This document shows, piece by piece, positions 1-64,000 of a stretch of DNA of 64,000 nt (positions within the stretch are counted from its first letter, which is position 1; the number at the start of each line of letters is the position of its first letter). The stretch is from Mycolicibacterium tusciae JS617 (lineage in GTDB: Bacteria > Actinomycetota > Actinomycetes > Mycobacteriales > Mycobacteriaceae). The translations under genes and the position numbers were made by a program. The notes under the pieces were generated by a model, which worked only from the letters and a program-made list of their open reading frames with translations, was not told the origin of the DNA and ran no database searches. The stretch is taken from assembly GCF_000243415.2 (NCBI RefSeq), contig NZ_KI912270.1:3038001-3102000 (forward strand). Reading direction: 5' to 3'.

Positions 1-49
1 CTCGATAAATCATTTCCGGGGCCGCGCGCGGGCCGCGCGCCCGGTTGAC

Positions 50-1516
50 GGCTCTTCGATTTTAATGGGGCAGTTGTGATTTCGCTCTCGTAGGGCGTGT
101 CGCTGCATGGGGAGGCCCTTGGTCTTCCGAAGTCTGAAAGTTGCGAAGCATTCAGGCTGACGAAGGGAACCAAGGGCCGTGTCCGACGGTACGACATTGT
201 TGTTTGGGCTGCCAGGAGTGCGGGTTGAGCGTGTCGAGCGCTGGGCCGACGGGACGCGAGTAGTGCACGCGGTGACCGCGAGCGAGTCCGCGGCGGCGTG
301 CCCGTCGTGTGGGGTGTTGTCCACCTCGGTGAAGGCCCGAGTCGCCACCGCACCGAAGGATATCCCCTACGGTGAAGCGCGAATCATGCTGCGGTGGCAC
401 AAGACCCGGTGGCGTTGCCGGGAGGACTACTGTGAACGCGGGTCCTTCACCGAGTCCATCGCGCAGGTGCCGGCGCGGGCCCGCACAACTCTGCGGTTGC
501 GCACTCAGGTCGGTGCGGCGATCGGGGATGCGGCCCGTTCTGTGGCCGAGGTCGCAAACAGCCACGGCGTGTCGTGGCCGACCGCGCACCGCGCGTTCGT
601 CGCCCACGCCGAGTCGCTGCTAGTCGAACCGCAGCCCACCGCGGTGCTGGGCATCGATGAGACCCGCCGCGGAAAGCCCAGGTGGGAACACTGCGCGGTG
701 ACGCAGGGGTGGGTGCGGGTGGACCCGTGGGACACCGGGTTCGTCGACCTGGCCGGCGATCAGGGCCTGCTGGGGCAACGGGAAGGCCGCACCGGCGCAG
801 CGGTCATCGACTGGCTCTCTGAGCGCACCGAAGCCTTCCGCGCGGGCGTGGCCTACGTGGCCATCGACCCGGCCGCGGTCTACGCGACAGCGATCCGCAC
901 ACCCGGCTTGTTGCCCAACGCGACGATCGTGGTCGATCACTTCCACCTGGTGAAGCTCGGCAACGACGCGGTGACCAAGGTGCGTCAACGGGTCACCTGG
1001 GATCTACGTGAGCGTCGTGGTCGCAAGATCGACCCGGAATGGGCCAACCGGCGACGGTTGCTGCGCGCTCGGGAACGCCTGTCGGGCAAGAGTTTCGCCA
1101 AAATGTGGAACGCCCTCATCGCCGCTGACGACACCGGTCAGATCCTCTCAGCGTGGATCGCCAAGGAAGAACTGCGCACCCTGCTGTCCACCGTGCGCGT
1201 CGGCGGCGACCCGCACCTGACCCGGCACCGCCTGCACCGGTTCCTGTCCTGGTGCATCGATTCGCAGATCCCGGAGCTGCTGACCCTGGCCACCACCGTG
1301 GACACCTGGTGGCCCGAGATCAACGCCTTCATCGCCACCGGCATCACCAACGCCGGCACCGAGGGCTACAACCGGCTCGTCAAGCAGGTCAAACGCACAG
1401 CGTGCGGGTTCAGAAACACAGAAAACTCGGCCCGCCGGATACGCTTCCACTGCACCCGCAAACAGCGGGCCGCAACCCAGACATCATGCTGATTGCCCGC
1501 TCAAAATCGAAGAGCC
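50..1516 (+). mobile_element. ISL3-family insertion sequence, copy 1
   Basis: Complete 1467-bp IS. Its imperfect terminal inverted repeats both start GGCTCTTCGATTTT (left at 50; right, reading inward on the minus strand, from 1516). It is flanked by a perfect 8-bp target duplication, CGGTTGAC, at 42-49 and 1517-1524; 8 bp is the usual duplication length of the ISL3 family. It carries one intact transposase gene. A second copy lies in opposite orientation at 13442-14909. Confidence 0.95.
179..1492 (+). CDS. ISL3-family DDE transposase
   Basis: 437-residue transposase that cuts and joins the ends of the surrounding IS. The N-terminus has a zinc-ribbon-like region (CPSC near residue 40, then cysteines near residue 85), followed by a helix-turn-helix region and the DDE catalytic core. 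The likely acidic triad is Asp in GIDET (about 160), Asp in VAIDP (about 228) and Glu in GTEGYN (about 394). Start is GTG, 129 bp inside the left terminus. The reading frame is intact, so this copy may be active and may have supplied the frameshifted copy at 13466-14780. Family assignment rests on motif order, length and the 8-bp duplication. Confidence 0.93.
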   Translation: MSDGTTLLFGLPGVRVERVERWADGTRVVHAVTASESAAACPSCGVLSTSVKARVATAPKDIPYGEARIMLRWHKTRWRCREDYCERGSFTESIAQVPARARTTLRLRTQVGAAIGDAARSVAEVANSHGVSWPTAHRAFVAHAESLLVEPQPTAVLGIDETRRGKPRWEHCAVTQGWVRVDPWDTGFVDLAGDQGLLGQREGRTGAAVIDWLSERTEAFRAGVAYVAIDPAAVYATAIRTPGLLPNATIVVDHFHLVKLGNDAVTKVRQRVTWDLRERRGRKIDPEWANRRRLLRARERLSGKSFAKMWNALIAADDTGQILSAWIAKEELRTLLSTVRVGGDPHLTRHRLHRFLSWCIDSQIPELLTLATTVDTWWPEINAFIATGITNAGTEGYNRLVKQVKRTACGFRNTENSARRIRFHCTRKQRAATQTSC

Positions 1517-1576
1517 CGGTTGACAACGAAATCACGTCGATAACTTCGAAACCGTTGTTTTCGAAATTTCGCCGTG

Positions 1577-2203
1577 CTACGTCGGTACCAGAGCCGACAT
1601 AAACCGAATGGAGTGCCCAGCATCTTCAAGCCGGCGCTCTACCTCCGCGTCGCGCGACCACTCGAGATACATCAACCTGATTCGGTGACTCTTCAATGCC
1701 CACTCGGCGCCCTCGAGCAATTGAGATTCGGCCACTTGCACGTCGACCTTCAGGAATCGATAACCTGTTCGCCTAATTCGAAGTCTAGAGTGGTTGTTTC
1801 GACGCGCATGACCGTCACACCGCGCTTGCGCATCAGGGTCGACAATCCAACTGAAGCGTAGTTGCCGAGTTTGGTAATGAGCGATGTTCCGATTTTGCCA
1901 ACCGCTGAGTAGCCGTCTTGATCTTCCCACCCTGGTTCGCTTCCCTGGACAGTCGATCCGACAATAAACGTCGTTCGCCCCGCCCACATGCGACAGCTTT
2001 CTCCACCAATCGGACATTTGAGTAATTCGAAAGCCGCTGCCGGAAGAGACGGTCATTATTGGAAACGGTTCGAACGCCACTACCTGCGCCGCATCGGTCG
2101 CCATACGCTCGCTGATTTCTCCCGAAGCGGTACCGACATCGACGTACAGCCCGGCAGATGCGCGACTCCGCAGAAAGTCGAATACATAATCACGTCGCGG
2201 CAC
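1577..2203 (-). pseudogene. FkbM-family methyltransferase remnant
   Basis: Pieces of an FkbM-type SAM-dependent methyltransferase can be read on the minus strand, but not in one frame. The start region has the SAM-binding motif (YVDVGTASGE) and VVAFEP. A middle piece with TTTLDFEL lies in another frame (about 1750-1989). The final piece, FLKVDV...LLEGAEWAL, returns to the first frame and ends at 1577. At least two frame changes separate these pieces, so the gene is dead. It lies 53 bp from the ISL3 duplication and beside the polysaccharide genes. Such enzymes O-methylate sugars; the substrate is unknown. Confidence 0.7.
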
Positions 2204-2651
2204 GTGTGGAATTGTACGGGCGTGACGGCCATGACTTTCCGACTTTCAGCACGGCAGGGTCTCGGCCAAGAAGATGATCTCCCTCGGACGCACACCGAAG
2301 AAACGAAGCGCCGACGTCTTAGCCTATTTCGACCGACCCTGGCACGCCCAATGGGCCCATGGAAGCGATCAACGGCTGCCTCGAACATCTCCGTCCGTCT
2401 GTCCTGGGCTTTCCCAATCTGACCAATACATTGCCCGATCACTACCGGAATTCGGCAGATCGCATTTAACGACACCGTCTATTCTTAAGAGCCCGACAAC
2501 GCATTTTCGGAATCATTGTTTGCAGGCCTGAAGGACGAGTCGATGAACGAAATATCTACCCTAGAAGAAGGCAGAGGGGATATTGCGCTATGTCGAAAAT
2601 TGTTTCGCAATACCGCCGCACTCCCTTGCAGGACCGCATTCGACGAGGCTC
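2204..2651. other. non-coding gap
   Basis: No supported gene on either strand between the FkbM remnant and the flippase. The sequence is less GC-rich than its surroundings; short ORFs here look like chance. Confidence 0.5.
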
Positions 2652-4121
2652 TCAACTCGTGACGCGCATCCCCCCCGCTCGGTACCGTGCGAGGATGCGC
2701 ATCGGTGGCAGACGGCGCCACTTCACGATGCACGCCACGATTGCACTCACCAGAACGGACACACCGATGAACGCGGTGAACCGGGGGAGGCTACCGAGAA
2801 CCCCTGCGGACACCAGCGCCGCCGCCCCACCGAGGACGATCGACATCGCCAGCGCCCAAAAATATCCCTTGATCAGGGACCACCCATCGAGCGCCCCCTG
2901 GCGGACAGTGAACACCACCTGGAGAATGTGCCGAAGGAGCGCCCCAGCGATGGCTGCGAGCAGCGCGAACAGCCACGATGCGGTCATTGCAGTCGCGCCG
3001 ACGCCGGCCGCAATCACTACGACGGAAACCAGCCCCGTTGGGACCAACAGCCGAAACCGGCCGACAGACTCGAGCGCCATTCCGAGCGCCATATCGACGG
3101 CTCCAAGACCCCACCGGATTGCGATCAGTGGGGCCATCGCGGTAGCCAGCCCCCACCCGGGACCGAAGAGCACCGCGGTAAGGATCGGCGCCGCGCCGGC
3201 GAGAATCGCAGAGACCGGGAAGCCAGCCCATGCAATGAGGATCAGGAAGTCGGTCCACGCGTGCCTTGTTCGCGCCTGGACCCCGACGTCGTGCCGAAAC
3301 TCGGGGTACACCGCCTGACCGAGCGCCAGAACGCCCTGGTAGATCGGCACCATGGTGAACACCTCGGCTCGATTCCATTGGCCGAGAGCGTCGGTCCCGA
3401 CCCAACGGGACACCGACCATTTGCCGGCGTTCCAAGTGACGTACGAGAGCATCGCGAGACCCAGCACCTTCCACGCGAATCCGAGGTCTGTCCGCGCTGC
3501 GGTAGCGTCTGGCTTCGCACGCCAGTGCTCCCGGGTCAGGATGAGCACGGCAGCCGCCAGAAGGACTGATGCCACTACCGGCGAAACGAGCAACGTCATC
3601 GGACCCGGCGCAAGCATGACGGCAACGACTCCGATCGCCATGCCCACGGCCGTCGTCGCCACCGTAGAGACCGCGACCGCCCTAAACCCGCCAACTCGCC
3701 GCAGGACGCCGAGCAATAGCCCCGAGAGCGGCGCGAGGAAGGCGGTCACTCCGATCACTCGGCACGGACCGACCGCCTCAGGCGCATCCCACAACGCCGC
3801 CCACGGCGCAGCCAGGGCGACGAGTAACAGGCCTGCGACAAGTCCGAGGCCGCCCGCAAAAAGGATGAGAAAACTCAGTTTTCCCGGGTGCAGTTCGGAG
3901 GTCCGTGCCGCCGCCTCGCCAAGTCCGCCCTGTGCAATCAGAGTGACAAGCGCAGATAGGCTCATCGCGACGGCGACCGAACCGAAGCCGGTGTCCGAAA
4001 CGAGCCGGCTCACCATCGCCGCATAGCCAACCTGAAGCAGCATCGTCACAACCTGCGCGCTGATCGTCCAGCCGGTATACGAGACAAGCGTCCGAAGTTT
4101 GGAACCCGGCGAGGCGGTCAC
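2652..4121 (-). CDS. polysaccharide flippase (Wzx-like, MOP superfamily)
   Basis: 489-residue, very hydrophobic protein with roughly 12-14 membrane segments over its whole length. It begins with a short polar stretch and then a first helix near residue 15. The pattern matches the oligosaccharide flippase/RfbX-like branch of the MOP exporters, which move lipid-linked repeat units across the cytoplasmic membrane. It is the last intact gene of the minus-strand polysaccharide series, 22 bp after a family 4 glycosyltransferase. With the polymerase-like gene at 15412-16779 it points to a Wzx/Wzy-type assembly route. The transported glycan is unknown. Confidence 0.85.
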   Translation of the reverse strand: MTASPGSKLRTLVSYTGWTISAQVVTMLLQVGYAAMVSRLVSDTGFGSVAVAMSLSALVTLIAQGGLGEAAARTSELHPGKLSFLILFAGGLGLVAGLLLVALAAPWAALWDAPEAVGPCRVIGVTAFLAPLSGLLLGVLRRVGGFRAVAVSTVATTAVGMAIGVVAVMLAPGPMTLLVSPVVASVLLAAAVLILTREHWRAKPDATAARTDLGFAWKVLGLAMLSYVTWNAGKWSVSRWVGTDALGQWNRAEVFTMVPIYQGVLALGQAVYPEFRHDVGVQARTRHAWTDFLILIAWAGFPVSAILAGAAPILTAVLFGPGWGLATAMAPLIAIRWGLGAVDMALGMALESVGRFRLLVPTGLVSVVVIAAGVGATAMTASWLFALLAAIAGALLRHILQVVFTVRQGALDGWSLIKGYFWALAMSIVLGGAAALVSAGVLGSLPRFTAFIGVSVLVSAIVACIVKWRRLPPMRILARYRAGGMRVTS

Positions 4122-4143
4122 GGTTGACGAGTCCGCTCGCCAC

Positions 4144-5343
4144 TCATCGCCGTCGGTCCTTCTCGATCGCGATCACGCGGCGGTACTCTGCCACGTACTG
4201 TGCGGCAACGGCGCTCGGTGAATACCCGGCGATCGACGCGGCGACGTCAAACCCTGGTGACACCGTCGATGAAGGGTCGTCGATCGCGTCGCACACTGCT
4301 GCCGCGATAGCAGCGGGGTCGCGCACGTCGACAAGTTTGCCCGCCCGCCCCTGGGACAGAACCCATGGCACCGCACCCGAGTGCTTTCCAGCGATCACTG
4401 GAAGCCCAGCCTGTAAAGCCTCGATGAGGACGTTGCCAAACGACTCCTCGAGTGAGGGAAAGCAAAACACGGCCGCCCGGGAATATTCGTCGGCGAGCAC
4501 ATCACGATCCGCATGCCCCACGAATGCCACCTGCGTGTCAAGCCCCTGCTCCCGGGCCCAGGCTTCAACCGGACCGCCCGGACCCAGACCACTACCGACA
4601 AGCCGAAGCGTAGCGTCGGGATATTGAGCTTGGACCAATGCCATCGCGCGCAACAGGGCGCGGACGTTCTTGCCTCGGCTTGCGTTCGCGACACATAAGA
4701 CCGTCGTGTTGGACCTGCGTACGACGTCGCCGGTCACCGCGGGTAGCGCAGGGATGAGGTTCGGAATCACCGGGATTTTGCCGAAGTGTGCGAACCAGCG
4801 GAGCGAACGGGCGAGGTAGGGAGAGGGGGCCGAGACGTGACGGATAGAAAATCGTGCACGGATCGCGAGTAACAGGCGAAAGAAGCGATATGCATCCAAT
4901 TCGAGAGCAAGAATCCTGAGTGGCGAATCACGGGCCGTGACGAGCACGGGTGCGGCGCCAGCCTCGGCAGCCCCGAGGGCAAATTCGTAGGTCCACTGAG
5001 CGTGGATCACATCTGGACGGAGTTCCCGGAGTGCCGCAGCTAGTCCTCGGCGCTCGGTACGGAAGAAATCACGCACATGATCCCTCTGCCGCCGCAGACC
5101 GGGGACCAGAACAAGGCCCAGTTGATTGCCCATAAATTTCAGCGGCGCGTCGATATCTGTCGCCGTTGAAACGATTGTTACGCGATGCCCCGCTGCTATG
5201 AACTCCTCAGCGAGCGTCGGGAGTAACGCGTAGGGAAATACTTCGGTGCTCGGGATTTTCACACCCAGCAAAGGCTCAAGCATGCGGACGTCCGCAGGGC
5301 CACAAAGCACAACATGCAGGCTCGTTAGCTTCTCGTCACTCAC
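4144..5343 (-). CDS. glycosyltransferase family 4
   Basis: 399-residue GT-B fold glycosyltransferase. The C-terminal nucleotide-sugar-binding half has the family motif E-x7-E in ESFGNVLIEALQAGLPVIA (about residues 305-325), preceded by a Rossmann segment (TTVLCVANASRGKN, about 215-230). The N-terminal acceptor domain includes DVIHAQWTYE. Starts with ATG 16 bp downstream of the nucleotide-sugar dehydrogenase stop, so the two are probably co-transcribed. It adds one sugar to the growing repeat unit; donor and linkage cannot be read from sequence. Confidence 0.88.
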   Translation of the reverse strand: MSDEKLTSLHVVLCGPADVRMLEPLLGVKIPSTEVFPYALLPTLAEEFIAAGHRVTIVSTATDIDAPLKFMGNQLGLVLVPGLRRQRDHVRDFFRTERRGLAAALRELRPDVIHAQWTYEFALGAAEAGAAPVLVTARDSPLRILALELDAYRFFRLLLAIRARFSIRHVSAPSPYLARSLRWFAHFGKIPVIPNLIPALPAVTGDVVRRSNTTVLCVANASRGKNVRALLRAMALVQAQYPDATLRLVGSGLGPGGPVEAWAREQGLDTQVAFVGHADRDVLADEYSRAAVFCFPSLEESFGNVLIEALQAGLPVIAGKHSGAVPWVLSQGRAGKLVDVRDPAAIAAAVCDAIDDPSSTVSPGFDVAASIAGYSPSAVAAQYVAEYRRVIAIEKDRRR

Positions 5344-5359
5344 GCCGCAGATCCACTAC

Positions 5360-6631
5360 TCACAGCCGGATGGCAGACGGGTGCGTGGATGCACCTTGCG
5401 TGTCGAAGAACAACTGCGACCGTGCCACCAGGTCATCAACGTCGTATTCACGGTGAGCTTGGAGGAGGAGGACTGCGTCCGCTTGGGAGAGGGCGGTCCC
5501 CAAGTCCTCGGCGCGCGGAATGGCCGCACCGCTAATATTCCAGGCGCCGACGCGAGGGTCGTGAAACGTCAGGAATGCCCCTTTACGCGAAAGCAGCGTG
5601 GCGATGGGCTTCGCGGGAGACTCGCGCTGGTCGGCGATATTCGGTTTGTAGGTAACACCCAGGATGAGCACGCGGGATCCGCGCACAGGCTTGCCGACGT
5701 CGTTCAACGCGTCTTGCAACCGGTCGACGACGTAACCGGGCATGCTCTCGTTGACTTCCTGAGCCAGTTCGACGAAGCGAAATGGGCGTCCGAGCTGACG
5801 TTTGACCTCGAAGCTCAGATAGTTCGGATCGATCGGGATGCAATGTCCACCGACCCCGGGACCGGGATAAAAAGCCTGGAAACCGAACGGTTTCGTGGAT
5901 GCCGCGCGGATGACCTCCCACAGATCGATGTCAAGCTCGCGGCAGAAGCGCACCATCTCGTTGACCAGCGCGATATTGGCGTGCCGATAAGTGTTCTCGA
6001 GGAGTTTTGCCATTTCGGCCTCCTTCGCCCCCTTCACCGGGACGACGGTACTTATGAACCCTTCGTAGAACTCGCAGGCACGTCGCGTCGACTCCGCCGT
6101 CACTCCGCCAACAACCTTCGGCGTGTTCTGCAGGGTGTACCGCTGATTACCCGGATCGATCCGCTCAGGGGAAAAAGCGAGGAAAAAATCTCGATCGATC
6201 TGACGACCGGACGCCTCCAACACGGGCCGGACGAGGTTGTCGGTCGTTCCGGGGTACGTCGTTGACTCGAGAACCACCAGCACACCAGGCTTTGCGAATC
6301 GGGCGGCACCCTCTACGGCGCGCTCCACCGCCCGCATATCAGGGCTTCTGTCTGGGCTCAACGGCGTCGGAACACAGATGACGATGACGTCTGCCTCAGC
6401 GAGGGCTGCGGTGTCCGCGGACGCCTGGTAGCCCCGGCTCAGCGCCGCACGAATGTCATCATCACTGATGTCATCGACATGACTCACCCCCTTAGAGAGG
6501 TCAGCGACCACCTGGGGATTGAGATCAAGACCCGTCGTATGGTGCCCAGCGCTTACCGCTCCCATCGCCAGCGGCAGGCCGACATAGCCTTGCCCTACGA
6601 CTACCACATTTCGCTTTGAACGCACTGACAC
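5360..6631 (-). CDS. nucleotide-sugar dehydrogenase (UDP-HexNAc/UDP-glucose dehydrogenase family)
   Basis: 423 residues. It oxidises C6 of a UDP-sugar in two NAD-dependent steps to give a UDP-uronic acid. N-terminal NAD site GQGYVGLPLA (about 12-21), central helix region around residue 210, and catalytic Cys in GVGGHCIPIDP (about 265-275). The GGHCIP form is more common in UDP-GlcNAc/UDP-ManNAc dehydrogenases (WbpA/WecC type) than in UDP-glucose dehydrogenases, so an aminosugar uronate is the likelier product. A separate UDP-glucose dehydrogenase domain sits in the fusion protein at 47043-49364. Confidence 0.88.
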   Translation of the reverse strand: MSVRSKRNVVVVGQGYVGLPLAMGAVSAGHHTTGLDLNPQVVADLSKGVSHVDDISDDDIRAALSRGYQASADTAALAEADVIVICVPTPLSPDRSPDMRAVERAVEGAARFAKPGVLVVLESTTYPGTTDNLVRPVLEASGRQIDRDFFLAFSPERIDPGNQRYTLQNTPKVVGGVTAESTRRACEFYEGFISTVVPVKGAKEAEMAKLLENTYRHANIALVNEMVRFCRELDIDLWEVIRAASTKPFGFQAFYPGPGVGGHCIPIDPNYLSFEVKRQLGRPFRFVELAQEVNESMPGYVVDRLQDALNDVGKPVRGSRVLILGVTYKPNIADQRESPAKPIATLLSRKGAFLTFHDPRVGAWNISGAAIPRAEDLGTALSQADAVLLLQAHREYDVDDLVARSQLFFDTQGASTHPSAIRL

Positions 6632-6683
6632 GCGCCCCCCGTCTATGAGCTGTGCACAGATACCTAAGGTGACAAGCAGTCTC

Positions 6684-7487
6684 TCACTTGATGAGTCTCA
6701 GGTAGATGGGACCGAGTAATGGCTTGAGCTTCTTCCGAAAGCGAACGCGTGCGACCTGCATTGCCGTCCATGCGCTGTCGAACCTGGCCGTGATCGGCGT
6801 TAATGCGAGCACATCAACTCGAGCCTGATGCCTTCCCCTTAAGTCCGGGTTGACGCTCGACCGCCCACCGTCAAGGTAATTGACATCGATCTCTGGCCAT
6901 GTCCGGGGGGCTATCCGGGCCGCCAACTTGATCAGCAAGTGATAATCGGCAACGTCACCCATGCTCAGGTCAAACCCGCCGAGATCACGGAGCAGCTCAA
7001 CTTTCATGATCACCGCCTGATGGCAGATCGTGGCGCCGCCCAAGAGATGCTTTGCCCTCGAGTACGGGATCTTGCCCACGTTGGGACGTACCTTGCGTCC
7101 AGTGCTGTCGACCACTCTGGCTCGGCTATAACCCCAGGCAAGGCTGCTCTCTACCCGGCTGAGTATGCGACCGAGCGCATCCTCGTCAGCGAAGCAGTCC
7201 CCAGCGTTCATAAATACGACGTACTCGCCCTTGACGATGTCCAGGGACTTATTCATCGCGTCAAACAGCCCGTTATCGGGTTCGGAAGTGACGACGTGCG
7301 GAAACGCGAATTCTGCTGACTGATACCACTCCACGGTGCCGTCTATCGACGCGCCGTCTATAAGCACGTGCTCCCAGCCACGACGCTCTGTCTGCCTCGC
7401 CAGGGAGTCCAGGGTACGTTGGACATTCTCCAGATCATTCCAGCAAACGGTGACGATGCTGACACGAACGGGCGGCGCCGCGCTCAC
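6684..7487 (-). CDS. glycosyltransferase family 2
   Basis: 267-residue GT-A glycosyltransferase. It begins with SIVTVCWNDLENVQRTLDSL, has the donor-site region LIDGASIDGT (about 42-51), and a DxD-like acid in FMNAGDCFADEDAL (about 95-108). Resembles WcaA/colanic-acid-type enzymes. Its start overlaps the stop of the DUF115 gene by 4 bp (7484-7487), making it the last member of a six-gene translationally coupled series (6684-11661). Confidence 0.87.
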   Translation of the reverse strand: MSAAPPVRVSIVTVCWNDLENVQRTLDSLARQTERRGWEHVLIDGASIDGTVEWYQSAEFAFPHVVTSEPDNGLFDAMNKSLDIVKGEYVVFMNAGDCFADEDALGRILSRVESSLAWGYSRARVVDSTGRKVRPNVGKIPYSRAKHLLGGATICHQAVIMKVELLRDLGGFDLSMGDVADYHLLIKLAARIAPRTWPEIDVNYLDGGRSSVNPDLRGRHQARVDVLALTPITARFDSAWTAMQVARVRFRKKLKPLLGPIYLRLIK

Positions 7488-8356
7488 AAGCCAAGCGCTT
7501 CTTCGAGCGGCAATTTAGGGAACACCGTCAGCGCGCCGTCTACCGTCGCATCGACAATCGTGCGGCCGTCCTTCTCGAATTGCCTCCGGGCCAAGCCGTA
7601 TGCCAGTTCAGAGGTTTCCAAGTCCGGCAGGTGCCACCTGAAGCCCTTTGCGAAGTAGCGTGGATCAAAGTGACTTGCATCAGGTCCCGCAGATTCGACG
7701 ACCTGATGGGGGCGGCCACTAACGGCGAAACGATGATCGACTCCGACCAGAATTACCTGAGAAAAGCCCATGTAGTGGGCCAGCTGCATGGCCACGTAGG
7801 TGACCGTCGAGCCCTCCCATATCCCGTGGCTGGCATCAATGGAAAACCTGGGGCCGACCAGCTTGCTGAGGTACGCCATGGTGTCCGCGCCGGCAAGGAA
7901 CTTGCGATTGGGCGTTGTGGTGAAGAGGGGAGCCTTGATTCTGCGCAAATCGTCCGCGCACTGTTCAACGACAAGATTATTGATGACAACGTGAAAAGTT
8001 GTCTCGAAACCCAACTCATCGAACATCAGGTAGATGCGGTTGAGACCGAACGTGATTTCGGTTCGCAACAGGCTGAGATCGGTGTCTTTGAGGCTGGGAC
8101 CGTTACCGATGATCACGCAACGGCGACCAGCATGAATATCCTTGAACTGTCTGATGTAGGCGCGGTTTGCCCGGCCGGCAGACGTGATGGTGCCCTCGCC
8201 CCAAGCGCGGACATCCGTCAACCGGGTGGCCACCGTGCGAATCCCGCCGTTACCGCGAATAATTGTTCGAGCCCAGTGTTTCAACGCATGACGTCGGCCC
8301 TGTTCCTGCGCGATAACTTGCTGCTGTCCCGAATCGGCCATGCCCACACACCTCAC
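7484..8356 (-). CDS. DUF115/MptE-like protein, possible sugar-acid transferase
   Basis: 290 residues. The signature is IGNGPSL (about 62-68) followed by ITFGLNRIY, typical of DUF115 (6-hydroxymethylpterin diphosphokinase MptE-like), the family that includes the Maf proteins which transfer nonulosonic acids to flagellin. ILVGVDHRF lies near residue 205. It is coupled by 4-bp overlaps to an SDR upstream and a GT2 downstream, in an operon with a CMP-sugar synthetase-like gene. That context favours a glycosyl-transfer role with a CMP-activated acid over pterin metabolism. This is inference: the family has more than one activity. Confidence 0.75.
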   Translation of the reverse strand: MRCVGMADSGQQQVIAQEQGRRHALKHWARTIIRGNGGIRTVATRLTDVRAWGEGTITSAGRANRAYIRQFKDIHAGRRCVIIGNGPSLKDTDLSLLRTEITFGLNRIYLMFDELGFETTFHVVINNLVVEQCADDLRRIKAPLFTTTPNRKFLAGADTMAYLSKLVGPRFSIDASHGIWEGSTVTYVAMQLAHYMGFSQVILVGVDHRFAVSGRPHQVVESAGPDASHFDPRYFAKGFRWHLPDLETSELAYGLARRQFEKDGRTIVDATVDGALTVFPKLPLEEALGL

Positions 8357-9078
8357 TCCGAACCCAGTCGGGCGGTTGCTCCACCGTCAACTACCAAAAC
8401 CGCTCCAGTGACGAAACGAGCGTCGTTGCTAATCAAGAACGATACGGCCCCGGCCACATCATCAGGCTCGCCAATACGGCCCAATGCGGTGCGCTGCCGC
8501 AGAATCGCCTTCCGCTCTTCAGCGGCTGCCGCGCCCCAGCGCGCGAATCCTTCGCGGAGCTTCGCCGTGTCAATCGCGCCGGGTGCGACAACATTGACCC
8601 GCACCTTCGGCCCGAGATCTAACGCGGCAGAGCGCGCCCATCCTTCCAATGCCGCTTTCGTCGCAGCGTAGGCGGTGATCCCTCCGGTCGTAGCGCGGCC
8701 ATGCACGCTTCCCACAACAACGACTGAACCATCGTTGGCAGCGAGACTCTCTCGCACCCCCGAAACCAGGGCGTCGACCGCGATGACGTTGACACGCAGG
8801 GCATCTGACCATTCAGCAAGGGTGGTTTCTCCGGCACCTGCAATGGGCTGCACGGCGGCATTGTGCACAACGGCCTTCAGGTCGTAACTTGTGGCGAGGT
8901 CTCGGCCCAGGGCAACAAGTTGCTCGGACTCGCGTAGATCGACGCGCAGACTCATGTCCGCAGCGGGAGATGAATCTCTATCGATGCCGATGGCGTAGTA
9001 GCCGTCTTTGCGCATGCGTTTACACAGCGCCGAACCGATACCTCCCGCGGCGCCTGTGATGATGACCGCACGGGTCAT
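8353..9078 (-). CDS. short-chain dehydrogenase/reductase
   Basis: 241-residue classical SDR. NAD(P)-binding GAAGGIGSAL (about 8-17), HNAAV (about 73), catalytic Ser in VVGSVHG (about 122) and YAATK (about 135-139). Acts as a keto/hydroxy oxidoreductase. Start overlaps the upstream 2-hydroxyacid dehydrogenase stop by 4 bp. In this operon it may reduce an intermediate of an activated acidic sugar, but the substrate cannot be assigned. Confidence 0.88.
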   Translation of the reverse strand: MTRAVIITGAAGGIGSALCKRMRKDGYYAIGIDRDSSPAADMSLRVDLRESEQLVALGRDLATSYDLKAVVHNAAVQPIAGAGETTLAEWSDALRVNVIAVDALVSGVRESLAANDGSVVVVGSVHGRATTGGITAYAATKAALEGWARSAALDLGPKVRVNVVAPGAIDTAKLREGFARWGAAAAEERKAILRQRTALGRIGEPDDVAGAVSFLISNDARFVTGAVLVVDGGATARLGSE

Positions 9079-10007
9079 CTACCAAGTTCCTCGAGTAGGA
9101 AGTCAACTGCGGCGTTGCTCGCCCGTGCAACGCCTTCCCGGGTGTTCGACGCATTGTGGGCACCTAACACGACGTTCGGGAGCGTCCGGAGTTCGCTGGT
9201 ATGCGGTAACGGTTCAGTTTCGAATACGTCGAGCGCGGCACCTGCAAGCCGTCCGCTCCTGAGCACTTCGACGAGCGCTTCTTCTTGCACGACTGGGCCC
9301 CGAGCGACATTCACCAGATAAGCGCCTGGACGTACTGACGCCAGGCGGTCAGCGTTGATCAGCTGCACGGTCTCGGGTGTGAGCGGACAGGCCAACACGA
9401 TGAATTTGGAAGACAACATCAGCTCGTCAAGACCGACGATCGACACACCCTCAGGCGCGGCAGTGACGAAGGGATCAAACGCGACAACATCCATGTCGAA
9501 GCCCAGTCCACGTTTGGAGATCGCGCGGCCGATCGAGCCGAAGCCCACGATTCCCAGCCTCGCACCAGCAAGGGTTATGCCCTCCACCTTGGGCCACTCG
9601 CCACGTCGCACAGCTGCGTCCACTTCGATGTATCCGCGCGCGAGGTTGAGGATATAGCCGAATGCCGACTCGGCGACTTCCTGACCAAAGACGCCTGGCG
9701 TGTTCCGGACGGTAACTCCCCGCCGCTGGGCCGCCCGGTGATCGACGGAGTCCATGCCAATCCCCCAACGGATCACCGTCTTGAGTTTGGCGGCTCCCGC
9801 GAAAAAGCCGTCGTCGAGCTCGTCATCGCCGGCGATAATTCCCACGAGACGGGAAGAGTATTCGAGTAGTTCGGGCGCTGTGAACTGTTGGCGCTCACCA
9901 AGGTCCGGCGCGACGACCTCATAACCGAGCTTTTCGATGCGTTCGCGGTGCCGCGGCAGTTCGACTTGCATCTGACGGCAGGTTACGAGGATCAATGGCA
10001 GGCTCAT
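9075..10007 (-). CDS. D-2-hydroxyacid dehydrogenase (PGDH-like)
   Basis: 310 residues. NAD-binding motif GIVGFGSIGRA (about 149-159). Catalytic residues visible are Arg in VNVARGPVV (about 233), Glu in ETEPLPH (about 260) and His in LGAHNAS (about 283). The family interconverts 2-keto and D-2-hydroxy acids. It lies between the CMP-sugar synthetase-like gene and an SDR with 4-bp overlaps on both sides, suggesting its substrate is an acid (or acidic sugar) made for this glycan. A serine-pathway role is less likely given the operon. Confidence 0.85.
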   Translation of the reverse strand: MSLPLILVTCRQMQVELPRHRERIEKLGYEVVAPDLGERQQFTAPELLEYSSRLVGIIAGDDELDDGFFAGAAKLKTVIRWGIGMDSVDHRAAQRRGVTVRNTPGVFGQEVAESAFGYILNLARGYIEVDAAVRRGEWPKVEGITLAGARLGIVGFGSIGRAISKRGLGFDMDVVAFDPFVTAAPEGVSIVGLDELMLSSKFIVLACPLTPETVQLINADRLASVRPGAYLVNVARGPVVQEEALVEVLRSGRLAGAALDVFETEPLPHTSELRTLPNVVLGAHNASNTREGVARASNAAVDFLLEELGR

Positions 10008-10678
10008 GCGCTGATCTCCGTATGCTCAGCGATGGCAGCTGCAAGCGTGAAATCGTCCTCGGTATCGATGTCCACCGCTTCGAGGGGCGCCATCTCGATC
10101 ATGAGGGGGCGTGTCCCGATCCGGTTACCCCGCTGCCGTAGCAATTTGGGCGTGAATATGAAAAAACACGAATTCTCGATAAACAATGGAGCAAGGTCCT
10201 GAGTCCTCAGCAACACCGATGGATCATGATTCACCGGCGAGTTGTCCGAATCCCATAGACGGGCTTGCAGCCGAGTCACGCTGAATATGGAGTCACAATC
10301 GCAGTCCGGGCTGACATACAGTTTCAATGCAGCGGACACAGTTTGCGCCCTGAGGAATGGGTTGGTCGAATGGGTCTGCAGCACGACATCGGCATCGACT
10401 TGCTCGAGCGTATTGAGGAGTACGGTGTTCATTGCAGTACTACCATCGCGCAAGTGTTCTGGCCGACGGAGCACCTTGACCGACGGGAAATGCTCAGCGC
10501 AGTCGCTGATAATGAATTCGCTGTCAGTGTCGACGACGATCAGGTCGATTTCCGGTACCGAACTCAACATCCGGACCACATGGTGGTACAGCGGAATTCC
10601 GGCCAACTGGCGATAATTCTTTCCGGGGACGCGCTCACTATTGTGACGCATCGGCACGATTGCGACAGCTTGCGTCAT
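10004..10678 (-). CDS. CMP-sugar synthetase-like cytidylyltransferase
   Basis: 224-residue member of the acylneuraminate/KDO cytidylyltransferase family. Nucleotide-binding start IVPMRHNSERVPGKNY (about 7-22), LIVVDTDSE (about 46), and a C-terminal DIDTEDDF (about 205) with family metal-binding acids. It would activate a sugar acid with CTP to a CMP-sugar. No NeuB/synthase or N-acetyltransferase for sialic, legionaminic or pseudaminic acid is present in the window, so the acid itself is unidentified. Coupled by 4-bp overlaps to the GT2 gene upstream and the dehydrogenase downstream. Confidence 0.85.
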   Translation of the reverse strand: MTQAVAIVPMRHNSERVPGKNYRQLAGIPLYHHVVRMLSSVPEIDLIVVDTDSEFIISDCAEHFPSVKVLRRPEHLRDGSTAMNTVLLNTLEQVDADVVLQTHSTNPFLRAQTVSAALKLYVSPDCDCDSIFSVTRLQARLWDSDNSPVNHDPSVLLRTQDLAPLFIENSCFFIFTPKLLRQRGNRIGTRPLMIEMAPLEAVDIDTEDDFTLAAAIAEHTEISA

Positions 10679-11661
10679 TGATTCTGCCGCCGCACCGTCG
10701 TGATGTCGTCGGAATAGTCGATCTGCCGGCCAGGCTCCGGAGTTATTCCTCGGGTTCTCGAATCAGGTGGGTAATAAAAGCGATCCAGCAGTCGTGCTGA
10801 CACATGGTCAGGTGTATGGAAACCCTCCCATGCCCCAATGAATTGGGCAAACCGGAACAGTGGGATACTGACCAAATTGCCACGAAAACGATTCATTTTG
10901 ATTACATCCTTGTAATCGCTCGCGATGTTCGATAATGCGAGGCTGACGGCACGGAGGAGAGACATCTTTGCCCCGTCTACAATTCGGCGGTACGCAATCG
11001 CCTCGCGCCGGTAACGGTTACGAGTGATGCTCCAGCTCTCCTCGTGCACATGGACCACGGGCGCATCTGCTACGTAAGCGATTTTGCAGCCCCGATCAAG
11101 TGCCTTCTTCGCGAAGTCAAGGTCCTCAAGGCCAGTGAGAGTCTCGTCGTAGGGCGACTCTTGCCACACCGACTTCAGCACGGCAGCATTGGCATTGTTG
11201 CTGAACGGGTGGCCCTGATCCCAGATGTTCTCGTCGGGAAAGGACTTCAACATGATCCGTGATTCGGAGAACTTCGTCCTTTCATCTCCGACCTGGCGCC
11301 CGTAGACGATAGCGACTCGGTCGCGGTCGAATGCACTCACCATATGCTCGACGTACGTGTCATAAACCGGGTAGACGTGTGCGGAAGCGAACAACAAGAC
11401 ATCCCCGGTGGCTGCGGCGCACCCCTTATTCAGCGCCCGGCCGAAGGAGAACTCGCTCTTCGCGATGTGCACAACGGTACAACCGGCCGCCTCAGCTATC
11501 GTAACGGTGTCATCTGTGGAGCCCGAGTCGACCAGGATAATCTCATCGAGTTTGACCGTCTGCCGATCAAGCCCCTTCAGTAACCGGCCGATATGCTGAC
11601 TTTCGTTATACGCGCGGATAACTGCAGACACACGCCGCGGCGCATTCACACCGCTCGTCAT
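10675..11661 (-). CDS. glycosyltransferase family 2 (rhamnosyltransferase-like)
   Basis: About 328 residues from the ATG at 11661; an in-frame ATG at 11694 would add 11. I chose 11661 because the conserved domain begins soon after, at SAVIRAYNESQHIGRLL. Donor-site region LVDSGSTDDT, and a late EDLDFAKKALDRG typical of GT2 catalytic regions. A C-terminal tail follows the domain. First gene of the six-gene overlapping operon (down to 6684); its promoter should lie within 11662-11824. Confidence 0.87.
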   Translation of the reverse strand: MTSGVNAPRRVSAVIRAYNESQHIGRLLKGLDRQTVKLDEIILVDSGSTDDTVTIAEAAGCTVVHIAKSEFSFGRALNKGCAAATGDVLLFASAHVYPVYDTYVEHMVSAFDRDRVAIVYGRQVGDERTKFSESRIMLKSFPDENIWDQGHPFSNNANAAVLKSVWQESPYDETLTGLEDLDFAKKALDRGCKIAYVADAPVVHVHEESWSITRNRYRREAIAYRRIVDGAKMSLLRAVSLALSNIASDYKDVIKMNRFRGNLVSIPLFRFAQFIGAWEGFHTPDHVSARLLDRFYYPPDSRTRGITPEPGRQIDYSDDITTVRRQNQ

Positions 11662-11824
11662 TTGCCGACCCACCGGGCGTCGACCGACCCGCACTTCGCC
11701 ATATCTCCCCCATGCCTAGCTTTCTACCCGCATCCCCAGCAGCAGGTCGGCCAGGTAACCGACCCGTCAAAGCCTAAGGCCGAGCACGCGAGACCGCTAC
11801 GGGGGGTATCACTACCGGGCATCG

Positions 11825-12685
11825 TCATTCAGCAAACTCCCACGGAACCGCGCCCCGCGAGCGTGTGTGGACGGCAAATATCGCGCCAGCATATGGCTCC
11901 TGCTCATCGGACAAACCTTGACGGGAAGTCGTGATGTACAGAACGTCACGACGGCGACCCCCAAAAGCGCAGGAACTCACCTGCGTTACGCCGGGCACCT
12001 TCACCGTCTCGATCAGGCACCCCGTCGCGTCGTAGTGGTTAACCGCCCCGCCGCCCCACAGTGCGACCCAAAGCCCGTCGTCTTCATCGATCGCCATGCC
12101 GTCGGGATACCCCAGTGTGCCGATGCGGATGTGCTCGCAGCGCTGCGACCACATACCTGTCTGCTGATCGACATCGAACACATCGACCCGCCGAGTCGGC
12201 GAGTCTATATAGAACACGCGTGACCCATTCGCCGACCATTGGATTCCATTTGAGATCGATACGCGCGAAATCAGTTCAACGACTTGGTGGTCGGGCGCTA
12301 CTCGATAGAGGGCGCCGGCGTTGGGTCGCTCGTCGTAGGCCATGGTGCCGATCACGAAGCCGCCGAGCGGGTCACAGCCCCCATCGTTGGTGCGGATGTT
12401 CGAATCATGAGTGACTTCGGCAATTCGATCGAATGACGAGAATTCCTGATCGACGCCTACAAGGCCGTGTTCCGTGGCGATGACAAACCCACCGCTAGTC
12501 CGCTGTCGGATCGTCGTCACCACTCGACTCGGTAGTTCGTAGCGGTTGGTCGTACCCGACTCATCCAATGAGACGATCGCGCCTGCGTGAACGTCCATGG
12601 ACAAGAGACGGCCAGTGCGTGTGTCCCAAAAAGGCCCCTCACCATGGTGGGCCACCGGGCCTGCCACAAGTTCCGCCTCGAGCAT
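11825..12685 (-). CDS. SMP-30/gluconolactonase-like beta-propeller protein
   Basis: About 286 residues. The ATG at 12685 is preferred because MLEAELVAG begins the conserved domain; an upstream ATG at 12745 would add a poor hydrophobic leader. Motifs are GEGPFWD (metal ligand Glu, about 16), IRTNDGGCDPLG (about 98), SNGIQWSANG (about 142) and YPDGMAIDEDDGLWVALW (about 190-207), all typical of SMP-30/gluconolactonase propellers, which hydrolyse sugar lactones with a divalent metal. Its role in a glycan locus is unclear. A decayed relative lies at 20930-21275. Confidence 0.85.
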   Translation of the reverse strand: MLEAELVAGPVAHHGEGPFWDTRTGRLLSMDVHAGAIVSLDESGTTNRYELPSRVVTTIRQRTSGGFVIATEHGLVGVDQEFSSFDRIAEVTHDSNIRTNDGGCDPLGGFVIGTMAYDERPNAGALYRVAPDHQVVELISRVSISNGIQWSANGSRVFYIDSPTRRVDVFDVDQQTGMWSQRCEHIRIGTLGYPDGMAIDEDDGLWVALWGGGAVNHYDATGCLIETVKVPGVTQVSSCAFGGRRRDVLYITTSRQGLSDEQEPYAGAIFAVHTRSRGAVPWEFAE

Positions 12686-13084
12686 CACTAATAATAAGAC
12701 GATAAGTGCGTCCGACATGACCACCTGACTTAGTGAGGGGGACACATTTGGTGGTCCAAATCGCTATGCGGCTTGGGTTTGGTGGATTCTGGCCGATGTC
12801 GCGGGCGTGGTTTGGCGACCAGTTGATATTCCAATCGTGGTCGCCGCCCGATGCTGGCATGCTTTCAGCATCGAATCTGACAGCGCTCGACGAACCGGGC
12901 TGGGGTTCATCGTCTGATCACGCAGCGTGGAGGCCCCGATCGATCTTGAGCCATTTCCACTGGAACGGCGACGTTTCCACCGACGGGCAGGTCATCGACA
13001 CGCAGCCGGGTCCGCGGACAACCTATATGCGAGACTATGACGATGCCCTCTGTACAGTCGGTCGCTGATGATGGCAAGCCATCC
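12686..13084. other. intergenic region upstream of the SMP-30 gene
   Basis: About 400 bp without a gene I can support. A plus-strand ORF (12733-13068) has no recognisable domain and looks like chance or debris. It should contain the promoter of the minus-strand SMP-30 gene. Confidence 0.45.
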
Positions 13085-13441
13085 TTACCCGATCGCCAAA
13101 CGTGGAGGATACACCTTAATCGCTAGGGTATCCGTCCCCGTCGATTGGAGTACATAGCCCAGGTTTGTTAATGTGCGGGTGAGTTTGCTAAATCGTTCGG
13201 CAGACAACTCGGTTTCCTCAAAATTAATCAAAATCGGCATCAGAGTCTCGAGTGAAGACTGGTAAAGGACTTCATCATCAAGGCCTTCACAATCGACCTG
13301 TAGAACGTCTACAGCCGGTGCCCATCCCACGCGTTGCATCAGGTCGATTAAGGGCACACACTCTGTCGAGAATGTAACTATGGTGTCTTCGATGGCAGCG
13401 CGCCCCTTATAGTAACGACGCAACCACTGAACGACATTGTC

Positions 13442-14909
13442 GGCTCTTCGATTTTGAGCGGGCAATCAGCATGATGTCTGGGTTGCGGCCCGCTGTTTGC
13501 GGGTGCAGTGGAAGCGTATCCGGCGGGCCGAGTTTTCTGTGTTTCTGAACCCGCACGCTGTGCGTTTGACCTGCTTGACGAGCCGGTTGTAGCCCTCGGT
13601 GCCGGCGTTGGTGATGCCGGTGGCGATGAAGGCGTTGATCTCGGGCCACCAGGTGTCCACGGTGGTGGCCAGGGTCAGCAGCTCCGGGATCTGCGAATCG
13701 ATGCACCAGGACAGGAACCGGTGCAGGCGGTGCCGGGTCAGGTGCGGGTCGCCGCCGACGCGCACGGTGGACAGCAGGGTGCGCAGTTCTTCCTTGGCGA
13801 TCCACGCTGAGAGGATCTGACCGGTGTCGTCAGCGGCGATGAGGGCGTTCCACATTTTGGCGAAACTCTTGCCCGACAGGCGTTCCCGAGCGCGCAGCAA
13901 CCGTCGCCGGTTGGCCCATTCCGGGTCGATCTTGCGACCACGACGCTCACGTAGATCCCAGGTGACCCGTTGACGCACCTTGGTCACCGCGTCGTTGCCG
14001 AGCTTCACCAGGTGGAAGTGATCGACCACGATCGTCGCGTTGGGCAACAAGCCGGGTGTGCGGATCGCTGTCGCGTAGACCGCGGCCGGGTCGATGGCCA
14101 CGTAGGCCACGCCCGCGCGGAAGGCTTCGGTGCGCTCAGAGAGCCAGTCGATGACCGCTGCGCCGGTGCGGCCTTCCCGTTGCCCCAGCAGGCCCTGATC
14201 GCCGGCCAGGTCGACGAACCCGGTGTCCCCACGGGTCCACCCGCACCCACCCCTGCGTCACCGCGCAGTGTTCCCACCTGGGCTTTCCGCGGCGGGTCTC
14301 ATCGATGCCCAGCACCGCGGTGGGCTGCGGTTCGACTAGCAGCGACTCGGCGTGGGCGACGAACGCGCGGTGCGCGGTCGGCCACGACACGCCGTGGCTG
14401 TTTGCGACCTCGGCCACAGAACGGGCCGCATCCCCGATCGCCGCACCGACCTGAGTGCGCAACCGCAGAGTTGTGCGGGCCCGCGCCGGCACCTGCGCGA
14501 TGGACTCGGTGAAGGACCCGCGTTCACAGTAGTCCTCCCGGCAACGCCACCGGGTCTTGTGCCACCGCAGCATGATTCGCGCTTCACCGTAGGGGATATC
14601 CTTCGGTGCGGTGGCGACTCGGGCCTTCACCGAGGTGGACAACACCCCACACGACGGGCACGCCGCCGCGGACTCGCTCGCGGTCACCGCGTGCACTACT
14701 CGCGTCCCGTCGGCCCAGCGCTCGACACGCTCAACCCGCACTCCTGGCAGCCCAAACAACAATGTCGTACCGTCGGACACGGCCCTTGGTTCCCTTCGTC
14801 AGCCTGAATGCTTCGCAACTTTCAGACTTCGGAAGACCAAGGGCCTCCCCATGCAGCGACACGCCCTACGAGAGCGAAATCACAACTGCCCCATTAAAAT
14901 CGAAGAGCC
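13442..14909 (-). mobile_element. ISL3-family insertion sequence, copy 2
   Basis: 1468-bp copy of the element at 50-1516, inverted relative to it and one base longer. Both ends start GGCTCTTCG reading inward. Flanked by a perfect 8-bp duplication, ACATTGTC, at 13434-13441 and 14910-14917, so it transposed here independently. It disrupts an FkbM methyltransferase gene. Confidence 0.95.
13466..14780 (-). pseudogene. ISL3 transposase with one-base frameshift
   Basis: Same gene as 179-1492. A run of four G replaces three in the PWDTGF codons (around 14231 on the plus strand), changing frame after about residue 183. The N-terminal part runs 14780 to about 14232; the rest, from VAYVAIDP to the same C-terminus, continues in the shifted frame to 13466. 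The first catalytic Asp is separated from the other two, so no active enzyme is expected unless the extra base is a sequence error. Confidence 0.9.
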
Positions 14910-15411
14910 ACATTGTCACGGTCACCAGATGTAATTCCCGTCGGCGCACGATAAGGGGGCCAGCCAAGGGCATACGGGGGTTGACAATCAGCCCAGTGCT
15001 GTTCGTCGACTGTATGCAGCATCAGCACTCCCGATTCGCCCACAGCAAAATTAGCTATGTGATGCGTAGGGTGGCCTTTGTAGTTCCGAGCTAGGAAAGG
15101 AATCAGATAGGGCTGGGGCTCGATCAATAAGACGTCAGTCTTATCACGGTGCTCCATGAGAAACGAATGCAATGGGTCATTGATGACACCGTCGTTCGCA
15201 CCGATTTGCACGACCCGTATACGTCCCTGCCCTGCGAACAACGCGGCCATTGCTGTTTCGAGTGCTGTGAATGCAGGAAAACGTGCTGGCGGTTGAGAGC
15301 GTCGAATCTCCCAACCACTACGACGGATGAGACCCGTTATCCAAGCCTTGCATTTCAGTCGCAGCGTGTGGACTGTTATGGCATACCCCCACCTTCTGAT
15401 GATAAATGTGT

Positions 15412-16779
15412 TCACCGTAGACCGACTTCAGATGGCGATGGTGAACTGTTGGAGCCGCTCGCCCCGATGCGCTCCCGCGCCGACCTGGCAGCATCAAGAT
15501 TCACAGACGACGCCGACGTTATAACCCCCTGCGCGGCTCGGCCCGCTCCAAGTGATGCCACCATCGCGGCCCCCAACCACGGAGCCACGTACCAGTCGAC
15601 TGTATCCGCCCAGCCGGAAATTCCGACGACCACCAGCAAGAACGTCCACATCGAACGCGACGCTCGCGATTTCGCTACCGCCGGAATCAGCGTCGCAGCC
15701 AACACTGTCAGCCCGATGATTCCCAGGCGCAAAAATATCTCCACGTACCAACTGTGCGGAGCTACGACTGTCCACGCACCGCCTTCCACCCGCCTGACAT
15801 ACCCGCTGCCGAATGGTTCGCCACCAGCAACGGCAACCGGCCCGTTGGCGATCGCCCGGGAGATCAATGTTTGCCAGCCAGACGTGCGCCAGTCGAGAGT
15901 GTCTGTGTTGGAAGCCGACGCGATGAGCTCAGACCCGATGCTCTTCAGCATCCCGGAGAACCATCCAATGAGTACGAGCGAACCGCCCGCAACGAGCATG
16001 ACGAAAACTCGGTTCCGCACCCGTTTCTGCCCTGACCAGATCAACACCGCCACGATGCCTACACTGGCTGCGATCCAGACTGAACGGATCTGCGCGAGAA
16101 CGACAACTCCCAGAAACACGAGCGAACTCGCAACAAAACGCGGACGACTCTTTCCCGACCGTGACGACCCGAGGAACACAACTCCAGCGCAGCACACCAG
16201 TATCAATGCCTGCTGGGAGACGAGGAGACGCCCTGCCTTTCGTGTGCCGTCATCGAGGAACACCCACGACGACGCGTCGCCGATTCCATACACAACACCG
16301 TGATAAAGGCCGACGACCACAAGCGCCCAGCCAAGAACGAGGCTGGCAGTGTGGAGCTTGAGCCGGCTCGGATGAATCGAAAGCGCCCACGTCATCGCAA
16401 AGAAAAACCACACTATCTCCCGCGCCTCGTTGATCGCAGTTCCTAGCCCGAACGCCACAACACCACGAAGCAGCGAAAAAGCGATGAGTGCCCCGAACAA
16501 CAACCACGGAACAAGCCAACCCCTCAGGTTTGCTTGAAGTTGCGCGAACTCCAGCACGCCAACCACCAACAAGCTGAACGTGATCACATCGGCGGGAAAA
16601 ATACTCAGTCCAGCGAGTGTGACGAGCGGCGGCGGCCTCGACGCTTCCCACAGGGGGATGACCGACAAGCCGACCAACACAATCCCGATAGACGGGTGGC
16701 TTTTCACCAATGCAACCACCATGACTAAGACAACCGCAGCGGCGAGCGCGATTACGCCTGAAGCAATTAGCATTATCAT
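15412..16779 (-). CDS. O-antigen ligase/polymerase-like membrane protein (Wzy candidate)
   Basis: 455 residues with about 11-12 hydrophobic segments and one large loop between late helices (about 280-345, containing LDWRTSGWQTL and APHSWYVEIFLRLG). That arrangement, and the conserved HSWYVE region, match the Wzy/WaaL O-antigen ligase family, which polymerises or ligates lipid-linked glycan at the outer face of the membrane. Its stop overlaps the start of the interrupted FkbM gene by 4 bp. Together with the flippase it is the second export component of the locus. Confidence 0.82.
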   Translation of the reverse strand: MIMLIASGVIALAAAVVLVMVVALVKSHPSIGIVLVGLSVIPLWEASRPPPLVTLAGLSIFPADVITFSLLVVGVLEFAQLQANLRGWLVPWLLFGALIAFSLLRGVVAFGLGTAINEAREIVWFFFAMTWALSIHPSRLKLHTASLVLGWALVVVGLYHGVVYGIGDASSWVFLDDGTRKAGRLLVSQQALILVCCAGVVFLGSSRSGKSRPRFVASSLVFLGVVVLAQIRSVWIAASVGIVAVLIWSGQKRVRNRVFVMLVAGGSLVLIGWFSGMLKSIGSELIASASNTDTLDWRTSGWQTLISRAIANGPVAVAGGEPFGSGYVRRVEGGAWTVVAPHSWYVEIFLRLGIIGLTVLAATLIPAVAKSRASRSMWTFLLVVVGISGWADTVDWYVAPWLGAAMVASLGAGRAAQGVITSASSVNLDAARSARERIGASGSNSSPSPSEVGLR

Positions 16780-16824
16780 GACTGGATCAACGCTCGCTCA
16801 TGCAGACCACCCCGGTTACTTGCA

Positions 16825-17583
16825 TTATTTGCCTTTTTTCGCCACGAAAATTTTCTCGCCGCGCAACAAGCCGTAGCGCGCCACATTGGGCTCCTCAGCG
16901 GTGAATTCTGCCAGACCGAAACCTGCATCAGTGATGCGGTCTCGAACGTCACGTCCGTACATCCGGACATGCCCTGCAAGGCCGAAGTACCTGAATTGGT
17001 CGGACGCGGATGTGAAAGCAGGATTTTCATAGGTACGTTCCCAACCTTCCACGATCGGAAACATCAGCAAGGCCAGACCACTTGGTGAAAGGATTCGGTA
17101 AATTTCTCGAAGCGCTTTCACGTCATCTACATATTCAAGAACATGAGAGCACACGACCACGTCGACTGAGGCGTCGGGGAGGTCAACATTCTCGATATTC
17201 AATACCCGGTCGGCAGCACATGGATTGAGATCGGCCGACATGTATACACGTGATTGGCGCCTCAGCAGATTCCCTACCGATAACTCGGGCGCGAAATGCA
17301 GGATCTGGGCGCCACGAATGAGATCAACATTTTCGTCTAGCCATAACGCCAGCAACCGATGACGCTCGACGGAATCACAGTTACCACATTGGGCACCCCG
17401 GCGAGGGGGATCACCGAATGGCCAGAACCTACCTTGGTAGCCGCAGAGGCTGCACTCATACTTATCGGCTTGAAGTAAATCGACCGTGCCCTGCAAAGAC
17501 CCAGACAATGACGTGGGAAGATGCCAAATCGCTGCTTTTAGCTTCCGCCTGATCGCTGCGGCGAGGTTGCTGCGCACTGTCAC
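16825..17583 (-). CDS. class I SAM methyltransferase with zinc ribbon
   Basis: 252 residues. A Cys-rich N-terminal part (CSLCGYQG near 43, CGNCDSVERHR near 65) probably binds zinc. A SAM methyltransferase domain follows: ILHFAPELSVGNLL (about 93), DLPDASVDVVVCSHVLEYVDD (about 132-152) and the LLMFP strand. Ribbon-plus-methyltransferase proteins of this sort are common in glycan loci and methylate sugars or lipid carriers; the target is unknown. The start shown is the first ATG. Confidence 0.8.
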   Translation of the reverse strand: MTVRSNLAAAIRRKLKAAIWHLPTSLSGSLQGTVDLLQADKYECSLCGYQGRFWPFGDPPRRGAQCGNCDSVERHRLLALWLDENVDLIRGAQILHFAPELSVGNLLRRQSRVYMSADLNPCAADRVLNIENVDLPDASVDVVVCSHVLEYVDDVKALREIYRILSPSGLALLMFPIVEGWERTYENPAFTSASDQFRYFGLAGHVRMYGRDVRDRITDAGFGLAEFTAEEPNVARYGLLRGEKIFVAKKGK

Positions 17584-17703
17584 CTTGGGTACTTTAACAC
17601 CCGGTCCGGGCCATCATCCGAGGTTCGACTGACCGCGCCCACGTGCGCCTTCGACAGTCTGGCTACCACTAGGATCCGCGTACACAACACCCGCGCCGCC
17701 GTG

Positions 17704-18513
17704 TTATTCGGCCCGGCGGGTACGCGTCCTGATTTGGGCCCTCAATCTCACCGGCAATAGCTTCCTCGCCACGTTCTTGATTGGACCGGGGCTACGTCGG
17801 CTTCGAGTGAGATAATTTATTAGCAAGCTCGTGGACGGACTGGTCGTCTCACTGCGATTGCGCTCTGGGAATACGCGGTAAAACATTTCGTACGCGGGCC
17901 ACTCGAAATCGGCATCGAAAGTCCAGCAATTGTGCCGTACGTATAAGTCCTTCAGTGACCGAGCCATCGTCCTGTTCGTCGGGGAGACAGGCGGCTCGTC
18001 CGCTAGGACATGTAAGCTTTGCACCATCAACGGCGCGCTTTTATCGCTGACGTAAGTGTCTACGTAAAGTTTAAAGCCGAGCCTCGCTCTCAAATTGGAC
18101 AAAACCCTGAATACCTGAACGTGTTCTTCGTGGCCATACTCACCCCACGGATTGTGCGTGAAGATCATGTCGAAGTGCTTCAACTCGGCCTCTAGAATGC
18201 GCAGAAGATCTTCCGCGTTTCGCTGATATGCCTCGCTCGCGCGTCCGCGTAGTTTTAGACCGCTTTTCGTCTGCTTAGGCTTATTCCAATTAGCTGCATT
18301 GAAAGCGCCAGCCTGCTTGAGTTTTAAGAATTTGACCTTAGCGAGTGGATAGCTGTTCATTAGTGCGGCTCGGCCGCCGTCCCAGCTCTCTTTTGAAGTG
18401 GCGGACGGTCCAAAGCAGACGACAACAGCTTTGCATTGATCTAGTACGGAACTGAACCAGAGAACTTCATCATCGGGGTGGGCGACGACTAGGACGGCGT
18501 TCTGAACATCCAT
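17704..18513 (-). CDS. PIG-L/LmbE-like deacetylase
   Basis: 269 residues. Zinc-binding motif VVAHPDDEVLW (about 9-19) near the N-terminus and a second metal-ligand site, GEYGHEEH (about 125-132), which are hallmarks of the PIG-L/LmbE N-acetylglucosaminyl deacetylases (MshB, Mca, PIG-L). In this locus it probably removes an acetyl group from a HexNAc residue of the glycan or its precursor. The mycothiol enzymes MshB/Mca are normally encoded elsewhere and have longer sequences. It is separated by about 120 bp from the methyltransferase gene. Confidence 0.85.
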   Translation of the reverse strand: MDVQNAVLVVAHPDDEVLWFSSVLDQCKAVVVCFGPSATSKESWDGGRAALMNSYPLAKVKFLKLKQAGAFNAANWNKPKQTKSGLKLRGRASEAYQRNAEDLLRILEAELKHFDMIFTHNPWGEYGHEEHVQVFRVLSNLRARLGFKLYVDTYVSDKSAPLMVQSLHVLADEPPVSPTNRTMARSLKDLYVRHNCWTFDADFEWPAYEMFYRVFPERNRSETTSPSTSLLINYLTRSRRSPGPIKNVARKLLPVRLRAQIRTRTRRAE

Positions 18514-18538
18514 GGAGCCATAACGTACAGGACCGGCA

Positions 18539-18709
18539 ATGTCTGCTTTGGATCGGTCCGTGTTTGATGTGCGCCTCTTTCAGGGGAAGCGCGAACCGCT
18601 CCGGGATTTCATGCCGATGCCATTGGATGAGTCCGAATTTCAGGTGGCTGGGTTGGGGCGGGCGACGATCTCAGTAGCCGGCCAGCGGATCACCGAGTTA
18701 GAGAATTAG
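18539..18709 (+). CDS. small ORF, unrecognised
   Basis: 56 codons from ATG at 18539 to TAG at 18707, in the short gap between two minus-strand genes. The translation is balanced in composition (MSALDRSVFDVRLFQGKREP...) and does not look like random high-GC sequence. I recognise no family and no clear ribosome-binding site. It may be a real small protein or a fragment of a lost gene. Confidence 0.3.
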   Translation: MSALDRSVFDVRLFQGKREPLRDFMPMPLDESEFQVAGLGRATISVAGQRITELEN

Positions 18710-18771
18710 AAACCGGACGTTGCAGGCCGAGAATCCACAACCCGGCTCCCCAGTCGATCGCGAATCGCCGA

Positions 18772-19746
18772 TTATTCACGGAGAGTGCCAACATTGCGGC
18801 GGTACCACGCGACGGTGCGCTCAATACCCTCGCGCAAGTCGATCTTCGATGTCCAGCCTGTCTGCGCGAGCTTCGAGACATCAAGGAGTTTCTGCGGTGT
18901 GCCATCGGGCTTGGAAGTGTCCCAGTGGGTTTCGCCAGTGAAGCCGACGACATCTGCGACAGTCTCGGCGATCTCCCGGATCTTAATATCGCGACCACTG
19001 CCCACATTGACCTGATCCGGCCCGTCGTAGTGTTCCAGTAGGTGCAGACACGCGTCGGCCATATCATCAGCGTGGAGAAACTCACGTCGTGGTGACCCTG
19101 TGCCCCAGTTGACTACCGACGCTGCGCCCGACGCCACCGCTTCGTCGTATCGCCGGATGAGAGCTGGCAGCACGTGCGAGCCCGTCGGGGAGAAGTTGTC
19201 GTTGGGTCCGTAAAGGTTCGTGGGCATCGCCGAGATCCATCGCAGGCCGTACTGTCGGCGCACCGCCTGTACATGCAGGATTCCCGCGATCTTGGCGATC
19301 GCGTATGCATCATTGGTCGGCTCGAGGTGGCCGGTTAGCAGAGCCTCCTCGCTGATCGGCTGTTCGGCGAACTTGGGGTAGATGCAAGAGGAGCCAAGGA
19401 AAAGAAGTCGCTCCACTCCAGCCTCACAAGCCGCGTCGAGGACGTTGACCTGAATTCGCATGTTCTCGCTGAGGAAGTCCACCGGGTAGGTGTTGTTGGC
19501 TAGGATCCCGCCGACCTTGGCCGCAGCCAGCAGGACGTACCTCGGCCTGGCTTCGTCGAAAAAACCAAAGACGTCGTCGCGATCCCTCAAGTCGAGTTCT
19601 GCTGAAGTCTTGCCAATGATCTTGGTAAACCCAGCGGCTTGAAGTCTGCGCACGACCGCAGTGCCGGCCAGCCCCCGGTGCCCTGCAACGTAGAACGTCG
19701 CATCCCGATCAAGCGCACCCGGTGAAAACTGCACGCCACCGGTCAT
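18772..19746 (-). CDS. fcl: GDP-L-fucose synthase
   Basis: 324 residues from the ATG at 19746, which overlaps the gmd stop by 4 bp; the longer ORF upstream is ignored for that reason. It converts GDP-4-keto-6-deoxymannose to GDP-L-fucose (epimerase and reductase). Motifs are [10 protein letters not shown] (about 14), LLAAAKVGG (about 68), SSCIYP (about 109), the YAIAK catalytic pair (about 138) and PTNLYGP. Paired with gmd as in the M. tuberculosis gmdA-epiA pair. It supplies a deoxyhexose for this glycan. Confidence 0.92.
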
Positions 19747-20798
19747 TGCGCGGCTGCTCCGCGCACGGCCCGCGTTCCCCACGAGTCCAACCGCACCTGA
19801 TCGATCCACGGGCGACCGGCATGTTCGAGCGCCTCGACATCGGCGTCGACCATTAGGCGCGCCAGCGCGGGACCGTGGATTGTCGGTATCCAGTCAAATC
19901 TCTTGCGGGCTCGGGTCGCGTCCCCGATGAGCGAGTCGACCTCAGTGGGGCGGAGGTAGCGCTCATCGAATCGGACGTGATCCTCCCAGTTGAGGCCCAC
20001 ATGCTCGAACGCGATCCTAAGGAATTCCCGCACCGTAATCCCCTCGCCTGTCGCGAGGACGTAGTCGTCGGGCTCGTCAGCTTGCAGCATCCGCCACATG
20101 CCCTCGACATACTCGGGAGCGTATCCCCAGTCCCGGATAGCGTCGAGGTTGCCCATATACACGTAGTCCTGCTTGCCGGCCTTGATCGCGGCGACCGCAC
20201 GCGTGATCTTGCGGGTCACGAAAGTTTCACCGCGGCGGGGTGATTCATGGTTGAACAGGATCCCGTTGACGGCAAACAAGCCGTACGCCTCGCGATAGTT
20301 CTTGGTGATCCAGTAGCTGTATAGCTTCGCGACCGCGTACGGCGAGCGCGGGTAGAACGGTGTCTCCTCATTCTGCGGAGGAGCGGTCGCTCCATACAGC
20401 TCCGAGGAGGAGGCCTGATAGAAACGCGTTTTGATTCCCGACAGACGGACTGCTTCTAGCATGCGTATCGTCCCGGAACCAGTCGTATCGGCAGTGTGCT
20501 CTGGCTCTTCGAACGACACCCGCACGTGCGACTGCGCGGCGAGGTTGTACACCTCATCTGGGTCGATATCGGCGAGCAGTGTCACCAATCGCGTGCCGTC
20601 GCTGAGATCTCCGTAGTGCAGGAACAATTTGGCGTCCGGCGAATGCGGATCGACATACAGATGGTCGATTCTCGACGTGTTGAACGTCGATGCGCGTCGG
20701 ATCAGCCCGTGCACCTCGTAACCTTTGCCAAGCAAGAGCTCCGCCATGTATGAGCCGTCTTGCCCGGTAATGCCAGTGATCAGTGCGCGCTTCGTCAT
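19743..20798 (-). CDS. gmd: GDP-mannose 4,6-dehydratase
   Basis: 351 residues from the ATG at 20798, where the family's usual N-terminus ([17 protein letters not shown]) starts. Upstream codons to 21041 belong to a decayed SMP-30 copy. NADP-binding [29 protein letters not shown], the YAVAK pair near residue 157 and [15 protein letters not shown] are all diagnostic. It dehydrates GDP-mannose to GDP-4-keto-6-deoxymannose for the overlapping fucose synthase gene. Confidence 0.95.
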
Positions 20799-20929
20799 TG
20801 GTGCCTTGTCCGTGTTTGGGGTGGCAGCGCCACCGGCAGTTGACCAGCAGCGTACTGGCCGATCGCCAAGGCTTCTGCATATCGGCACCAGCCTTACATG
20901 CTCCTGCGGCGTGAACTTCGATACAGCCG

Positions 20930-21275
20930 CCCCGTTTCCCCCGCAACGCAACCTAGAGCCCGTCGTCTTCGTCGAAGGCCAATCCTCACGATATCCCGGT
21001 GTTTTGTCGACGTGGATATGGGCCCGACCACGCGCGGTCACGGGATTGACGTCGAATACATCGACGCGCCGTGTCGGAGCACCTATGTAATGGACGTTGG
21101 TTCGTCCGTCGACGTTGCCCGCTTCGAGTGCGTCACTGGCGAAAGCAGTCGGTGACCTTTCTGTCGGGTGTCATGCGATGGGCCGCTCCCCCGCCAGGTC
21201 GCTCATCGTGTGTCATGGTGCCGATGATGAAGCCGCCCAAAGGATCACCACCCCCGTCGTTGCTGCGCAAACACT
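20930..21275 (-). pseudogene. decayed SMP-30/gluconolactonase copy
   Basis: Nucleotide stretches match the intact SMP-30 gene in the same order and orientation. The region around 20950-20995 resembles 12068-12115 (the DEDDGLW/YPDG part). 21040-21070 resembles the VDVFDV part. 21200-21270 resembles 12327-12400 (the GGFVIGTMAYDE part). No open frame spans it and parts are deleted. It lies between gmd and the WecG-like gene. Confidence 0.7.
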
Positions 21276-21317
21276 GTGAACACCCGACTCGACATCTTGT
21301 GCGTCATCAGGTGAGCG

Positions 21318-22109
21318 TTAGGTATCGCGCGGCGCCGTCTTGCCTAAGCGCTCCTTCACGAGCTGGCTCAACACAATTCGAATGAACTTCGCATTCCCGA
21401 ACAGGTATCGACGCCACAGTCGTCGTGGCTCCTGGGCGAGCCTAAACAGCCATGCAAGGCCAGCGTTTTGAATCCACAGTGGAACGTCGCGTAGGTTCCC
21501 CGCAGTAAAGTCGAATGCAGCTCCGACGCAGGCAAAAATCCCTGGATACCGCGAAGCTAGGTACGCCGCCGCCTTGTCTTGTTTGGGTGTGCCCAACCCC
21601 ACCCAGATGATGTGGGGTCTGCCCAACTCGATTTTTGACAGCTCGTAATCAAAGTCGTCGGATGTTAGATCCTTGAAGGGCGGCGAGGACACCCCAACGA
21701 TGTCGACGCCGGGAAAGCGGGTACGTACATTTGATTGCAGCTTTTCAAGCGTCTCCGGCGTGCCACCGAGGAAATAGTGCTTCACACGTCGAGCGACGCC
21801 CTTGTCGAGTGTTCTTTCGAAAAATGTGGGCCCGTAGACCCGAGACGGCTGCGTGGTTCCGTCGCCACCGCTAAGCCAATTCATAGCCCACACGACGGGT
21901 TTCCCGTCGGGATAGTTGCGTCCGTTCCGAAACACCTCACGCAGTTCGTCGTCATCGTCAGCAAGCGCGATCGACCAGGCATTGGCGAGATGCACATGGT
22001 CGCTACGCTTCGAAAGGGCGTCCTCGATGGTGCGATTAACGGCTCGGGCGAGCGTGGTGACTTGAAAGTCGAGAGCGCCGACGCGGCAGCAGTCTAGCGG
22101 GGTGTTCAT
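21318..22109 (-). CDS. WecG/TagA/CpsF-family glycosyltransferase
   Basis: About 263 residues from the ATG at 22109 (GGAGAG lies upstream); an in-frame ATG at 22166 would add 19. Family GT26 features: NAWSIALADDD, GKPVVWAMNWLSG, HYFLGGTPETLEKL, VSSPPFKDL, IIWVGLGTPKQDKAAAYL and VGAAFDFTAGNLRDVP, with a basic C-terminal end that usually contacts membrane. It typically adds the second sugar (often ManNAc or Glc type) to a polyprenyl-linked primer, so it probably follows the WbaP-like enzyme at 45526-46995. Confidence 0.92.
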   Translation of the reverse strand: MNTPLDCCRVGALDFQVTTLARAVNRTIEDALSKRSDHVHLANAWSIALADDDDELREVFRNGRNYPDGKPVVWAMNWLSGGDGTTQPSRVYGPTFFERTLDKGVARRVKHYFLGGTPETLEKLQSNVRTRFPGVDIVGVSSPPFKDLTSDDFDYELSKIELGRPHIIWVGLGTPKQDKAAAYLASRYPGIFACVGAAFDFTAGNLRDVPLWIQNAGLAWLFRLAQEPRRLWRRYLFGNAKFIRIVLSQLVKERLGKTAPRDT

Positions 22110-22672
22110 CACTGACACGCGCTCTCCTGAAGTGACCTCTGGTACTGCCACAAGACCCAACGTCAAGCTCGAGACAGTTTATCTTGTTGTCCTCGAACGT
22201 TACACACACACAACGGCATTGGGATGACAATTTTCGGCGGAAACCTACACGGAGCGAGAGATCGGTCTTAGGAGTCCACTCTTCAACGTCTCGCTCACGA
22301 ATGTACGTGTCGAACCGTACCGTTTGGACAGTCGAGTTTGGCGCGTGAGAGAAGTGTTATAGGGGCGAGGCGCCGATGCCCGTAGAGACACAATCGAATA
22401 GCGGACCTCTTCGCCGTCCAGCGCGGCGACGGCGTGAGAATCCGTCACCACGCCTCATCACAGCCAGATGACAGGATCGCTCGATTGTCTAGGTCGGACT
22501 CAAAAGCATGCACCATCCAGGCGCGCTTCAATGACGCGAAAGCCGATCCGTACCCCGTCTGGAGTCCAGACATGTCGTCCGCCAGCTGTGGCAGTCCCAT
22601 CTCCCATGAAGACGGTCTACGCTGCTAGCCAGCCTCGGCCTGTCAAAAAGGTGAGATCCGGTCGACTTACGG
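22110..22672. other. divergent intergenic region
   Basis: About 560 bp between the minus-strand WecG-like gene and the plus-strand phosphatase. No gene supported; it should hold the two divergent promoters. AT-richer stretches lie around 22180-22240. Confidence 0.45.
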
Positions 22673-23263
22673 ATGCTGGCGGTAGAGAATTGTCCCACGC
22701 CGTTTGGGCCTCATTGGGTTCAGCATCGGAACGAGGAGATTGCTCTGCACGTACTTTTCGTATGCACGGGGAACATCTGTCGGTCCCCTACGGCGGAACG
22801 ACTTGCTGTCGCGCAGGCAGTTCGGTCCAAGGTTTCAGGCTTCAGCGCGTCCAGCGCTGGAACCCGCGCCGTGATCGCTCATCCGATCCAACGTGAAGCG
22901 GCACTCGTCCTCGAGGACCTGGGTGGTGACGCATCCGACTTCGCCGCCCGACAGCTCACGTCCAGAATCGCGGCAGCGGCCGATCTCGTTCTCACGATGA
23001 CGAGAGCCCATCGCGACACTGTCCTGGAACTTGCTCCTCACCAACTGCGAAAAACCTTCACACTTACGGAAGCCGCTCGGCTCGCGTCGGACTGCAACGC
23101 ACGGAGCGTAGCGGAGCTCGCATTGCTCCGTCCCCGGTTGGCCGGGCAAGGGATACCGGACATTGCCGACCCGATCGGTCAGAGCGCGCAGGTCTTTATG
23201 ACGATCGGCTCACAGATCGCCGACCTCCTGCCGCCGATCTTGGACTTATGTCGACCCCATTGA
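22673..23263 (+). CDS. low-molecular-weight protein tyrosine phosphatase
   Basis: Catalytic P-loop CTGNICRS lies right after the predicted first strand (HVLFV), and the general acid Asp is in DIADPIG near the C-terminus, as in Wzb/Etp and PtpA-type LMW-PTPs. In exopolysaccharide loci such phosphatases usually counter a tyrosine kinase that controls chain length; no kinase is visible here. Start uncertain: the only ATG (22673) gives 196 residues, but GAGGAG at 22733-22738 sits just before the domain and could serve a non-ATG start near 22739-22748 (about 171 residues). The stop is immediately followed by the IS21 element. Confidence 0.88.
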   Translation: MLAVENCPTPFGPHWVQHRNEEIALHVLFVCTGNICRSPTAERLAVAQAVRSKVSGFSASSAGTRAVIAHPIQREAALVLEDLGGDASDFAARQLTSRIAAAADLVLTMTRAHRDTVLELAPHQLRKTFTLTEAARLASDCNARSVAELALLRPRLAGQGIPDIADPIGQSAQVFMTIGSQIADLLPPILDLCRPH

Positions 23264-23329
23264 CCGATGTTGACGACGGTCGAAATCTAGGCCAGAAGCG
23301 ACGGTGAAAAGTAGGCCACGTGGTCGTGG

Positions 23330-23778
23330 TTATTGTGCCGTGTTGTCGGCTCTGGCGGAGGGCAAGGTGTCGATTCCGGTGTCCTTGAGCCGATAGCTGG
23401 AGCCTTTGAGGGTCAAGACGTCGGCGTGGTGCACGATGCGGTCGATCATCGCGGCGGCCACCACTTGGTCTCCGAACACGTCGCCCCAGCGGGCGAAGGG
23501 CAGGTTCGAGGTCAGGATCAGTGAGGCGTGTTCGTAGCGGCTGGAGACCAGTTGGAAGAACAGGTTCGCGGCGTCCTGCTCGAAGGGGATGTAGCCGACC
23601 TCGTCGACGACGAGCAATCCGATGCGACGCAGCTTGACCAGCTCGGCGGGGAGTCGGCCGGCGTTGTGCGCGGCCTTGAGCCGGGCGACCCAGTCCACAG
23701 CGGTCGCGAACGCGATGCGATGCCCGGTCTGGGCAGCCTTGACTGCCAATCCGATGGCGAGGTGGGTCTTGCCAGTTC
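23330..23778 (-). pseudogene. istB: IstB ATPase, 3' part
   Basis: Encodes the part of the IS21 helper ATPase after the Walker A loop: (GT)GKTHLAIGLAVKAAQ, Walker B LLVVDEVGYIPF, and SSRYEHASLILTSNL with a C-terminal ARADNTAQ. The 5' part is 19.5 kb away at 43308-43647. Joining 43647-43308 to 23778-23330 gives 789 nt, a 262-residue ORF with an intact GPPGTGKT, so a functional gene was split by transposon B. Confidence 0.93.
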
Positions 23779-23784
23779 CGCCCG
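23779..23784. other. left 6-bp core of element B
   Basis: CGCCCG, between istB homology (GCCAGTTC) and the terminus TTATCGAGGGT. The core at the other end (43308-43313) is CGGGCG, its reverse complement, so for this element the inverted repeat could also be read as including the core. Confidence 0.75.
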
Positions 23785-23825
23785 TTATCGAGGGTTCGCG
23801 CCAAAAGTTGGCGTGTTTGCCCTGT

Positions 23826-24269
23826 TCAGGACGTTGTTGCGATTGATGCGACGTTGGCCGAGGGGTGGATGCCGCGGCGGGCCAGTTCGCGCCGAAGGTC
23901 GAGGTTCTCGCCGTGTGCTCGCTGGAGGGCATCGCGGAGTGCCTGCAGTTGCCGTTGGTGCTGTTTTTTGAGCTCGGCGATCTGTCGAGTCAGCGTAATG
24001 ACGAGGGTGGTGTCGGTGTCAGCAGGCTTATCGGCGGTGGCTTTGCGACGGATGCCGCGCAGATGCTCGATCCGCTTGCGTAGTTCGGGATGGTTGTAGA
24101 GGAAGGCGTGGGAGACGCCTGCTTCGCGTTGCACGGCCTGGAACGTGATCGGTTCGCCGCGTTTGACCAGTCGGCGGATGGCTTGTTCGGCGTCTCGGGT
24201 TTTGTTTTGGGACTTGACTTTCGCTGCTTCGGTGAGGGCGGTGATTCGGCGTTCTCGGGAGTCGGTCAT
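23826..24269 (-). CDS. TnpC-like DUF6262 protein of element B
   Basis: 147 residues starting at an ATG that overlaps the tnpB stop (ATGA). The N-terminal half resembles a helix-turn-helix (ITFQAVQREAGVSHAFLYNH, about 41-60). The C-terminal half is a long charged coiled coil (TRQIAELKKQHQRQLQALRD..., about 93-132). The layout matches the small third protein of Tn554-type transposons, TnpC, thought to guide orientation or efficiency of recombination. Homologous partners occur in elements C (40659-41207) and D (39382-39849). Confidence 0.82.
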   Translation of the reverse strand: MTDSRERRITALTEAAKVKSQNKTRDAEQAIRRLVKRGEPITFQAVQREAGVSHAFLYNHPELRKRIEHLRGIRRKATADKPADTDTTLVITLTRQIAELKKQHQRQLQALRDALQRAHGENLDLRRELARRGIHPSANVASIATTS

Positions 24270-26437
24270 GGGGTGCTCCTGCGGTGACGGGTGAGATCGA
24301 GAGGCACGGGGACGGGTCCAGCGCTGGGTCGATGACACTCGGTTGTCGCGCCGTGGGTTGCGGAATCCGGTGCATGGTTGAGGACGTCGAGAAGCTTGGT
24401 CAGGGCGTGATGTTCGGCGCGACGCCGGATGAGCCATACGTTGTCCTCGGGCATGGGACGGCCATGTCTGTGCTCGAATTCTGTTGTGGCCCGGTCGATC
24501 AGGTCGCTTGTTTCGCGGAGCTGACGTTGCAGCACGTCTCGGTGGGTGTGGTCGGTGACGAACACCGAGCAGGTTAGACAGGCGTTGCCTTTGTCGCAGG
24601 ACTGCAGCGGGGGCAGCATGCACCACCCGTTGGGCAGGAACCGGTCTGCGCGGCGGAACAGATGCAGGCTGTCGTGGTCGTCGCTGGAGAGTTGGATGCG
24701 GGTGCCGTCGGATCGGAGCTTGGCGGTGGCCAGGAAGGCCTGCTCGGCGTGTTCGTCGCGGGCGGCGATGTAGTGCATCGTCATCGTGGGGGTGGCGTGA
24801 CCGGCGTAGCGCTGCAGGACATGGACCGGCAGTCCGAGTTCGGCCAACCTGGTCAGTCGGGTGTGACGGAAGCGGTGGGTATGGCTCAACTGGATGAGGT
24901 GGCCCTTGGCGTCGGTGATTTGCACGAGGTCGCTGAGGGTGCGTAGCACCCAGTTGTAGGTGCCTGATGGGTAGGGTTTGTCGCCGCGGCGGTTGCCCAT
25001 TCGCCGCGCGAATAGGAAGCGTCTGCTGCCGTCGGGATGCTGATCCTGTATCCAACGGTGTTGTTCGGCAATGACTTCAGTGACCTCGCGATCAACGAGG
25101 ATGGTGTCCGGTGCGACGTCGATCTTGCTTTGTGCGTAGCGGAACCTGGCCAGCGTTGGGTCGTGGTCTCCGGCTGCGGCGGTGCTCGGCGCGGAAGAAA
25201 GGCAGTCGAAATCGCAGGTGCGGATCTCGCTGGCCCGGCGCCCGGTGAGGATCTGCAGCAGGATCATCCGCATTGCTTGCGGGTCGTCGAGCCCATTGGC
25301 GGTAATGGTCGTGCCGTTGCCTTGGGTGATGGTCATCTGCTCGGTGCGGGGCAATCCGATCAACGGCAGCGCCGCGGTGATCTGGGCGAGTGCGTGGTCG
25401 TCGATGTAGTTCGCGTCGTTGAATCCGCGCTGATGCGGTATTCGGGTGACCCGGCCGAACCAGCTGGAGGCGTGAGCTGCAGTGACTCGCTGCCACGGTT
25501 CGGCGCCGAGATTGGAGCGAGCTTCACCGGAATTGGCGGCGATGAAGTCCAGTAAGCCGGCGACGGCTCGCAGGTCGTCATTGACGCCCCGGATCGGTAC
25601 CGATTTTCCGAGGTGGCGGGTGTCTGATTCGCGGGTGGCGCGGTTGGCGGCCACCGCGGTCCACCGCGCGAACGCAGTTGCCTGCTCGACTGCGGTCGTG
25701 GGGTCGCCAAGGATGTCGGTCGGGTCGTCGAAGCTGGTTGTCAGCCAGTTGTCGAAGCGGCGGAAGCCGTGCATCCGTTCTTGGCTCACCGTCGTCCAGC
25801 GCAGCGCCCCGGATTCGAGCGCCGTGCCCAGATGCCACTTCACCGCGGCCCGCAGCCAGGGCAACTGAATCTGGCCAGGTGAGCAACCGTAGTTAGCGAC
25901 CGGTTCGCGGTCGGTGAGCGGGATCCGCGGATCGCAGCGTGGGTGCCAGAAGTCCAGCTGCCACCATGGGCCGTTGTGACAGGCGGCGATCAGGGCGTGT
26001 CGTGCGAAGCCGAACAGGCCGTGAACTCGGGCGCGGCCTTTGGGCGAGGGCAGTCGCTTGCCTCTGCTGAGATAGAACCAGCTCTGCAACGCCGCGGCGG
26101 CCTGGTAATCCATCTCCCGGACCGACGGGGCGAAGGAACGGCCGTCGGCGAGCGCCCGCCGAATGATGTTGGCCAACTGCGCCATTGCGAGCACTGACAC
26201 GCGGGTGCCGTCGCCGGCCTGCCAGTGCGCCATCCACGCCAGCTCAGCGGCGAAGGGCTCGGGCAATCCGCTCAGATCTAACTGAGGCCAGTCATTCTCG
26301 GTAACTGATGCCCAGTTCTCGATGCCTGGCCCCAGCACAGGGCCACGCCACGGCGACGGCAGATCGTCCCAGAGTCGCCAGATCGGATCGAGGTGTTGGA
26401 CTCCTCGCAGGTGCAGGTGCCCATGCTCGTCGATCAT
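24266..26437 (-). CDS. TnpB-like tyrosine recombinase of element B
   Basis: 723 residues. The C-terminal catalytic domain has Arg-I in ILTGRRASEIRTCDF (about 402), HRFRHTRLTRLAELG (about 545, H-x-x-R-H box), GHATPTMTMHYIAA (about 572, with Tyr nucleophile), then a cysteine cluster (CMLPPLQSCDKGNACLTC, about 632-649) typical of large Tn554 TnpB-like proteins. Its ATG overlaps a TGA of an upstream frame that stays open for at least 60 codons, so an upstream coupled gene or a frame-shifted N-terminus was probably present. It ends in the tnpC overlap. Confidence 0.88.
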   Translation of the reverse strand: MIDEHGHLHLRGVQHLDPIWRLWDDLPSPWRGPVLGPGIENWASVTENDWPQLDLSGLPEPFAAELAWMAHWQAGDGTRVSVLAMAQLANIIRRALADGRSFAPSVREMDYQAAAALQSWFYLSRGKRLPSPKGRARVHGLFGFARHALIAACHNGPWWQLDFWHPRCDPRIPLTDREPVANYGCSPGQIQLPWLRAAVKWHLGTALESGALRWTTVSQERMHGFRRFDNWLTTSFDDPTDILGDPTTAVEQATAFARWTAVAANRATRESDTRHLGKSVPIRGVNDDLRAVAGLLDFIAANSGEARSNLGAEPWQRVTAAHASSWFGRVTRIPHQRGFNDANYIDDHALAQITAALPLIGLPRTEQMTITQGNGTTITANGLDDPQAMRMILLQILTGRRASEIRTCDFDCLSSAPSTAAAGDHDPTLARFRYAQSKIDVAPDTILVDREVTEVIAEQHRWIQDQHPDGSRRFLFARRMGNRRGDKPYPSGTYNWVLRTLSDLVQITDAKGHLIQLSHTHRFRHTRLTRLAELGLPVHVLQRYAGHATPTMTMHYIAARDEHAEQAFLATAKLRSDGTRIQLSSDDHDSLHLFRRADRFLPNGWCMLPPLQSCDKGNACLTCSVFVTDHTHRDVLQRQLRETSDLIDRATTEFEHRHGRPMPEDNVWLIRRRAEHHALTKLLDVLNHAPDSATHGATTECHRPSAGPVPVPLDLTRHRRSTP

Positions 26438-26627
26438 TCGGCCACCCGCCAGCTGCTGGCATAGGAAGCCCAGTTGGCTGCCGCCCGCAGTGCTTCGTCG
26501 TCACGAACCCAAAATGGTGACGTCGGATATTGAAACTGTCCGAATGCGTCGGGACCCCAGCACGCCCCGCGGCAAGCTGAGGTCCATCGCCTCGCTGTAC
26601 CTGTCGACGTGTAAGCATGTCGGTCAT
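26434..26627 (-). pseudogene. possible 3' tail of a truncated recombinase gene
   Basis: The frame ending at the TGA at 26434-26436 reads ...PDAFGQFQYPTSPFWVRDDE and on to a stop that overlaps the tnpB ATG by 4 bp, the same coupling seen between all other genes of these elements. There is no stop upstream in this frame to at least 26627, but also no convincing start. It may be the end of a lost gene cut off when cassette X arrived, or a frame-shifted N-terminus of tnpB. Confidence 0.35.
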
Positions 26628-27270
26628 GGGCCTATCGCCCTCACACGAGTTCATCGCGCGCCGCTATGACCGCCTGGCATGGGCATATCGGCTGATCGAG
26701 TTGCTGTTCTGGCTGCCACCGAGGTTCCGCCGTCGGGCGGTCGACCGCCTCGAGTTGAGACCCGGAGACCGGGTGCTGGAGATCGGATGCGGAAGCGGGC
26801 GAAACCTCGGACTGCTGCGAAGTGCGGTCGGCCCCACCGGCCTGGTCGAGGGCATCGACATCTCGCCGGGCATGCTCGCGCGCGCCACCCGCCTGATCAC
26901 CCGCCGCGGCTGGGCGAATGTGAGCGTGGTCGCGAAGGACGCCGCGAAAGTGGAGAGCGCCGAGTGCTTCGAAGCGGTTCTGTTCAGCCTGTCGTACTCG
27001 GTGATCCCGAACCGTGACCTAGTGCTGGCGCGCGCGTGGGGTTCGCTGGTCAAAGGGGGACGCCTGGTGATCATGGACGCCTGCCTTCCCGAGGGTAGAC
27101 GTGGTCGCTGGCTCCGCCCGCTCGCCGTGTCGATGAGCAGGGCGACGGTGCTCGGCGACCCGGAGATTCGAGCCTGGGAAGAGCTTGCAGGCCTGAGCCG
27201 ACCAGTGAACACCGAGCGGAACCGGCTGGGCAACTACGTGATCACGAGCATCCGGAAACCGCTTGCGTGA
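26617..27270 (+). CDS. class I SAM methyltransferase (cargo gene)
   Basis: 217 residues; the alternative start at 26629 (MGLSPSHEFIARRYDRL) would be 4 residues shorter. UbiE/Coq5-like SAM site VLEIGCGSGRNLGLL (about 49-63), GIDISPGMLARA (about 75-86), and a late LVKGGRLVIMD strand. The only gene in element B that is neither a recombinase nor a regulator, and the only one on the plus strand outside element C, so it is probable cargo. Substrate unknown; such enzymes methylate lipids, quinones or small molecules. Confidence 0.8.
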   Translation: MSVMGLSPSHEFIARRYDRLAWAYRLIELLFWLPPRFRRRAVDRLELRPGDRVLEIGCGSGRNLGLLRSAVGPTGLVEGIDISPGMLARATRLITRRGWANVSVVAKDAAKVESAECFEAVLFSLSYSVIPNRDLVLARAWGSLVKGGRLVIMDACLPEGRRGRWLRPLAVSMSRATVLGDPEIRAWEELAGLSRPVNTERNRLGNYVITSIRKPLA

Positions 27271-27460
27271 AAACGTTTCACCACGTCGAGGCCGGCCAGC
27301 CCCGCACCGGCGGCAGGGCGTTCAGGTAACAAGTGGGACGGCTCTCGGAGGGGACCTGCGAAGGTTACTGAGATGTCAAGGCGGCTGGGAGGGATCGGGC
27401 TTTGCAACCCACCCAGTGCGAGCGCCCACTTATGGAGCCAATTCACACCGTCACCCCGGG

Positions 27461-29881
27461 CTATGCACGCGTCTTCGTGTTGTGGGTCAGAGAATTTGGC
27501 CGTCGGCTGATGTGGGCGGCGTAGTTCGTCCAGTCGCCGGCCGAGAGGCGTTGCCAGGAAACAGCGACGTCGGTGTGAATGCCAAGCGTGCGGGCCAGGA
27601 TTGCTGCCGGGATCTCGGTGGCGAGTTGAAACAGTGCGGTGCTGCGAGCAGCCCCGGGGCGGATGCCGAGTCGGTTCAACCGCTGAGTGAGCTGGCCGGT
27701 GCTGATGGGCCGACCGGGTTGGCCGCCGGGAAAGAGCCAGATCGAGGGAGTTAACGCACCAATGGTCGCGTGGCCCCTTGCGATTTGACACAACCAATCG
27801 GGCCAGCTCGGCGACGGGTTCGGGCAGGTGTATGGGCGAGCTGCCCAGATGCAACCGGACCGGATCAACCTCGGTTTCGACGTCGACGATCGTCATCCGG
27901 CAGATCGCAGCCGGTGTCTGGGCGTAAAGCAGAACGAGCAGACCGGCCAGCCGGTCATCGGGCTTGAGGCTGTCGTCGTGCAACAGGCGGCGCGCGATGT
28001 CCCAGCGGTGCTGGTCATCGAGGGGTCGGGTAGGGCCCATCCAGCGGTGGGCGCCGACGCGGACACTGGTCAGCTTGTTCCGATGGGCCCATCGGATGAA
28101 GTGTCCCGCCGCCCCACGATGTGTCGCGGTGGCGTCGGTGAGCCATCGATCGAGGTCGCTGTGCTGACAGCTGCCCAGCGTGAGCTGGTGTTCGGTGAGC
28201 CAGTCCAGGAAGGCGACGGCCGCGTATATGCGTTGGCGCACTGAGTTGAACTGCTGGATGGTGGTGGGGTGGCCGTTGTTACGTTGCCGCAGGCGACGGG
28301 TCAGGTGCCAGACGGTGTAGCGGTGCAGCACCTTCTGTTGCTCGGGGTTTGTTTGCGCGGCCAGGGTCTGGTCGATGAGCCGCTCGATGCGGACCATATG
28401 TTCATCGCGTCGTGGTAGCGCGCCGACGCCGATCAGGACTTGGCGCAGGTGAGCGAGAGGCGGGCTGTGGGGCAGTTCATCGAGCGCTTCGTGTGTCAAC
28501 GCCCGGCGCCCAGCAGCCAGATCGGCCAGCACAGGCGCGACGGACTTCTTCTTCAGCCATCGCATGGCGGTGATGGGGTGTTCTGCGGTAGCGATGTTGT
28601 GCCGCAACGCCTGTAGTCCGGGATGGAGTGCTGCCGAGGGCGGGCCGAGGAGCTCGTTGAGGCGTTGATTGATTCGGCATCGAACGCATTGGCCGGGGTG
28701 CGGATGGGACGGGTCGCTGCAGGTTGGGCAGTCGTGCCAGACCGCGCGGGTGGTGCAGTCCTGGCAGTGCGGATGGGTGAGGGTGCCCGAGATCACGGCG
28801 GCGTTCCGTCCGCAGGAACAGCATCGGGCCGTGCGGCTCTGGCAGGCAGGACACCACGGCCGACCGGTGATTCGCGAGGTGCCGCAAGGCGTTTCCTCAC
28901 CGCAGATCGAGCAGGTTGCGGTTGGCAAGGCCGGGCAGGTGCCGCAGATCGGCCCGTCCGGCGTCCGCAGGTTGACCGGGCGGCGGCGGCCGCAGTTGAG
29001 GCAGACTTCGAGGTTGTTGGGGTCGGTGATCAAACAGTTCGGGCAGAGTGGTCGGCCGTGCTCGTCCCGAGTGGCCGGTTCGCGGCGGGCGCCGCAGCGT
29101 GCGCATTCTTCGATGCGGGTGTGGGCGATGCAGGTGCGGCAGACACGCTGCCCGTGAGAGGTTTGTCGATCCGGACGACACGACCGCAGAGAGGGCACGC
29201 CGGCCGGACGATGCCGGCAACGCCAGCGGCGTGCAGAGCATCGATCAGCGGGATGATCGCGCGGACAGGGGCGAGATGCCCGGCGCCGGTGAGCAATTCG
29301 GGTTGAGCCTCCAACGCCCACGCGATCCTGCGTTGATGCGCGGGCCGAGACGCAAGTCTGCCAACCGAGCCGGCAATGAGGTCGCGGTCCACAGCCGGAT
29401 CCAGCCGGGCAACCACGTCGCAGATGACCGAGATCGGATCGCGGTCATCGCGATCCGGGCAGTGCGCGCAGCGGGGCCCTCCGGCGCGATCACGCGTCGA
29501 GACGTGCCGAAGCTGCCCGCAGGCCACACAAGGCGCCGGACGCAGGCTGCAGGCCCCGCAGTACCAGTCCTGACCACGACGCTGCAGGGTCCGCATCGGC
29601 TTGCCGCACTCGCCGCAGACCGGCGGCGAAACCTCCGCGCCGGCTTTTCGCAGTGCTATCAGCAGGTCGCCGACCGCCCGCGGCGCCGGAGAGCGTCCAT
29701 CGGTCAACACGGCCGGGCGCCCGGCGAGAAACGCTGCCAGACGCCGCGATTTCGCCCGCCCGCCCGCGACGCTGGTGACGACCGACCTGACCCGCTCAAG
29801 TGCAAGCCGGTCATCGACCGCCACCACCAGGTCCGCGATGAACCCGACCGGATCCAAAACCGAGCGGTCGCCGATGGTCAC
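27461..29881 (-). pseudogene. zinc-finger recombinase-like protein with two frameshifts
   Basis: GTG start at 29881 overlaps the XRE-gene stop (GTGA). The N-terminal 230 residues include CGECGKPM and CGACSLRPAPCVACG. Near 29165 the frame shifts (a G run of three where four is needed) into CRTCIAHTRIEECARCG and several more CxxC pairs. A second shift near 27776 (four G for three) leads to the end at 27461. With both corrected it is 2421 nt, 806 residues: about eight zinc-ribbon pairs followed by a tyrosine-recombinase-like core with degenerate catalytic residues. It resembles a helper partner of the integrase in cassette X. Confidence 0.75.
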
Positions 29882-30216
29882 GGCCCCTTGGCGCCGCGGA
29901 CGCGCGCCCGCTTGGGCCGCAGCTCGCCGATGCCGGCTTCAGCGCCGACCGCCTTCTTCGCGCGAGCGCTCGCCTGCGCCGAGACGGCGGGCTCGATCAA
30001 ATCGTCGATCGTGCAGTCGAGGATGTCCAGCAGCGCCATCAGGACCTTCAGGCTCAGCCGTTCGGGTCGCTCGACGACCAGCCGGTAGACCTGGCTGGAC
30101 GACAAGGTGATGCCGCGCTTGTCCAGCGGCTCGATCAGATCGGTGGTCGCGAACATGCCACGGTCGGCCATGACCTTCCGCAGATGCCAGTGGTAGTCGA
30201 GCTTGGCGGGCATCAT
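29878..30216 (-). CDS. XRE-like helix-turn-helix regulator
   Basis: 112 residues. The N-terminus (HLRKVMADRGMFATTDLIEP) and ITLSSSQVYRLVVERPERL form the DNA-binding helix-turn-helix, with LKVLMALLDILDCTIDDLIEP following as in XRE/Cro-like proteins. The basic C-terminal tail is low in complexity. ATG overlaps the integrase stop by 4 bp and its stop overlaps the next GTG, so it is translated with the integrase and the zinc-finger protein. It probably controls recombinase expression. Confidence 0.82.
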   Translation of the reverse strand: MMPAKLDYHWHLRKVMADRGMFATTDLIEPLDKRGITLSSSQVYRLVVERPERLSLKVLMALLDILDCTIDDLIEPAVSAQASARAKKAVGAEAGIGELRPKRARVRGAKGP

Positions 30217-30740
30217 CAGTCCTTGTCTGCCGGAGGGATCGAAGCAAGCGCGGGCGCGAGCGCCTTCTGCAGCATGGTGTTCATGAAGTCTGAGCTGACA
30301 TGGGTGTAGATGGCCGTGGAACTGTCGCACTCGTGCCCAACCTGGGATTGGATGAACCGCCGGTCAACACCGTCCTCGGTGAGGTGAGTGACGAACGAGT
30401 GACGGATTGAGTGGGGCACAAGGTCTTTCGACAACTTCAACGCATCCCGATAGGCGACGAACCGAGCGTTGATCTCCGCAGGCTTGATCCGCCCGCCCCG
30501 CTCAGTCACCCACAGCGCTGGATGATCGGGGCACCCGAACTTCGGCCGCACGTTCTCGACATAGTCAGCAACGGCATCTACTGCCCAATCCATCACCGAC
30601 AACACATTCCGCCGCCGCGGCGGCTGCCCCCGTTTCGCCTTGCCGTAGCGCACGTTGAGCGTGCCGAACCCGCCGAACTGCGGCGCAGCCGCATTGCGGC
30701 CGAAGTCCACCAGGTCGAGCTTGGCGGTCTCGGTCCGACG
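30216..30740 (-). pseudogene. integrase of cassette X, 3' part
   Basis: Encodes the catalytic half of a tyrosine recombinase after the Arg-I box: (GL)RRTETAKLDLVDFG, then VPHSIRHSFVTHLTEDG (H-x-x-R box), VGHECDSSTAIYTHVS (Tyr box). The N-terminal part is at 41325-41951, 10.6 kb away. Joining 41951-41325 with 30740-30216 gives 1152 nt, an intact 383-residue ORF reading YGWGLRRTE across the junction. The split was caused by element C. Confidence 0.92.
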
Positions 30741-30746
30741 CAACCC
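30741..30746. other. left 6-bp core of element C
   Basis: CAACCC between integrase homology (CGGTCCGACG) and the terminus TTCTCCGGGGTT. On the coding strand it is GGGTTG (Gly-Leu). The other core is CAGCCC (41325-41330), whose coding strand GGGCTG also encodes Gly-Leu. Confidence 0.85.
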
Positions 30747-30881
30747 TTCTCCGGGGTTGCCTGACCTGTTGCGCCATGTTGCTCGACCGGGAGGATCGGG
30801 CGGGTTGTTCGGCGTTTCTCCGGGGGTGTGGTGCTTGTGGCTGGTAGTCGTTTGAGACTGTCGACCAGAAAGCGAGAGATC

Positions 30882-32048
30882 ATGCGAGCATTCCCGGTGA
30901 GTTTGCCGTCGGGGCAACGGTATTGGACGGTGCTGGACGAGGACCTGCACGTGGTGGGTGTTGCCGACGAGTATCTGCGGCATCTGCGGTTCGGCCGCGA
31001 CGCGGCCGAGTCCACGACCAAGGCGTACGCGCATTCGATCGCGTTGTTTCTGCGCTGGTGCGCTCGATCGGGGCGCTCCTGGCAAGGCGGTGTCGAGGGT
31101 TTCGCACTGTTCATAAGGTGGTTGGCGCACGCCGGGGGACCGGTTGAGGACACCGCGAGCGGAGTGGTGGCCGGTCCCGGCGCTGCTACGCTGCGGTGCC
31201 CATCGCGGATCAACGGTGTGCTGACGGCGGTGCGGGGCATGGTGGTACACGCGGTCGCGACCGGCACCGGGGCGGCGGGACTGGTGTCGATGCTCTACGA
31301 GGTCGCCGACGACCGGGACCTGCCGGCCGAGGCCCGCGGCGAGGACGGTCGGATGGCGTGGCGGATGCGGGCCCGGCATCGGCTGCGGGAACCGGAAACG
31401 ACGATCGATCGGGCCAGCGATGAGCAGATCGTCGCGATACTGCGGGCCTGCCGTTCGGCGCGGGACCGGCTGATCGTGCTGTTGATGGCGCGGGGCGGGT
31501 TGCGCCGCGGGGAGCTGTGCGGACTGCGGCGCAGCGATGTGCACCTGCTGGTGGATTCGCGCCGCCTGGGCTGCGAGGTGGCGCGGGCGCATCTGCATGT
31601 GGTGCGCCGCGAGGACAACTCGAACGAGGCGTGGGCCAAATCGCGCCGGCAGCGGGTGGTGCCGCTGGATTTCCTTGTGGTGCAAGTGTTCGACGTCTAC
31701 GAGTTCGAGCGCATGCGCGTCGCCGATGCCGCCAATAACGATTTCGTGTTCGTCAACCTGTTCCGCGGCAAAATCGGTAAACCGATGCGCCCGGACGCGA
31801 TCGGGGAGTTGATGGCCGCGGCGTCGCGGCGCGCCGGACTCGACGTCGTGGTGCGGCCCCACCAGCTGCGACACGCGTACGGCAGCAACGTTGTTGATGC
31901 CGGAGCCGGGGTCGACGTGGTCGCCGATTTGCTTGGTCACGCGGCGGTGTCCTCGTCGCAGGTTTATCTGCATCCCGACTCCTCCCGGCTGCGGGCGGCC
32001 GTCGACGCCGTGCCCAGTCCTCGTGAACTCGGTGCGGTGACCCGGTGA
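30882..32048 (+). CDS. TnpA-like tyrosine recombinase of element C
   Basis: 388 residues from the ATG at 30882; the earlier in-frame start at 30828 would lie closer to the terminus and adds a poor leader. The N-terminal SAM-like core-binding domain includes ESTTKAYAHSIALFLRW (about 44-60). Catalytic residues: Arg-I in LMARGGLRRGELCGL, RPHQLRHAYGSNVV (H-x-x-R-H), and LLGHAAVSSSQVYLHPD (Tyr). Homologous to the TnpA-like protein of element B (both open with a GQR.WTVL.ED motif). The stop overlaps the next start (GTGA). Confidence 0.9.
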   Translation: MRAFPVSLPSGQRYWTVLDEDLHVVGVADEYLRHLRFGRDAAESTTKAYAHSIALFLRWCARSGRSWQGGVEGFALFIRWLAHAGGPVEDTASGVVAGPGAATLRCPSRINGVLTAVRGMVVHAVATGTGAAGLVSMLYEVADDRDLPAEARGEDGRMAWRMRARHRLREPETTIDRASDEQIVAILRACRSARDRLIVLLMARGGLRRGELCGLRRSDVHLLVDSRRLGCEVARAHLHVVRREDNSNEAWAKSRRQRVVPLDFLVVQVFDVYEFERMRVADAANNDFVFVNLFRGKIGKPMRPDAIGELMAAASRRAGLDVVVRPHQLRHAYGSNVVDAGAGVDVVADLLGHAAVSSSQVYLHPDSSRLRAAVDAVPSPRELGAVTR

Positions 32049-33882
32049 CCGCCGCAAGCTTGGCCCGTGTCGTGGGCGGTGACCGGAAGGGGATCGAGTT
32101 CCCGCACGTGCTTATCGGTGCCGCTTTCGATGGTCCCGCTGCAGCGCTGGCGCGAGCGCTGGACAGGGCGCTGTTGGAGGAGGCCGGATGGGATCCGGTC
32201 GCTCGAATCCTGTTTCTGCCCGTCGGACACCGGCTCCTCGGCCGGAAAGTGTGTCGGGTCGAGCAGTGCACTGCGACCGCCCATTACAACTACCCCGACA
32301 TCTGCCACCGCTGTTTTACCAGGCTGACCCGCATGGGCATGACCGTGGACGACATCGCCGCCCGCGAGAGCCTTCCCGCCGCGCCCGTCCCGGCACCGCA
32401 CTGCGCGGTCCCGAAATGCCGATGCGTGCCGACGGTCCCGGGTGCAGTGTTGTGCGAACCGCACGCTTCCAACTTCCGAAACAGGCGGATTCCCGTGACC
32501 GTCGAGGAGTTCGTGCGGCATCCGCGGGTGCGGCCCCATCCACCGTCTCCGGCCTGCTCGGTTCCGGCGTGCACCCGCACCGCAGACGGGGCGATCGGTT
32601 ACTGCGGCACGCACTATCAACGGTGGTCCGTAGCTCAACAGAACGGCCCCGGACTCGACGAACAATCGTGGCGGACACGCGAATCGGGAGTGGCCGAACC
32701 AGGGCAGGTGAACCTGCGGAAACTGCCCGAGCTGGTCGTGGTGGAAGTGTTGGTCGGCTTGCAGACCCGCGTTCGGGAGGGCCTGCGGCTCACCGACGTT
32801 GTGCTGCGGGCGGTCTGCGACACTTTGCGCCGCCACCAAGTCGCCTCGATCCACGACTGCGAGCCGGGCCTGGCCCCTGGCTTGCGTGCACGCTCGGTGC
32901 TGGCCTCGTTCGCCCGCGACGCCCGCCGCGCGCTCGCCGACCCCGGGGGCGAACAAACCCAGGACATCTGGGATCTGGCCATTTTCGGTCACCCCGGGAG
33001 GCTGTCCTTCACCGCGATCACCCAACCATGGCTGGCCGATGCCGCCAAACGATGGGCGGCCGAGCAGCTTCCGCATCACCGGGGCAGCGGTGCCTCTCGT
33101 GTGCGCGGCAAGATCAACAATATCGGGTTGCTGTCCGAACACCTCGCCCGCCGACCCGACCGCGGTCTCGACCCCGCCGCGCTTGGCCGGACGGACCTGG
33201 AGGAGTTCCTCAACCGGCTCGGCCATCTGGAGTTCACCGGTCGGATCGGTCGCTACCGGCGCAACATGATCTGCCGGGACGTGCGCCAAGTGCTGGCAGG
33301 CATCCGCTCTCTGGGATTGACCCGACCCCGGCAGCCGGCTGCAGGATTGCCCGGCGACTTCGCGATCGAACGCATCGACATCCCCGCCGATCCCGAACGC
33401 GGTGAGCCCGGACGCTGCCTGCCCGCCGAGATCATGAACGTCGTGTGCTCGAACCTCGACACCCTCGAGCCCGCCGAAGTCAGGGTCGCCACCCAGATCG
33501 GCATCGACACCGGCCGCCGGCCCGAGGACATTCTCAACCTCACCCCTGAACTGCCTGGACCGAGACAAAGACGGCGGGGAGGTGCTCGTCTACGACAACA
33601 TCAAAGCCAATAGGCTTCGCCGCCGATTGCCGATCAGCACGACAACCGCCGCGGTCATCACAGCCCAACAACACCGCGTCCGACATCGTTTCCCCGACAC
33701 GCCCATCGCGGAGCTGAGATTGCTGCCCACACGGGTACGAAATCCTGACGGGCGCAAGGCAATCAGCACAAATACCCTGGCGGCTCGTCACCGTGACTGG
33801 CTCGCCGCGCTGCCCACCTTGCGCACCGAAGACGGGACCGAATTCGACAAGACCCGGGTGGTGCCGTACGCCTACCGGCATT
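32045..33882 (+). pseudogene. TnpB-like recombinase of element C, 5' part
   Basis: N-terminal part of a large TnpB-like protein, with many Cys (CRVEQC, YPDICHRCF, CAVPKCRC, CSVPACTR) suggesting zinc ribbons, then a core-binding region and Arg-I in QIGIDTGRRPEDILNL. A one-base insertion near 33549 (four C for three) shifts the frame; the correct frame continues CLDRDKDGGEVL to VVPYAYRH, where element D interrupts. The 3' part is at 39997-40662. With two single-base corrections the whole gene is 2502 nt, 833 residues. Confidence 0.9.
33877..33882. other. left 6-bp core of element D
   Basis: GGCATT between tnpB homology (GTACGCCTACC) and the terminus TTGTCCCCGC. It supplies the native His codon (CGG CAT T) of the Arg-II/His box. 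The core at the far end (39991-39996) is GGCGCT, which would change His to Arg, so this one is the original target core. Confidence 0.88.
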
Positions 33883-33941
33883 TTGTCCCCGCTTAGTTCC
33901 CGTGTTGCGATAAGCCGGGAAGGGGCTGGTGGCCTTGGTGT

Positions 33942-35456
33942 TTGGCGGTTGCGTCGAGTCGTGTGGTGTTTCTAGCCTGTTCGCTTGTGATCCTGAGCTT
34001 CTTCTCGTCGCAAGGCTGGCGGTCCTGGGATGTCGAGCACCGGCCGGTGATTCCGGAGGGGATGCCGGTGCTAATCGATGACGACCTGCTGTTCGAGGAC
34101 GGCCTCGGGGCGCCGCGATCGGTGTCGGTGGCGAACCGGTGGCTGCGGCTGCTTCCGGCCAGCGGGGCGCCGGCGCCGAGTTCGTGGGAGAACTACGCGC
34201 GGGCAGTCAAGGAGTGGACGGAGTTCCTCGCTGAGCACGGGATCGGGTTGTTCGACACCCGCGACCGGCTCAAGGCCGGGCTGAGCCGGTATGCCGAGCA
34301 CCGCGCGGCCGGGCCAATTTCGGCGAGGTTCGCTGCGACCACGTGGTCGCAGCACATGAGCATCCTGTCGCTGTTCTACCGGTGGGCGATCGACGAAGGA
34401 GTTGCCGCTGCCGAGCCGTTCACCTACCGGTCGGCGCGGGCGGTCTTCGCCGGCACCGGCCGCGATGTCCGGGTGAATCTGGCGTCGCGCCGCACCCCGA
34501 AACCACACGTGACCATCAAGTATCTGGAGCCGGACTTCACCGACCTGTTCCGCAAAGGGTTACGCGGTTTGGCACCGGATGGCAACCGCGACAGCGGGTT
34601 CGCGGGCCGGGAGATGACCCGCAACGCCGCGATCGGGGATCTGGCGTTGGCGACCGGGTTGCGGTTGGGCGAGTTCACCCATCTGCTGCCGTGGGAGGTT
34701 CCGGCGCTGCCGCTGGCGCCGACGGCGATTCCGATCCCGTTTCCGGTGCCGGCGGGAATCACCAAGGGCCGCAAGTTCCGCACTACCTGGATCTCTTACG
34801 ACGCCCTGGCCGGGCTGCACGACTACCTGGAGCTTGACCGCGCGGCCGTCACCGAAGGGTCGGCCTGGCGACCGCCGCGACGGTGGGGTGAACCGCTGCT
34901 GGTGAGCGACCCGGATGCGCGGGGTGGCCGGGTCAACGGTGTTCGCCGGTCGTGGGAGTCGCTGACCCCGGCCGAGCGGCGTCGGCTGGTGGCACCGAAG
35001 GGCGGGTCGTGCCTGCTGGCGGTGAAAGCCGATGGTGGCCCGTTCACGGCGTGGGCGACGGTGTTCGAGCGCACCGCCGACCGGATCCGCGCGAGGTTCG
35101 AGCCACGGTTCCCGCATGTTCACCCGCACCGGCTGCGGCATTCGTTCTCGATGCAGACCTTGGAATATTTGGTGACCGGCTACTACCGGCAGGCGGCAAA
35201 GCTGGTGCGCGACACCGACGCCGACGCGGCGCTGGTGTTCTACCTGACCAAGGCCGATCCGCTGCTGGTGCTGCGGGACCTGTTGGGTCACTCGACGGTG
35301 TTGACCACGGAAAAGTATCTGAAACGCCTTGATACGACCCGGATTTACCGGCAAGCCTACGAAACCGCCGGCGTGGAATCCGGACTCGTCGGCGAGGACG
35401 CCGCGCAGCGGGAATCCGACGCCGAATTCCACGACGACGCCGAGGAGGTGTTGTGA
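33942..35456 (+). CDS. first tyrosine recombinase of element D
   Basis: 504 residues from 33942; GTG at 33987 (VILSFFSSQGW) is an equally good start giving 489. N-terminal core-binding region (SWENYARAVKEWTEFLAEHG, about 88-107). Catalytic Arg-I in ALATGLRLGEFTHL (about 243), HPHRLRHSFSMQTLEYL (about 392, H-x-x-R-H), LLGHSTVLTTEKYLKRLD (about 451, Tyr). It is the only recombinase of this element with an intact frame and a full catalytic set, and lies at the left end as tnpA does in B and C. The stop overlaps the next start. Confidence 0.9.
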   Translation: MAVASSRVVFLACSLVILSFFSSQGWRSWDVEHRPVIPEGMPVLIDDDLLFEDGLGAPRSVSVANRWLRLLPASGAPAPSSWENYARAVKEWTEFLAEHGIGLFDTRDRLKAGLSRYAEHRAAGPISARFAATTWSQHMSILSLFYRWAIDEGVAAAEPFTYRSARAVFAGTGRDVRVNLASRRTPKPHVTIKYLEPDFTDLFRKGLRGLAPDGNRDSGFAGREMTRNAAIGDLALATGLRLGEFTHLLPWEVPALPLAPTAIPIPFPVPAGITKGRKFRTTWISYDALAGLHDYLELDRAAVTEGSAWRPPRRWGEPLLVSDPDARGGRVNGVRRSWESLTPAERRRLVAPKGGSCLLAVKADGGPFTAWATVFERTADRIRARFEPRFPHVHPHRLRHSFSMQTLEYLVTGYYRQAAKLVRDTDADAALVFYLTKADPLLVLRDLLGHSTVLTTEKYLKRLDTTRIYRQAYETAGVESGLVGEDAAQRESDAEFHDDAEEVL

Positions 35457-37182
35457 TGCCGACGATGGTTGTTGACACTCCGCTCGGTCTGAGCTGCGTG
35501 TTCAGTGACGGCAGCAGAGCCGAATTCGACCTTACGGGGTCGCCGAACCCCAGGTTGGCGCGCGATCTGGCCGTCGGTTTGGTGGAGCTGATACACCCCC
35601 ACGGCAGTGCCGATACCGCTGGCACGGTCGGCCACTACGTGCGTGGGTTGCACAGGATGGTGCGAGCGCTCGCCGATCAGGGGTTCACCGGCGGCATCGC
35701 CGATCTGCGGCGCGGGCAGTTGGCGCAGTTCTGGATGGCGGGCCCGAACTGGTTGGAGGCGCTGACTCGGTCCTTGGTGGAGGGTTACGCGCGATCCGGC
35801 GGCCGTGTCGGCGACGGCGTGGTGGAACTGGCCGCCGGGCGGCACTTCAACATTCAGCCGAATCGGCGGCCGTTGCCGCCCTACTCCGAGGCTGAATGGC
35901 AGCGACTTACCGCGGTCTGCCGACAGCAGGTCGATGACTCCTATGCCACGCATCGGCATGCGTTGGCGTCCGTTCCCGGAGGGCGGCATCCGGGCGCGGG
36001 CGCGTGGTCTCACCAGAACTTCTGCTGGTTGCTGGCGACGCACGGCCCTCTCGGCAGCTGCGAGGCCGCTGAGACGATTGGCATGTCTATCAACGTCTTC
36101 CGCCATCGAGGAGTCACCACTGTCTTCCACGAGGCTGCGCAAGCGATGTTCCCGCACCTCGAAGTCGTGGTCGCCTACCGGCTGCTGTTCGGGATCTACT
36201 CCGGCATCGTCCCGGACGGTATCGCCGACCTGGAGGTCGGAGACATCGACTGGGCCGGGGATTCGACTGTTCTGCTGTCCTATGTCAAACGCCGCACCGC
36301 CGCCGAGAGCACCACCTTGCCGCGGCCAGCGGTGCGGTTGCTCGAGCAGTGGCTGGCGCACTCGGCGCTGCTGCGCCGCTTCGTGCCACCGGACGAGCGC
36401 ACCACGCTGTGGTTGGGGATGAGCCAGCCCGGTTACTCCCGCCGCCTCGGCGAGGTGAACCGGTCGGCGACCGGGCGGTGGATGCAACGCCACAGCATCG
36501 TCGGCGACGACGGCGAGCCGCTGAAACTGCACCGGTCCCGCATCCGCACCACGCACCACGCGATGCGAGACAAGAAGTCCTGGACCGGGAATGCGCGCGC
36601 CACGATCGACCCGAACCACACCCCGGCGGTCGAGGGCGACCACTACCTGTCGGCAACGACTCCCGGCCAACGCCACGCCGTCGAGACGATCATCGCCGAC
36701 GCCCCAGCACGACATCCTCCGCCGCGCACACCCACCGACCGTGATCACCGCGGAAGACGCCGCCAGCACTCGTCGAGGGCTACCCGCAACTGCTGGCGGT
36801 GATGAAGCTCGACGAAGGCGTGCTCGCCGAGCTGGTCGGTGGCACGCGGGATGTATTCACCGCGGCCTGCGCCGATCAGCTTTCCGGGCTGCACGGACCG
36901 GCCGGGAAACCATGCCCGGCACGTCCGTGGGTCTGCCTGCTTTGCCCGCTGGCGGTGTTCGCTCCCCGGCACGCGGTGAACCTGTTGCGGCTCAAGGCAT
37001 TCTTCTCCCGCCAGTGGCAGCAGATGCCCGCCGCCCACTTCATGACCGTCTTCGGCCGCTACGCCGCCCGGATCGACCAGATCCTGGACCGCTTCGACCC
37101 CGCCGAACTCACCGCCGCAGCCACAAGAATCACCGACAGCGACAACGAAATCCCCTTGCGCCCGGAGGAACTCACCGCATGA
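35453..37182 (+). pseudogene. second recombinase-like protein of element D, frameshifted
   Basis: GTG at 35453 or ATG at 35456. The frame holds to about 36700 (IIADA), then a one-base insertion (four C for three) and a second shift near 36765 move it to the frame of VMKLDEGVLAELVGG...RPEELTA, ending at 37182. With two bases removed it is 1725 nt, 574 residues. The C-terminal part has CPARPWVCLLCPLAVF, a Cys cluster. Catalytic residues of the recombinase family are partly degenerate (LKLHRSRIRTTHH resembles the Arg box). Confidence 0.75.
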
Positions 37183-39385
37183 CAAGCACAATCGCGACCA
37201 CGGCACCCGGCACACCCCCACGGTCCCCGTTCACCGGCGCCGACATCTGCCGCGAAGCCGGGCTCACGCTGCCAGACCGCACCTCACGACCGGTGTTCGA
37301 CGACGACCTGTGGGATTTCACCGACGTCGTCGGGCTCCCGGTCCAGATGGCCCTCTACCGGCGGCGATTCGACTTCACCACCATCACCGACCCACGTTGG
37401 CGGCTGGTCGTCAAGGAGCTGATCCTGGCGCTGCTTGCCCCGAACCATGATGCCGTGGTTCGGCTGCCGCGCGCCTACCGCACCGCACTGCATCTGACCA
37501 GCTGCTACAGCCGACTCTACGAGGCCGGGACGTTCTTCGGCTGGCTCGACCGGCGGGGAATCACTGCCCTCACCGAAGTCGATACCCGCCTCTGCGAGGA
37601 CTACCTGGGATTCCGACGCTATGTCACCGACTCCGACGGCACCGTCGTGGGCGAGCAGAGCCCCGGCCTCCGGCGCGCTGCCGCGCAGATGATCGTCGAC
37701 CTGGTCGACTACCGTGACCTGTTCACCACCGACCGGGTTCCGGCCGATCTGCGTCCTTGGGGCGGCGCGACAGCGTCAGCGGTCGCCGAAATGCCTTCTG
37801 GTCGTGAGGGAAACAAGACGCCGGCCGTCCCTGCCGAAGTGCTGCAGCCGATGCTCGCCGCGGCCTTGCACCTGGTGCAGACCCTCGGCCCACACGTTGT
37901 CGAGCTGCACGAGCAGATCCGCCACATCGACCGCATTTGGGCTACGAAGGCACCGGGCCTTCGTCATGGCTCGTCGGCGATGATCAGCGACATCAACAAA
38001 CTGCTGGCCGACCACAGGGTGACCAACACGCCTCTGCCGATGCTCGAAGACCACGATGTCAGACGCCGACTCACGGCTGGCTGGGACGCGAACAACCCGC
38101 TGCTGCCGGTCTCCACCGGAGCCCCTGGCCCGGCAGGCCGGATACGTCCAGTTTTGGGCGAAATGGATGCCCGCGCTGCGCAAACCGCTGATCGACACCC
38201 TCCACACTGTCGGAGTCGAGAAGGTTTTTCGCCCGCAACGCCGCACAGGCACCGACCGCCGACGACTCAGCCCTGTTGCCCTGGACACTGCCACTGCACC
38301 GATCCGAAGCGGTCGCCCTGATCGGCATCACCCGCACCGCGGCCATCGTGGTCCTGGCCGCCGCGTCCGGAATGCGGGCCAGCGAGCTGATGGAACTGCG
38401 GGTCGGCTGCTGCCGCCCGGTCGAGGAACCGATACCCGGTCTGAAGCGCTACCGCGTCGCCAGCAAGATCATCAAAGGCCAGGGCCTGGGTGGCACCGAC
38501 GACGAATGGGTCGTCATCGAACCGGTCCACCGCGCAATCGAGCTCATCGAACAGCTCCATGACGACCCCCACGAGGGCGCTCTTCTGCTGTCCCGGTTCA
38601 GCTTCCGGGTCCGTTACCTATGGTTTCGCGCCTGGGTGAACTCCCCGGCCGGGGCCCGCCTCGGACTCGCCCCGATCCCCGACGAACCAGTAGCACTGCG
38701 GATGCTGAGGCGCACGGTTGCGTTGGAGATGGCTTACCGGCCCGGCGGTGTTCTCGCAGCAAAACTGCACCTCAAACATATCGCTGCCGCCACTACAGAA
38801 GGCTATGCGGCTCGACCGGGCGGTGCTCAAGCGGAGTTGCTGGCCGAAGTCAACAAGCTCGAGGCCGACCACAAACTCCAGCTCGTGCTGGCCGAGTTCC
38901 GCAACTACCAGCAAGGAATCCTGCCCGCCGGGCCCGGTGCCCGCAACCTGACCGAATTCTTCGCCAGCATCGACACCGACCTCGACACCGAAGCGATTGC
39001 GGCGCCCAAGATCCAGCGCAACGACCGCGACATCCTCAACCTGCTGTCCAAACGCGCGAAGGCACTGCATCTCGGCCCGGCGAACTATTGCTGGTTCACC
39101 GATCCCTCGCGCGCACTCTGCCTGAAACTCGCCGGCACCCCGACCTCGGACCGCCCGATGATCGGCATGTGTGACTCCGCGCGCTGTCCGCAGGCCACCC
39201 ACCACCAGCACCACCGGCCCATCTGGGCCGAGCACGCCGAACTCACCAAGACCCTCCTCGGCCAACTCGGCAAAACCCGCACCACCGAACACACCCGACT
39301 ACAGACCGACTACGACCGCGCCGTCCGGGTCATCACCAGCATCGACACAGCCACCGGGACCGGCGCAACCGAGGAGCAAGCATGA
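37179..39385 (+). pseudogene. third recombinase-like protein of element D, frameshifted
   Basis: ATG overlaps the previous stop (ATGA). The first frame runs to about 38125; a one-base insertion (four C for three) leads to RQAGYVQFWAKWMPALRK; a second (five T for four, near 38230) leads to LPWTLPLHRSEAVALIG and the end at 39385. With both removed it is 2205 nt, 734 residues. The Arg-I region AAASGMRASELMEL is present; the later boxes are weak (MLRRTVALEM, HIAAATTEGYA). A terminal Cys/His patch lies near SARCPQATHHQHH. Confidence 0.78.
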
Positions 39386-39849
39386 GAATCACTGCCGCCC
39401 AACGCATCCACAACGAGAACTGCATCCGCGCCGCCATGGACCGGCTGCTGCGCGGCGAGATCCCGCCCGGCGGCAGCTGCGATATCAAGACCCTCGCACT
39501 CGAGGCCGGGGTCGACCGCACGGCGTTCTACGGCACCCGGCCCTACGCGCACCTACGCACCGAATTCGAGCACCGACTCCAGCAATTGCAAGAGGCGGGA
39601 GAAACCCCGGACCCGAAAGTCGCTCAGATCGAACGCCTCAAAGCAGAGGTTGACAAGCTCAAAACCAACCTCGCCCAATCCAATTCCACAATCCAGGACC
39701 TCACCGACTTCCGGAGCCAGGCCCTGGCCCGCATCGCTGCCCAACACGACGAGATCCTTCGACTCCGCGCCGCCGACAACCCGGCAGCAGCCGTCACCTG
39801 CCTCCAGAGTCGCCCGAAACCCCGGCAGAAAGTAATCGGACCATGCTGA
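39382..39849 (+). CDS. TnpC-like DUF6262 protein of element D
   Basis: 155 residues, start overlapping the previous stop by 4 bp. N-terminal helix-turn-helix-like part (IKTLALEAGVDRTAFYG, about 36-52) and a coiled coil from about 80 to 130 (ERLKAEVDKLKTNLAQ...). Same layout as the proteins at 23826-24269 and 40659-41207. Last gene before the right terminus, 141 bp away. Confidence 0.82.
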   Translation: MRITAAQRIHNENCIRAAMDRLLRGEIPPGGSCDIKTLALEAGVDRTAFYGTRPYAHLRTEFEHRLQQLQEAGETPDPKVAQIERLKAEVDKLKTNLAQSNSTIQDLTDFRSQALARIAAQHDEILRLRAADNPAAAVTCLQSRPKPRQKVIGPC

Positions 39850-39990
39850 CCCCGTCGGCAGTGACGTCCATCACAAACGATTTGGGTTTATCGCCACACG
39901 ATCGGCAATCAGCGTCACGAACTACGCGCCGAGAATCGGCCACGTCAAACGCAACACGAACCCAACCGCACACGACCACTGCGGAGACAA

Positions 39991-39996
39991 GGCGCT
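39991..39996. other. right 6-bp core of element D
   Basis: GGCGCT between the terminus GCGGAGACAA and tnpB homology CGTATGCCCAACG. It differs from the left core GGCATT at two positions; the pattern of two different cores matches tyrosine-recombinase transposition, in which one core is carried from the previous site. Confidence 0.85.
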
Positions 39997-40662
39997 CGTA
40001 TGCCCAACGTCATGCGGACGCCGGAGTGCCGATCGACGTCCTGGCCGAACTGCTCGATCACCGAAGCTACTCCATGACTCGCCGCTACTACCGCATCGGC
40101 GAAGACCGTCGCCGCGCTGCCGTGGACACCGTCACCGCGCTGAGCTTCGACCGGCATGGCAACAGGATCTGGCGCGATGCGCAGATGCTGTTGGACTCCG
40201 AACGCGCCCGACACGCCGTCGGGGACGGTTGCCGTCCCCTACGGCACCTGCACCGAGCCGACCAATGTCAAAGCCGGCGGCGGAGCCTGCCCGGTCCGGT
40301 ACCGGTGCGTGGGCTGTGACCACTTCCGCACCACCGTGGCGTTCCTGCCCGAGTTGCAGGCATACCTCGATGATCTGCTGCGCACCCGAGAACGGCTGGC
40401 CGCCACCATTGATGGCATCGATGACTGGGCCCGTGCCGATGCCTCTCCGGCCGAGGAAGAAATCACCCGGGTCCGGCGACTGATCAACCGAATCAAGGGC
40501 GATATCACCGGCATCGACGACACCGAGCGAGCCCGCATCGATGACGCCGTCGCCATCGTGCGCCGTCACCGCGCAGCCCACACGGTGCCGCTCGGCATGC
40601 CCATACTCACCGTCACCCCGCCCGGACTACCCACCACACCTACGTCGGAGGCCAGTGCATGA
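39997..40662 (+). pseudogene. TnpB-like recombinase of element C, 3' part
   Basis: Continues the gene begun at 32045: SYAQRHADAGVPIDVLAEL, LLDHRSYSMTRRYYRI (Tyr box), then after a one-base insertion near 40221 (four G for three) VAVPYGTCTEP and CPVRYRCVGCDHF, a Cys cluster like that of TnpB in element B. Ends at 40662, overlapping the next ATG by 4 bp. Confidence 0.9.
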
Positions 40663-41207
40663 CCCGCACCACGAACCCGCAAACCCAGCCGATGCTGGAC
40701 GGCCGGCGCGACGACTCGGGGCGCCGCCGCAAACGGGTGCTGGCGGTGCTCGACCAAGCCGCCGCCGCGGGCGACCCGATCAGTGCGTCCGCAATCGCGC
40801 GCGCGGCCGGAGTCGACCGCACGTTCCTCTACCGTCACCGCGACCTGCTGGAGAAAATCCATGCGCTGCAAGCAGATCCAGCCCATCTGAACAGCGATCA
40901 CGCGGTCACACATGCGTCGCTGCGGGCGGACCTGCTGGCCGCCCACGAACGAGCCGCCCGCCTCAACACCCGCAACCACCAACTGGAGAAACGGCTTTCC
41001 GAGGCGCTCGGCGAACATACCTGGCGTGAGTCCGGGCTCGGCAGCCCCGTCGACATCGACGCGCTCCACCAGCGCATCAGCCAGCTCGAACACGATAACC
41101 TCGACCTTCAACACCAGCTCGAGGAACGCGACGACGACCTGACCGCTGCCCGCGCCGCCAACCGAGAACTCATGGCCCGACTGAACACGCCGAGCCGGCC
41201 ACAATGA
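40659..41207 (+). CDS. TnpC-like DUF6262 protein of element C
   Basis: 182 residues. Helix-turn-helix-like SASAIARAAGVDRTFLYRH (about 46-64) followed by a long coiled coil with heptads (HERAARLNTRNHQLEKRLSE, about 97-116; ISQLEHDNLDLQHQLEERD, about 142-160). It ends 117 bp before the element C right terminus. Third member of the family in this window. Confidence 0.82.
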   Translation: MTRTTNPQTQPMLDGRRDDSGRRRKRVLAVLDQAAAAGDPISASAIARAAGVDRTFLYRHRDLLEKIHALQADPAHLNSDHAVTHASLRADLLAAHERAARLNTRNHQLEKRLSEALGEHTWRESGLGSPVDIDALHQRISQLEHDNLDLQHQLEERDDDLTAARAANRELMARLNTPSRPQ

Positions 41208-41324
41208 CCCACCGCGAGCCCCCTTGCACCACACCTGTTGCAGCCGATAGCATCTCATCACCGGCCTCTAAGCTGCACAAACTCAGAGAACCGCGCTGCC
41301 GCACGGGGACTGAACCCTGGAGAA

Positions 41325-41330
41325 CAGCCC
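41325..41330. other. right 6-bp core of element C
   Basis: CAGCCC between the terminus GAACCCTGGAGAA and integrase homology CCAGCCGTAG. See the left core at 30741-30746. Confidence 0.85.
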
Positions 41331-41951
41331 CCAGCCGTAGATCACCTTGAAGATCGTGGCATCACGGTAAGCGGCAAGAGCCCCTTTACGTTTCGCCCGC
41401 ACCGCGCGCTCGACCTGATCGTCGGCGTAATCCAGGAACCGCTGCAACTCCTCCCGCGTGAACGGCCTAGCCTCCGGCCGACCCTCGTAATCGTTCAAAT
41501 GAGCGATCGTGTTCCACTCGTGGCAGATCGCCACCGGATGGGTGCCGAACGCTTCCTCACATGCCACCGCCCACCCGTAGCGTCCGTCGATCAGGAACTC
41601 GCTGAACAGCCGCAACCCGCACTGGTAGCCGCGGATCGTCGACGGCGCAAGATGCTTCTCGCTGGTCAGCCAGAGCGACCACTCATCGATATGCGCCGGG
41701 GTCCACTGCCACGGGTAGTCGTTGACGAACTCCATGAACCGACGGACCAGGTTCTCCCGCGACGTGATCGTCTCCTCACGAAGCCCGCGAGCAGCCTGCT
41801 GAGCACGCCAGCCACGAAACATCGCCTCCACCATCGCATCCTGCGGACGCAACGAAACCACACCGGACACCAGCTCCAGATGAGCCTGCCCCCGCCACGA
41901 TCGACCCGCCGCAACCCGACCCCCCACGCCACCCAACAGTGAACGAATCAT
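41325..41951 (-). pseudogene. integrase of cassette X, 5' part
   Basis: N-terminal core-binding domain of the tyrosine recombinase whose catalytic half is at 30216-30740. Visible: TITSRENLVRRFMEFV, APSTIRGYQCGLRLFSEFL, ending at KVIYGWG where element C enters. ATG at 41951 gives a 383-residue joined protein; ATG at 41834 gives 344 and is nearer to the domain start. The reading runs into about 13 foreign codons and a stop inside element C. Confidence 0.92.
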
Positions 41952-42036
41952 GCATCAAATGGGATCACTTTGGCAGATGGCCAGGCCAGCAGCAGTTTTC
42001 ACGGCATCAATCTGCTAGCCTGAAACCCCTACTCCA

Positions 42037-43188
42037 TCAGGCAACCGGGCGATTCTCGCCCATCAGATGCAATTCCCGAGCGTTGCCGTAGAGGTCAAGG
42101 GTGGTCTGCACGTGGGCGTGCCCGAGGCGCCGGGACACCACCCATTCCGGCGTCCCTGCGAGCAACAACGCAGTGGCATGGGTGTGACGGAACCAGTGTG
42201 GCGTCCACCCGGGCGGCCCGATGCAGCGCCGGCGCAGCGAGGCTACCTTCTCCCGGACCGTCGTCTCGCGCAGCGCGGCCAACAGTGGCGGCCGCGCCAC
42301 ATTCACCAGCAGTGGGCAGGTGTCAGTCAGAGCGACACCGGATTCGTCTGCCCGGCAGGCGATGTCGGTGAGATAGTCGGCGAACAGCCGCTCGAGGTCG
42401 GCCCCGACATAGATTCGTCGCGGTCGCATCATCTTCACCCGCGCCCCGTTGGGGTTATCGCAGCGGGGCACGATCTCCACATACGCGGTGCCGCCGCGGC
42501 CGAGCACGACCTCGCCGATCCGCAAGCCCAGCGCCTCCCCGAGACGCATCCCGGTCTCGGCCAGCAGGGCGAACACGAACCGGTCTCGCAGGTTGCCCCG
42601 CCACGATCCAGACTCGGCATCGAAGACCGCGCAACCATCCAGGATCGCCTGGATCTGCTCGGGCAACAGCAACGGAGATCTGTCCCGGCGCCGGTCGCGC
42701 CGCACGCGCACCAGCGACGATGCCGCCGGGGCCGAACGCGCATCCAGATGCGCCAGCAAGCCCCGGGCAGGTCGGCGCCGTGGTGTTCCTCGCAGTAGTC
42801 GTCCCGCCACCGACACCCCGGACACTGCCTGATGCCAGCGGTAGAACGAAATTAACGCTGCCAGGCGAACTTCCAACGTCGCAGCGGTCGGCGCCTGGTT
42901 CGACCCAGCCAGCCGATGTTCAACTGTGCGGCCGTTGCGCTGCCAGGACACGAACGCCGTAAAAGCGGGAACACCGACATCGCGCCAGCCGTCGGTTTGC
43001 CCGCGTTGTTCCAGGAAGCTCCACCACTGCGCCAATGAGGTCGCATAGCCACGCACGGTGTTCGGCGACCACAGGTGTCGGTGAGCTTCTATCCACTCCT
43101 CGACGGGTCCGACCGTTGCGTAGTCCTCACCGAGCACGGTCCAGGTCCGCTGCCCTCCCGTGGGAGCCACTGCCACCGGATACGCCAT
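42037..43188 (-). CDS. TnpA-like tyrosine recombinase of element B
   Basis: 383 residues, beginning 119 bp inside the right terminus. Core-binding domain with SPNTVRGYATSLAQWWSFL (about 41-59). Catalytic: Arg-I in LAETGMRLGEALGLRI, HWFRHTHATALLLAG (H 331, R 334), GHAHVQTTLDLYGN (Tyr 367). Full catalytic set. Its TGA overlaps an ATG, but that frame stops after two codons (ATG GAG TAG), whereas in element C the following gene is the overlapping tnpB. This suggests tnpB was separated here by cassette X. Confidence 0.92.
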   Translation of the reverse strand: MAYPVAVAPTGGQRTWTVLGEDYATVGPVEEWIEAHRHLWSPNTVRGYATSLAQWWSFLEQRGQTDGWRDVGVPAFTAFVSWQRNGRTVEHRLAGSNQAPTAATLEVRLAALISFYRWHQAVSGVSVAGRLLRGTPRRRPARGLLAHLDARSAPAASSLVRVRRDRRRDRSPLLLPEQIQAILDGCAVFDAESGSWRGNLRDRFVFALLAETGMRLGEALGLRIGEVVLGRGGTAYVEIVPRCDNPNGARVKMMRPRRIYVGADLERLFADYLTDIACRADESGVALTDTCPLLVNVARPPLLAALRETTVREKVASLRRRCIGPPGWTPHWFRHTHATALLLAGTPEWVVSRRLGHAHVQTTLDLYGNARELHLMGENRPVA

Positions 43189-43307
43189 CGTTGCCGTTCC
43201 TTCACGTCGAAGAACACCCGCCGATAAACCGGCAACAACGATGACTCTCCCAGCATTAACCCCCTTGTCGCATACATAGATTCGAGCGTGTTGCTACCCG
43301 TTGATAA

Positions 43308-43313
43308 CGGGCG
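43308..43313. other. right 6-bp core of element B
   Basis: CGGGCG between the terminus ACCCGTTGATAA and istB homology GCCCGAG. On the istB coding strand it reads CGCCCG and restores GPPGTGKT when the element is removed. Confidence 0.8.
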
Positions 43314-43647
43314 GCCCGAGCAGGACCACGTTGGATGCCTTAGCCAGGAAGGCGCCGGTTCCCAGGTGAGCGATCATGTCCCGGTTCAGCGCGGGTTGGT
43401 GATCGAAGTTGAAGTCCTCTAACGACTTGCGGGTCGGGAAACCGGCGGATCGGATCCGAGTCGCCGCGCCGGAGGCTTCGCGGGCCGCGACCTCCCGTGA
43501 GAGCACCGCCGCCAAATATTCTTCGTGGGTCCAGCCGGTGTCGCGGGCTTGCTCGGCCAGCCGGGCGGCCGAGTCTCGAATGCGTGGCGCCTTGAGGGCC
43601 TGGGCGTAGTGCAGGACGGCCTTCATCGGATCTTCGGCCATGCTCAT
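43308..43647 (-). pseudogene. istB: IstB ATPase, 5' part
   Basis: N-terminal part of the IS21 helper ATPase up to the Walker A loop (ASNVVLLGPP). The ATG overlaps the istA stop by 4 bp, as is normal for IS21 elements. After GPP the reading enters element B and stops within it (43294). The remaining part lies at 23330-23778. Confidence 0.93.
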
Positions 43648-44918
43648 GCCACCTCGCCATCGGACGTGGCTGTGCCAGTGCTGAAGTCGACACTGAAGGC
43701 GCGGTCGTAATCGGCCAGGTCGCGCACCAGGTGATCACCTGCCGCCGGCGGTGGACCGGCTTGAAACTGCTGGCGCAACGCCGCGGCGGTCGTGACGTGG
43801 GTAGGGTCAGTCAGGGTTTGCCTCGCCGCCCAGCAACGGTCATGGGTGGCCAGCAGCCGTCCCGCCCGGGTGACCGTCACCTGGGCCAGGGTGGTGGTCA
43901 CGTCGATGAGTTGGCCGATCGCACTTGGATCCACGGAGTAGTCGTTGCCTGCCACCCGCACGTAGTAGTCGCGTCCTAGCCGCACCGAAGACGCCGTCTC
44001 GGTGACTGGCGGCACCGGTGGCAGGGCCAGCATCTGGGCGCGGTCGGCATCGAGGAAGTCGACCGGACGACCATCCAAGACCCGCACCCGCCTACTATTC
44101 GCGGCCGGAAGCCATAGTCGCAGTTGATCATTGAAGTCTTGCGGTGAATCAAAGCTGCGACCAGGCAGAAACGACGTCTCCAGATACCGGTTGGCCCGCT
44201 CCACCATCCCCTTGGATTCGGGGTCATAGGGTTTGAGTTGCACCAGCCGCGAACCCAGGGTGCCCACCAGTGCGGTCACCGGCTCGGTCAACCGGCCGCG
44301 ACGTCCGATCCCGGCCTCGTTGTCCCACCACAACTCATGCGGCACCGCACCGAAGCTGCCTGAGAGTAGTTGCCACATCCCGGCCACCAGGTCCATGGTC
44401 TGGCGCGAGGGCAGCATCACCGCAGCGATGAACCGCGAGAACGCCGCCACCATCACCAGCACCGGCAGCATCGCCTCCTGGCCGAACCCGACCCCGATCT
44501 TGGGCGCCGGGAACCACAGATCGCACTGAATCACCCGACCCGGCGGATGCTCGAGGCGATCGACCGGATCGGCGGGCAGATACTCCGGGCGGATCGCCCG
44601 GACCCGCTCCCGAAACCATGAGATCGAGCCGGTCCACCCGACCCGCTCAGCGATCACCGTCGCCGGCATCGCGGGATAGGCCAACAACAACGCCCGAATC
44701 CGCGGCTCCACCTCGTTGATCGCCGACGGCGACGAGGCCCGCTCGTACTTCGGCGGACCATCACTGGCCAGCGCACTGGCCACCGTGTCTCGCGCGATGC
44801 TCAGCTGCCGTGCAATAGCCCGCTGCGACAGCCCTTCGCTGCGGTGAAGATGCCGGATCAAGGCCCAGTCTTCCAAGGAGATCACCCATCCAATCTGATT
44901 GGGTGGCCTACTTTTCAA
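43644..44918 (-). CDS. istA: IS21-family transposase IstA
   Basis: 424 residues. N-terminal helix-turn-helix (GLSQRAIARQLSIARDTV, about 29-46), then a DDE core: Asp in QCDLWFP (about 131), Asp in WWDNEAG (about 199) and Glu in GMVERANRYLE (about 240). C-terminal beta-rich domain. The frame is complete, but without IstB the element should be immobile. The ATG at 44918 lies within the terminal repeats; a GTG near 44885 (VISLEDWALIRHL) is the likelier start. Confidence 0.93.
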   Translation of the reverse strand: MKSRPPNQIGWVISLEDWALIRHLHRSEGLSQRAIARQLSIARDTVASALASDGPPKYERASSPSAINEVEPRIRALLLAYPAMPATVIAERVGWTGSISWFRERVRAIRPEYLPADPVDRLEHPPGRVIQCDLWFPAPKIGVGFGQEAMLPVLVMVAAFSRFIAAVMLPSRQTMDLVAGMWQLLSGSFGAVPHELWWDNEAGIGRRGRLTEPVTALVGTLGSRLVQLKPYDPESKGMVERANRYLETSFLPGRSFDSPQDFNDQLRLWLPAANSRRVRVLDGRPVDFLDADRAQMLALPPVPPVTETASSVRLGRDYYVRVAGNDYSVDPSAIGQLIDVTTTLAQVTVTRAGRLLATHDRCWAARQTLTDPTHVTTAAALRQQFQAGPPPAAGDHLVRDLADYDRAFSVDFSTGTATSDGEVA

Positions 44919-44955
44919 CCGTCGCGACTGGCCGGGTTCTCAACCGTCGTCAACA

Positions 44956-45525
44956 ACCGATCCGAAATAGCCGGCACTTAGCGCAGTTTCATCCGTAGAA
45001 CGGTGGTCGCTAAACCTCGGCAGCTATCGCGAGCTTTCTTCCGCATGAGGGAGGAGACGGGCTTGTTCTATTGGTTCTGCGATGTGAATGTTGATGGTGT
45101 GCAACATATTCAATGGTGGTCGGTAGCGGAGACTGGTTGGCATTTAATGAGGCGATATCGATCTTCCCTGCGCAGTCCGGTCAGAAAGGCGCGCAGGCTC
45201 TTACGGGATGCCGGCGATGGCGAGCACGCGATGATCCGGGTCTTCATCGGACATGGGCGTAGGCACAGGCGTCGATGAACGCCAACGCGTAAAGTCATCC
45301 GAAGAAAGATGGCAGTAAAGCACGATTCGCCGCTCGGCCTTGGTGAACGAGAACTACACCACTGCGCCTAAGGTCTTCCGGGTCGCACCACCATCAATCC
45401 AGCCTGACCATCAACCGACCGGTGACTAGCCCGACGCGCGACTGTCAGAGGCGAAGCCTCACCGGCAGCTCGGTTGAGAATCACACGCCAGCAGTTGCCG
45501 CGTGGCGACGATCCTCATATGAGCG
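44956..45525. other. intergenic region right of element A
   Basis: About 570 bp. A 91-codon plus-strand ORF (45003-45278) has no recognised domain and an Arg-rich end; I do not support it as a gene. The rest shows no gene. It follows the stop of the WbaP-like gene. Confidence 0.45.
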
Positions 45526-46995
45526 TCAGTACGCGCCACCGCGCCCGAAGACCGCATTCGGTGTCTGCGCAATGATCCGCAAATCCCACCTCAGCGACCA
45601 CGACCGGACGTACACCGAATCAAGGTGCTGAAGGTCGGCGTAGGTCAGGTCGCTACGACCGCAGACCTGCCACAGTCCGGTGATTCCCGGATTGACGTCG
45701 AGGCGGGCCAGCGCGGCACCATCGAGACGGTGCGACTCCTCGGTGGGTAGCGGCCGGGGACCAACCAAGGACATCTCGCCTCGAACAACATTGATGAGCT
45801 GAGGCAATTCGTCGATGCTCGTCTTGCGGATGAATGCTCCTACCCGCGTGACTCGTGGGTCTTGAGCCATCTTGAATATCGGTCCATCGACCTCGTTTAG
45901 CTGCGCGACCATGTCGCGCTGCTGCCAGGCGTCAGCGGTCATCGAGCGGAACTTGAAGATTCGGAATGGTTTGCCGGCCCGGCCAATCCGCTCCTGCCGG
46001 AAGAACACTCGCCCACGGGTGTCTAACTTGATCGCGAGCGCGGTAAGCAGCAACACCGGGGCTGCGCCCACCAGCGCACACGTTGCGAGCGTGACGTCCA
46101 TGAGCCGCTTGATGAAACGCTCGCTGGTCGACATCGACACAGTCGGCATATGCATCAGAGTGATGCCATGTAGCTCCTCTGCCTCCGTGCGCCAGTTGTG
46201 CAGCTCGAAATAGCGCGGGATCTCGGACACCGGCACCTGACCCTCGAGCTTGCGCAGCGCTTCGAGCACGATGGCGTCGCTTGTATTCGGGAAAGCAACA
46301 ATGACTCGGTCAATTCCATTGGCGGCGCAGATGTCGGGAAGATCGCCAAGTCCGCCGAGGAAGTTCGCACCTGGTGTGACATTGTCGTCGACATGACCGA
46401 CGACAAGGGTATCGGGGCACCTCTGTAGCCTCGATGTCAATCGCTCGGAGATTGGTCCAGTTCCGATCACCAGGATGCGGGTCACGGTCGGGTCGAACAT
46501 CCGGACGATCAGTCGACGGCCGAATGGCACCAACGCAATCGCCGGCACTGTCATAGCGACCGCAGCGGTCAACGTCAGTCCTCTACCACCGCTGGCGATT
46601 AACGCGTCAGCGGCAAGTGCCATCAGGGCGGCAGTGGGTAGGCAGCGCGCGATCACCATCGGTCGCCACCACCCGCTGGGGCGCAGGCACGACGCGGGTC
46701 GGCGATACAGGCCGTGCAGGTGTAACGCGACCGCCATCGCGACGGCGGTCACAACGACGCTTCGGACGCCGAGATCACCGGCGCGCACCGGGCTGACGAG
46801 GCTGAGTAATACCGCGCCGAGCACGGCGGAAGCCGTCAGCGTCAGCACATCCGAGAGCTGCAGGAGATAGCGGGATCGACGCCCGAGCCTCGGCGCCATC
46901 GGGTGCGATCTGCTCTCGGCTCTCAATGACCCCGACGCAGGGCCAGCGGTCTTTGCCGTCGAGCTCGCCCTCGGCGGTGTCGCTTCGATGGTCAT
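45526..46995 (-). CDS. undecaprenyl-phosphate sugar-1-phosphate transferase (WbaP-like)
   Basis: 489 residues from the ATG at 46995, preceded by a strong GGGGGG Shine-Dalgarno. Four or five N-terminal membrane segments (about 45-160), a Rossmann-like middle part (ILVIGTGPISERL, about 180), and the C-terminal sugar transferase domain: a membrane hairpin (about 300-325), FKFRSMTADAW, KTSIDELPQLINVVRGEMS and SLVGPRP. It moves a sugar-1-phosphate from a UDP-sugar to polyprenyl phosphate, starting each repeat unit. Probable first step for this locus; it lies right of the nested IS21 element and left of the UDP-sugar fusion gene. Confidence 0.93.
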   Translation of the reverse strand: MTIEATPPRASSTAKTAGPASGSLRAESRSHPMAPRLGRRSRYLLQLSDVLTLTASAVLGAVLLSLVSPVRAGDLGVRSVVVTAVAMAVALHLHGLYRRPASCLRPSGWWRPMVIARCLPTAALMALAADALIASGGRGLTLTAAVAMTVPAIALVPFGRRLIVRMFDPTVTRILVIGTGPISERLTSRLQRCPDTLVVGHVDDNVTPGANFLGGLGDLPDICAANGIDRVIVAFPNTSDAIVLEALRKLEGQVPVSEIPRYFELHNWRTEAEELHGITLMHMPTVSMSTSERFIKRLMDVTLATCALVGAAPVLLLTALAIKLDTRGRVFFRQERIGRAGKPFRIFKFRSMTADAWQQRDMVAQLNEVDGPIFKMAQDPRVTRVGAFIRKTSIDELPQLINVVRGEMSLVGPRPLPTEESHRLDGAALARLDVNPGITGLWQVCGRSDLTYADLQHLDSVYVRSWSLRWDLRIIAQTPNAVFGRGGAY

Positions 46996-47042
46996 TCTGT
47001 TGCCCCCCAGTGATTCATTCTTCCCCCAAGCGATGACGCGCA

Positions 47043-49364
47043 TTACCAGCCGATTCCAACCAGCCGCAGGCCAGACCCCACAAAACTGGCCTCCGGCAGA
47101 CAATTACGACCGTCCAAGACGAGATTGCCGCGCATAACACGACTCAGCACATCAACCTCGATGAGACGGAACTCCGGCCACTCCGTTGTCACGACAACCG
47201 CGTCCGCCCTGTCGGCCGCGTCATACACATCGCGTGTCAGCCGTATCGCCTTGAATTCGTCGGGCAACGACTTTACGACCGGATCGAAGGCGGTCACCAC
47301 CGCACCGGCGGCCAACAGCCGACGCGCAATATCCAGAGCCGGCGCATCGCGAAGGTCATCGGTCCCAGGCTTGAACGTCAAGCCCAACAACGCGATTCGG
47401 CGGCCCTTGAGTATGTGGAGTTCTCGCTGGAGCTTGCGCACCGCGCTTGCCCGCTGGTTCTTGTTGATCTCGACGGTCGCCTGCAGCATCGATGGCGTAT
47501 AACCGTATTCCTGGCCGGTCGCGATCAACGCCGCGACGTCCTTGCCGAAGCACGAACCACCCCATCCGACACCAGGATTCAAGAATGCGTTGCCGACACG
47601 GTGGTCGGCACCAATGGCGGGGAGTACCTGGCGAACGTCGGCGCCGAACAGCTCACACATCTGCGCGATCTCGTTCGCGAAGCTGATCTTCGTGGCCAGG
47701 AACGCGTTCGCCGCGTACTTGATCATTTCCGCGGAGGCAAGCTCCGTCGTGATCAGCGATGGGTGAATGGTGCGTCGACCGCCGTCGAAGGACTGATCGA
47801 GGACCGGCTGGTAAAGTTCTGTCACGCGTTTGACATCAGATGCGTTGCCGCCCAGGACGATCCGGTCCGGATACAGGAAGTCGTCGATGGCACAGCCTTC
47901 GCGAAGGAATTCCGGGTTTGACACCACTTGGAACGTCAGGTTGCGATTTCCCTCGAGTGCATCTTCCAGAATCGTGCGGGTCCAGTTGCCCGAGCCGACG
48001 GGCACTGTCGACTTGTTCACGATGACAGCCTCGGGCAGCAGATAAGTGGCCAACGACTGGATTGCGCTCTCCAGCTGAGTGAGATCTGGTGATCCGTCGG
48101 GTCCCGGCGGAGTACCGACGCAGAGGAAGACGTATTCCGCATCAACGAGTGCTTCGGCGGGGTTGTCTGTGAACTGCAGCCGGCCAGTCGACATCGTCGA
48201 CTTCAGCAGGTCGGGCAGGCCCGGCTCATGGAAAGGCGCCTGTCCGTTGTTGAGCTGTCCGGCACGCGCCGAATCAGTGTCGAGTCCAATTACTGAGTGG
48301 CCGAGGAAAGCCAAGCAGGTGGATGTGACGGCTCCGACGTAGCCGGTACCGATGACCGCCACCTTATGCCGACGCGACTCTGGCTCACTGCTGATCTCGA
48401 TCCGTGCCGGCGCAAGCTGCGGCACCCCCTCTGCACGGTCGCGGAACCAGGCGATCGTTACCAGCAGACCCGCACGCACATCGACTTTCGGTTCCCACCG
48501 CAGTTCTGTGCTCGCGAGCGTGATATCGGGCTGACGCTGGGACGGATCATCTTGGGCACGTTCGATGAACTCCACCGGAGACTCCGACCCAGTGAGCTCA
48601 CGGACAAGATGCGCGAGCTCCAAGATCGTCATCTCATTGGGGTTGCCGATATTGACCGGGCCCGAAAGGTCCGAGAACAGCAGCCGCAGCGCCCCGTCGA
48701 CCAGGTCGTCAACGTGGCACACAGACCGCGTCTGGCTGCCGTCACCCTGAACCGTGATCGCAGAACCGGACAACGCCTGACTGATGAAGTTCGGGATCGC
48801 GCGGCCGTCGTTCGGACGCATTCTGGGGCCGTACGTGTTGAAAATCCGCATGATCGCGGTGTTGACGCGGTGCTTGGTCCGGTACGAGGTGGTTAGCGCC
48901 TCGGCGAATCGCTTCGCCTCGTCGTAGCACGCCCGGGGTCCAACTGGATTGACGTTCCCCCAGTAGCTCTCGGGCTGGGGATGTACGAGCGGATCGCCAT
49001 ACGACTCCGAGGTCGATGCCAGCAGATAGCGCGCGCCTTTGTCCTTCGCCAGCCCCAGTGTGTGCAGGGTGCCTAGCGAACCGGCTTTCATCGTCTGAAT
49101 CGGAAACTCGGCGTAATCGACCGGGGACGCCGGCGAGGCGAAGTGCAGCACATAGTCGACCGGTCCTGGAACAGAGATGTGGTCGCTGACGTCGACCTTC
49201 AGCAGGCGAAAACCCTGATGCCCTTGAAGATGGGCGATATTGTCCGCCGAACCGGTGATGAAATTATCGAGACATACGACATCGATGTCGTTTGCCAAGA
49301 GGCGCTCCGCAAGATGCGAGCCAACAAAGCCCGCGCCCCCCGTCAGGACTGCGCGACGCCGCAT
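47043..49364 (-). CDS. fused UDP-glucuronate decarboxylase and UDP-glucose 6-dehydrogenase
   Basis: 773 residues in one intact frame. Residues about 1-315 are an extended SDR of the UDP-xylose synthase type: [32 protein letters not shown], the ACYDEAKR active pair, [10 protein letters not shown]. Residues about 332-773 are UDP-glucose dehydrogenase: [31 protein letters not shown], catalytic Cys in [26 protein letters not shown]. The chain would take UDP-glucose to UDP-glucuronate and on to UDP-xylose. The two activities are normally separate proteins. It supplies uronic acid and/or xylose for the glycan. Confidence 0.92.
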
Positions 49365-50238
49365 TCTCCCCCTCCTAGATCCCCACCCAGGTTTGATTCG
49401 AGATCACCGCGCAATTGCGTTGGTGCCATTCGAGTGGCAGCCGCGCCACGTGGTACATGAATAACGCTACCGGCGGAAGGCATCAGCGGAATCGGGTGTT
49501 TCCCTACGTTTCGGGGAAGATCGTGCCCGCTGCGGTGAGGACGGCCATCCCCCCGGAGCCTGGGTGCCCTCACTGAATCCTCCCCCTTGCTCACGTGCCG
49601 GCGAAAAAGTCGAGGCCTTTCCGCCTGAGCTGCAATCAATGCAAACGCAAAATCGTTTGCTCGGCGCCAGCTCTTCCTGGGAGTAACTCTCATTTTCCGC
49701 TAGGAGCTGACACTAGCACCGGCAGATGGCACCAGCAACCGAACCAGCAGACTATTTACGCCACCAACATTTTGCCTGCTGGCGACAACCGCTGGGGCAG
49801 AGGTACACAACTGGTTTGCCAACGTCGTGCGACGTGATTCTGTGGCTAAGCGTTATTGTCCCAGACACCGGTGGCCCTAACTCAAAGGTTTCTTAGGGTA
49901 GCCAATGTTTGCGAGAGGTCTATCGGATCCCACGTCCGGCGCCAAGTTAGCTAGACAGTCGTCTTAGCAGCGCAACGGACTCGCGGCAATCCCTCTGAGA
50001 GGAAGCCCGGCATGCCGGCGCAGGCTGCGGCAAGCAGACGCGCAACAGCCCAATTCGTCAGTTTCGACTATCTCTTCAGCGATCGCCGCCGGCGCAGTTT
50101 CAACTAACCATCGATGCAATATCGTTTCGTCGTCGACTAAATGGCCGTTTCACATCTGTGATCAGGGTGTGATTGGCCGCGTCAAAGCGCCACCGCCGGT
50201 GGTTACGGAGAGACTGGGCGACTGTAGCTCGCGGCTGA
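49365..50238. other. intergenic region between glycan locus and rplA
   Basis: About 870 bp without a supported gene. The promoter of the minus-strand fusion gene should lie near its left end, and the rplK-rplA terminator near its right end; a weak hairpin CCACC/GGTGG is at 50190-50202. Confidence 0.45.
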
Positions 50239-50946
50239 CTACGCCTCGGTGAAGTTGCGGGTGACCGCCGGGTCCACGGGGATGCCCGGACCGGTGGTCG
50301 TCGACACGACAACCTTCTTGAGATAGCGACCCTTCGACGAGGACGGCTTGGCGCGCAGCACCTCATCGAGCGCCGCACCGTAGTTCTCGGCCAGCTGCTT
50401 CTCGTCGAACGATGCCTTGCCGATCACGAAGTGCAGGTTGGCCTGCTTGTCGACACGGAAGGTGATCTTGCCGCCCTTGATGTCGGTCACGGCCTTGGCG
50501 ACATCGGGAGTCACGGTGCCGGTCTTCGGGTTTGGCATCAGGCCACGCGGACCGAGCACCCGGGCGATCTTGCCGACCTTGGCCATCTGATCCGGTGTCG
50601 CGATCGCGGCGTCGAAGTCCAGGAAGCCGCCCTGAATCTTCTCGATCAGGTCGTCGCTGCCCACCTCGTCGGCGCCTGCGGCCAACGCCGCCTCCGCCTT
50701 GTCGCCCACCGCGAACACCACGACGCGCGCGGTCTTACCGGTGCCGTTGGGCAGGTTGACGGTGCCGCGCACCATCTGGTCGGCCTTACGCGGGTCGACG
50801 CCCAGCCGGATGGCGACCTCGACGGTCGCATCCTGCTTCTTCGACGACGTCTCCTTGGCGAGGCGGACGGCCTCGATCGGGGAGTACAGGTTGTCCTTGT
50901 CGACCTTCTCGGCCGCTTCGCGATATGCCTTGCTGTTCTTGCTCAT
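50239..50946 (-). CDS. rplA: 50S ribosomal protein L1
   Basis: 235 residues, normal length. Binds 23S rRNA at the L1 stalk and its own mRNA. Family motifs: [32 protein letters not shown], and the C-terminal KGRYLKKV with TTGPGIPVD. Follows rplK by 67 bp in the usual rplK-rplA operon. Confidence 0.98.
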
Positions 50947-51013
50947 TGGTGTCTCCTAGTTGATGAGTTGTGGTTGGCGAGCCGATGCCAGCTCTCCCAC
51001 GGGATCGGCCGAA

Positions 51014-51442
51014 CTATTCGACGGTGATCCCCATCGACCGGGCGGTGCCGGCGATGATCTTGGACGCCGCGTCGATGTCGTTGGCGTTCAGGTCTTCCTT
51101 CTTGGTCTCGGCGATCTCGCGCACCTGAGCCCAAGACACCTTGGCGACCTTGGTGGTGTGCGGTGTGCCGGAACCCTTCTGCACGCCTGCGGCCTTCAGC
51201 AGCAGCTTGGCGGCAGGCGGGGTCTTCAGCGCGAACGTGAAGCTGCGGTCCTCGTAGACGGTGATCTCCACGGGGATGACGTTGCCGCGCTGGCTTTCCG
51301 TCGCGGCGTTGTACGCCTTGCAGAACTCCATGATGTTGACGCCGTGCTGGCCGAGCGCCGGACCCACGGGCGGGGCGGGGTTGGCCTGCCCGGCCTGGAT
51401 CTGCAGCTTGATCAGCCCGACGACCTTCTTCTTCGGGGCCAT
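51014..51442 (-). CDS. rplK: 50S ribosomal protein L11
   Basis: 142 residues. N-terminal [21 protein letters not shown] and C-terminal domain with [13 protein letters not shown] that binds the GTPase-associated centre of 23S rRNA. Lies between nusG and rplA as in other mycobacteria. Confidence 0.98.
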
Positions 51443-51486
51443 GAGTGTTCGGTTTCCTTCTCTTTCTAATTCTTTCTAACTTGTCT

Positions 51487-52299
<813 letters not shown>

Positions 52300-52357
52300 T
52301 CAGTCCTCTCTCAATACTTCACTCGTCAGCGAATTCTCTTCTTCGCGCGAGCGCTCA

Positions 52358-52819
52358 TCAGCCGAACACCCACATGACGAGCTTGCCCACGCCCAGATCG
52401 ACTCCGCCGATCAGCGCCACCATGAACGCCAGGAAGGCCAGCACCACCAAGGTGTAGTTGACCATCTGCTTGCGGTTCGGCCAGATCACCTTGCGCAGCT
52501 CGGCGACGACCTGCTTCAGGTAGTTCCACACAAAGAGGATCGGGTTACGCGAGGGACCGTCGCCGCGCTTCTTGGCGGTTTTCTTCGCGGTGCCCGAACC
52601 GTTCTTGGTCGGGGACGCTCCGGTACCGGTCTCCAGGTCGACAGCGCTGCTGACGTCCTCGCCGCTGGACACGCGCCGCGACCGCTTGCCGCTGGGCCGG
52701 GTCGGCCGGGTTACGACCGCGCCGTTGCCGTCACCGGTATCGCCGGCGGCGCCTGCGGAGCCGTCACGATCACGCTCGTCGCTCACCGCATGCCTTTCGT
52801 CTTTGTTGGGGGACACCAT
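52358..52819 (-). CDS. secE: preprotein translocase subunit SecE
   Basis: 153 residues, longer than E. coli SecE because of a polar N-terminal stretch. The SecE signature is near the end: FVWNYLKQVVAELRKVIWPNRKQM followed by one membrane segment (LVVLAFLAFMVALIGG). Part of the SecYEG channel. 61 bp upstream of nusG. Confidence 0.97.
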   Translation of the reverse strand: MVSPNKDERHAVSDERDRDGSAGAAGDTGDGNGAVVTRPTRPSGKRSRRVSSGEDVSSAVDLETGTGASPTKNGSGTAKKTAKKRGDGPSRNPILFVWNYLKQVVAELRKVIWPNRKQMVNYTLVVLAFLAFMVALIGGVDLGVGKLVMWVFG

Positions 52820-52852
52820 CCAGTGTCCACGCTTGTCGAGTATTCAGTTGAG

Positions 52853-52925
<73 letters not shown>

Positions 52926-53072
52926 TCAGGATGGCACTACAGGCACAACCACCCGGGTCCGGGGCTCACACAATTCGCGCGCTCCCCGTTCGGTCGATCT
53001 GAAACCGACGGACAGCGCGCTGGACTGGGAAAACCCCGAGTAGCGAGTGTAGCGCGCCACCCGCGCAACGTA

Positions 53073-53600
53073 CTAATCCGCCGCCGGTCCGTTGTCCATG
53101 GCAGCGGTGCGGACGACCTGGCCCGTCTCGGGGTCCCATTTCACCCCGATCGAGTTGTCACCCTCGTGGCCCATGAGCGTCGTGAACGCCTCCATCACCA
53201 CGGTGCCGTCCTCATCGGTCAGCACGTTACGGGTAGTGACGATGTCGGCACCGAACCGCTCGTCGACCGACTCGACGTGCATCGCGCCGTTCAGCCTGTC
53301 GCCGTGCTTGATCGGCCGGTAGAACTTGAACTTCTGGTCCACCTGGACGATCTGCAAGGTTTCCAGGCCGACGTCAACGTGCTGGAAGAAATGGCGCTGA
53401 ATCATCACAGCGAAGATCGACATGAAAGTCAGCGGCGCGACCAGCCCGCCATGACCGGCGTCGGCGGCAGCCGCCTCGTCGTGGGTGGTCGGGTCGAGGG
53501 CCTTGACCGCCTTTGCGTACTGACGGATCTGCTCACGACCGACGACAAACGTGTCGGGGTACTTCCAGACCATCCCCCGGATATCGGTCTTGAGAGCCAT
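53073..53600 (-). CDS. hadC: (3R)-hydroxyacyl-ACP dehydratase subunit HadC
   Basis: 175 residues, MaoC-like hot-dog domain. HadC partners HadB in the FAS-II dehydratase that removes water from long beta-hydroxyacyl-ACP in mycolic acid synthesis. VVGREQIRQYAKAVKALDP and LQIVQVDQKFKFYRPIKHGD resemble HadA, from which it descends. Follows hadB with 3 bp between them. Confidence 0.96.
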   Translation of the reverse strand: MALKTDIRGMVWKYPDTFVVGREQIRQYAKAVKALDPTTHDEAAAADAGHGGLVAPLTFMSIFAVMIQRHFFQHVDVGLETLQIVQVDQKFKFYRPIKHGDRLNGAMHVESVDERFGADIVTTRNVLTDEDGTVVMEAFTTLMGHEGDNSIGVKWDPETGQVVRTAAMDNGPAAD

Positions 53601-53603
53601 CCG

Positions 53604-54032
53604 TCAGGCCAGCTTCGCGGTGGCGACGGCGCGGCCGAAGATCTTCTTTCCCCCCGCGGTGGCTGTCAACGCGATAGTCACCGACTTAGTCTCGGGTTCA
53701 ACGGATTTCACCCGCCCATTGAACACGATTTCGGCACCCACGCCGTCGTTGGGTACCGGGACCACGGCGGTGAACCGCACGTTGTATTCGGTGACCGCCG
53801 CGGGGTCGCCGATCCAGGACGTGACGTAACCGCCGCCCAGGCCCATGGTGAGCATCCCGTGGGCAATCGCTGTGTCCAGGCCAACCTGCTTGGCGATCTC
53901 GTCGTCCCAGTGGATGGGGTTCAGATCGCCGGACACGCCGGCGTAATTCACCAGATCGCCCCGAGTCAGTGGGATCACTTTCTCGGGAAGCTGGTCGCCC
54001 ACCTTCACCGAATCGAACTCACGCAGTGCCAT
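53604..54032 (-). CDS. hadB: (3R)-hydroxyacyl-ACP dehydratase subunit HadB
   Basis: 142 residues from the ATG at 54032, overlapping hadA. Catalytic hydratase-2 motif in YAGVSGDLNPIHWDDEIAKQ (about 30-49; Asp and His), then IAHGMLTMGLGGGYVTSW. HadB carries the active-site residues of the HadAB and HadBC complexes; HadA and HadC help bind substrate. Confidence 0.97.
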   Translation of the reverse strand: MALREFDSVKVGDQLPEKVIPLTRGDLVNYAGVSGDLNPIHWDDEIAKQVGLDTAIAHGMLTMGLGGGYVTSWIGDPAAVTEYNVRFTAVVPVPNDGVGAEIVFNGRVKSVEPETKSVTIALTATAGGKKIFGRAVATAKLA

Positions 54033-54498
54033 CGCTGAAACCCTCTTCTCCCTCTTCGCCAGTGCGACCCGCGAGGGTCGTGTAAGTCTCCTGGACAACG
54101 TCGCCTTTGTCGTTGGTGAGTACGTTCTTGGTCACGATGATGTCGGTACCGTGCGCCTGCTTGACGGAGTCGACGTACACGTCGCAGTAGAGCGTGTCGC
54201 CGGCGTGAATCGGCTTGCGGAACTTCACCACCTGGTCAACCTGGACAATCTGCATGTCGCTGATGCCGATGTTGGCCTCGGCGAAGAAGGCTGTCTGCGC
54301 CTGGTAGCCGAAAACCGAGGTGAACGTCCACGGCGCACAGATCGCGGCGTGGCCCAGTTCGGAGGCGGCGGCGTCATCGTGGAAGGCGGGGTGCTCGTTC
54401 TTCACCGCCGCGGCATACTCGCGCAGCTTCTCCCGACCGACGACGTAGCTGTCGGGGTAGCGAAAATGCATCCCGACGATCTGCTTCGACAGCGACAC
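54019..54498 (-). CDS. hadA: (3R)-hydroxyacyl-ACP dehydratase subunit HadA
   Basis: 159 residues from GTG at 54498, where the family's usual SLSKQIVGMHFRYPDSYVV begins; the ATG at 54534 adds 12 residues not expected for HadA. Hot-dog domain with ISDMQIVQVDQVVKFRKPI and a C-terminal GEEGEEGFSDGTA like M. tuberculosis HadA. Overlaps hadB by 14 bp. HadA is a target of thiacetazone and isoxyl in M. tuberculosis. Confidence 0.96.
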   Translation of the reverse strand: MSLSKQIVGMHFRYPDSYVVGREKLREYAAAVKNEHPAFHDDAAASELGHAAICAPWTFTSVFGYQAQTAFFAEANIGISDMQIVQVDQVVKFRKPIHAGDTLYCDVYVDSVKQAHGTDIIVTKNVLTNDKGDVVQETYTTLAGRTGEEGEEGFSDGTA

Positions 54499-54547
54499 AG
54501 TGGACCTATCCGTCAACCGCGGGCAAGCGCCCACGGATTGGTACGCG

Positions 54548-54715
54548 CTAGCGCGATTCCTTGTGCGCCTGGTGCTTGCCGCAGTTCGGGCAGAACTTCT
54601 TCAGCTCGAGCCGGTCGGGGTCGTTGCGACGGTTCTTCTTCGTGATGTAGTTGCGGTGCTTGCACACCTCGCACGCCAAGGTGATCTTGGGCCGTACATC
54701 TGTACTGGAGGCCAC
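54548..54715 (-). CDS. rpmG: 50S ribosomal protein L33
   Basis: 55 residues from GTG at 54715. [18 protein letters not shown] and [17 protein letters not shown]: both CxxC pairs are present, so this is the zinc-binding form. Sits directly upstream of hadA. Confidence 0.96.
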
Positions 54716-54751
54716 TTTTCTTGTCCTTTGCCTAACTGTTCTGTCGTCTTG

Positions 54752-54825
54752 TAGCGGTGGGGGGACTCGATCCCCCGACCTCACGATTATGAGTCGTGCG
54801 CTCTAACCAGCTGAGCTACACCGCC
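54752..54825 (-). tRNA. metT: tRNA-Met (CAT)
   Basis: About 74 nt on the minus strand. GGCGGTG acceptor, D arm GCTCAGCTGGTTAGAGC, anticodon stem ACGAC/GTCGT (ACGACTCATAATCGT, CAT), T arm GGGGGATCGAGTCCCCC. The D arm resembles elongator rather than initiator tRNA-Met. Pairs with tRNA-Thr 36 bp away. Confidence 0.95.
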
Positions 54826-54861
54826 CCGATAGTCCGGTTCGGCGCACCGACCCGTCCACCG

Positions 54862-54934
54862 AGCCCCCTAACGGAATCGAACCGTTGACCTTTTCCTTAC
54901 CATGGAAACGCTCTACCGACTGAGCTAAGGGGGC
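54862..54934 (-). tRNA. thrT: tRNA-Thr (GGT)
   Basis: 73 nt on the minus strand. GCCCCCT acceptor, D arm GCTCAGTCGGTAGAGC, anticodon loop ATGGTAA (GGT), T arm AACGGTTCGATTCCGTT. Upstream of tRNA-Met in the same direction. Confidence 0.96.
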
Positions 54935-55004
54935 CTGACCCGACAATCGTGCCGTGGGCCTTAAAGAGGTTACATTCTGCGAGGTTGGCTCGCCAAACCC
55001 GGCG

Positions 55005-55415
55005 TCAACGCCCGTCGGCGCGCGCCGTGTCAAGAGTTGTCATCTCGGCGATTACGTCGAAGTCCGAGTCCTGGTGCACGACGGTTGCGTCGTGCCGTAT
55101 CGCGACGGCGGCAATCAGACAGTCGGTCATACTTCGAATGGACTTGCCGCGCCGCCTGCCGGCCCGGTAGATCTGGGCGGCAGCGCGAAAGTCGACCGCC
55201 GCGTCGAAGCTCAATGACGGCAATCCATTGACGAGACGCTCGAGCTTGGCGACTACGACGTCGTCACCGGCACCGGCGAGAATTTCCATCGCTACCGGCT
55301 CACACATCGCCACGTCCTCAGCCCTGTCGGTGAGTATCCGACGTACCTCGGCCGCCGCGGGTGTTCCGGCCGCGCGGAGGTATTCAATCCACGCCGATGT
55401 GTCTATGACTATCAT
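55005..55415 (-). CDS. vapC: VapC-like PIN-domain toxin
   Basis: 136 residues. PIN acids: [14 protein letters not shown] (Asp 5), [10 protein letters not shown] (Glu near 42), [11 protein letters not shown] (Asp near 97) and [10 protein letters not shown] (Asp near 115). Expected to be a Mg-dependent RNase that cuts tRNA or rRNA. The start overlaps the vapB stop by 4 bp. Confidence 0.93.
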
Positions 55416-55624
55416 GCCAGGTCAATGAGGCCGTTCGCGCGCAAGGCGTCGAGATCACCCTCCCATCCAACGCCTTCCAGGCTTTGCAGAAAGTCCGGAG
55501 TCAGCGGCTCACCGACCAATCGGCGCAACGCCAAATCGACCGCTTCTTTCTTGGTCGTCACCCCGAACCGACGCATTACCTTCTCAACGAGGGCATCGTC
55601 TAAGTCAACGTTGGTGCGCGTCAT
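55412..55624 (-). CDS. vapB: VapB-like antitoxin
   Basis: 70 residues from the ATG at 55624. Ribbon-helix-helix-type N-terminus ([20 protein letters not shown] and [15 protein letters not shown], MazE/VapB type 2), then a toxin-binding tail with W ([15 protein letters not shown]). Binds VapC and its own promoter. Confidence 0.92.
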
Positions 55625-55650
55625 ACACTCACTGTACACATCTGATACAC
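55624..55650 (-). promoter_or_regulatory. probable VapB operator repeats
   Basis: Three TACAC (GTGTA on the minus strand) sequences start at 55624, 55635 and 55646, exactly 11 bp apart, one helical turn. They cover the vapB start and the 41-bp gap to the divergent NYN gene. Confidence 0.45.
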
Positions 55651-55665
55651 AAGAGCGAGGTTCCG

Positions 55666-56526
55666 ATGACCGAATCCGATGCCCCGCGCGTGGCCGTCTA
55701 TCTCGATTTCGACAACATCGTCATCTCTCGGTACGACCAGATCCACGGTCGAAGCTCGTTTCAGCGCGACAAGACGGCCGGATTTCACACAAAGCCCGGC
55801 CGCCTCACCGAGGCGACCGTCGACGTCAGCGCCATCATCGACTTCGCATCCTCATTCGGCACCCTGGTGTTGACGCGGGCCTATGCCGACTGGTCGGCCG
55901 ACGTCAACGCCGAATACCAGGGTCAGCTCGTCGGCCGCGCCGTCGACCTGGTCCAGCTGTTTCCGGCTGCCGCGTACGCCAAGAACGGCGCCGACATCCG
56001 GTTGGCGGTCGACGCCGTGGAGGACATGTTCCGACTGCCGGACCTCACCCACGTCGTCATCGTCGCCGGCGACTCCGACTACATCCCGTTGGCCCAGCGC
56101 TGTAAGCGACTCGGCCGCTATGTGGTCGGCATCGGGATCACCGGTTCGATCAGCCGGTCGCTGACGGCCGCCTGCGACGAGTTCGTCACCTACGACGCGC
56201 TGCCCGGGGTGCCGGTGACCGACCCGCCCAAAAAGAAGCCCCGCAAGAAGGCGGCCGACGGCGACTCCGAACCCGACGCGCCCGACCCGCAGGCCGCCGC
56301 GACCGCACTCCTAGAGCGGGCGCTGCGGATCGGGCACGAGAAGGACGACGCCGACTGGCTGCACAACTCCGCGGTCAAGGCGCAGATGAAACGGATGGAC
56401 CCGTCGTTTTCGGAGAAGTCGCTGGGATTCCGCTCGTTCAGCGACTTCCTGCGCTCCCGCGCCGAGGTGGCCGAGCTCGACGAGAGCAGCACCACCCGTA
56501 TGGTGCGGCTCAAGGTTGCGGAATGA
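55666..56526 (+). CDS. NYN-domain protein with OST-HTH domain
   Basis: 286 residues. The N-terminal NYN (PIN-like) nuclease fold shows [12 protein letters not shown] (about 10), [23 protein letters not shown] and [22 protein letters not shown], with acids as in the LabA/PIN group. The C-terminal part (about 210-286) resembles an OST-HTH/LOTUS RNA-binding domain ([33 protein letters not shown]). Probably an RNA-processing or RNA-binding enzyme. Divergent from vapBC. Confidence 0.85.
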
Positions 56527-56646
56527 CTCCGATGTTGGGGCTAACGGCGAAATCGACATCAGGGTTGTGGATGTGGGGCACCACTTCGAATCAACAGCCC
56601 TGGTGTCAAACTCGCGCATAGGACGCGACTGAATAGTCTGAACCCC

Positions 56647-57357
56647 ATGACGGACCGCCTGTACTTTCGCCAGTTGCTCTCCGGCCGGGATTTCGCCGCC
56701 GGCGACATGATCGCCGAGCAGATGCGCAATTTCGCCTACCTCATCGGCGACCGCGAGACCGGCGACTGCGTCGTCGTCGATCCGGCGTATGCGGCTGGCG
56801 ACCTGGTCGACGCGTTGGAGGCCGACGGCATGCACCTGTCGGGCGTCCTGGTCAGCCATCACCATCCTGACCACGTCGGCGGCTCGATGATGGGCTTCGA
56901 ACTGAAGGGGCTCGCCGAACTGCTGGAGCGGGTGAGCGTGCCCGTACACGTCAACAGTGTTGAGGCCGAATGGGTTTCACGTGTCACCGGGATCGCCCGC
57001 AGCGAACTGACGGACCATCAGCACGGCGATGTGATCAAGGTCGGCGACATCGACATCGAGCTTCTGCATACTCCCGGCCACACCCCGGGAAGCCAGTGCT
57101 TCCTGCTAGATGGTCGGCTCGTCGCGGGCGACACACTGTTTCTAGAGGGCTGCGGCCGGACCGACTTTCCCGGTGGCGATGTCGACGAGATGTTCCGCAG
57201 CCTGCAGGCGCTGGCACAGCTGTCCGGCGATCCGACGGTCTTTCCCGGCCACTGGTATTCGCAGGAGCCCAGTGCGGCGCTTTCCGAGGTGCGACGCACC
57301 AATTACGTCTACCGCGCCAGCAATCTGGATCAGTGGCGCATGTTGATGGGCGGCTGA
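56647..57357 (+). CDS. MBL-fold metallo-hydrolase (glyoxalase II-like)
   Basis: 236 residues. Zinc motif LVSHHHPDHVGGS (HxHxDH, about 77-89), HTPGHTPGSQCFLL (about 140), GDTLFLEGCGRTDFPGG (about 161) and FPGHWY (about 200), the pattern of glyoxalase II-like hydrolases. It matches the conserved place of Rv0634c next to rpmG-hadABC in M. tuberculosis. Confidence 0.92.
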   Translation: MTDRLYFRQLLSGRDFAAGDMIAEQMRNFAYLIGDRETGDCVVVDPAYAAGDLVDALEADGMHLSGVLVSHHHPDHVGGSMMGFELKGLAELLERVSVPVHVNSVEAEWVSRVTGIARSELTDHQHGDVIKVGDIDIELLHTPGHTPGSQCFLLDGRLVAGDTLFLEGCGRTDFPGGDVDEMFRSLQALAQLSGDPTVFPGHWYSQEPSAALSEVRRTNYVYRASNLDQWRMLMGG

Positions 57358-57375
57358 GCGCTGCAGGTTCGGTTG

Positions 57376-57414
57376 CCCGACCGTAGCCGCGGCCTACCCC
57401 GACCGTAGCCGCGG
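57376..57414. repeat. 17-bp direct repeat
   Basis: CCCGACCGTAGCCGCGG occurs at 57376-57392 and 57398-57414 with 5 bp between the copies. Confidence 0.8.
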
Positions 57415-57428
57415 GGTGACATGCCTGG

Positions 57429-57508
57429 TGCCAACCTATGCGCGACATAGTCGCTCAACTACTACCGCGGAGTCCAACGCCGCCGACAGAGTCGCGCATA
57501 GGTTGGCA
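57429..57508. repeat. dispersed palindromic repeat, copy 1
   Basis: 18-bp perfect inverted repeat (TGCCAACCTATGCGCGAC at 57429-57446; its complement at 57491-57508) enclosing GTCGCTCAACTACTACCG. A related unit lies at 61530-61608. Confidence 0.85.
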
Positions 57509-57742
57509 ACTCGAGAAGTGCTCCGGACAGAGTGCCGCGGCGAGGGGGAGAAGAGGGCGCGGCGAAGAGAGAGGTGGCGCGGCGAAGGACCGAGAGGGCG
57601 GCGAAGCCGGCAAGGTTGCCACAAACCTCTATCGGCACTCCCGTCTCTGCTTACCCAGCGTCCTGGGGTTTTCCAGCAAATGACGCGGATGCAAATTCCT
57701 CTGATGCGGTAGCCGCGGGCGGACCGTGATATACGTCGGTGC

Positions 57743-58729
57743 GTGGAACGGGTCGATTTCCGGGCACTCAGCGTGGCCGACGTATCGCCCAGCGGGTGGA
57801 CTGCACTCGCCGCCTGGGTGGCCGTCATGGTGCTCATCGCGGCGTTGGTGTACGCGTGGCGGGCCTACCAGCGGGCGAGAGCACACGCCGAAGAGCTGAT
57901 GCAGCCCAACGTGGCGATGTACATGGAGCCGGCCGCCAACGACTGGCATCTCGTCGAACTCGTGGTCAGGAACTTCGGTCAGACCGCGGCGTACGGCATC
58001 CGATTCGAGTGGGCACACCCTCCGACCGTCGGCAAGTACGAGAACGTCTACGAGGATCGCTACGTCGACATCGTGCCGCTGAACCTCCCGGCAGAGATCC
58101 CGTATCTGGCGCCGTCGCAGGAATTCCGGATCGTGTGGGATTCGGCGCTGGACCGCCGCGAACTCGGAGAAACCATCGCGTCCCGCTTCGACGGCGCCGT
58201 CACCTACTCCGACCAGCCGACGACCAAGGGGTCCAAGCGAGCCGGGCGCCAATTCCGCTCGGCGGCCGTATTGGACTGGGCCACACTGCATCCGGTCGAG
58301 CGCCTGCAGTTGCTGACCACCCACGATTTGGCGCGGCAAGAGAAGCAGAAGCTGGAACTGCTGCGTAACCTTCTGACCTACTACCACTATGCGGCAAGCG
58401 AAAGTCGTGAAGAGGTCCTGCGTAGCGAGATCAACCGGGTCCGCACCGCCGCCGACAAGATGCGCGAGCGTCTGTCCGCCGCTAAGGCGAACACGCCCGC
58501 CGCAGGAGTCGCGCCGCCGCGGGACGCTCCGCCGCGGGCAGCCCAGTTCAACGCACCCCTGCGTGAGGTGAGCTTCACCGGGCCGCTGCGCGAGGTGCCG
58601 TCCACCGGGCCGCAAGACAACTCCCACGACCCGGCCCCCGTTCACGAGAACCGTGCGGACTACGACGACGATGACGCTCAAACCCAGGTGATCAACGGAC
58701 GGCCCCGGCACCGGCGCGACCTCGGCTAG
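57743..58729 (+). CDS. conserved membrane-anchored protein of unknown function
   Basis: 328 residues, GTG start. One membrane helix near the N-terminus (AAWVAVMVLIAALVYAW, about 23-39), then a soluble domain with beta-rich character (about 60-160), a helical stretch (LARQEKQKLELLRNLLTYY) and a Pro/Ala-rich tail ending with a charged DDDDAQ region. No family recognised; a cell-envelope or signalling role is possible but unproven. Confidence 0.75.
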   Translation: MERVDFRALSVADVSPSGWTALAAWVAVMVLIAALVYAWRAYQRARAHAEELMQPNVAMYMEPAANDWHLVELVVRNFGQTAAYGIRFEWAHPPTVGKYENVYEDRYVDIVPLNLPAEIPYLAPSQEFRIVWDSALDRRELGETIASRFDGAVTYSDQPTTKGSKRAGRQFRSAAVLDWATLHPVERLQLLTTHDLARQEKQKLELLRNLLTYYHYAASESREEVLRSEINRVRTAADKMRERLSAAKANTPAAGVAPPRDAPPRAAQFNAPLREVSFTGPLREVPSTGPQDNSHDPAPVHENRADYDDDDAQTQVINGRPRHRRDLG

Positions 58730-58808
58730 CCGGCAACACGAGGCTTGGCTTTCGTAACACTGTTACGTAACATCGGTCTGAAATCTCGATGCACTCAAAG
58801 GAGAGGCG

Positions 58809-59507
58809 ATGACCAGCCCGGTTGGCTACGAGTTCAACGATTCAGTCGCGACGATCACCATGGACGACGGCAAGGTCAACGTGCTGGGTCCCGACATGCA
58901 GGCCGCGATCAACGAGGCCCTCGACCGCGCCGAGAAGGACTCCGCAAAAGCGGTCGTGCTCGCGGGCAACGAGCGCGTGTTCAGCGGCGGGTTCGACCTC
59001 GCGGTATTCCAGTCCGGCGACGCGACGGCGGCCCACAACATGTTGGCCGGCGGCTTCGAGTTGTCGGTGCGGTGCCTGACGTTCCCCGCGCCGGTGATCA
59101 TGGCGGCGACGGGGTCGGCGATCGCGATGGGCTCGTTCCTGCTGCTGTCGGGCGACCATCGGGTCGGGCAGCCGAAGACCAAATGCCAGGCGATCGAGGT
59201 GGCCATCGGGATGACGATTCCGATCTCGGCGATCGAAATAATGCGGATGCGGTTGACGCCCGCGGCCTTTCACCGGGGCGTCGCACTGGCATCGATCTAC
59301 GTCGGCGACGAGACGATCACCGCGGGCTGGCTCGACGAGATCGTCGAAAAGGACCAGGTCCTCGCCAGCGCCCAGGCCACCGCAGCCGCGGCGGCGCAGT
59401 TGCACACCGGCGCACATGTCGCGACCAAACTCAAGGCGCGCGAATCGGCGTTGCAGGCGATCCGGGCCGGAATCGACGGATTGGCAACGGAATTCAGTCT
59501 CGGCTAG
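58809..59507 (+). CDS. crotonase-family protein (enoyl-CoA hydratase-like, EchA3-like)
   Basis: 232 residues. Oxyanion-hole regions FSGGFDLAVF (about 60) and ATGSAIAMGSFLLLSGDHRVG (about 100-120). The Glu pair of true enoyl-CoA hydratases is not clear, so it may be a hydratase-like isomerase or hydrolase. AAGGAGAGG lies 4 bp before the ATG. The position next to the Had/rpm block matches EchA3 (Rv0632c) in M. tuberculosis. TetR gene follows after 9 bp. Confidence 0.88.
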   Translation: MTSPVGYEFNDSVATITMDDGKVNVLGPDMQAAINEALDRAEKDSAKAVVLAGNERVFSGGFDLAVFQSGDATAAHNMLAGGFELSVRCLTFPAPVIMAATGSAIAMGSFLLLSGDHRVGQPKTKCQAIEVAIGMTIPISAIEIMRMRLTPAAFHRGVALASIYVGDETITAGWLDEIVEKDQVLASAQATAAAAAQLHTGAHVATKLKARESALQAIRAGIDGLATEFSLG

Positions 59508-59516
59508 GCCGCGCAG

Positions 59517-60131
59517 ATGCCCAGGGCCAAGCAACGCACGCCCGAGCTTCGTGAGCACCTGCTGGAGGTCGCGGTAGCGACGCTGGCCTCCGAGGGTTTC
59601 TCGGGGTTCACGACGCGACGGGTGGCGCAGCGCGCGGGCACCTCGGTGCCGGCGGTCTACGAGCTGTTCACCGACAAGGCCGGCCTGGTGCGGGCGATGT
59701 TCTTCGAGGGCTTCCGGCTGCTCGGTGCTGAGCTGGCCAAGGTGCCGGTGACCGGCGATCCACTCGACGACCTGGAACGGCTGGTGCCGGTGTTCCGGCT
59801 CTTCTGCCGCGCCTATCCGAGGCTGGCGCAGGTGATGTTCTCGCGGCCGTTCATGGACTTCGAACCGGGGCCCGATGAGCTGGCGGCGGGAGCGTCGGTG
59901 CGCGAGGTGTTCATCGGCCGGATACAGCGGTGCGCCGATGCGGGACTGCTGGCCGGCGATGTCACGGACATCGCGCACGTATTGCTCGCGTTGGCGCAGG
60001 GATTGGCCGTGCAGGAGTTGGGCCGCTGGCTCGGCCCGTCGGGGCCGTCGGTCGAGCGACGATGGAAGCTGGGCGTCGAGTCGCTGCTGGCGGGCTTTCG
60101 GCCCCAGGCTCAGAACCAGGGCCCGTCGTAG
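59517..60131 (+). CDS. TetR-family transcriptional regulator
   Basis: 204 residues. N-terminal helix-turn-helix FTTRRVAQRAGTSVPAVYELFTDKAGLVRAMF (about 25-56); the rest is a helical ligand-binding domain. Lies 9 bp after the crotonase gene and may control it in response to a CoA-linked ligand. Its 3' end overlaps the convergent lipoprotein gene by 22 bp. Confidence 0.92.
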   Translation: MPRAKQRTPELREHLLEVAVATLASEGFSGFTTRRVAQRAGTSVPAVYELFTDKAGLVRAMFFEGFRLLGAELAKVPVTGDPLDDLERLVPVFRLFCRAYPRLAQVMFSRPFMDFEPGPDELAAGASVREVFIGRIQRCADAGLLAGDVTDIAHVLLALAQGLAVQELGRWLGPSGPSVERRWKLGVESLLAGFRPQAQNQGPS

Positions 60132-61456
60132 TCTCCAGACGTTCCCCGGGCAACCTTTAACGTGTCGGGGTACAACCCTTGTAGCGCGAAATCCTTACCC
60201 GGACCCTCCGGCCAGATCAGGACCCAGCCGTCCTTGAGTTGACTCAAGGGAACCAGCGACCACCCCGAATGGACCGGTTGGGACGTGTTCAAGTCGATGA
60301 CGGGATTATCCGATTCATTGGTGACGTAAAGAAAATGCGCGCCGAGAAAAGTCTTGCTCAGATCGATTTTCAAACCGTTGATTTGCTGCTCGCTGAAACT
60401 GAAGACTTCGCTCTTGCGGGCCACGTCATAGACCGTGAGATAGTCGACGTCCCTACTACCTTTCAGCATCAGCAGATCACCGTAGGACGAAACATCTTCC
60501 AACGAAGGCGCAACGGGACCGACGGCCTGCTTGGCCGACATATCGAAGAAAAATACGCCAGGTGCAGCAGGCTCTCCGCCTCCGTGGTACATCAAGAAGC
60601 CCCGGGGAACCACCTGCATATCGGTGGCGACGACATTGGCGAACTCGCCGATTTTCGAACCGTCGACTCCGCTGAAAAATTCCACCAGCCATTGGTCATA
60701 GACCTCTACGGGGCTCACGACGTGAGTTCCCGTGTTGCGCGTGGCGGCATATCCGTCGTCTGTCACGTAGATCTGCTCAAACTGCCCGGCTCGCAGATGC
60801 GCTCGCTGCTTCAGCGTGCCGGGCTCCAGCGAGGTGACTGCGATTATCTGTAGGTCGAACCGGTCTTGTTCGGCGAAGTAGACCCCGCCGTCGGCGGCGG
60901 GGCGCAGACCGTACGAGTCCAGCGGCGCTGGTTGGCGCAATGTCGCGACCGTCTTTTTCGACGCGGCATCGACCATGCTGATTTCGGTGTACTTGGTCTC
61001 GAGCGTCAAACCCTGAGACGGTGTGGTCGCCGTGAAGGCATAAGTGACCAGAACATTGCCATCAGCGGTCGATGTGACGACGCACGCGAATTGCTCCAAT
61101 ACATCGCCCGCGGGCACCGGCACGGGCGGCATCGGCATGTTGATGCCAGTGCGCGTGTTAAAGACCCGACCCTCATAGATCGTGGGATTAGTCGAGCTCT
61201 CAGGGCAATTCGAATACACCGTGAATGAGTTCGCGGCAGGCGGGCCAGTGTCTTGCGTCGCCAACCCGGCGACGTTTGTCGCCCGCGTTGGCGCTGTGTC
61301 AGCCGCAGAAGTGGTGGGCGTCTGGGCGGCCGAAGTGCCTGTGCTCGGCGGGGATTGATCCGTCGAACAACCGGAAAGCAGCACAAGGCTCAGTAGCGCC
61401 GGGATTGCTCGTCGCCGAGTTCGGTATCGATTGGTTCCAGCCATAACGTTAGCCAT
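60110..61456 (-). CDS. probable lipoprotein with propeller-like domain
   Basis: About 448 residues from the ATG at 61456 (AGAAGAGG just upstream). Lipobox-like LLSLVLLSGCSTD near residue 25 indicates lipid attachment at Cys. After a Thr/Ser/Pro-rich linker, the protein has repeated beta motifs (for example YVTDDGYAATRN, MLKGSRDVDYLTVYDV, FLYVTNESDNPVIDL) that suggest a beta-propeller, but no family is recognised. Exported surface protein of unknown function. Confidence 0.78.
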   Translation of the reverse strand: MANVMAGTNRYRTRRRAIPALLSLVLLSGCSTDQSPPSTGTSAAQTPTTSAADTAPTRATNVAGLATQDTGPPAANSFTVYSNCPESSTNPTIYEGRVFNTRTGINMPMPPVPVPAGDVLEQFACVVTSTADGNVLVTYAFTATTPSQGLTLETKYTEISMVDAASKKTVATLRQPAPLDSYGLRPAADGGVYFAEQDRFDLQIIAVTSLEPGTLKQRAHLRAGQFEQIYVTDDGYAATRNTGTHVVSPVEVYDQWLVEFFSGVDGSKIGEFANVVATDMQVVPRGFLMYHGGGEPAAPGVFFFDMSAKQAVGPVAPSLEDVSSYGDLLMLKGSRDVDYLTVYDVARKSEVFSFSEQQINGLKIDLSKTFLGAHFLYVTNESDNPVIDLNTSQPVHSGWSLVPLSQLKDGWVLIWPEGPGKDFALQGLYPDTLKVARGTSGDYDGPWF

Positions 61457-61529
61457 GCCTCTTCTCTCACGTACCAGCTCGAACTCCCGGACCTGGACGC
61501 TTACGCCCGCTGAGACCATATATAAAGCT

Positions 61530-61608
61530 GCCAACGTACGCGCGACTTTGTCGCTCAACTACTACCGGCCGAAACCAAATACAGCGACTTTGTCGCTTCG
61601 AGGTTGGC
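61530..61608. repeat. dispersed palindromic repeat, copy 2
   Basis: Shares GCCAAC, GCGCGAC and GTCGCTCAACTACTACCG with 57430-57507, in the same order and spacing, but its arms (GCCAAC...GTTGGC) are less perfect. Lies between the lipoprotein gene and the next plus-strand gene. Confidence 0.75.
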
Positions 61609-61733
61609 ACGTGGACCACATACCCCGAGCCGGCATTCGGAGCCGGTATAACTGCCGCCGCCCGCCCCCCGCCGCCCGAACTTGGGGCAATTGCCCCATG
61701 TGCCTGCGCAGGCCGTCAACAAACGTTGACGGC

Positions 61734-62471
61734 ATGACTTCCACACCCCAGGCGGCCGCGTCCGCCACCAAGTATCTGCCCCTGCCCGACGGAGACGAGG
61801 AACGCGTCGTCGGCTTCGGCGTGATGGGCCTGCCCTTCGCCAGCAGGCACTACCTCGCCTTCCGCGACTTTCCCGCGACGTCCTTCTCCCCCGCCTATCT
61901 GTCGGTATGGCATCGCACCCCCGACGGCGTATGGACGTTTTACGCGACCACGCCCGGCGCGCAGAGCTGCTCGCGTTACTTCAGCTCGGCCACCCCCGTC
62001 GACCCGGTTGTCTGCGACATCAAGTCGCGCTGGGTCACGCCGTGGTGCCTCGCGATTTCCATTGACGACGTGCTGGATTGGCGCGTCGACATCACCGCCA
62101 CGCCCGCGACGCGACTGATGAGCGCCATCGCATCGCGAATGCCGGATGCGATGTCGCGAAGCCGCAAGGTGCTCGCCGCGATGGGCCCCGTCGTCGGGCC
62201 GCTGTTGGGTATCGGCCGGGTGAAGCTGACCGGCAACCTGCCCAACGGTCAAGAGTTCCGGATCGCCCCGCGACGGGTGTGGGCGGTCGCCGACTCGAGC
62301 GCCGTCGTGCACGGCGAGGATCTCGGGCCCATCGGACCGCATCCCGTGCAGGGCAACCTCGCGGACTTCCAGCTCCCCCAGCGCGGCATCTGCGTCGTCG
62401 CACAGGGCCGTTTCGAGGCATTCGACGTCGCGCGGCATCGCGACGGCGACCGTCTTGACCTATCCAGCTGA
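61734..62471 (+). CDS. conserved hypothetical protein
   Basis: 245 residues from the ATG at 61734; a longer reading upstream crosses the repeat and is not used. Mostly beta-like, with [17 protein letters not shown] (about 72) and [13 protein letters not shown]. No signal peptide, membrane segment or known domain recognised. Confidence 0.6.
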
Positions 62472-62502
62472 CCAACCGATGACGCTAGCGCAGAATCGGC
62501 AC

Positions 62503-64000
62503 ATGTCCTCCCCGCAGGCGCCGCCAGACCTTCCGACCCGTGCGGAGGTACTGGCGGCGCTGTCGGTGGCGATCGACCTCGGGTTGGGGCAGCCTGCCGA
62601 ACACATGCTGCGGTCGGCACTGATCGCGACGCGGATCGCCGACCGTCTGGGACTTACTGCATCGCAGCGCGATTGCATCTACTACTCGACGCTGATCATG
62701 TGGATCGGCTGTCACGCCGACTCCCATGAGTATGCGCGGTGGTTCGGCGACGATATCGCCGTGCGCCGCGGCTCGTATCTCGTCGACTGGTCGGGGCTGC
62801 CGTATCAGCGCTTCCTGCTGACCAACATCGGCCACGGCGAGTCCCTGCTGTCGCGACTGAAGACCGCGGCAACGCTGTATGCCAATGCGCGAGGCCATAT
62901 TTCGCAGCTCATCCACTCGCACTGCACCTCGGCGGCACTACTGGCCCAACGGATCGGTCTGTCCGACGACGTGCAGAGCGCGTTGCGGTTCACCTTCGAA
63001 CGCTTCGACGGCGGCGGCCTGCCGACCGGGGCGTCCGGCGAGGCCATCCCGATCGAGATGCGGGTAGCCCAGCTCGCCGACATGGTCGAGGTGCATCAGC
63101 GCGAGTATGGGACCGAGGGTGCGGTCGCGATGGCTCGCAGCCGCCGCGGTGGGCAGTTCGATCCCGCCGTTGTCGACGCGTTCGTCGCCGACCCGTCCGG
63201 GGTGCTCGCGGTGCCGTCGGCCGGCGATGTGTGGGCCACCGCGCTCCAACACGCGCCGGACCGCAACGCCCGCCTGGACGGCCCGTCACTGGACGCGCTC
63301 CTGGTGGCGCTCGGCGATTTCGTCGACCTCAAATGCCCCTTCACCCTGGGGCATTCGCGGGCGGTCGCCCAGCTGGCGGCAGACGCCGCCGTCTCCGCCG
63401 GATTGGACGACGATGCCGTCACGTTGACCCGCCGAGCGGCGTGGGTGCACGACATCGGCCGCATCGGGGTGTCGAACCAGATCTGGTCCAAATCAAGCGA
63501 TTTGACCTTGGCCGAGTTCGAGCGGATGCGGCTGCACCCGTATCTGTCCGAGCGCATCCTGTCGCGGGTATCGGGCCTCAAAGACGTCGCAGCGGTGGCC
63601 ACCAATCATCACGAATGCCTCGACGGCTCCGGGTATCCGCGCGGCCTGGCGGCGCGGCAGCTGACGATGCCCGACCGCTTGTTGGCGTGCGCGGTGAGCT
63701 ATCAGAGTGCGCTCGAACCGCGGCCCTACCGTGAGGCACTCGGGCCGGCCGGTGCCGCGCGCCGTCTGCGTGAACGCGTCCGCAACGGCGAGCTGGACTC
63801 GGTGGCCGCCGACGCCGTGCTGTATGCCTCTGGTCATGCGCCCGACAGGCCGAGTGCCCGGCCGCATGGGCTGACCGCGCGCGAGGTCGAGGTGCTCCGA
63901 CTGGTGGCTCAAGGCGCCAGCAACAAGGAGATCGCCGCCAAGCTGGTGCTCAGCGAGAAGACGGTCCGCAACCACGTGGAGCGGACGTACACCAAGATCG
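62503..64000 (+). CDS. HD-GYP-type phosphodiesterase-like protein with LuxR HTH (partial)
   Basis: At least 499 residues; the gene runs past the window end. The first half has a degenerate HD-like domain ([26 protein letters not shown]). The second half has a full HD-GYP domain: [35 protein letters not shown]. At the end there is a LuxR-type helix-turn-helix ([20 protein letters not shown]...[13 protein letters not shown]). HD-GYP domains usually hydrolyse cyclic di-GMP or related dinucleotides, so this may link such a signal to transcription. Confidence 0.88.

Follow-up and report, generated by a model that had tools for sequence, protein, structure and literature searches.

A five-level transposon nest in Mycolicibacterium tusciae JS617 best explained by transposons homing to catalytic-motif codons of other mobile elements

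Results

The window (the whole stretch of 64,000 nucleotides of M. tusciae JS617 DNA that was analysed, contig NZ_KI912270.1, positions 3,038,001 to 3,102,000) contains five transposons nested one inside another: an IS21-family element (A) holds B, B holds E, E holds C and C holds D. The nest is most probably explained by transposons that home to motifs and exploit other mobile elements as prey, based on the tendency of the inner elements to enter active-site motif codons in the enzyme genes of other elements. Nesting follows from such a choice of target and is directly testable. An earlier sequence-only reading had described four nested levels. The nest is real, but the number of levels is corrected to five because E, which had been merged into B, separates from it: B occurs at loci without E and E at sites without B.

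Element A and its istB gene

Element A has the istA integrase core, istB ATPase, inverted ends and short target repeat of the IS21 family. The 5-bp duplication ACCGA previously reported for it was found at both ends, and the reported split of istB by B is borne out by the profile positions of the two halves.

23268..44955, minus strand: element A, IS21 family, ends included; inverted ends 23268-23310/44913-44955, ACCGA repeats 23263-23267 and 44956-44960
43644..44918, minus strand: istA; Mu-transpos_C_2 match, rve below cut-off
43309..43647, minus strand: istB N-half, stopping at Walker A (GPP); IstB_IS21 profile 2-102
23330..23778, minus strand: istB C-half, resuming at GTGKT; IstB_IS21 profile 101-234

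Element B and Walker A

Elements B and C each encode two tyrosine recombinases and a DUF6262 TnpC in a row and insert site-specifically, as is characteristic of Tn554-related elements. The tnpA-side joint of B was located at Walker A in all 19 fetched loci of at least 72% identity, the window included, with B inserted in sense orientation at 10 and antisense at 9. Sixteen of these loci were scored by pattern, L011 and L161 separately and L339 from the junction DNA, and four close plasmid copies (H10-H13) were left out of the tally. Both B flanks in L011 resemble istB N-halves, which indicates that this copy is rearranged. Ten target pieces submitted to Pfam comprised seven IstB proteins with the profile broken at 100-102, one NERD protein and two without a family. 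Six B copies in a single genome (G705) have six different flanks. No Walker A was seen by eye in 10 loci of distant B relatives (at most 51% identity). Loci in which B lacks E, with window positions 26511 and 42085 adjacent to within one base, are L007, L008, L009, L011, L160, L161 and L350-L355, and B is contiguous in L007, L008 and L011.

23783..43308, minus strand: element B, Tn554-like tnpABC of about 4 kb when E is left out; ends good to a few bases, from alignment ends in the E-free loci
42037..43188, minus strand: B tnpA, tyrosine recombinase (Phage_integrase); last 15 codons from E, the same tail being present at the other three E joints of this genome
24266..26437, minus strand: B tnpB, large tyrosine recombinase (Phage_integrase)
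23826..24269, minus strand: B tnpC; DUF6262 detected within a longer open frame, 23826-25055

Element E and box III

Element E lies between tnpA and tnpB of B. The integrase that had been assigned to B is indeed split by C, but it belongs to E.

26512..42084, minus strand: element E, missed in the earlier reading, holding C and D; supported by the same ends at three other genome sites and by E-free B
41325..41951, minus strand: E integrase N-half; Phage_int_SAM_4 (SAM-like domain in 41283-41951)
30216..30746, minus strand: E integrase C-half, beginning at box I GLR; Phage_integrase (catalytic half in 30216-30740)
29878..30252, minus strand: E helix-turn-helix protein; HTH_26 in open frame 29878-30330
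27461..29881, minus strand: gene for a large Cys-rich protein of E, frameshifted here; 806-aa open frame in siblings L054, L154 and L155
26617..27270, plus strand: methyltransferase carried by E; Methyltransf_31 and others

Of 17 distinct E flanks, 11 have the joint immediately behind the box III tyrosine, where a short in-frame tail is added. Seven of these 11 targets were submitted to Pfam and all end at position 162-166 of 172. Two further flanks are in ISL3 transposases and one is in a DNA ligase; a recognised enzyme motif was absent at the other three (L164, L167 and L290). E integrase relatives below 60% identity gave no or weak end matches and were left out of the count, and box III was not seen among relatives whose identity is about 55% or lower and whose ends are weak. 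A search of viral contigs returned one E relative, within a phage-type integrase (L356), and none of D or B.

Element C and box I

Element C interrupts integrases at GLR or GMR in all seven distinct targets with a readable flank (C relatives of at least 85% identity). All six target C-halves submitted to Pfam match Phage_integrase, two of them (L208 and L318) below the cut-off, and four matches begin at position 35. Three C relatives (L324, L328 and L334) were left out as no target was obtained. An uninterrupted C of 4,464 bp that lacks D (L348; 99.7-99.9% identity) agrees with the previously proposed size of about 4.5 kb. The proposed interruption of C tnpB by D is confirmed. The L317/L348 contig consists of the element alone and therefore provides no flank for that copy.

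30741..41324, plus strand: element C, Tn554-like tnpABC, 4.46 kb without D; ends good to the 6-bp core, from L348 and the junctions
30828..32048, plus strand: C tnpA; Phage_integrase
32045..33882, plus strand: C tnpB N-half, stopping in box II (YAYRH), with a frameshift in the window; the gene is open over 833 aa in L348, the uninterrupted relative
39991..40662, plus strand: C tnpB C-half; Phage_integrase positions 106-168 in open frame 39843-40319
40659..41207, plus strand: C tnpC; DUF6262

Relatives of C at 65-67% identity are in IS3/IS481-type transposases and those at about 56% in DNA ligases. These sites widen the target rule, but with a different motif. The transposase and DNA-ligase motifs seen among relatives are candidates for a switch of motif.

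Element D, box II and the 6-bp footprint

Element D has the four-gene order of GInt and SE elements (ginABCD / intA-tfp-intB-srap), order and size being shared with L010 and L199-L205, and its inverted ends are accompanied by a 6-bp core and a footprint. The size previously given as about 6.1 kb holds, with 6,105 bp in four other copies and 6,108 bp in the window.

33883..39990, plus strand: element D, four-gene GInt/SE type, ends TTGTC...GACAA; from junction and end comparison
33942..35456, plus strand: D gene 1, intA-like tyrosine recombinase; Phage_int_SAM_1, with Phage_integrase just below cut-off
35453..37182, plus strand: D gene 2, second in the four-gene order, with a frameshift in the window; open over 575 aa in L042, L043 and L197
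37194..39385, plus strand: D gene 3, in the intB position, with a frameshift in the window and an approximate start; order of genes shared with L010 and L199-L205
39382..39849, plus strand: D gene 4, small protein, srap/ginD/tnpC position; gene order as in L010
33877..33882, plus strand: 6-bp core at the left end of D (GGCATT)
39991..39996, plus strand: 6-bp footprint at the right end of D (GGCGCT), equal to the left core of D copies L043 and L197

Among the 33 distinct left flanks whose end is clear, 30 place D at box II. At 27 of these flanks HxxRx is encoded in phase at the joint and at three the target is C tnpB (YAYRH); a recognised enzyme motif was absent at the remaining three (L233, L260 and L281). 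Eight of ten target pieces submitted to Pfam match Phage_integrase (three below cut-off), all ending at position 133-134. One D copy lies inside intA of another D (L240), and a single integrase (L349) is hit by C[D] and by a second D, at boxes I and II, respectively. The right cores of D copies L043, L044 and L197 are all identical to the left core of L045; the right core of L045 itself (GACACA) has no equal left core elsewhere in this genome. In other mycobacteria C[D] has D cores unlike those of the window, which points to independent entry. Relatives of D with weaker ends (6-7 mismatches) are at box II in only 2 of 12 flanks, some of which may fit the end pattern by chance, and Streptomyces relatives adjoin MFS and other genes. 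The site specificity of the joints is a point that the earlier reading had overlooked.

The E[C[D]] block

Both ends of the E[C[D]] block were resolved at four genome sites: the window and 3.67, 0.76 and 6.13 Mb. The three-gene set of E has one detectable recombinase, the integrase, and this is split by C, yet the block occurs at four sites. The results suggest that E[C[D]] probably moved as a unit, with recombinase supplied in trans or from the split pieces. It is unlikely that the block instead spread by homologous recombination or by renewed homing of C and D into each E copy. Renewed homing at fixed sites would yield an identical architecture; however, the target genes differ at the four E sites and the E ends are exact. 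Furthermore, the C and D junction cores are identical across the four blocks except for a single base at the C right joint at 3.67 Mb, whereas standalone D copies have other cores. A fifth copy of the block, at 6.94 Mb, has a chimeric structure and stops where its contig stops; it is therefore not trustworthy and was not used as an E site. Single-base frameshifts differ among near-identical copies in this genome and may be assembly errors.

The split genes had been taken as proof of an age order from A through B and C to D. Containment is upheld by empty sites elsewhere for the inner three joints: the search for uninterrupted elements recovered an E-free B, a C-free E and a D-free C. The order in time is not proven; E[C[D]] exists preassembled at other sites, and its parts could have nested elsewhere before entry into B. 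The earlier interpretation is thus partly supported, correct in containment, one level short and unproven in time order.

Discussion

Insertion at the same codon recurs in different genes and genomes, and is accompanied by empty sites and by the 6-bp footprints of D. In the proposed mechanism, four tyrosine-recombinase transposons would each home to short DNA encoding a catalytic motif of another mobile element: B to the codons for Walker A in IstB and in a small number of further P-loop proteins, C to the box I (G-L/M-R) codons, D to the box II (H-x-x-R) codons and E mostly to a point just past box III, the codon for the catalytic tyrosine, in tyrosine recombinases. In abundant mobile gene families these codons belong to the most strongly conserved DNA, and would therefore offer many targets and ready nesting, even in the elements' own kind. 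The target DNA may be read by the elements' own recombinases together with short inverted ends and the 6-bp core, through a copy-out, copy-in reaction of the kind put forward for SE and Tn554. Insertion of B, C and D would inactivate the host enzyme; E may spare it through the 15-residue added tail. Judged from the sequences compared, the specificity is confined to close relatives, with distant relatives mostly at other sites. Extension of the rule to every Tn554-like or GInt-like element was rejected for this reason.

It is improbable that the insertions simply track a DNA word frequent in GC-rich genomes, with no role for the catalytic motif and no enzyme family favoured. Recognition is necessarily of DNA, some bases of the D core are strongly conserved (G at -6 in 33/33 flanks and C at -7 in 31/33) and a few sites fall outside known enzymes. 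However, variable bases are largely at positions that preserve the motif, HxxRx stands in one phase in the great majority of D flanks and all eight Phage_integrase matches stop at one position. Since DNA recognition is compatible with motif targeting, the two views differ mainly in emphasis. Chance nesting with no special choice of target, as the earlier reading implied, is very improbable. Split genes and containment are present and mobile elements often pile up in the same regions, but the joints fall at the same codon in the same phase across many different genes, and random positions in the same DNA passed the test used for D in 98 of 40,000 trials. Misassembly of repeated elements, with which single-base indels between copies and the chimeric 6.94-Mb copy would be consistent, is almost certainly not the origin of the nest because three further E[C[D]] sites are resolved and the window flanks match E-free B sequences, and the same pairwise nests occur in independent genomes (B[E] in L005, C[D] in L207-L212).

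Homing to motif codons turns a deep nest into a rule with predictions, in which the likely next insertion site can be named to the codon, and the rule may explain why certain integrase genes in actinobacteria are broken. A donor-to-recipient record of transposition within one genome may be readable from the 6-bp footprint. The elements also provide a test bed for target choice by transposons with two or three recombinases, a question left open for SE and GInt in the available text on those elements. A broader proposal, for and against which we consider the case evenly balanced, is that actinobacteria harbour a guild of transposons living on other mobile elements with one type per motif (Walker A and boxes I-III). 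The recombinase of a rival would be disarmed or re-tailed, and the transposon would then hitchhike inside that rival, itself kept mobile by enzyme supplied in trans; stacks would be the normal end state and motif switching would give new specificities.

Comparison with known systems

The element types are already known; the target class looks new, based on a limited check of the literature. The target of Tn554 itself is radC. B and C differ in entering Walker A codons and box I codons, respectively, and were not assigned to Tn554 proper since their targets are not radC but mostly IstB-type ATPases (B) and integrases (C). Tn554-related elements described in the available text of PMC3414803 have tnpA, tnpB and a DUF6262 tnpC in a row, as in B and C. 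The same text notes several identical copies in mycobacteria and suggests similar attB sites for the actinobacterial elements, leaving the target unnamed (PMC3414803).

D resembles GInt (ginABCD) in the order of its four genes, which include large and small recombinases and end with a small protein, and in high target specificity, as far as the available text describes (PMC5385486). The GInt insertions named there lie close to the ends of ABC transporter, ssb and ribonucleotide reductase genes (PMC5385486), whereas D enters box II of recombinases; the likeness is one of gene order and ends. The 6-bp footprint of D allows a donor copy to be matched with its recipient, in the way reported for Tn554 and for the strand-biased circularizing integrative elements, SE (PMC10214605). 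SE are reported mainly from Gammaproteobacteria, with one integration into insJ of IS3, and homing to box II is a feature of D that the available part of that report does not describe for SE (PMC10214605). E shares with RIT elements (recombinase in trio; available text of PMC3414803 and PMC10214605) three adjacent genes and one tyrosine recombinase. Its other two genes encode the helix-turn-helix protein and the Cys-rich protein, for which no Pfam match was found, and identity with RIT was rejected on present evidence since Pfam detects one integrase where three tyrosine recombinases are required. The Cys-rich protein may be a diverged recombinase fold.

Inteins and homing introns occupy highly conserved active-site codons of host genes. 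The elements of the nest are likewise found at conserved active-site codons, and thus offer an example of intein-like target choice among DNA transposons. Unlike inteins and homing introns, these DNA transposons break the gene without splicing, and E exchanges only the C-terminal tail.

Organization of the nest

Split genes and Pfam matches in the window (G000:C4:3038001-3102000, from a 7.3 Mb assembly of four contigs) revealed five levels of nested mobile elements in the order A[B[E[C[D]]]], where each bracketed element lies inside the one preceding it. The sequence-only reading had proposed four levels; a fifth element, E, separates B from C.

Features of the nest (window positions)
Element A: IS21 with istA and split istB; inverted ends and ACCGA repeat
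B tnpA: 43188-42037, descending coordinates, Tn554-like set
B tnpB: 26437-24266, descending coordinates, Tn554-like set
B tnpC: DUF6262, third gene of B
Element E: 26512-42084, between B tnpA and B tnpB; integrase, HTH protein, large Cys-rich protein and methyltransferase
Element C: 30741-41324, second Tn554-like tnpABC, inside the E integrase
Element D: 33883-39990, four genes (GInt/SE-type), inside C tnpB

The joint of A is at the stop-codon end of a low-molecular-weight phosphatase gene (22673-23267) adjoined by exopolysaccharide-type genes. A facing pair of copies of this IS21 end (L052; 341 bp each, 97-98%), separated by ∼3.4 kb, lies elsewhere in the same genome (C4, ∼6.108-6.112 Mb) and may represent a small composite derived from IS21. 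A methyltransferase-domain gene adjoins mobility genes in E (26617-27270) and also in a Streptomyces relative of D (L010:10974-11840).

Uninterrupted elements and the E[C[D]] block

In six loci (L007, L008, L009, L011, L160 and L161) from M. avium, M. chubuense, M. gilvum, R. erythropolis and two further genomes, B lacks E and is continuous across 26511|42085 to within a base; B without E was also present in L350-L355. E without C was found in L158, L159, L006, L163, L165, L166 and others. The uninterrupted C and standalone D that the sequence-only reading had proposed to look for were both recovered, C in L346, L347 and L348, the last 99.7-99.9% identical to C of the window, and D at four other sites in the window's own genome.

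Four copies of the E[C[D]] block, one in the window and the others at 3.67, 0.76 and 6.13 Mb, have both ends of E resolved, and each lies in a different target gene. The C and D cores are identical across these four blocks except for a single-base difference at the right end of C at 3.67 Mb. A block at 6.94 Mb extends to the contig end and has another integrase as its right flank. With C present in every close E copy listed for this genome, the enzyme that moved E[C[D]] may have been supplied in trans, from the two pieces or from a lost copy. Single-base indels distinguish near-identical copies, and their broken frames are not the same; sequencing error is a likely cause of many frameshifts, including those noted earlier in C tnpB.

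Target sites of B and E

The tnpA-side joint of B was located at codons of the Walker A motif in 19 of 19 fetched loci with at least 72% identity, in either orientation. These were the window, L160, L007, L008, L005, L009, L011, L161 and L335-L345, with plasmid copies H10-H13 left out; 16 were called by pattern, L011 and L161 in a separate analysis and L339 from junction DNA. Ten of the 18 target pieces outside the window were submitted to Pfam, of which seven matched IstB with the profile broken at 100-102, one was a NERD-domain protein and two were without family. No Walker A motif was seen by eye in 10 loci with B relatives at no more than 51% identity. Genome G705 carries six B copies with six different flanks. 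The copy in R. erythropolis pBD2 (L011) is rearranged: what look like istB N-halves, one from each of two IS21-type elements, lie on its two sides, a layout suggestive of recombination between two copies of B. In M. gilvum pMSPYR101 (L009), B has as neighbours another gene set (integrase, HTH, site-specific integrase) along with several genes of IS21 type, likely a further nest.

The joint of E directly follows the box III tyrosine of a tyrosine recombinase in 11 of 17 distinct flanks (window, L055, L174, L175, L163, L006, L005/L158, L159, L166, L279 and L356). B tnpA is among these targets, and the integrase hit in L356 is of the phage type. All seven of these flanks sent to Pfam end at 162-166 of 172. 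Because E adds a short in-frame tail to its target, the recombinase may stay active. The other flanks comprise two ISL3 transposases, one DNA ligase, and L164, L167 and L290, which are not assigned to any enzyme motif.

Target sites of C and D

The joint of C was at the box I residues (G-L/M-R) in all seven distinct integrases whose flank could be read, represented by C-halves (window E integrase, L157, the L208 group, L318, L319 and the L320 group) or an N-half (L155). All six C-halves match Phage_integrase (L208 and L318 below the Pfam cut-off), and four begin exactly at position 35. Relatives more distant from C target different conserved motifs: the ends of IS3/IS481-type transposases in L168 and L325, and ATP-dependent DNA ligases in L326 and L333, in both of which the match of the remaining part begins at profile position 50. 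The ligase targets of these two and of an E relative (L289) lie near the same profile position (∼50-55 of 204). Box I was not found at the joints of still other distant C relatives.

A scan of named genomes for D yielded at least 80 loci. Among all loci in the collection, left D ends with no more than five mismatches defined 33 distinct left flanks. In 27 of them the DNA abutting the joint encodes HxxRx (box II) in a single phase; C tnpB (YAYRH) accounts for three more, and the remaining three (L233, L260 and L281) are other targets. The same kind of test at random positions passed in 98 of 40,000 trials. Eight of 10 target pieces submitted to Pfam match Phage_integrase, three below the cut-off, and all eight end at position 133-134; L046 matched only an N-terminal integrase domain and L260 had no Pfam match. 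Where the ends were weaker (6-7 mismatches), box II was present in only two of 12 flanks; most of these belong to distant relatives, and some may be chance matches. Hosts include Mycobacterium, Rhodococcus, Nocardia, Kribbella, Nonomuraea, Streptomyces and others. In Nocardia amamiensis (L240) a D relative lies at box II within intA of another D relative, an instance of self-nesting, and in a genome of the window's genus (L349) one integrase is cut twice, at box I by C[D] and at box II by a further D.

D cores and comparison with known elements

The D ends are TTGTC...GACAA around a 6-bp core. The left cores are GGCATT in the window, GGCGCT in L043 and L197, GCCGCC in L044 and GCCGCT in L045; the right cores are GGCGCT in the window, GCCGCT in L043, L044 and L197, and GACACA in L045. 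Thus, with the exception of L045, every right core in the genome recurs as the left core of a different copy, and in R. koreensis (L047-L050) the two left cores equal the two right cores. Such matches are expected if six donor left-side bases pass to the recipient right side, as described for SE and Tn554 (PMC10214605). Judged from the cores, the pairing suggests that D moved from L045 to L043, L044 and L197, and from L043 or L197 into C; it is supportive, not proof, because six-mers within one motif are constrained. The D cores in C[D] of other mycobacteria (L207, L208, L210 and L212) differ from those of the window, which makes two or more separate entries of D into C probable.

In the portions of the literature on these element types covered by a limited search, no description was found of mobile elements inserting at codons for catalytic motifs in the enzymes of other mobile elements. 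The actinobacterial Tn554-related elements, GInts and SEs themselves are already known.
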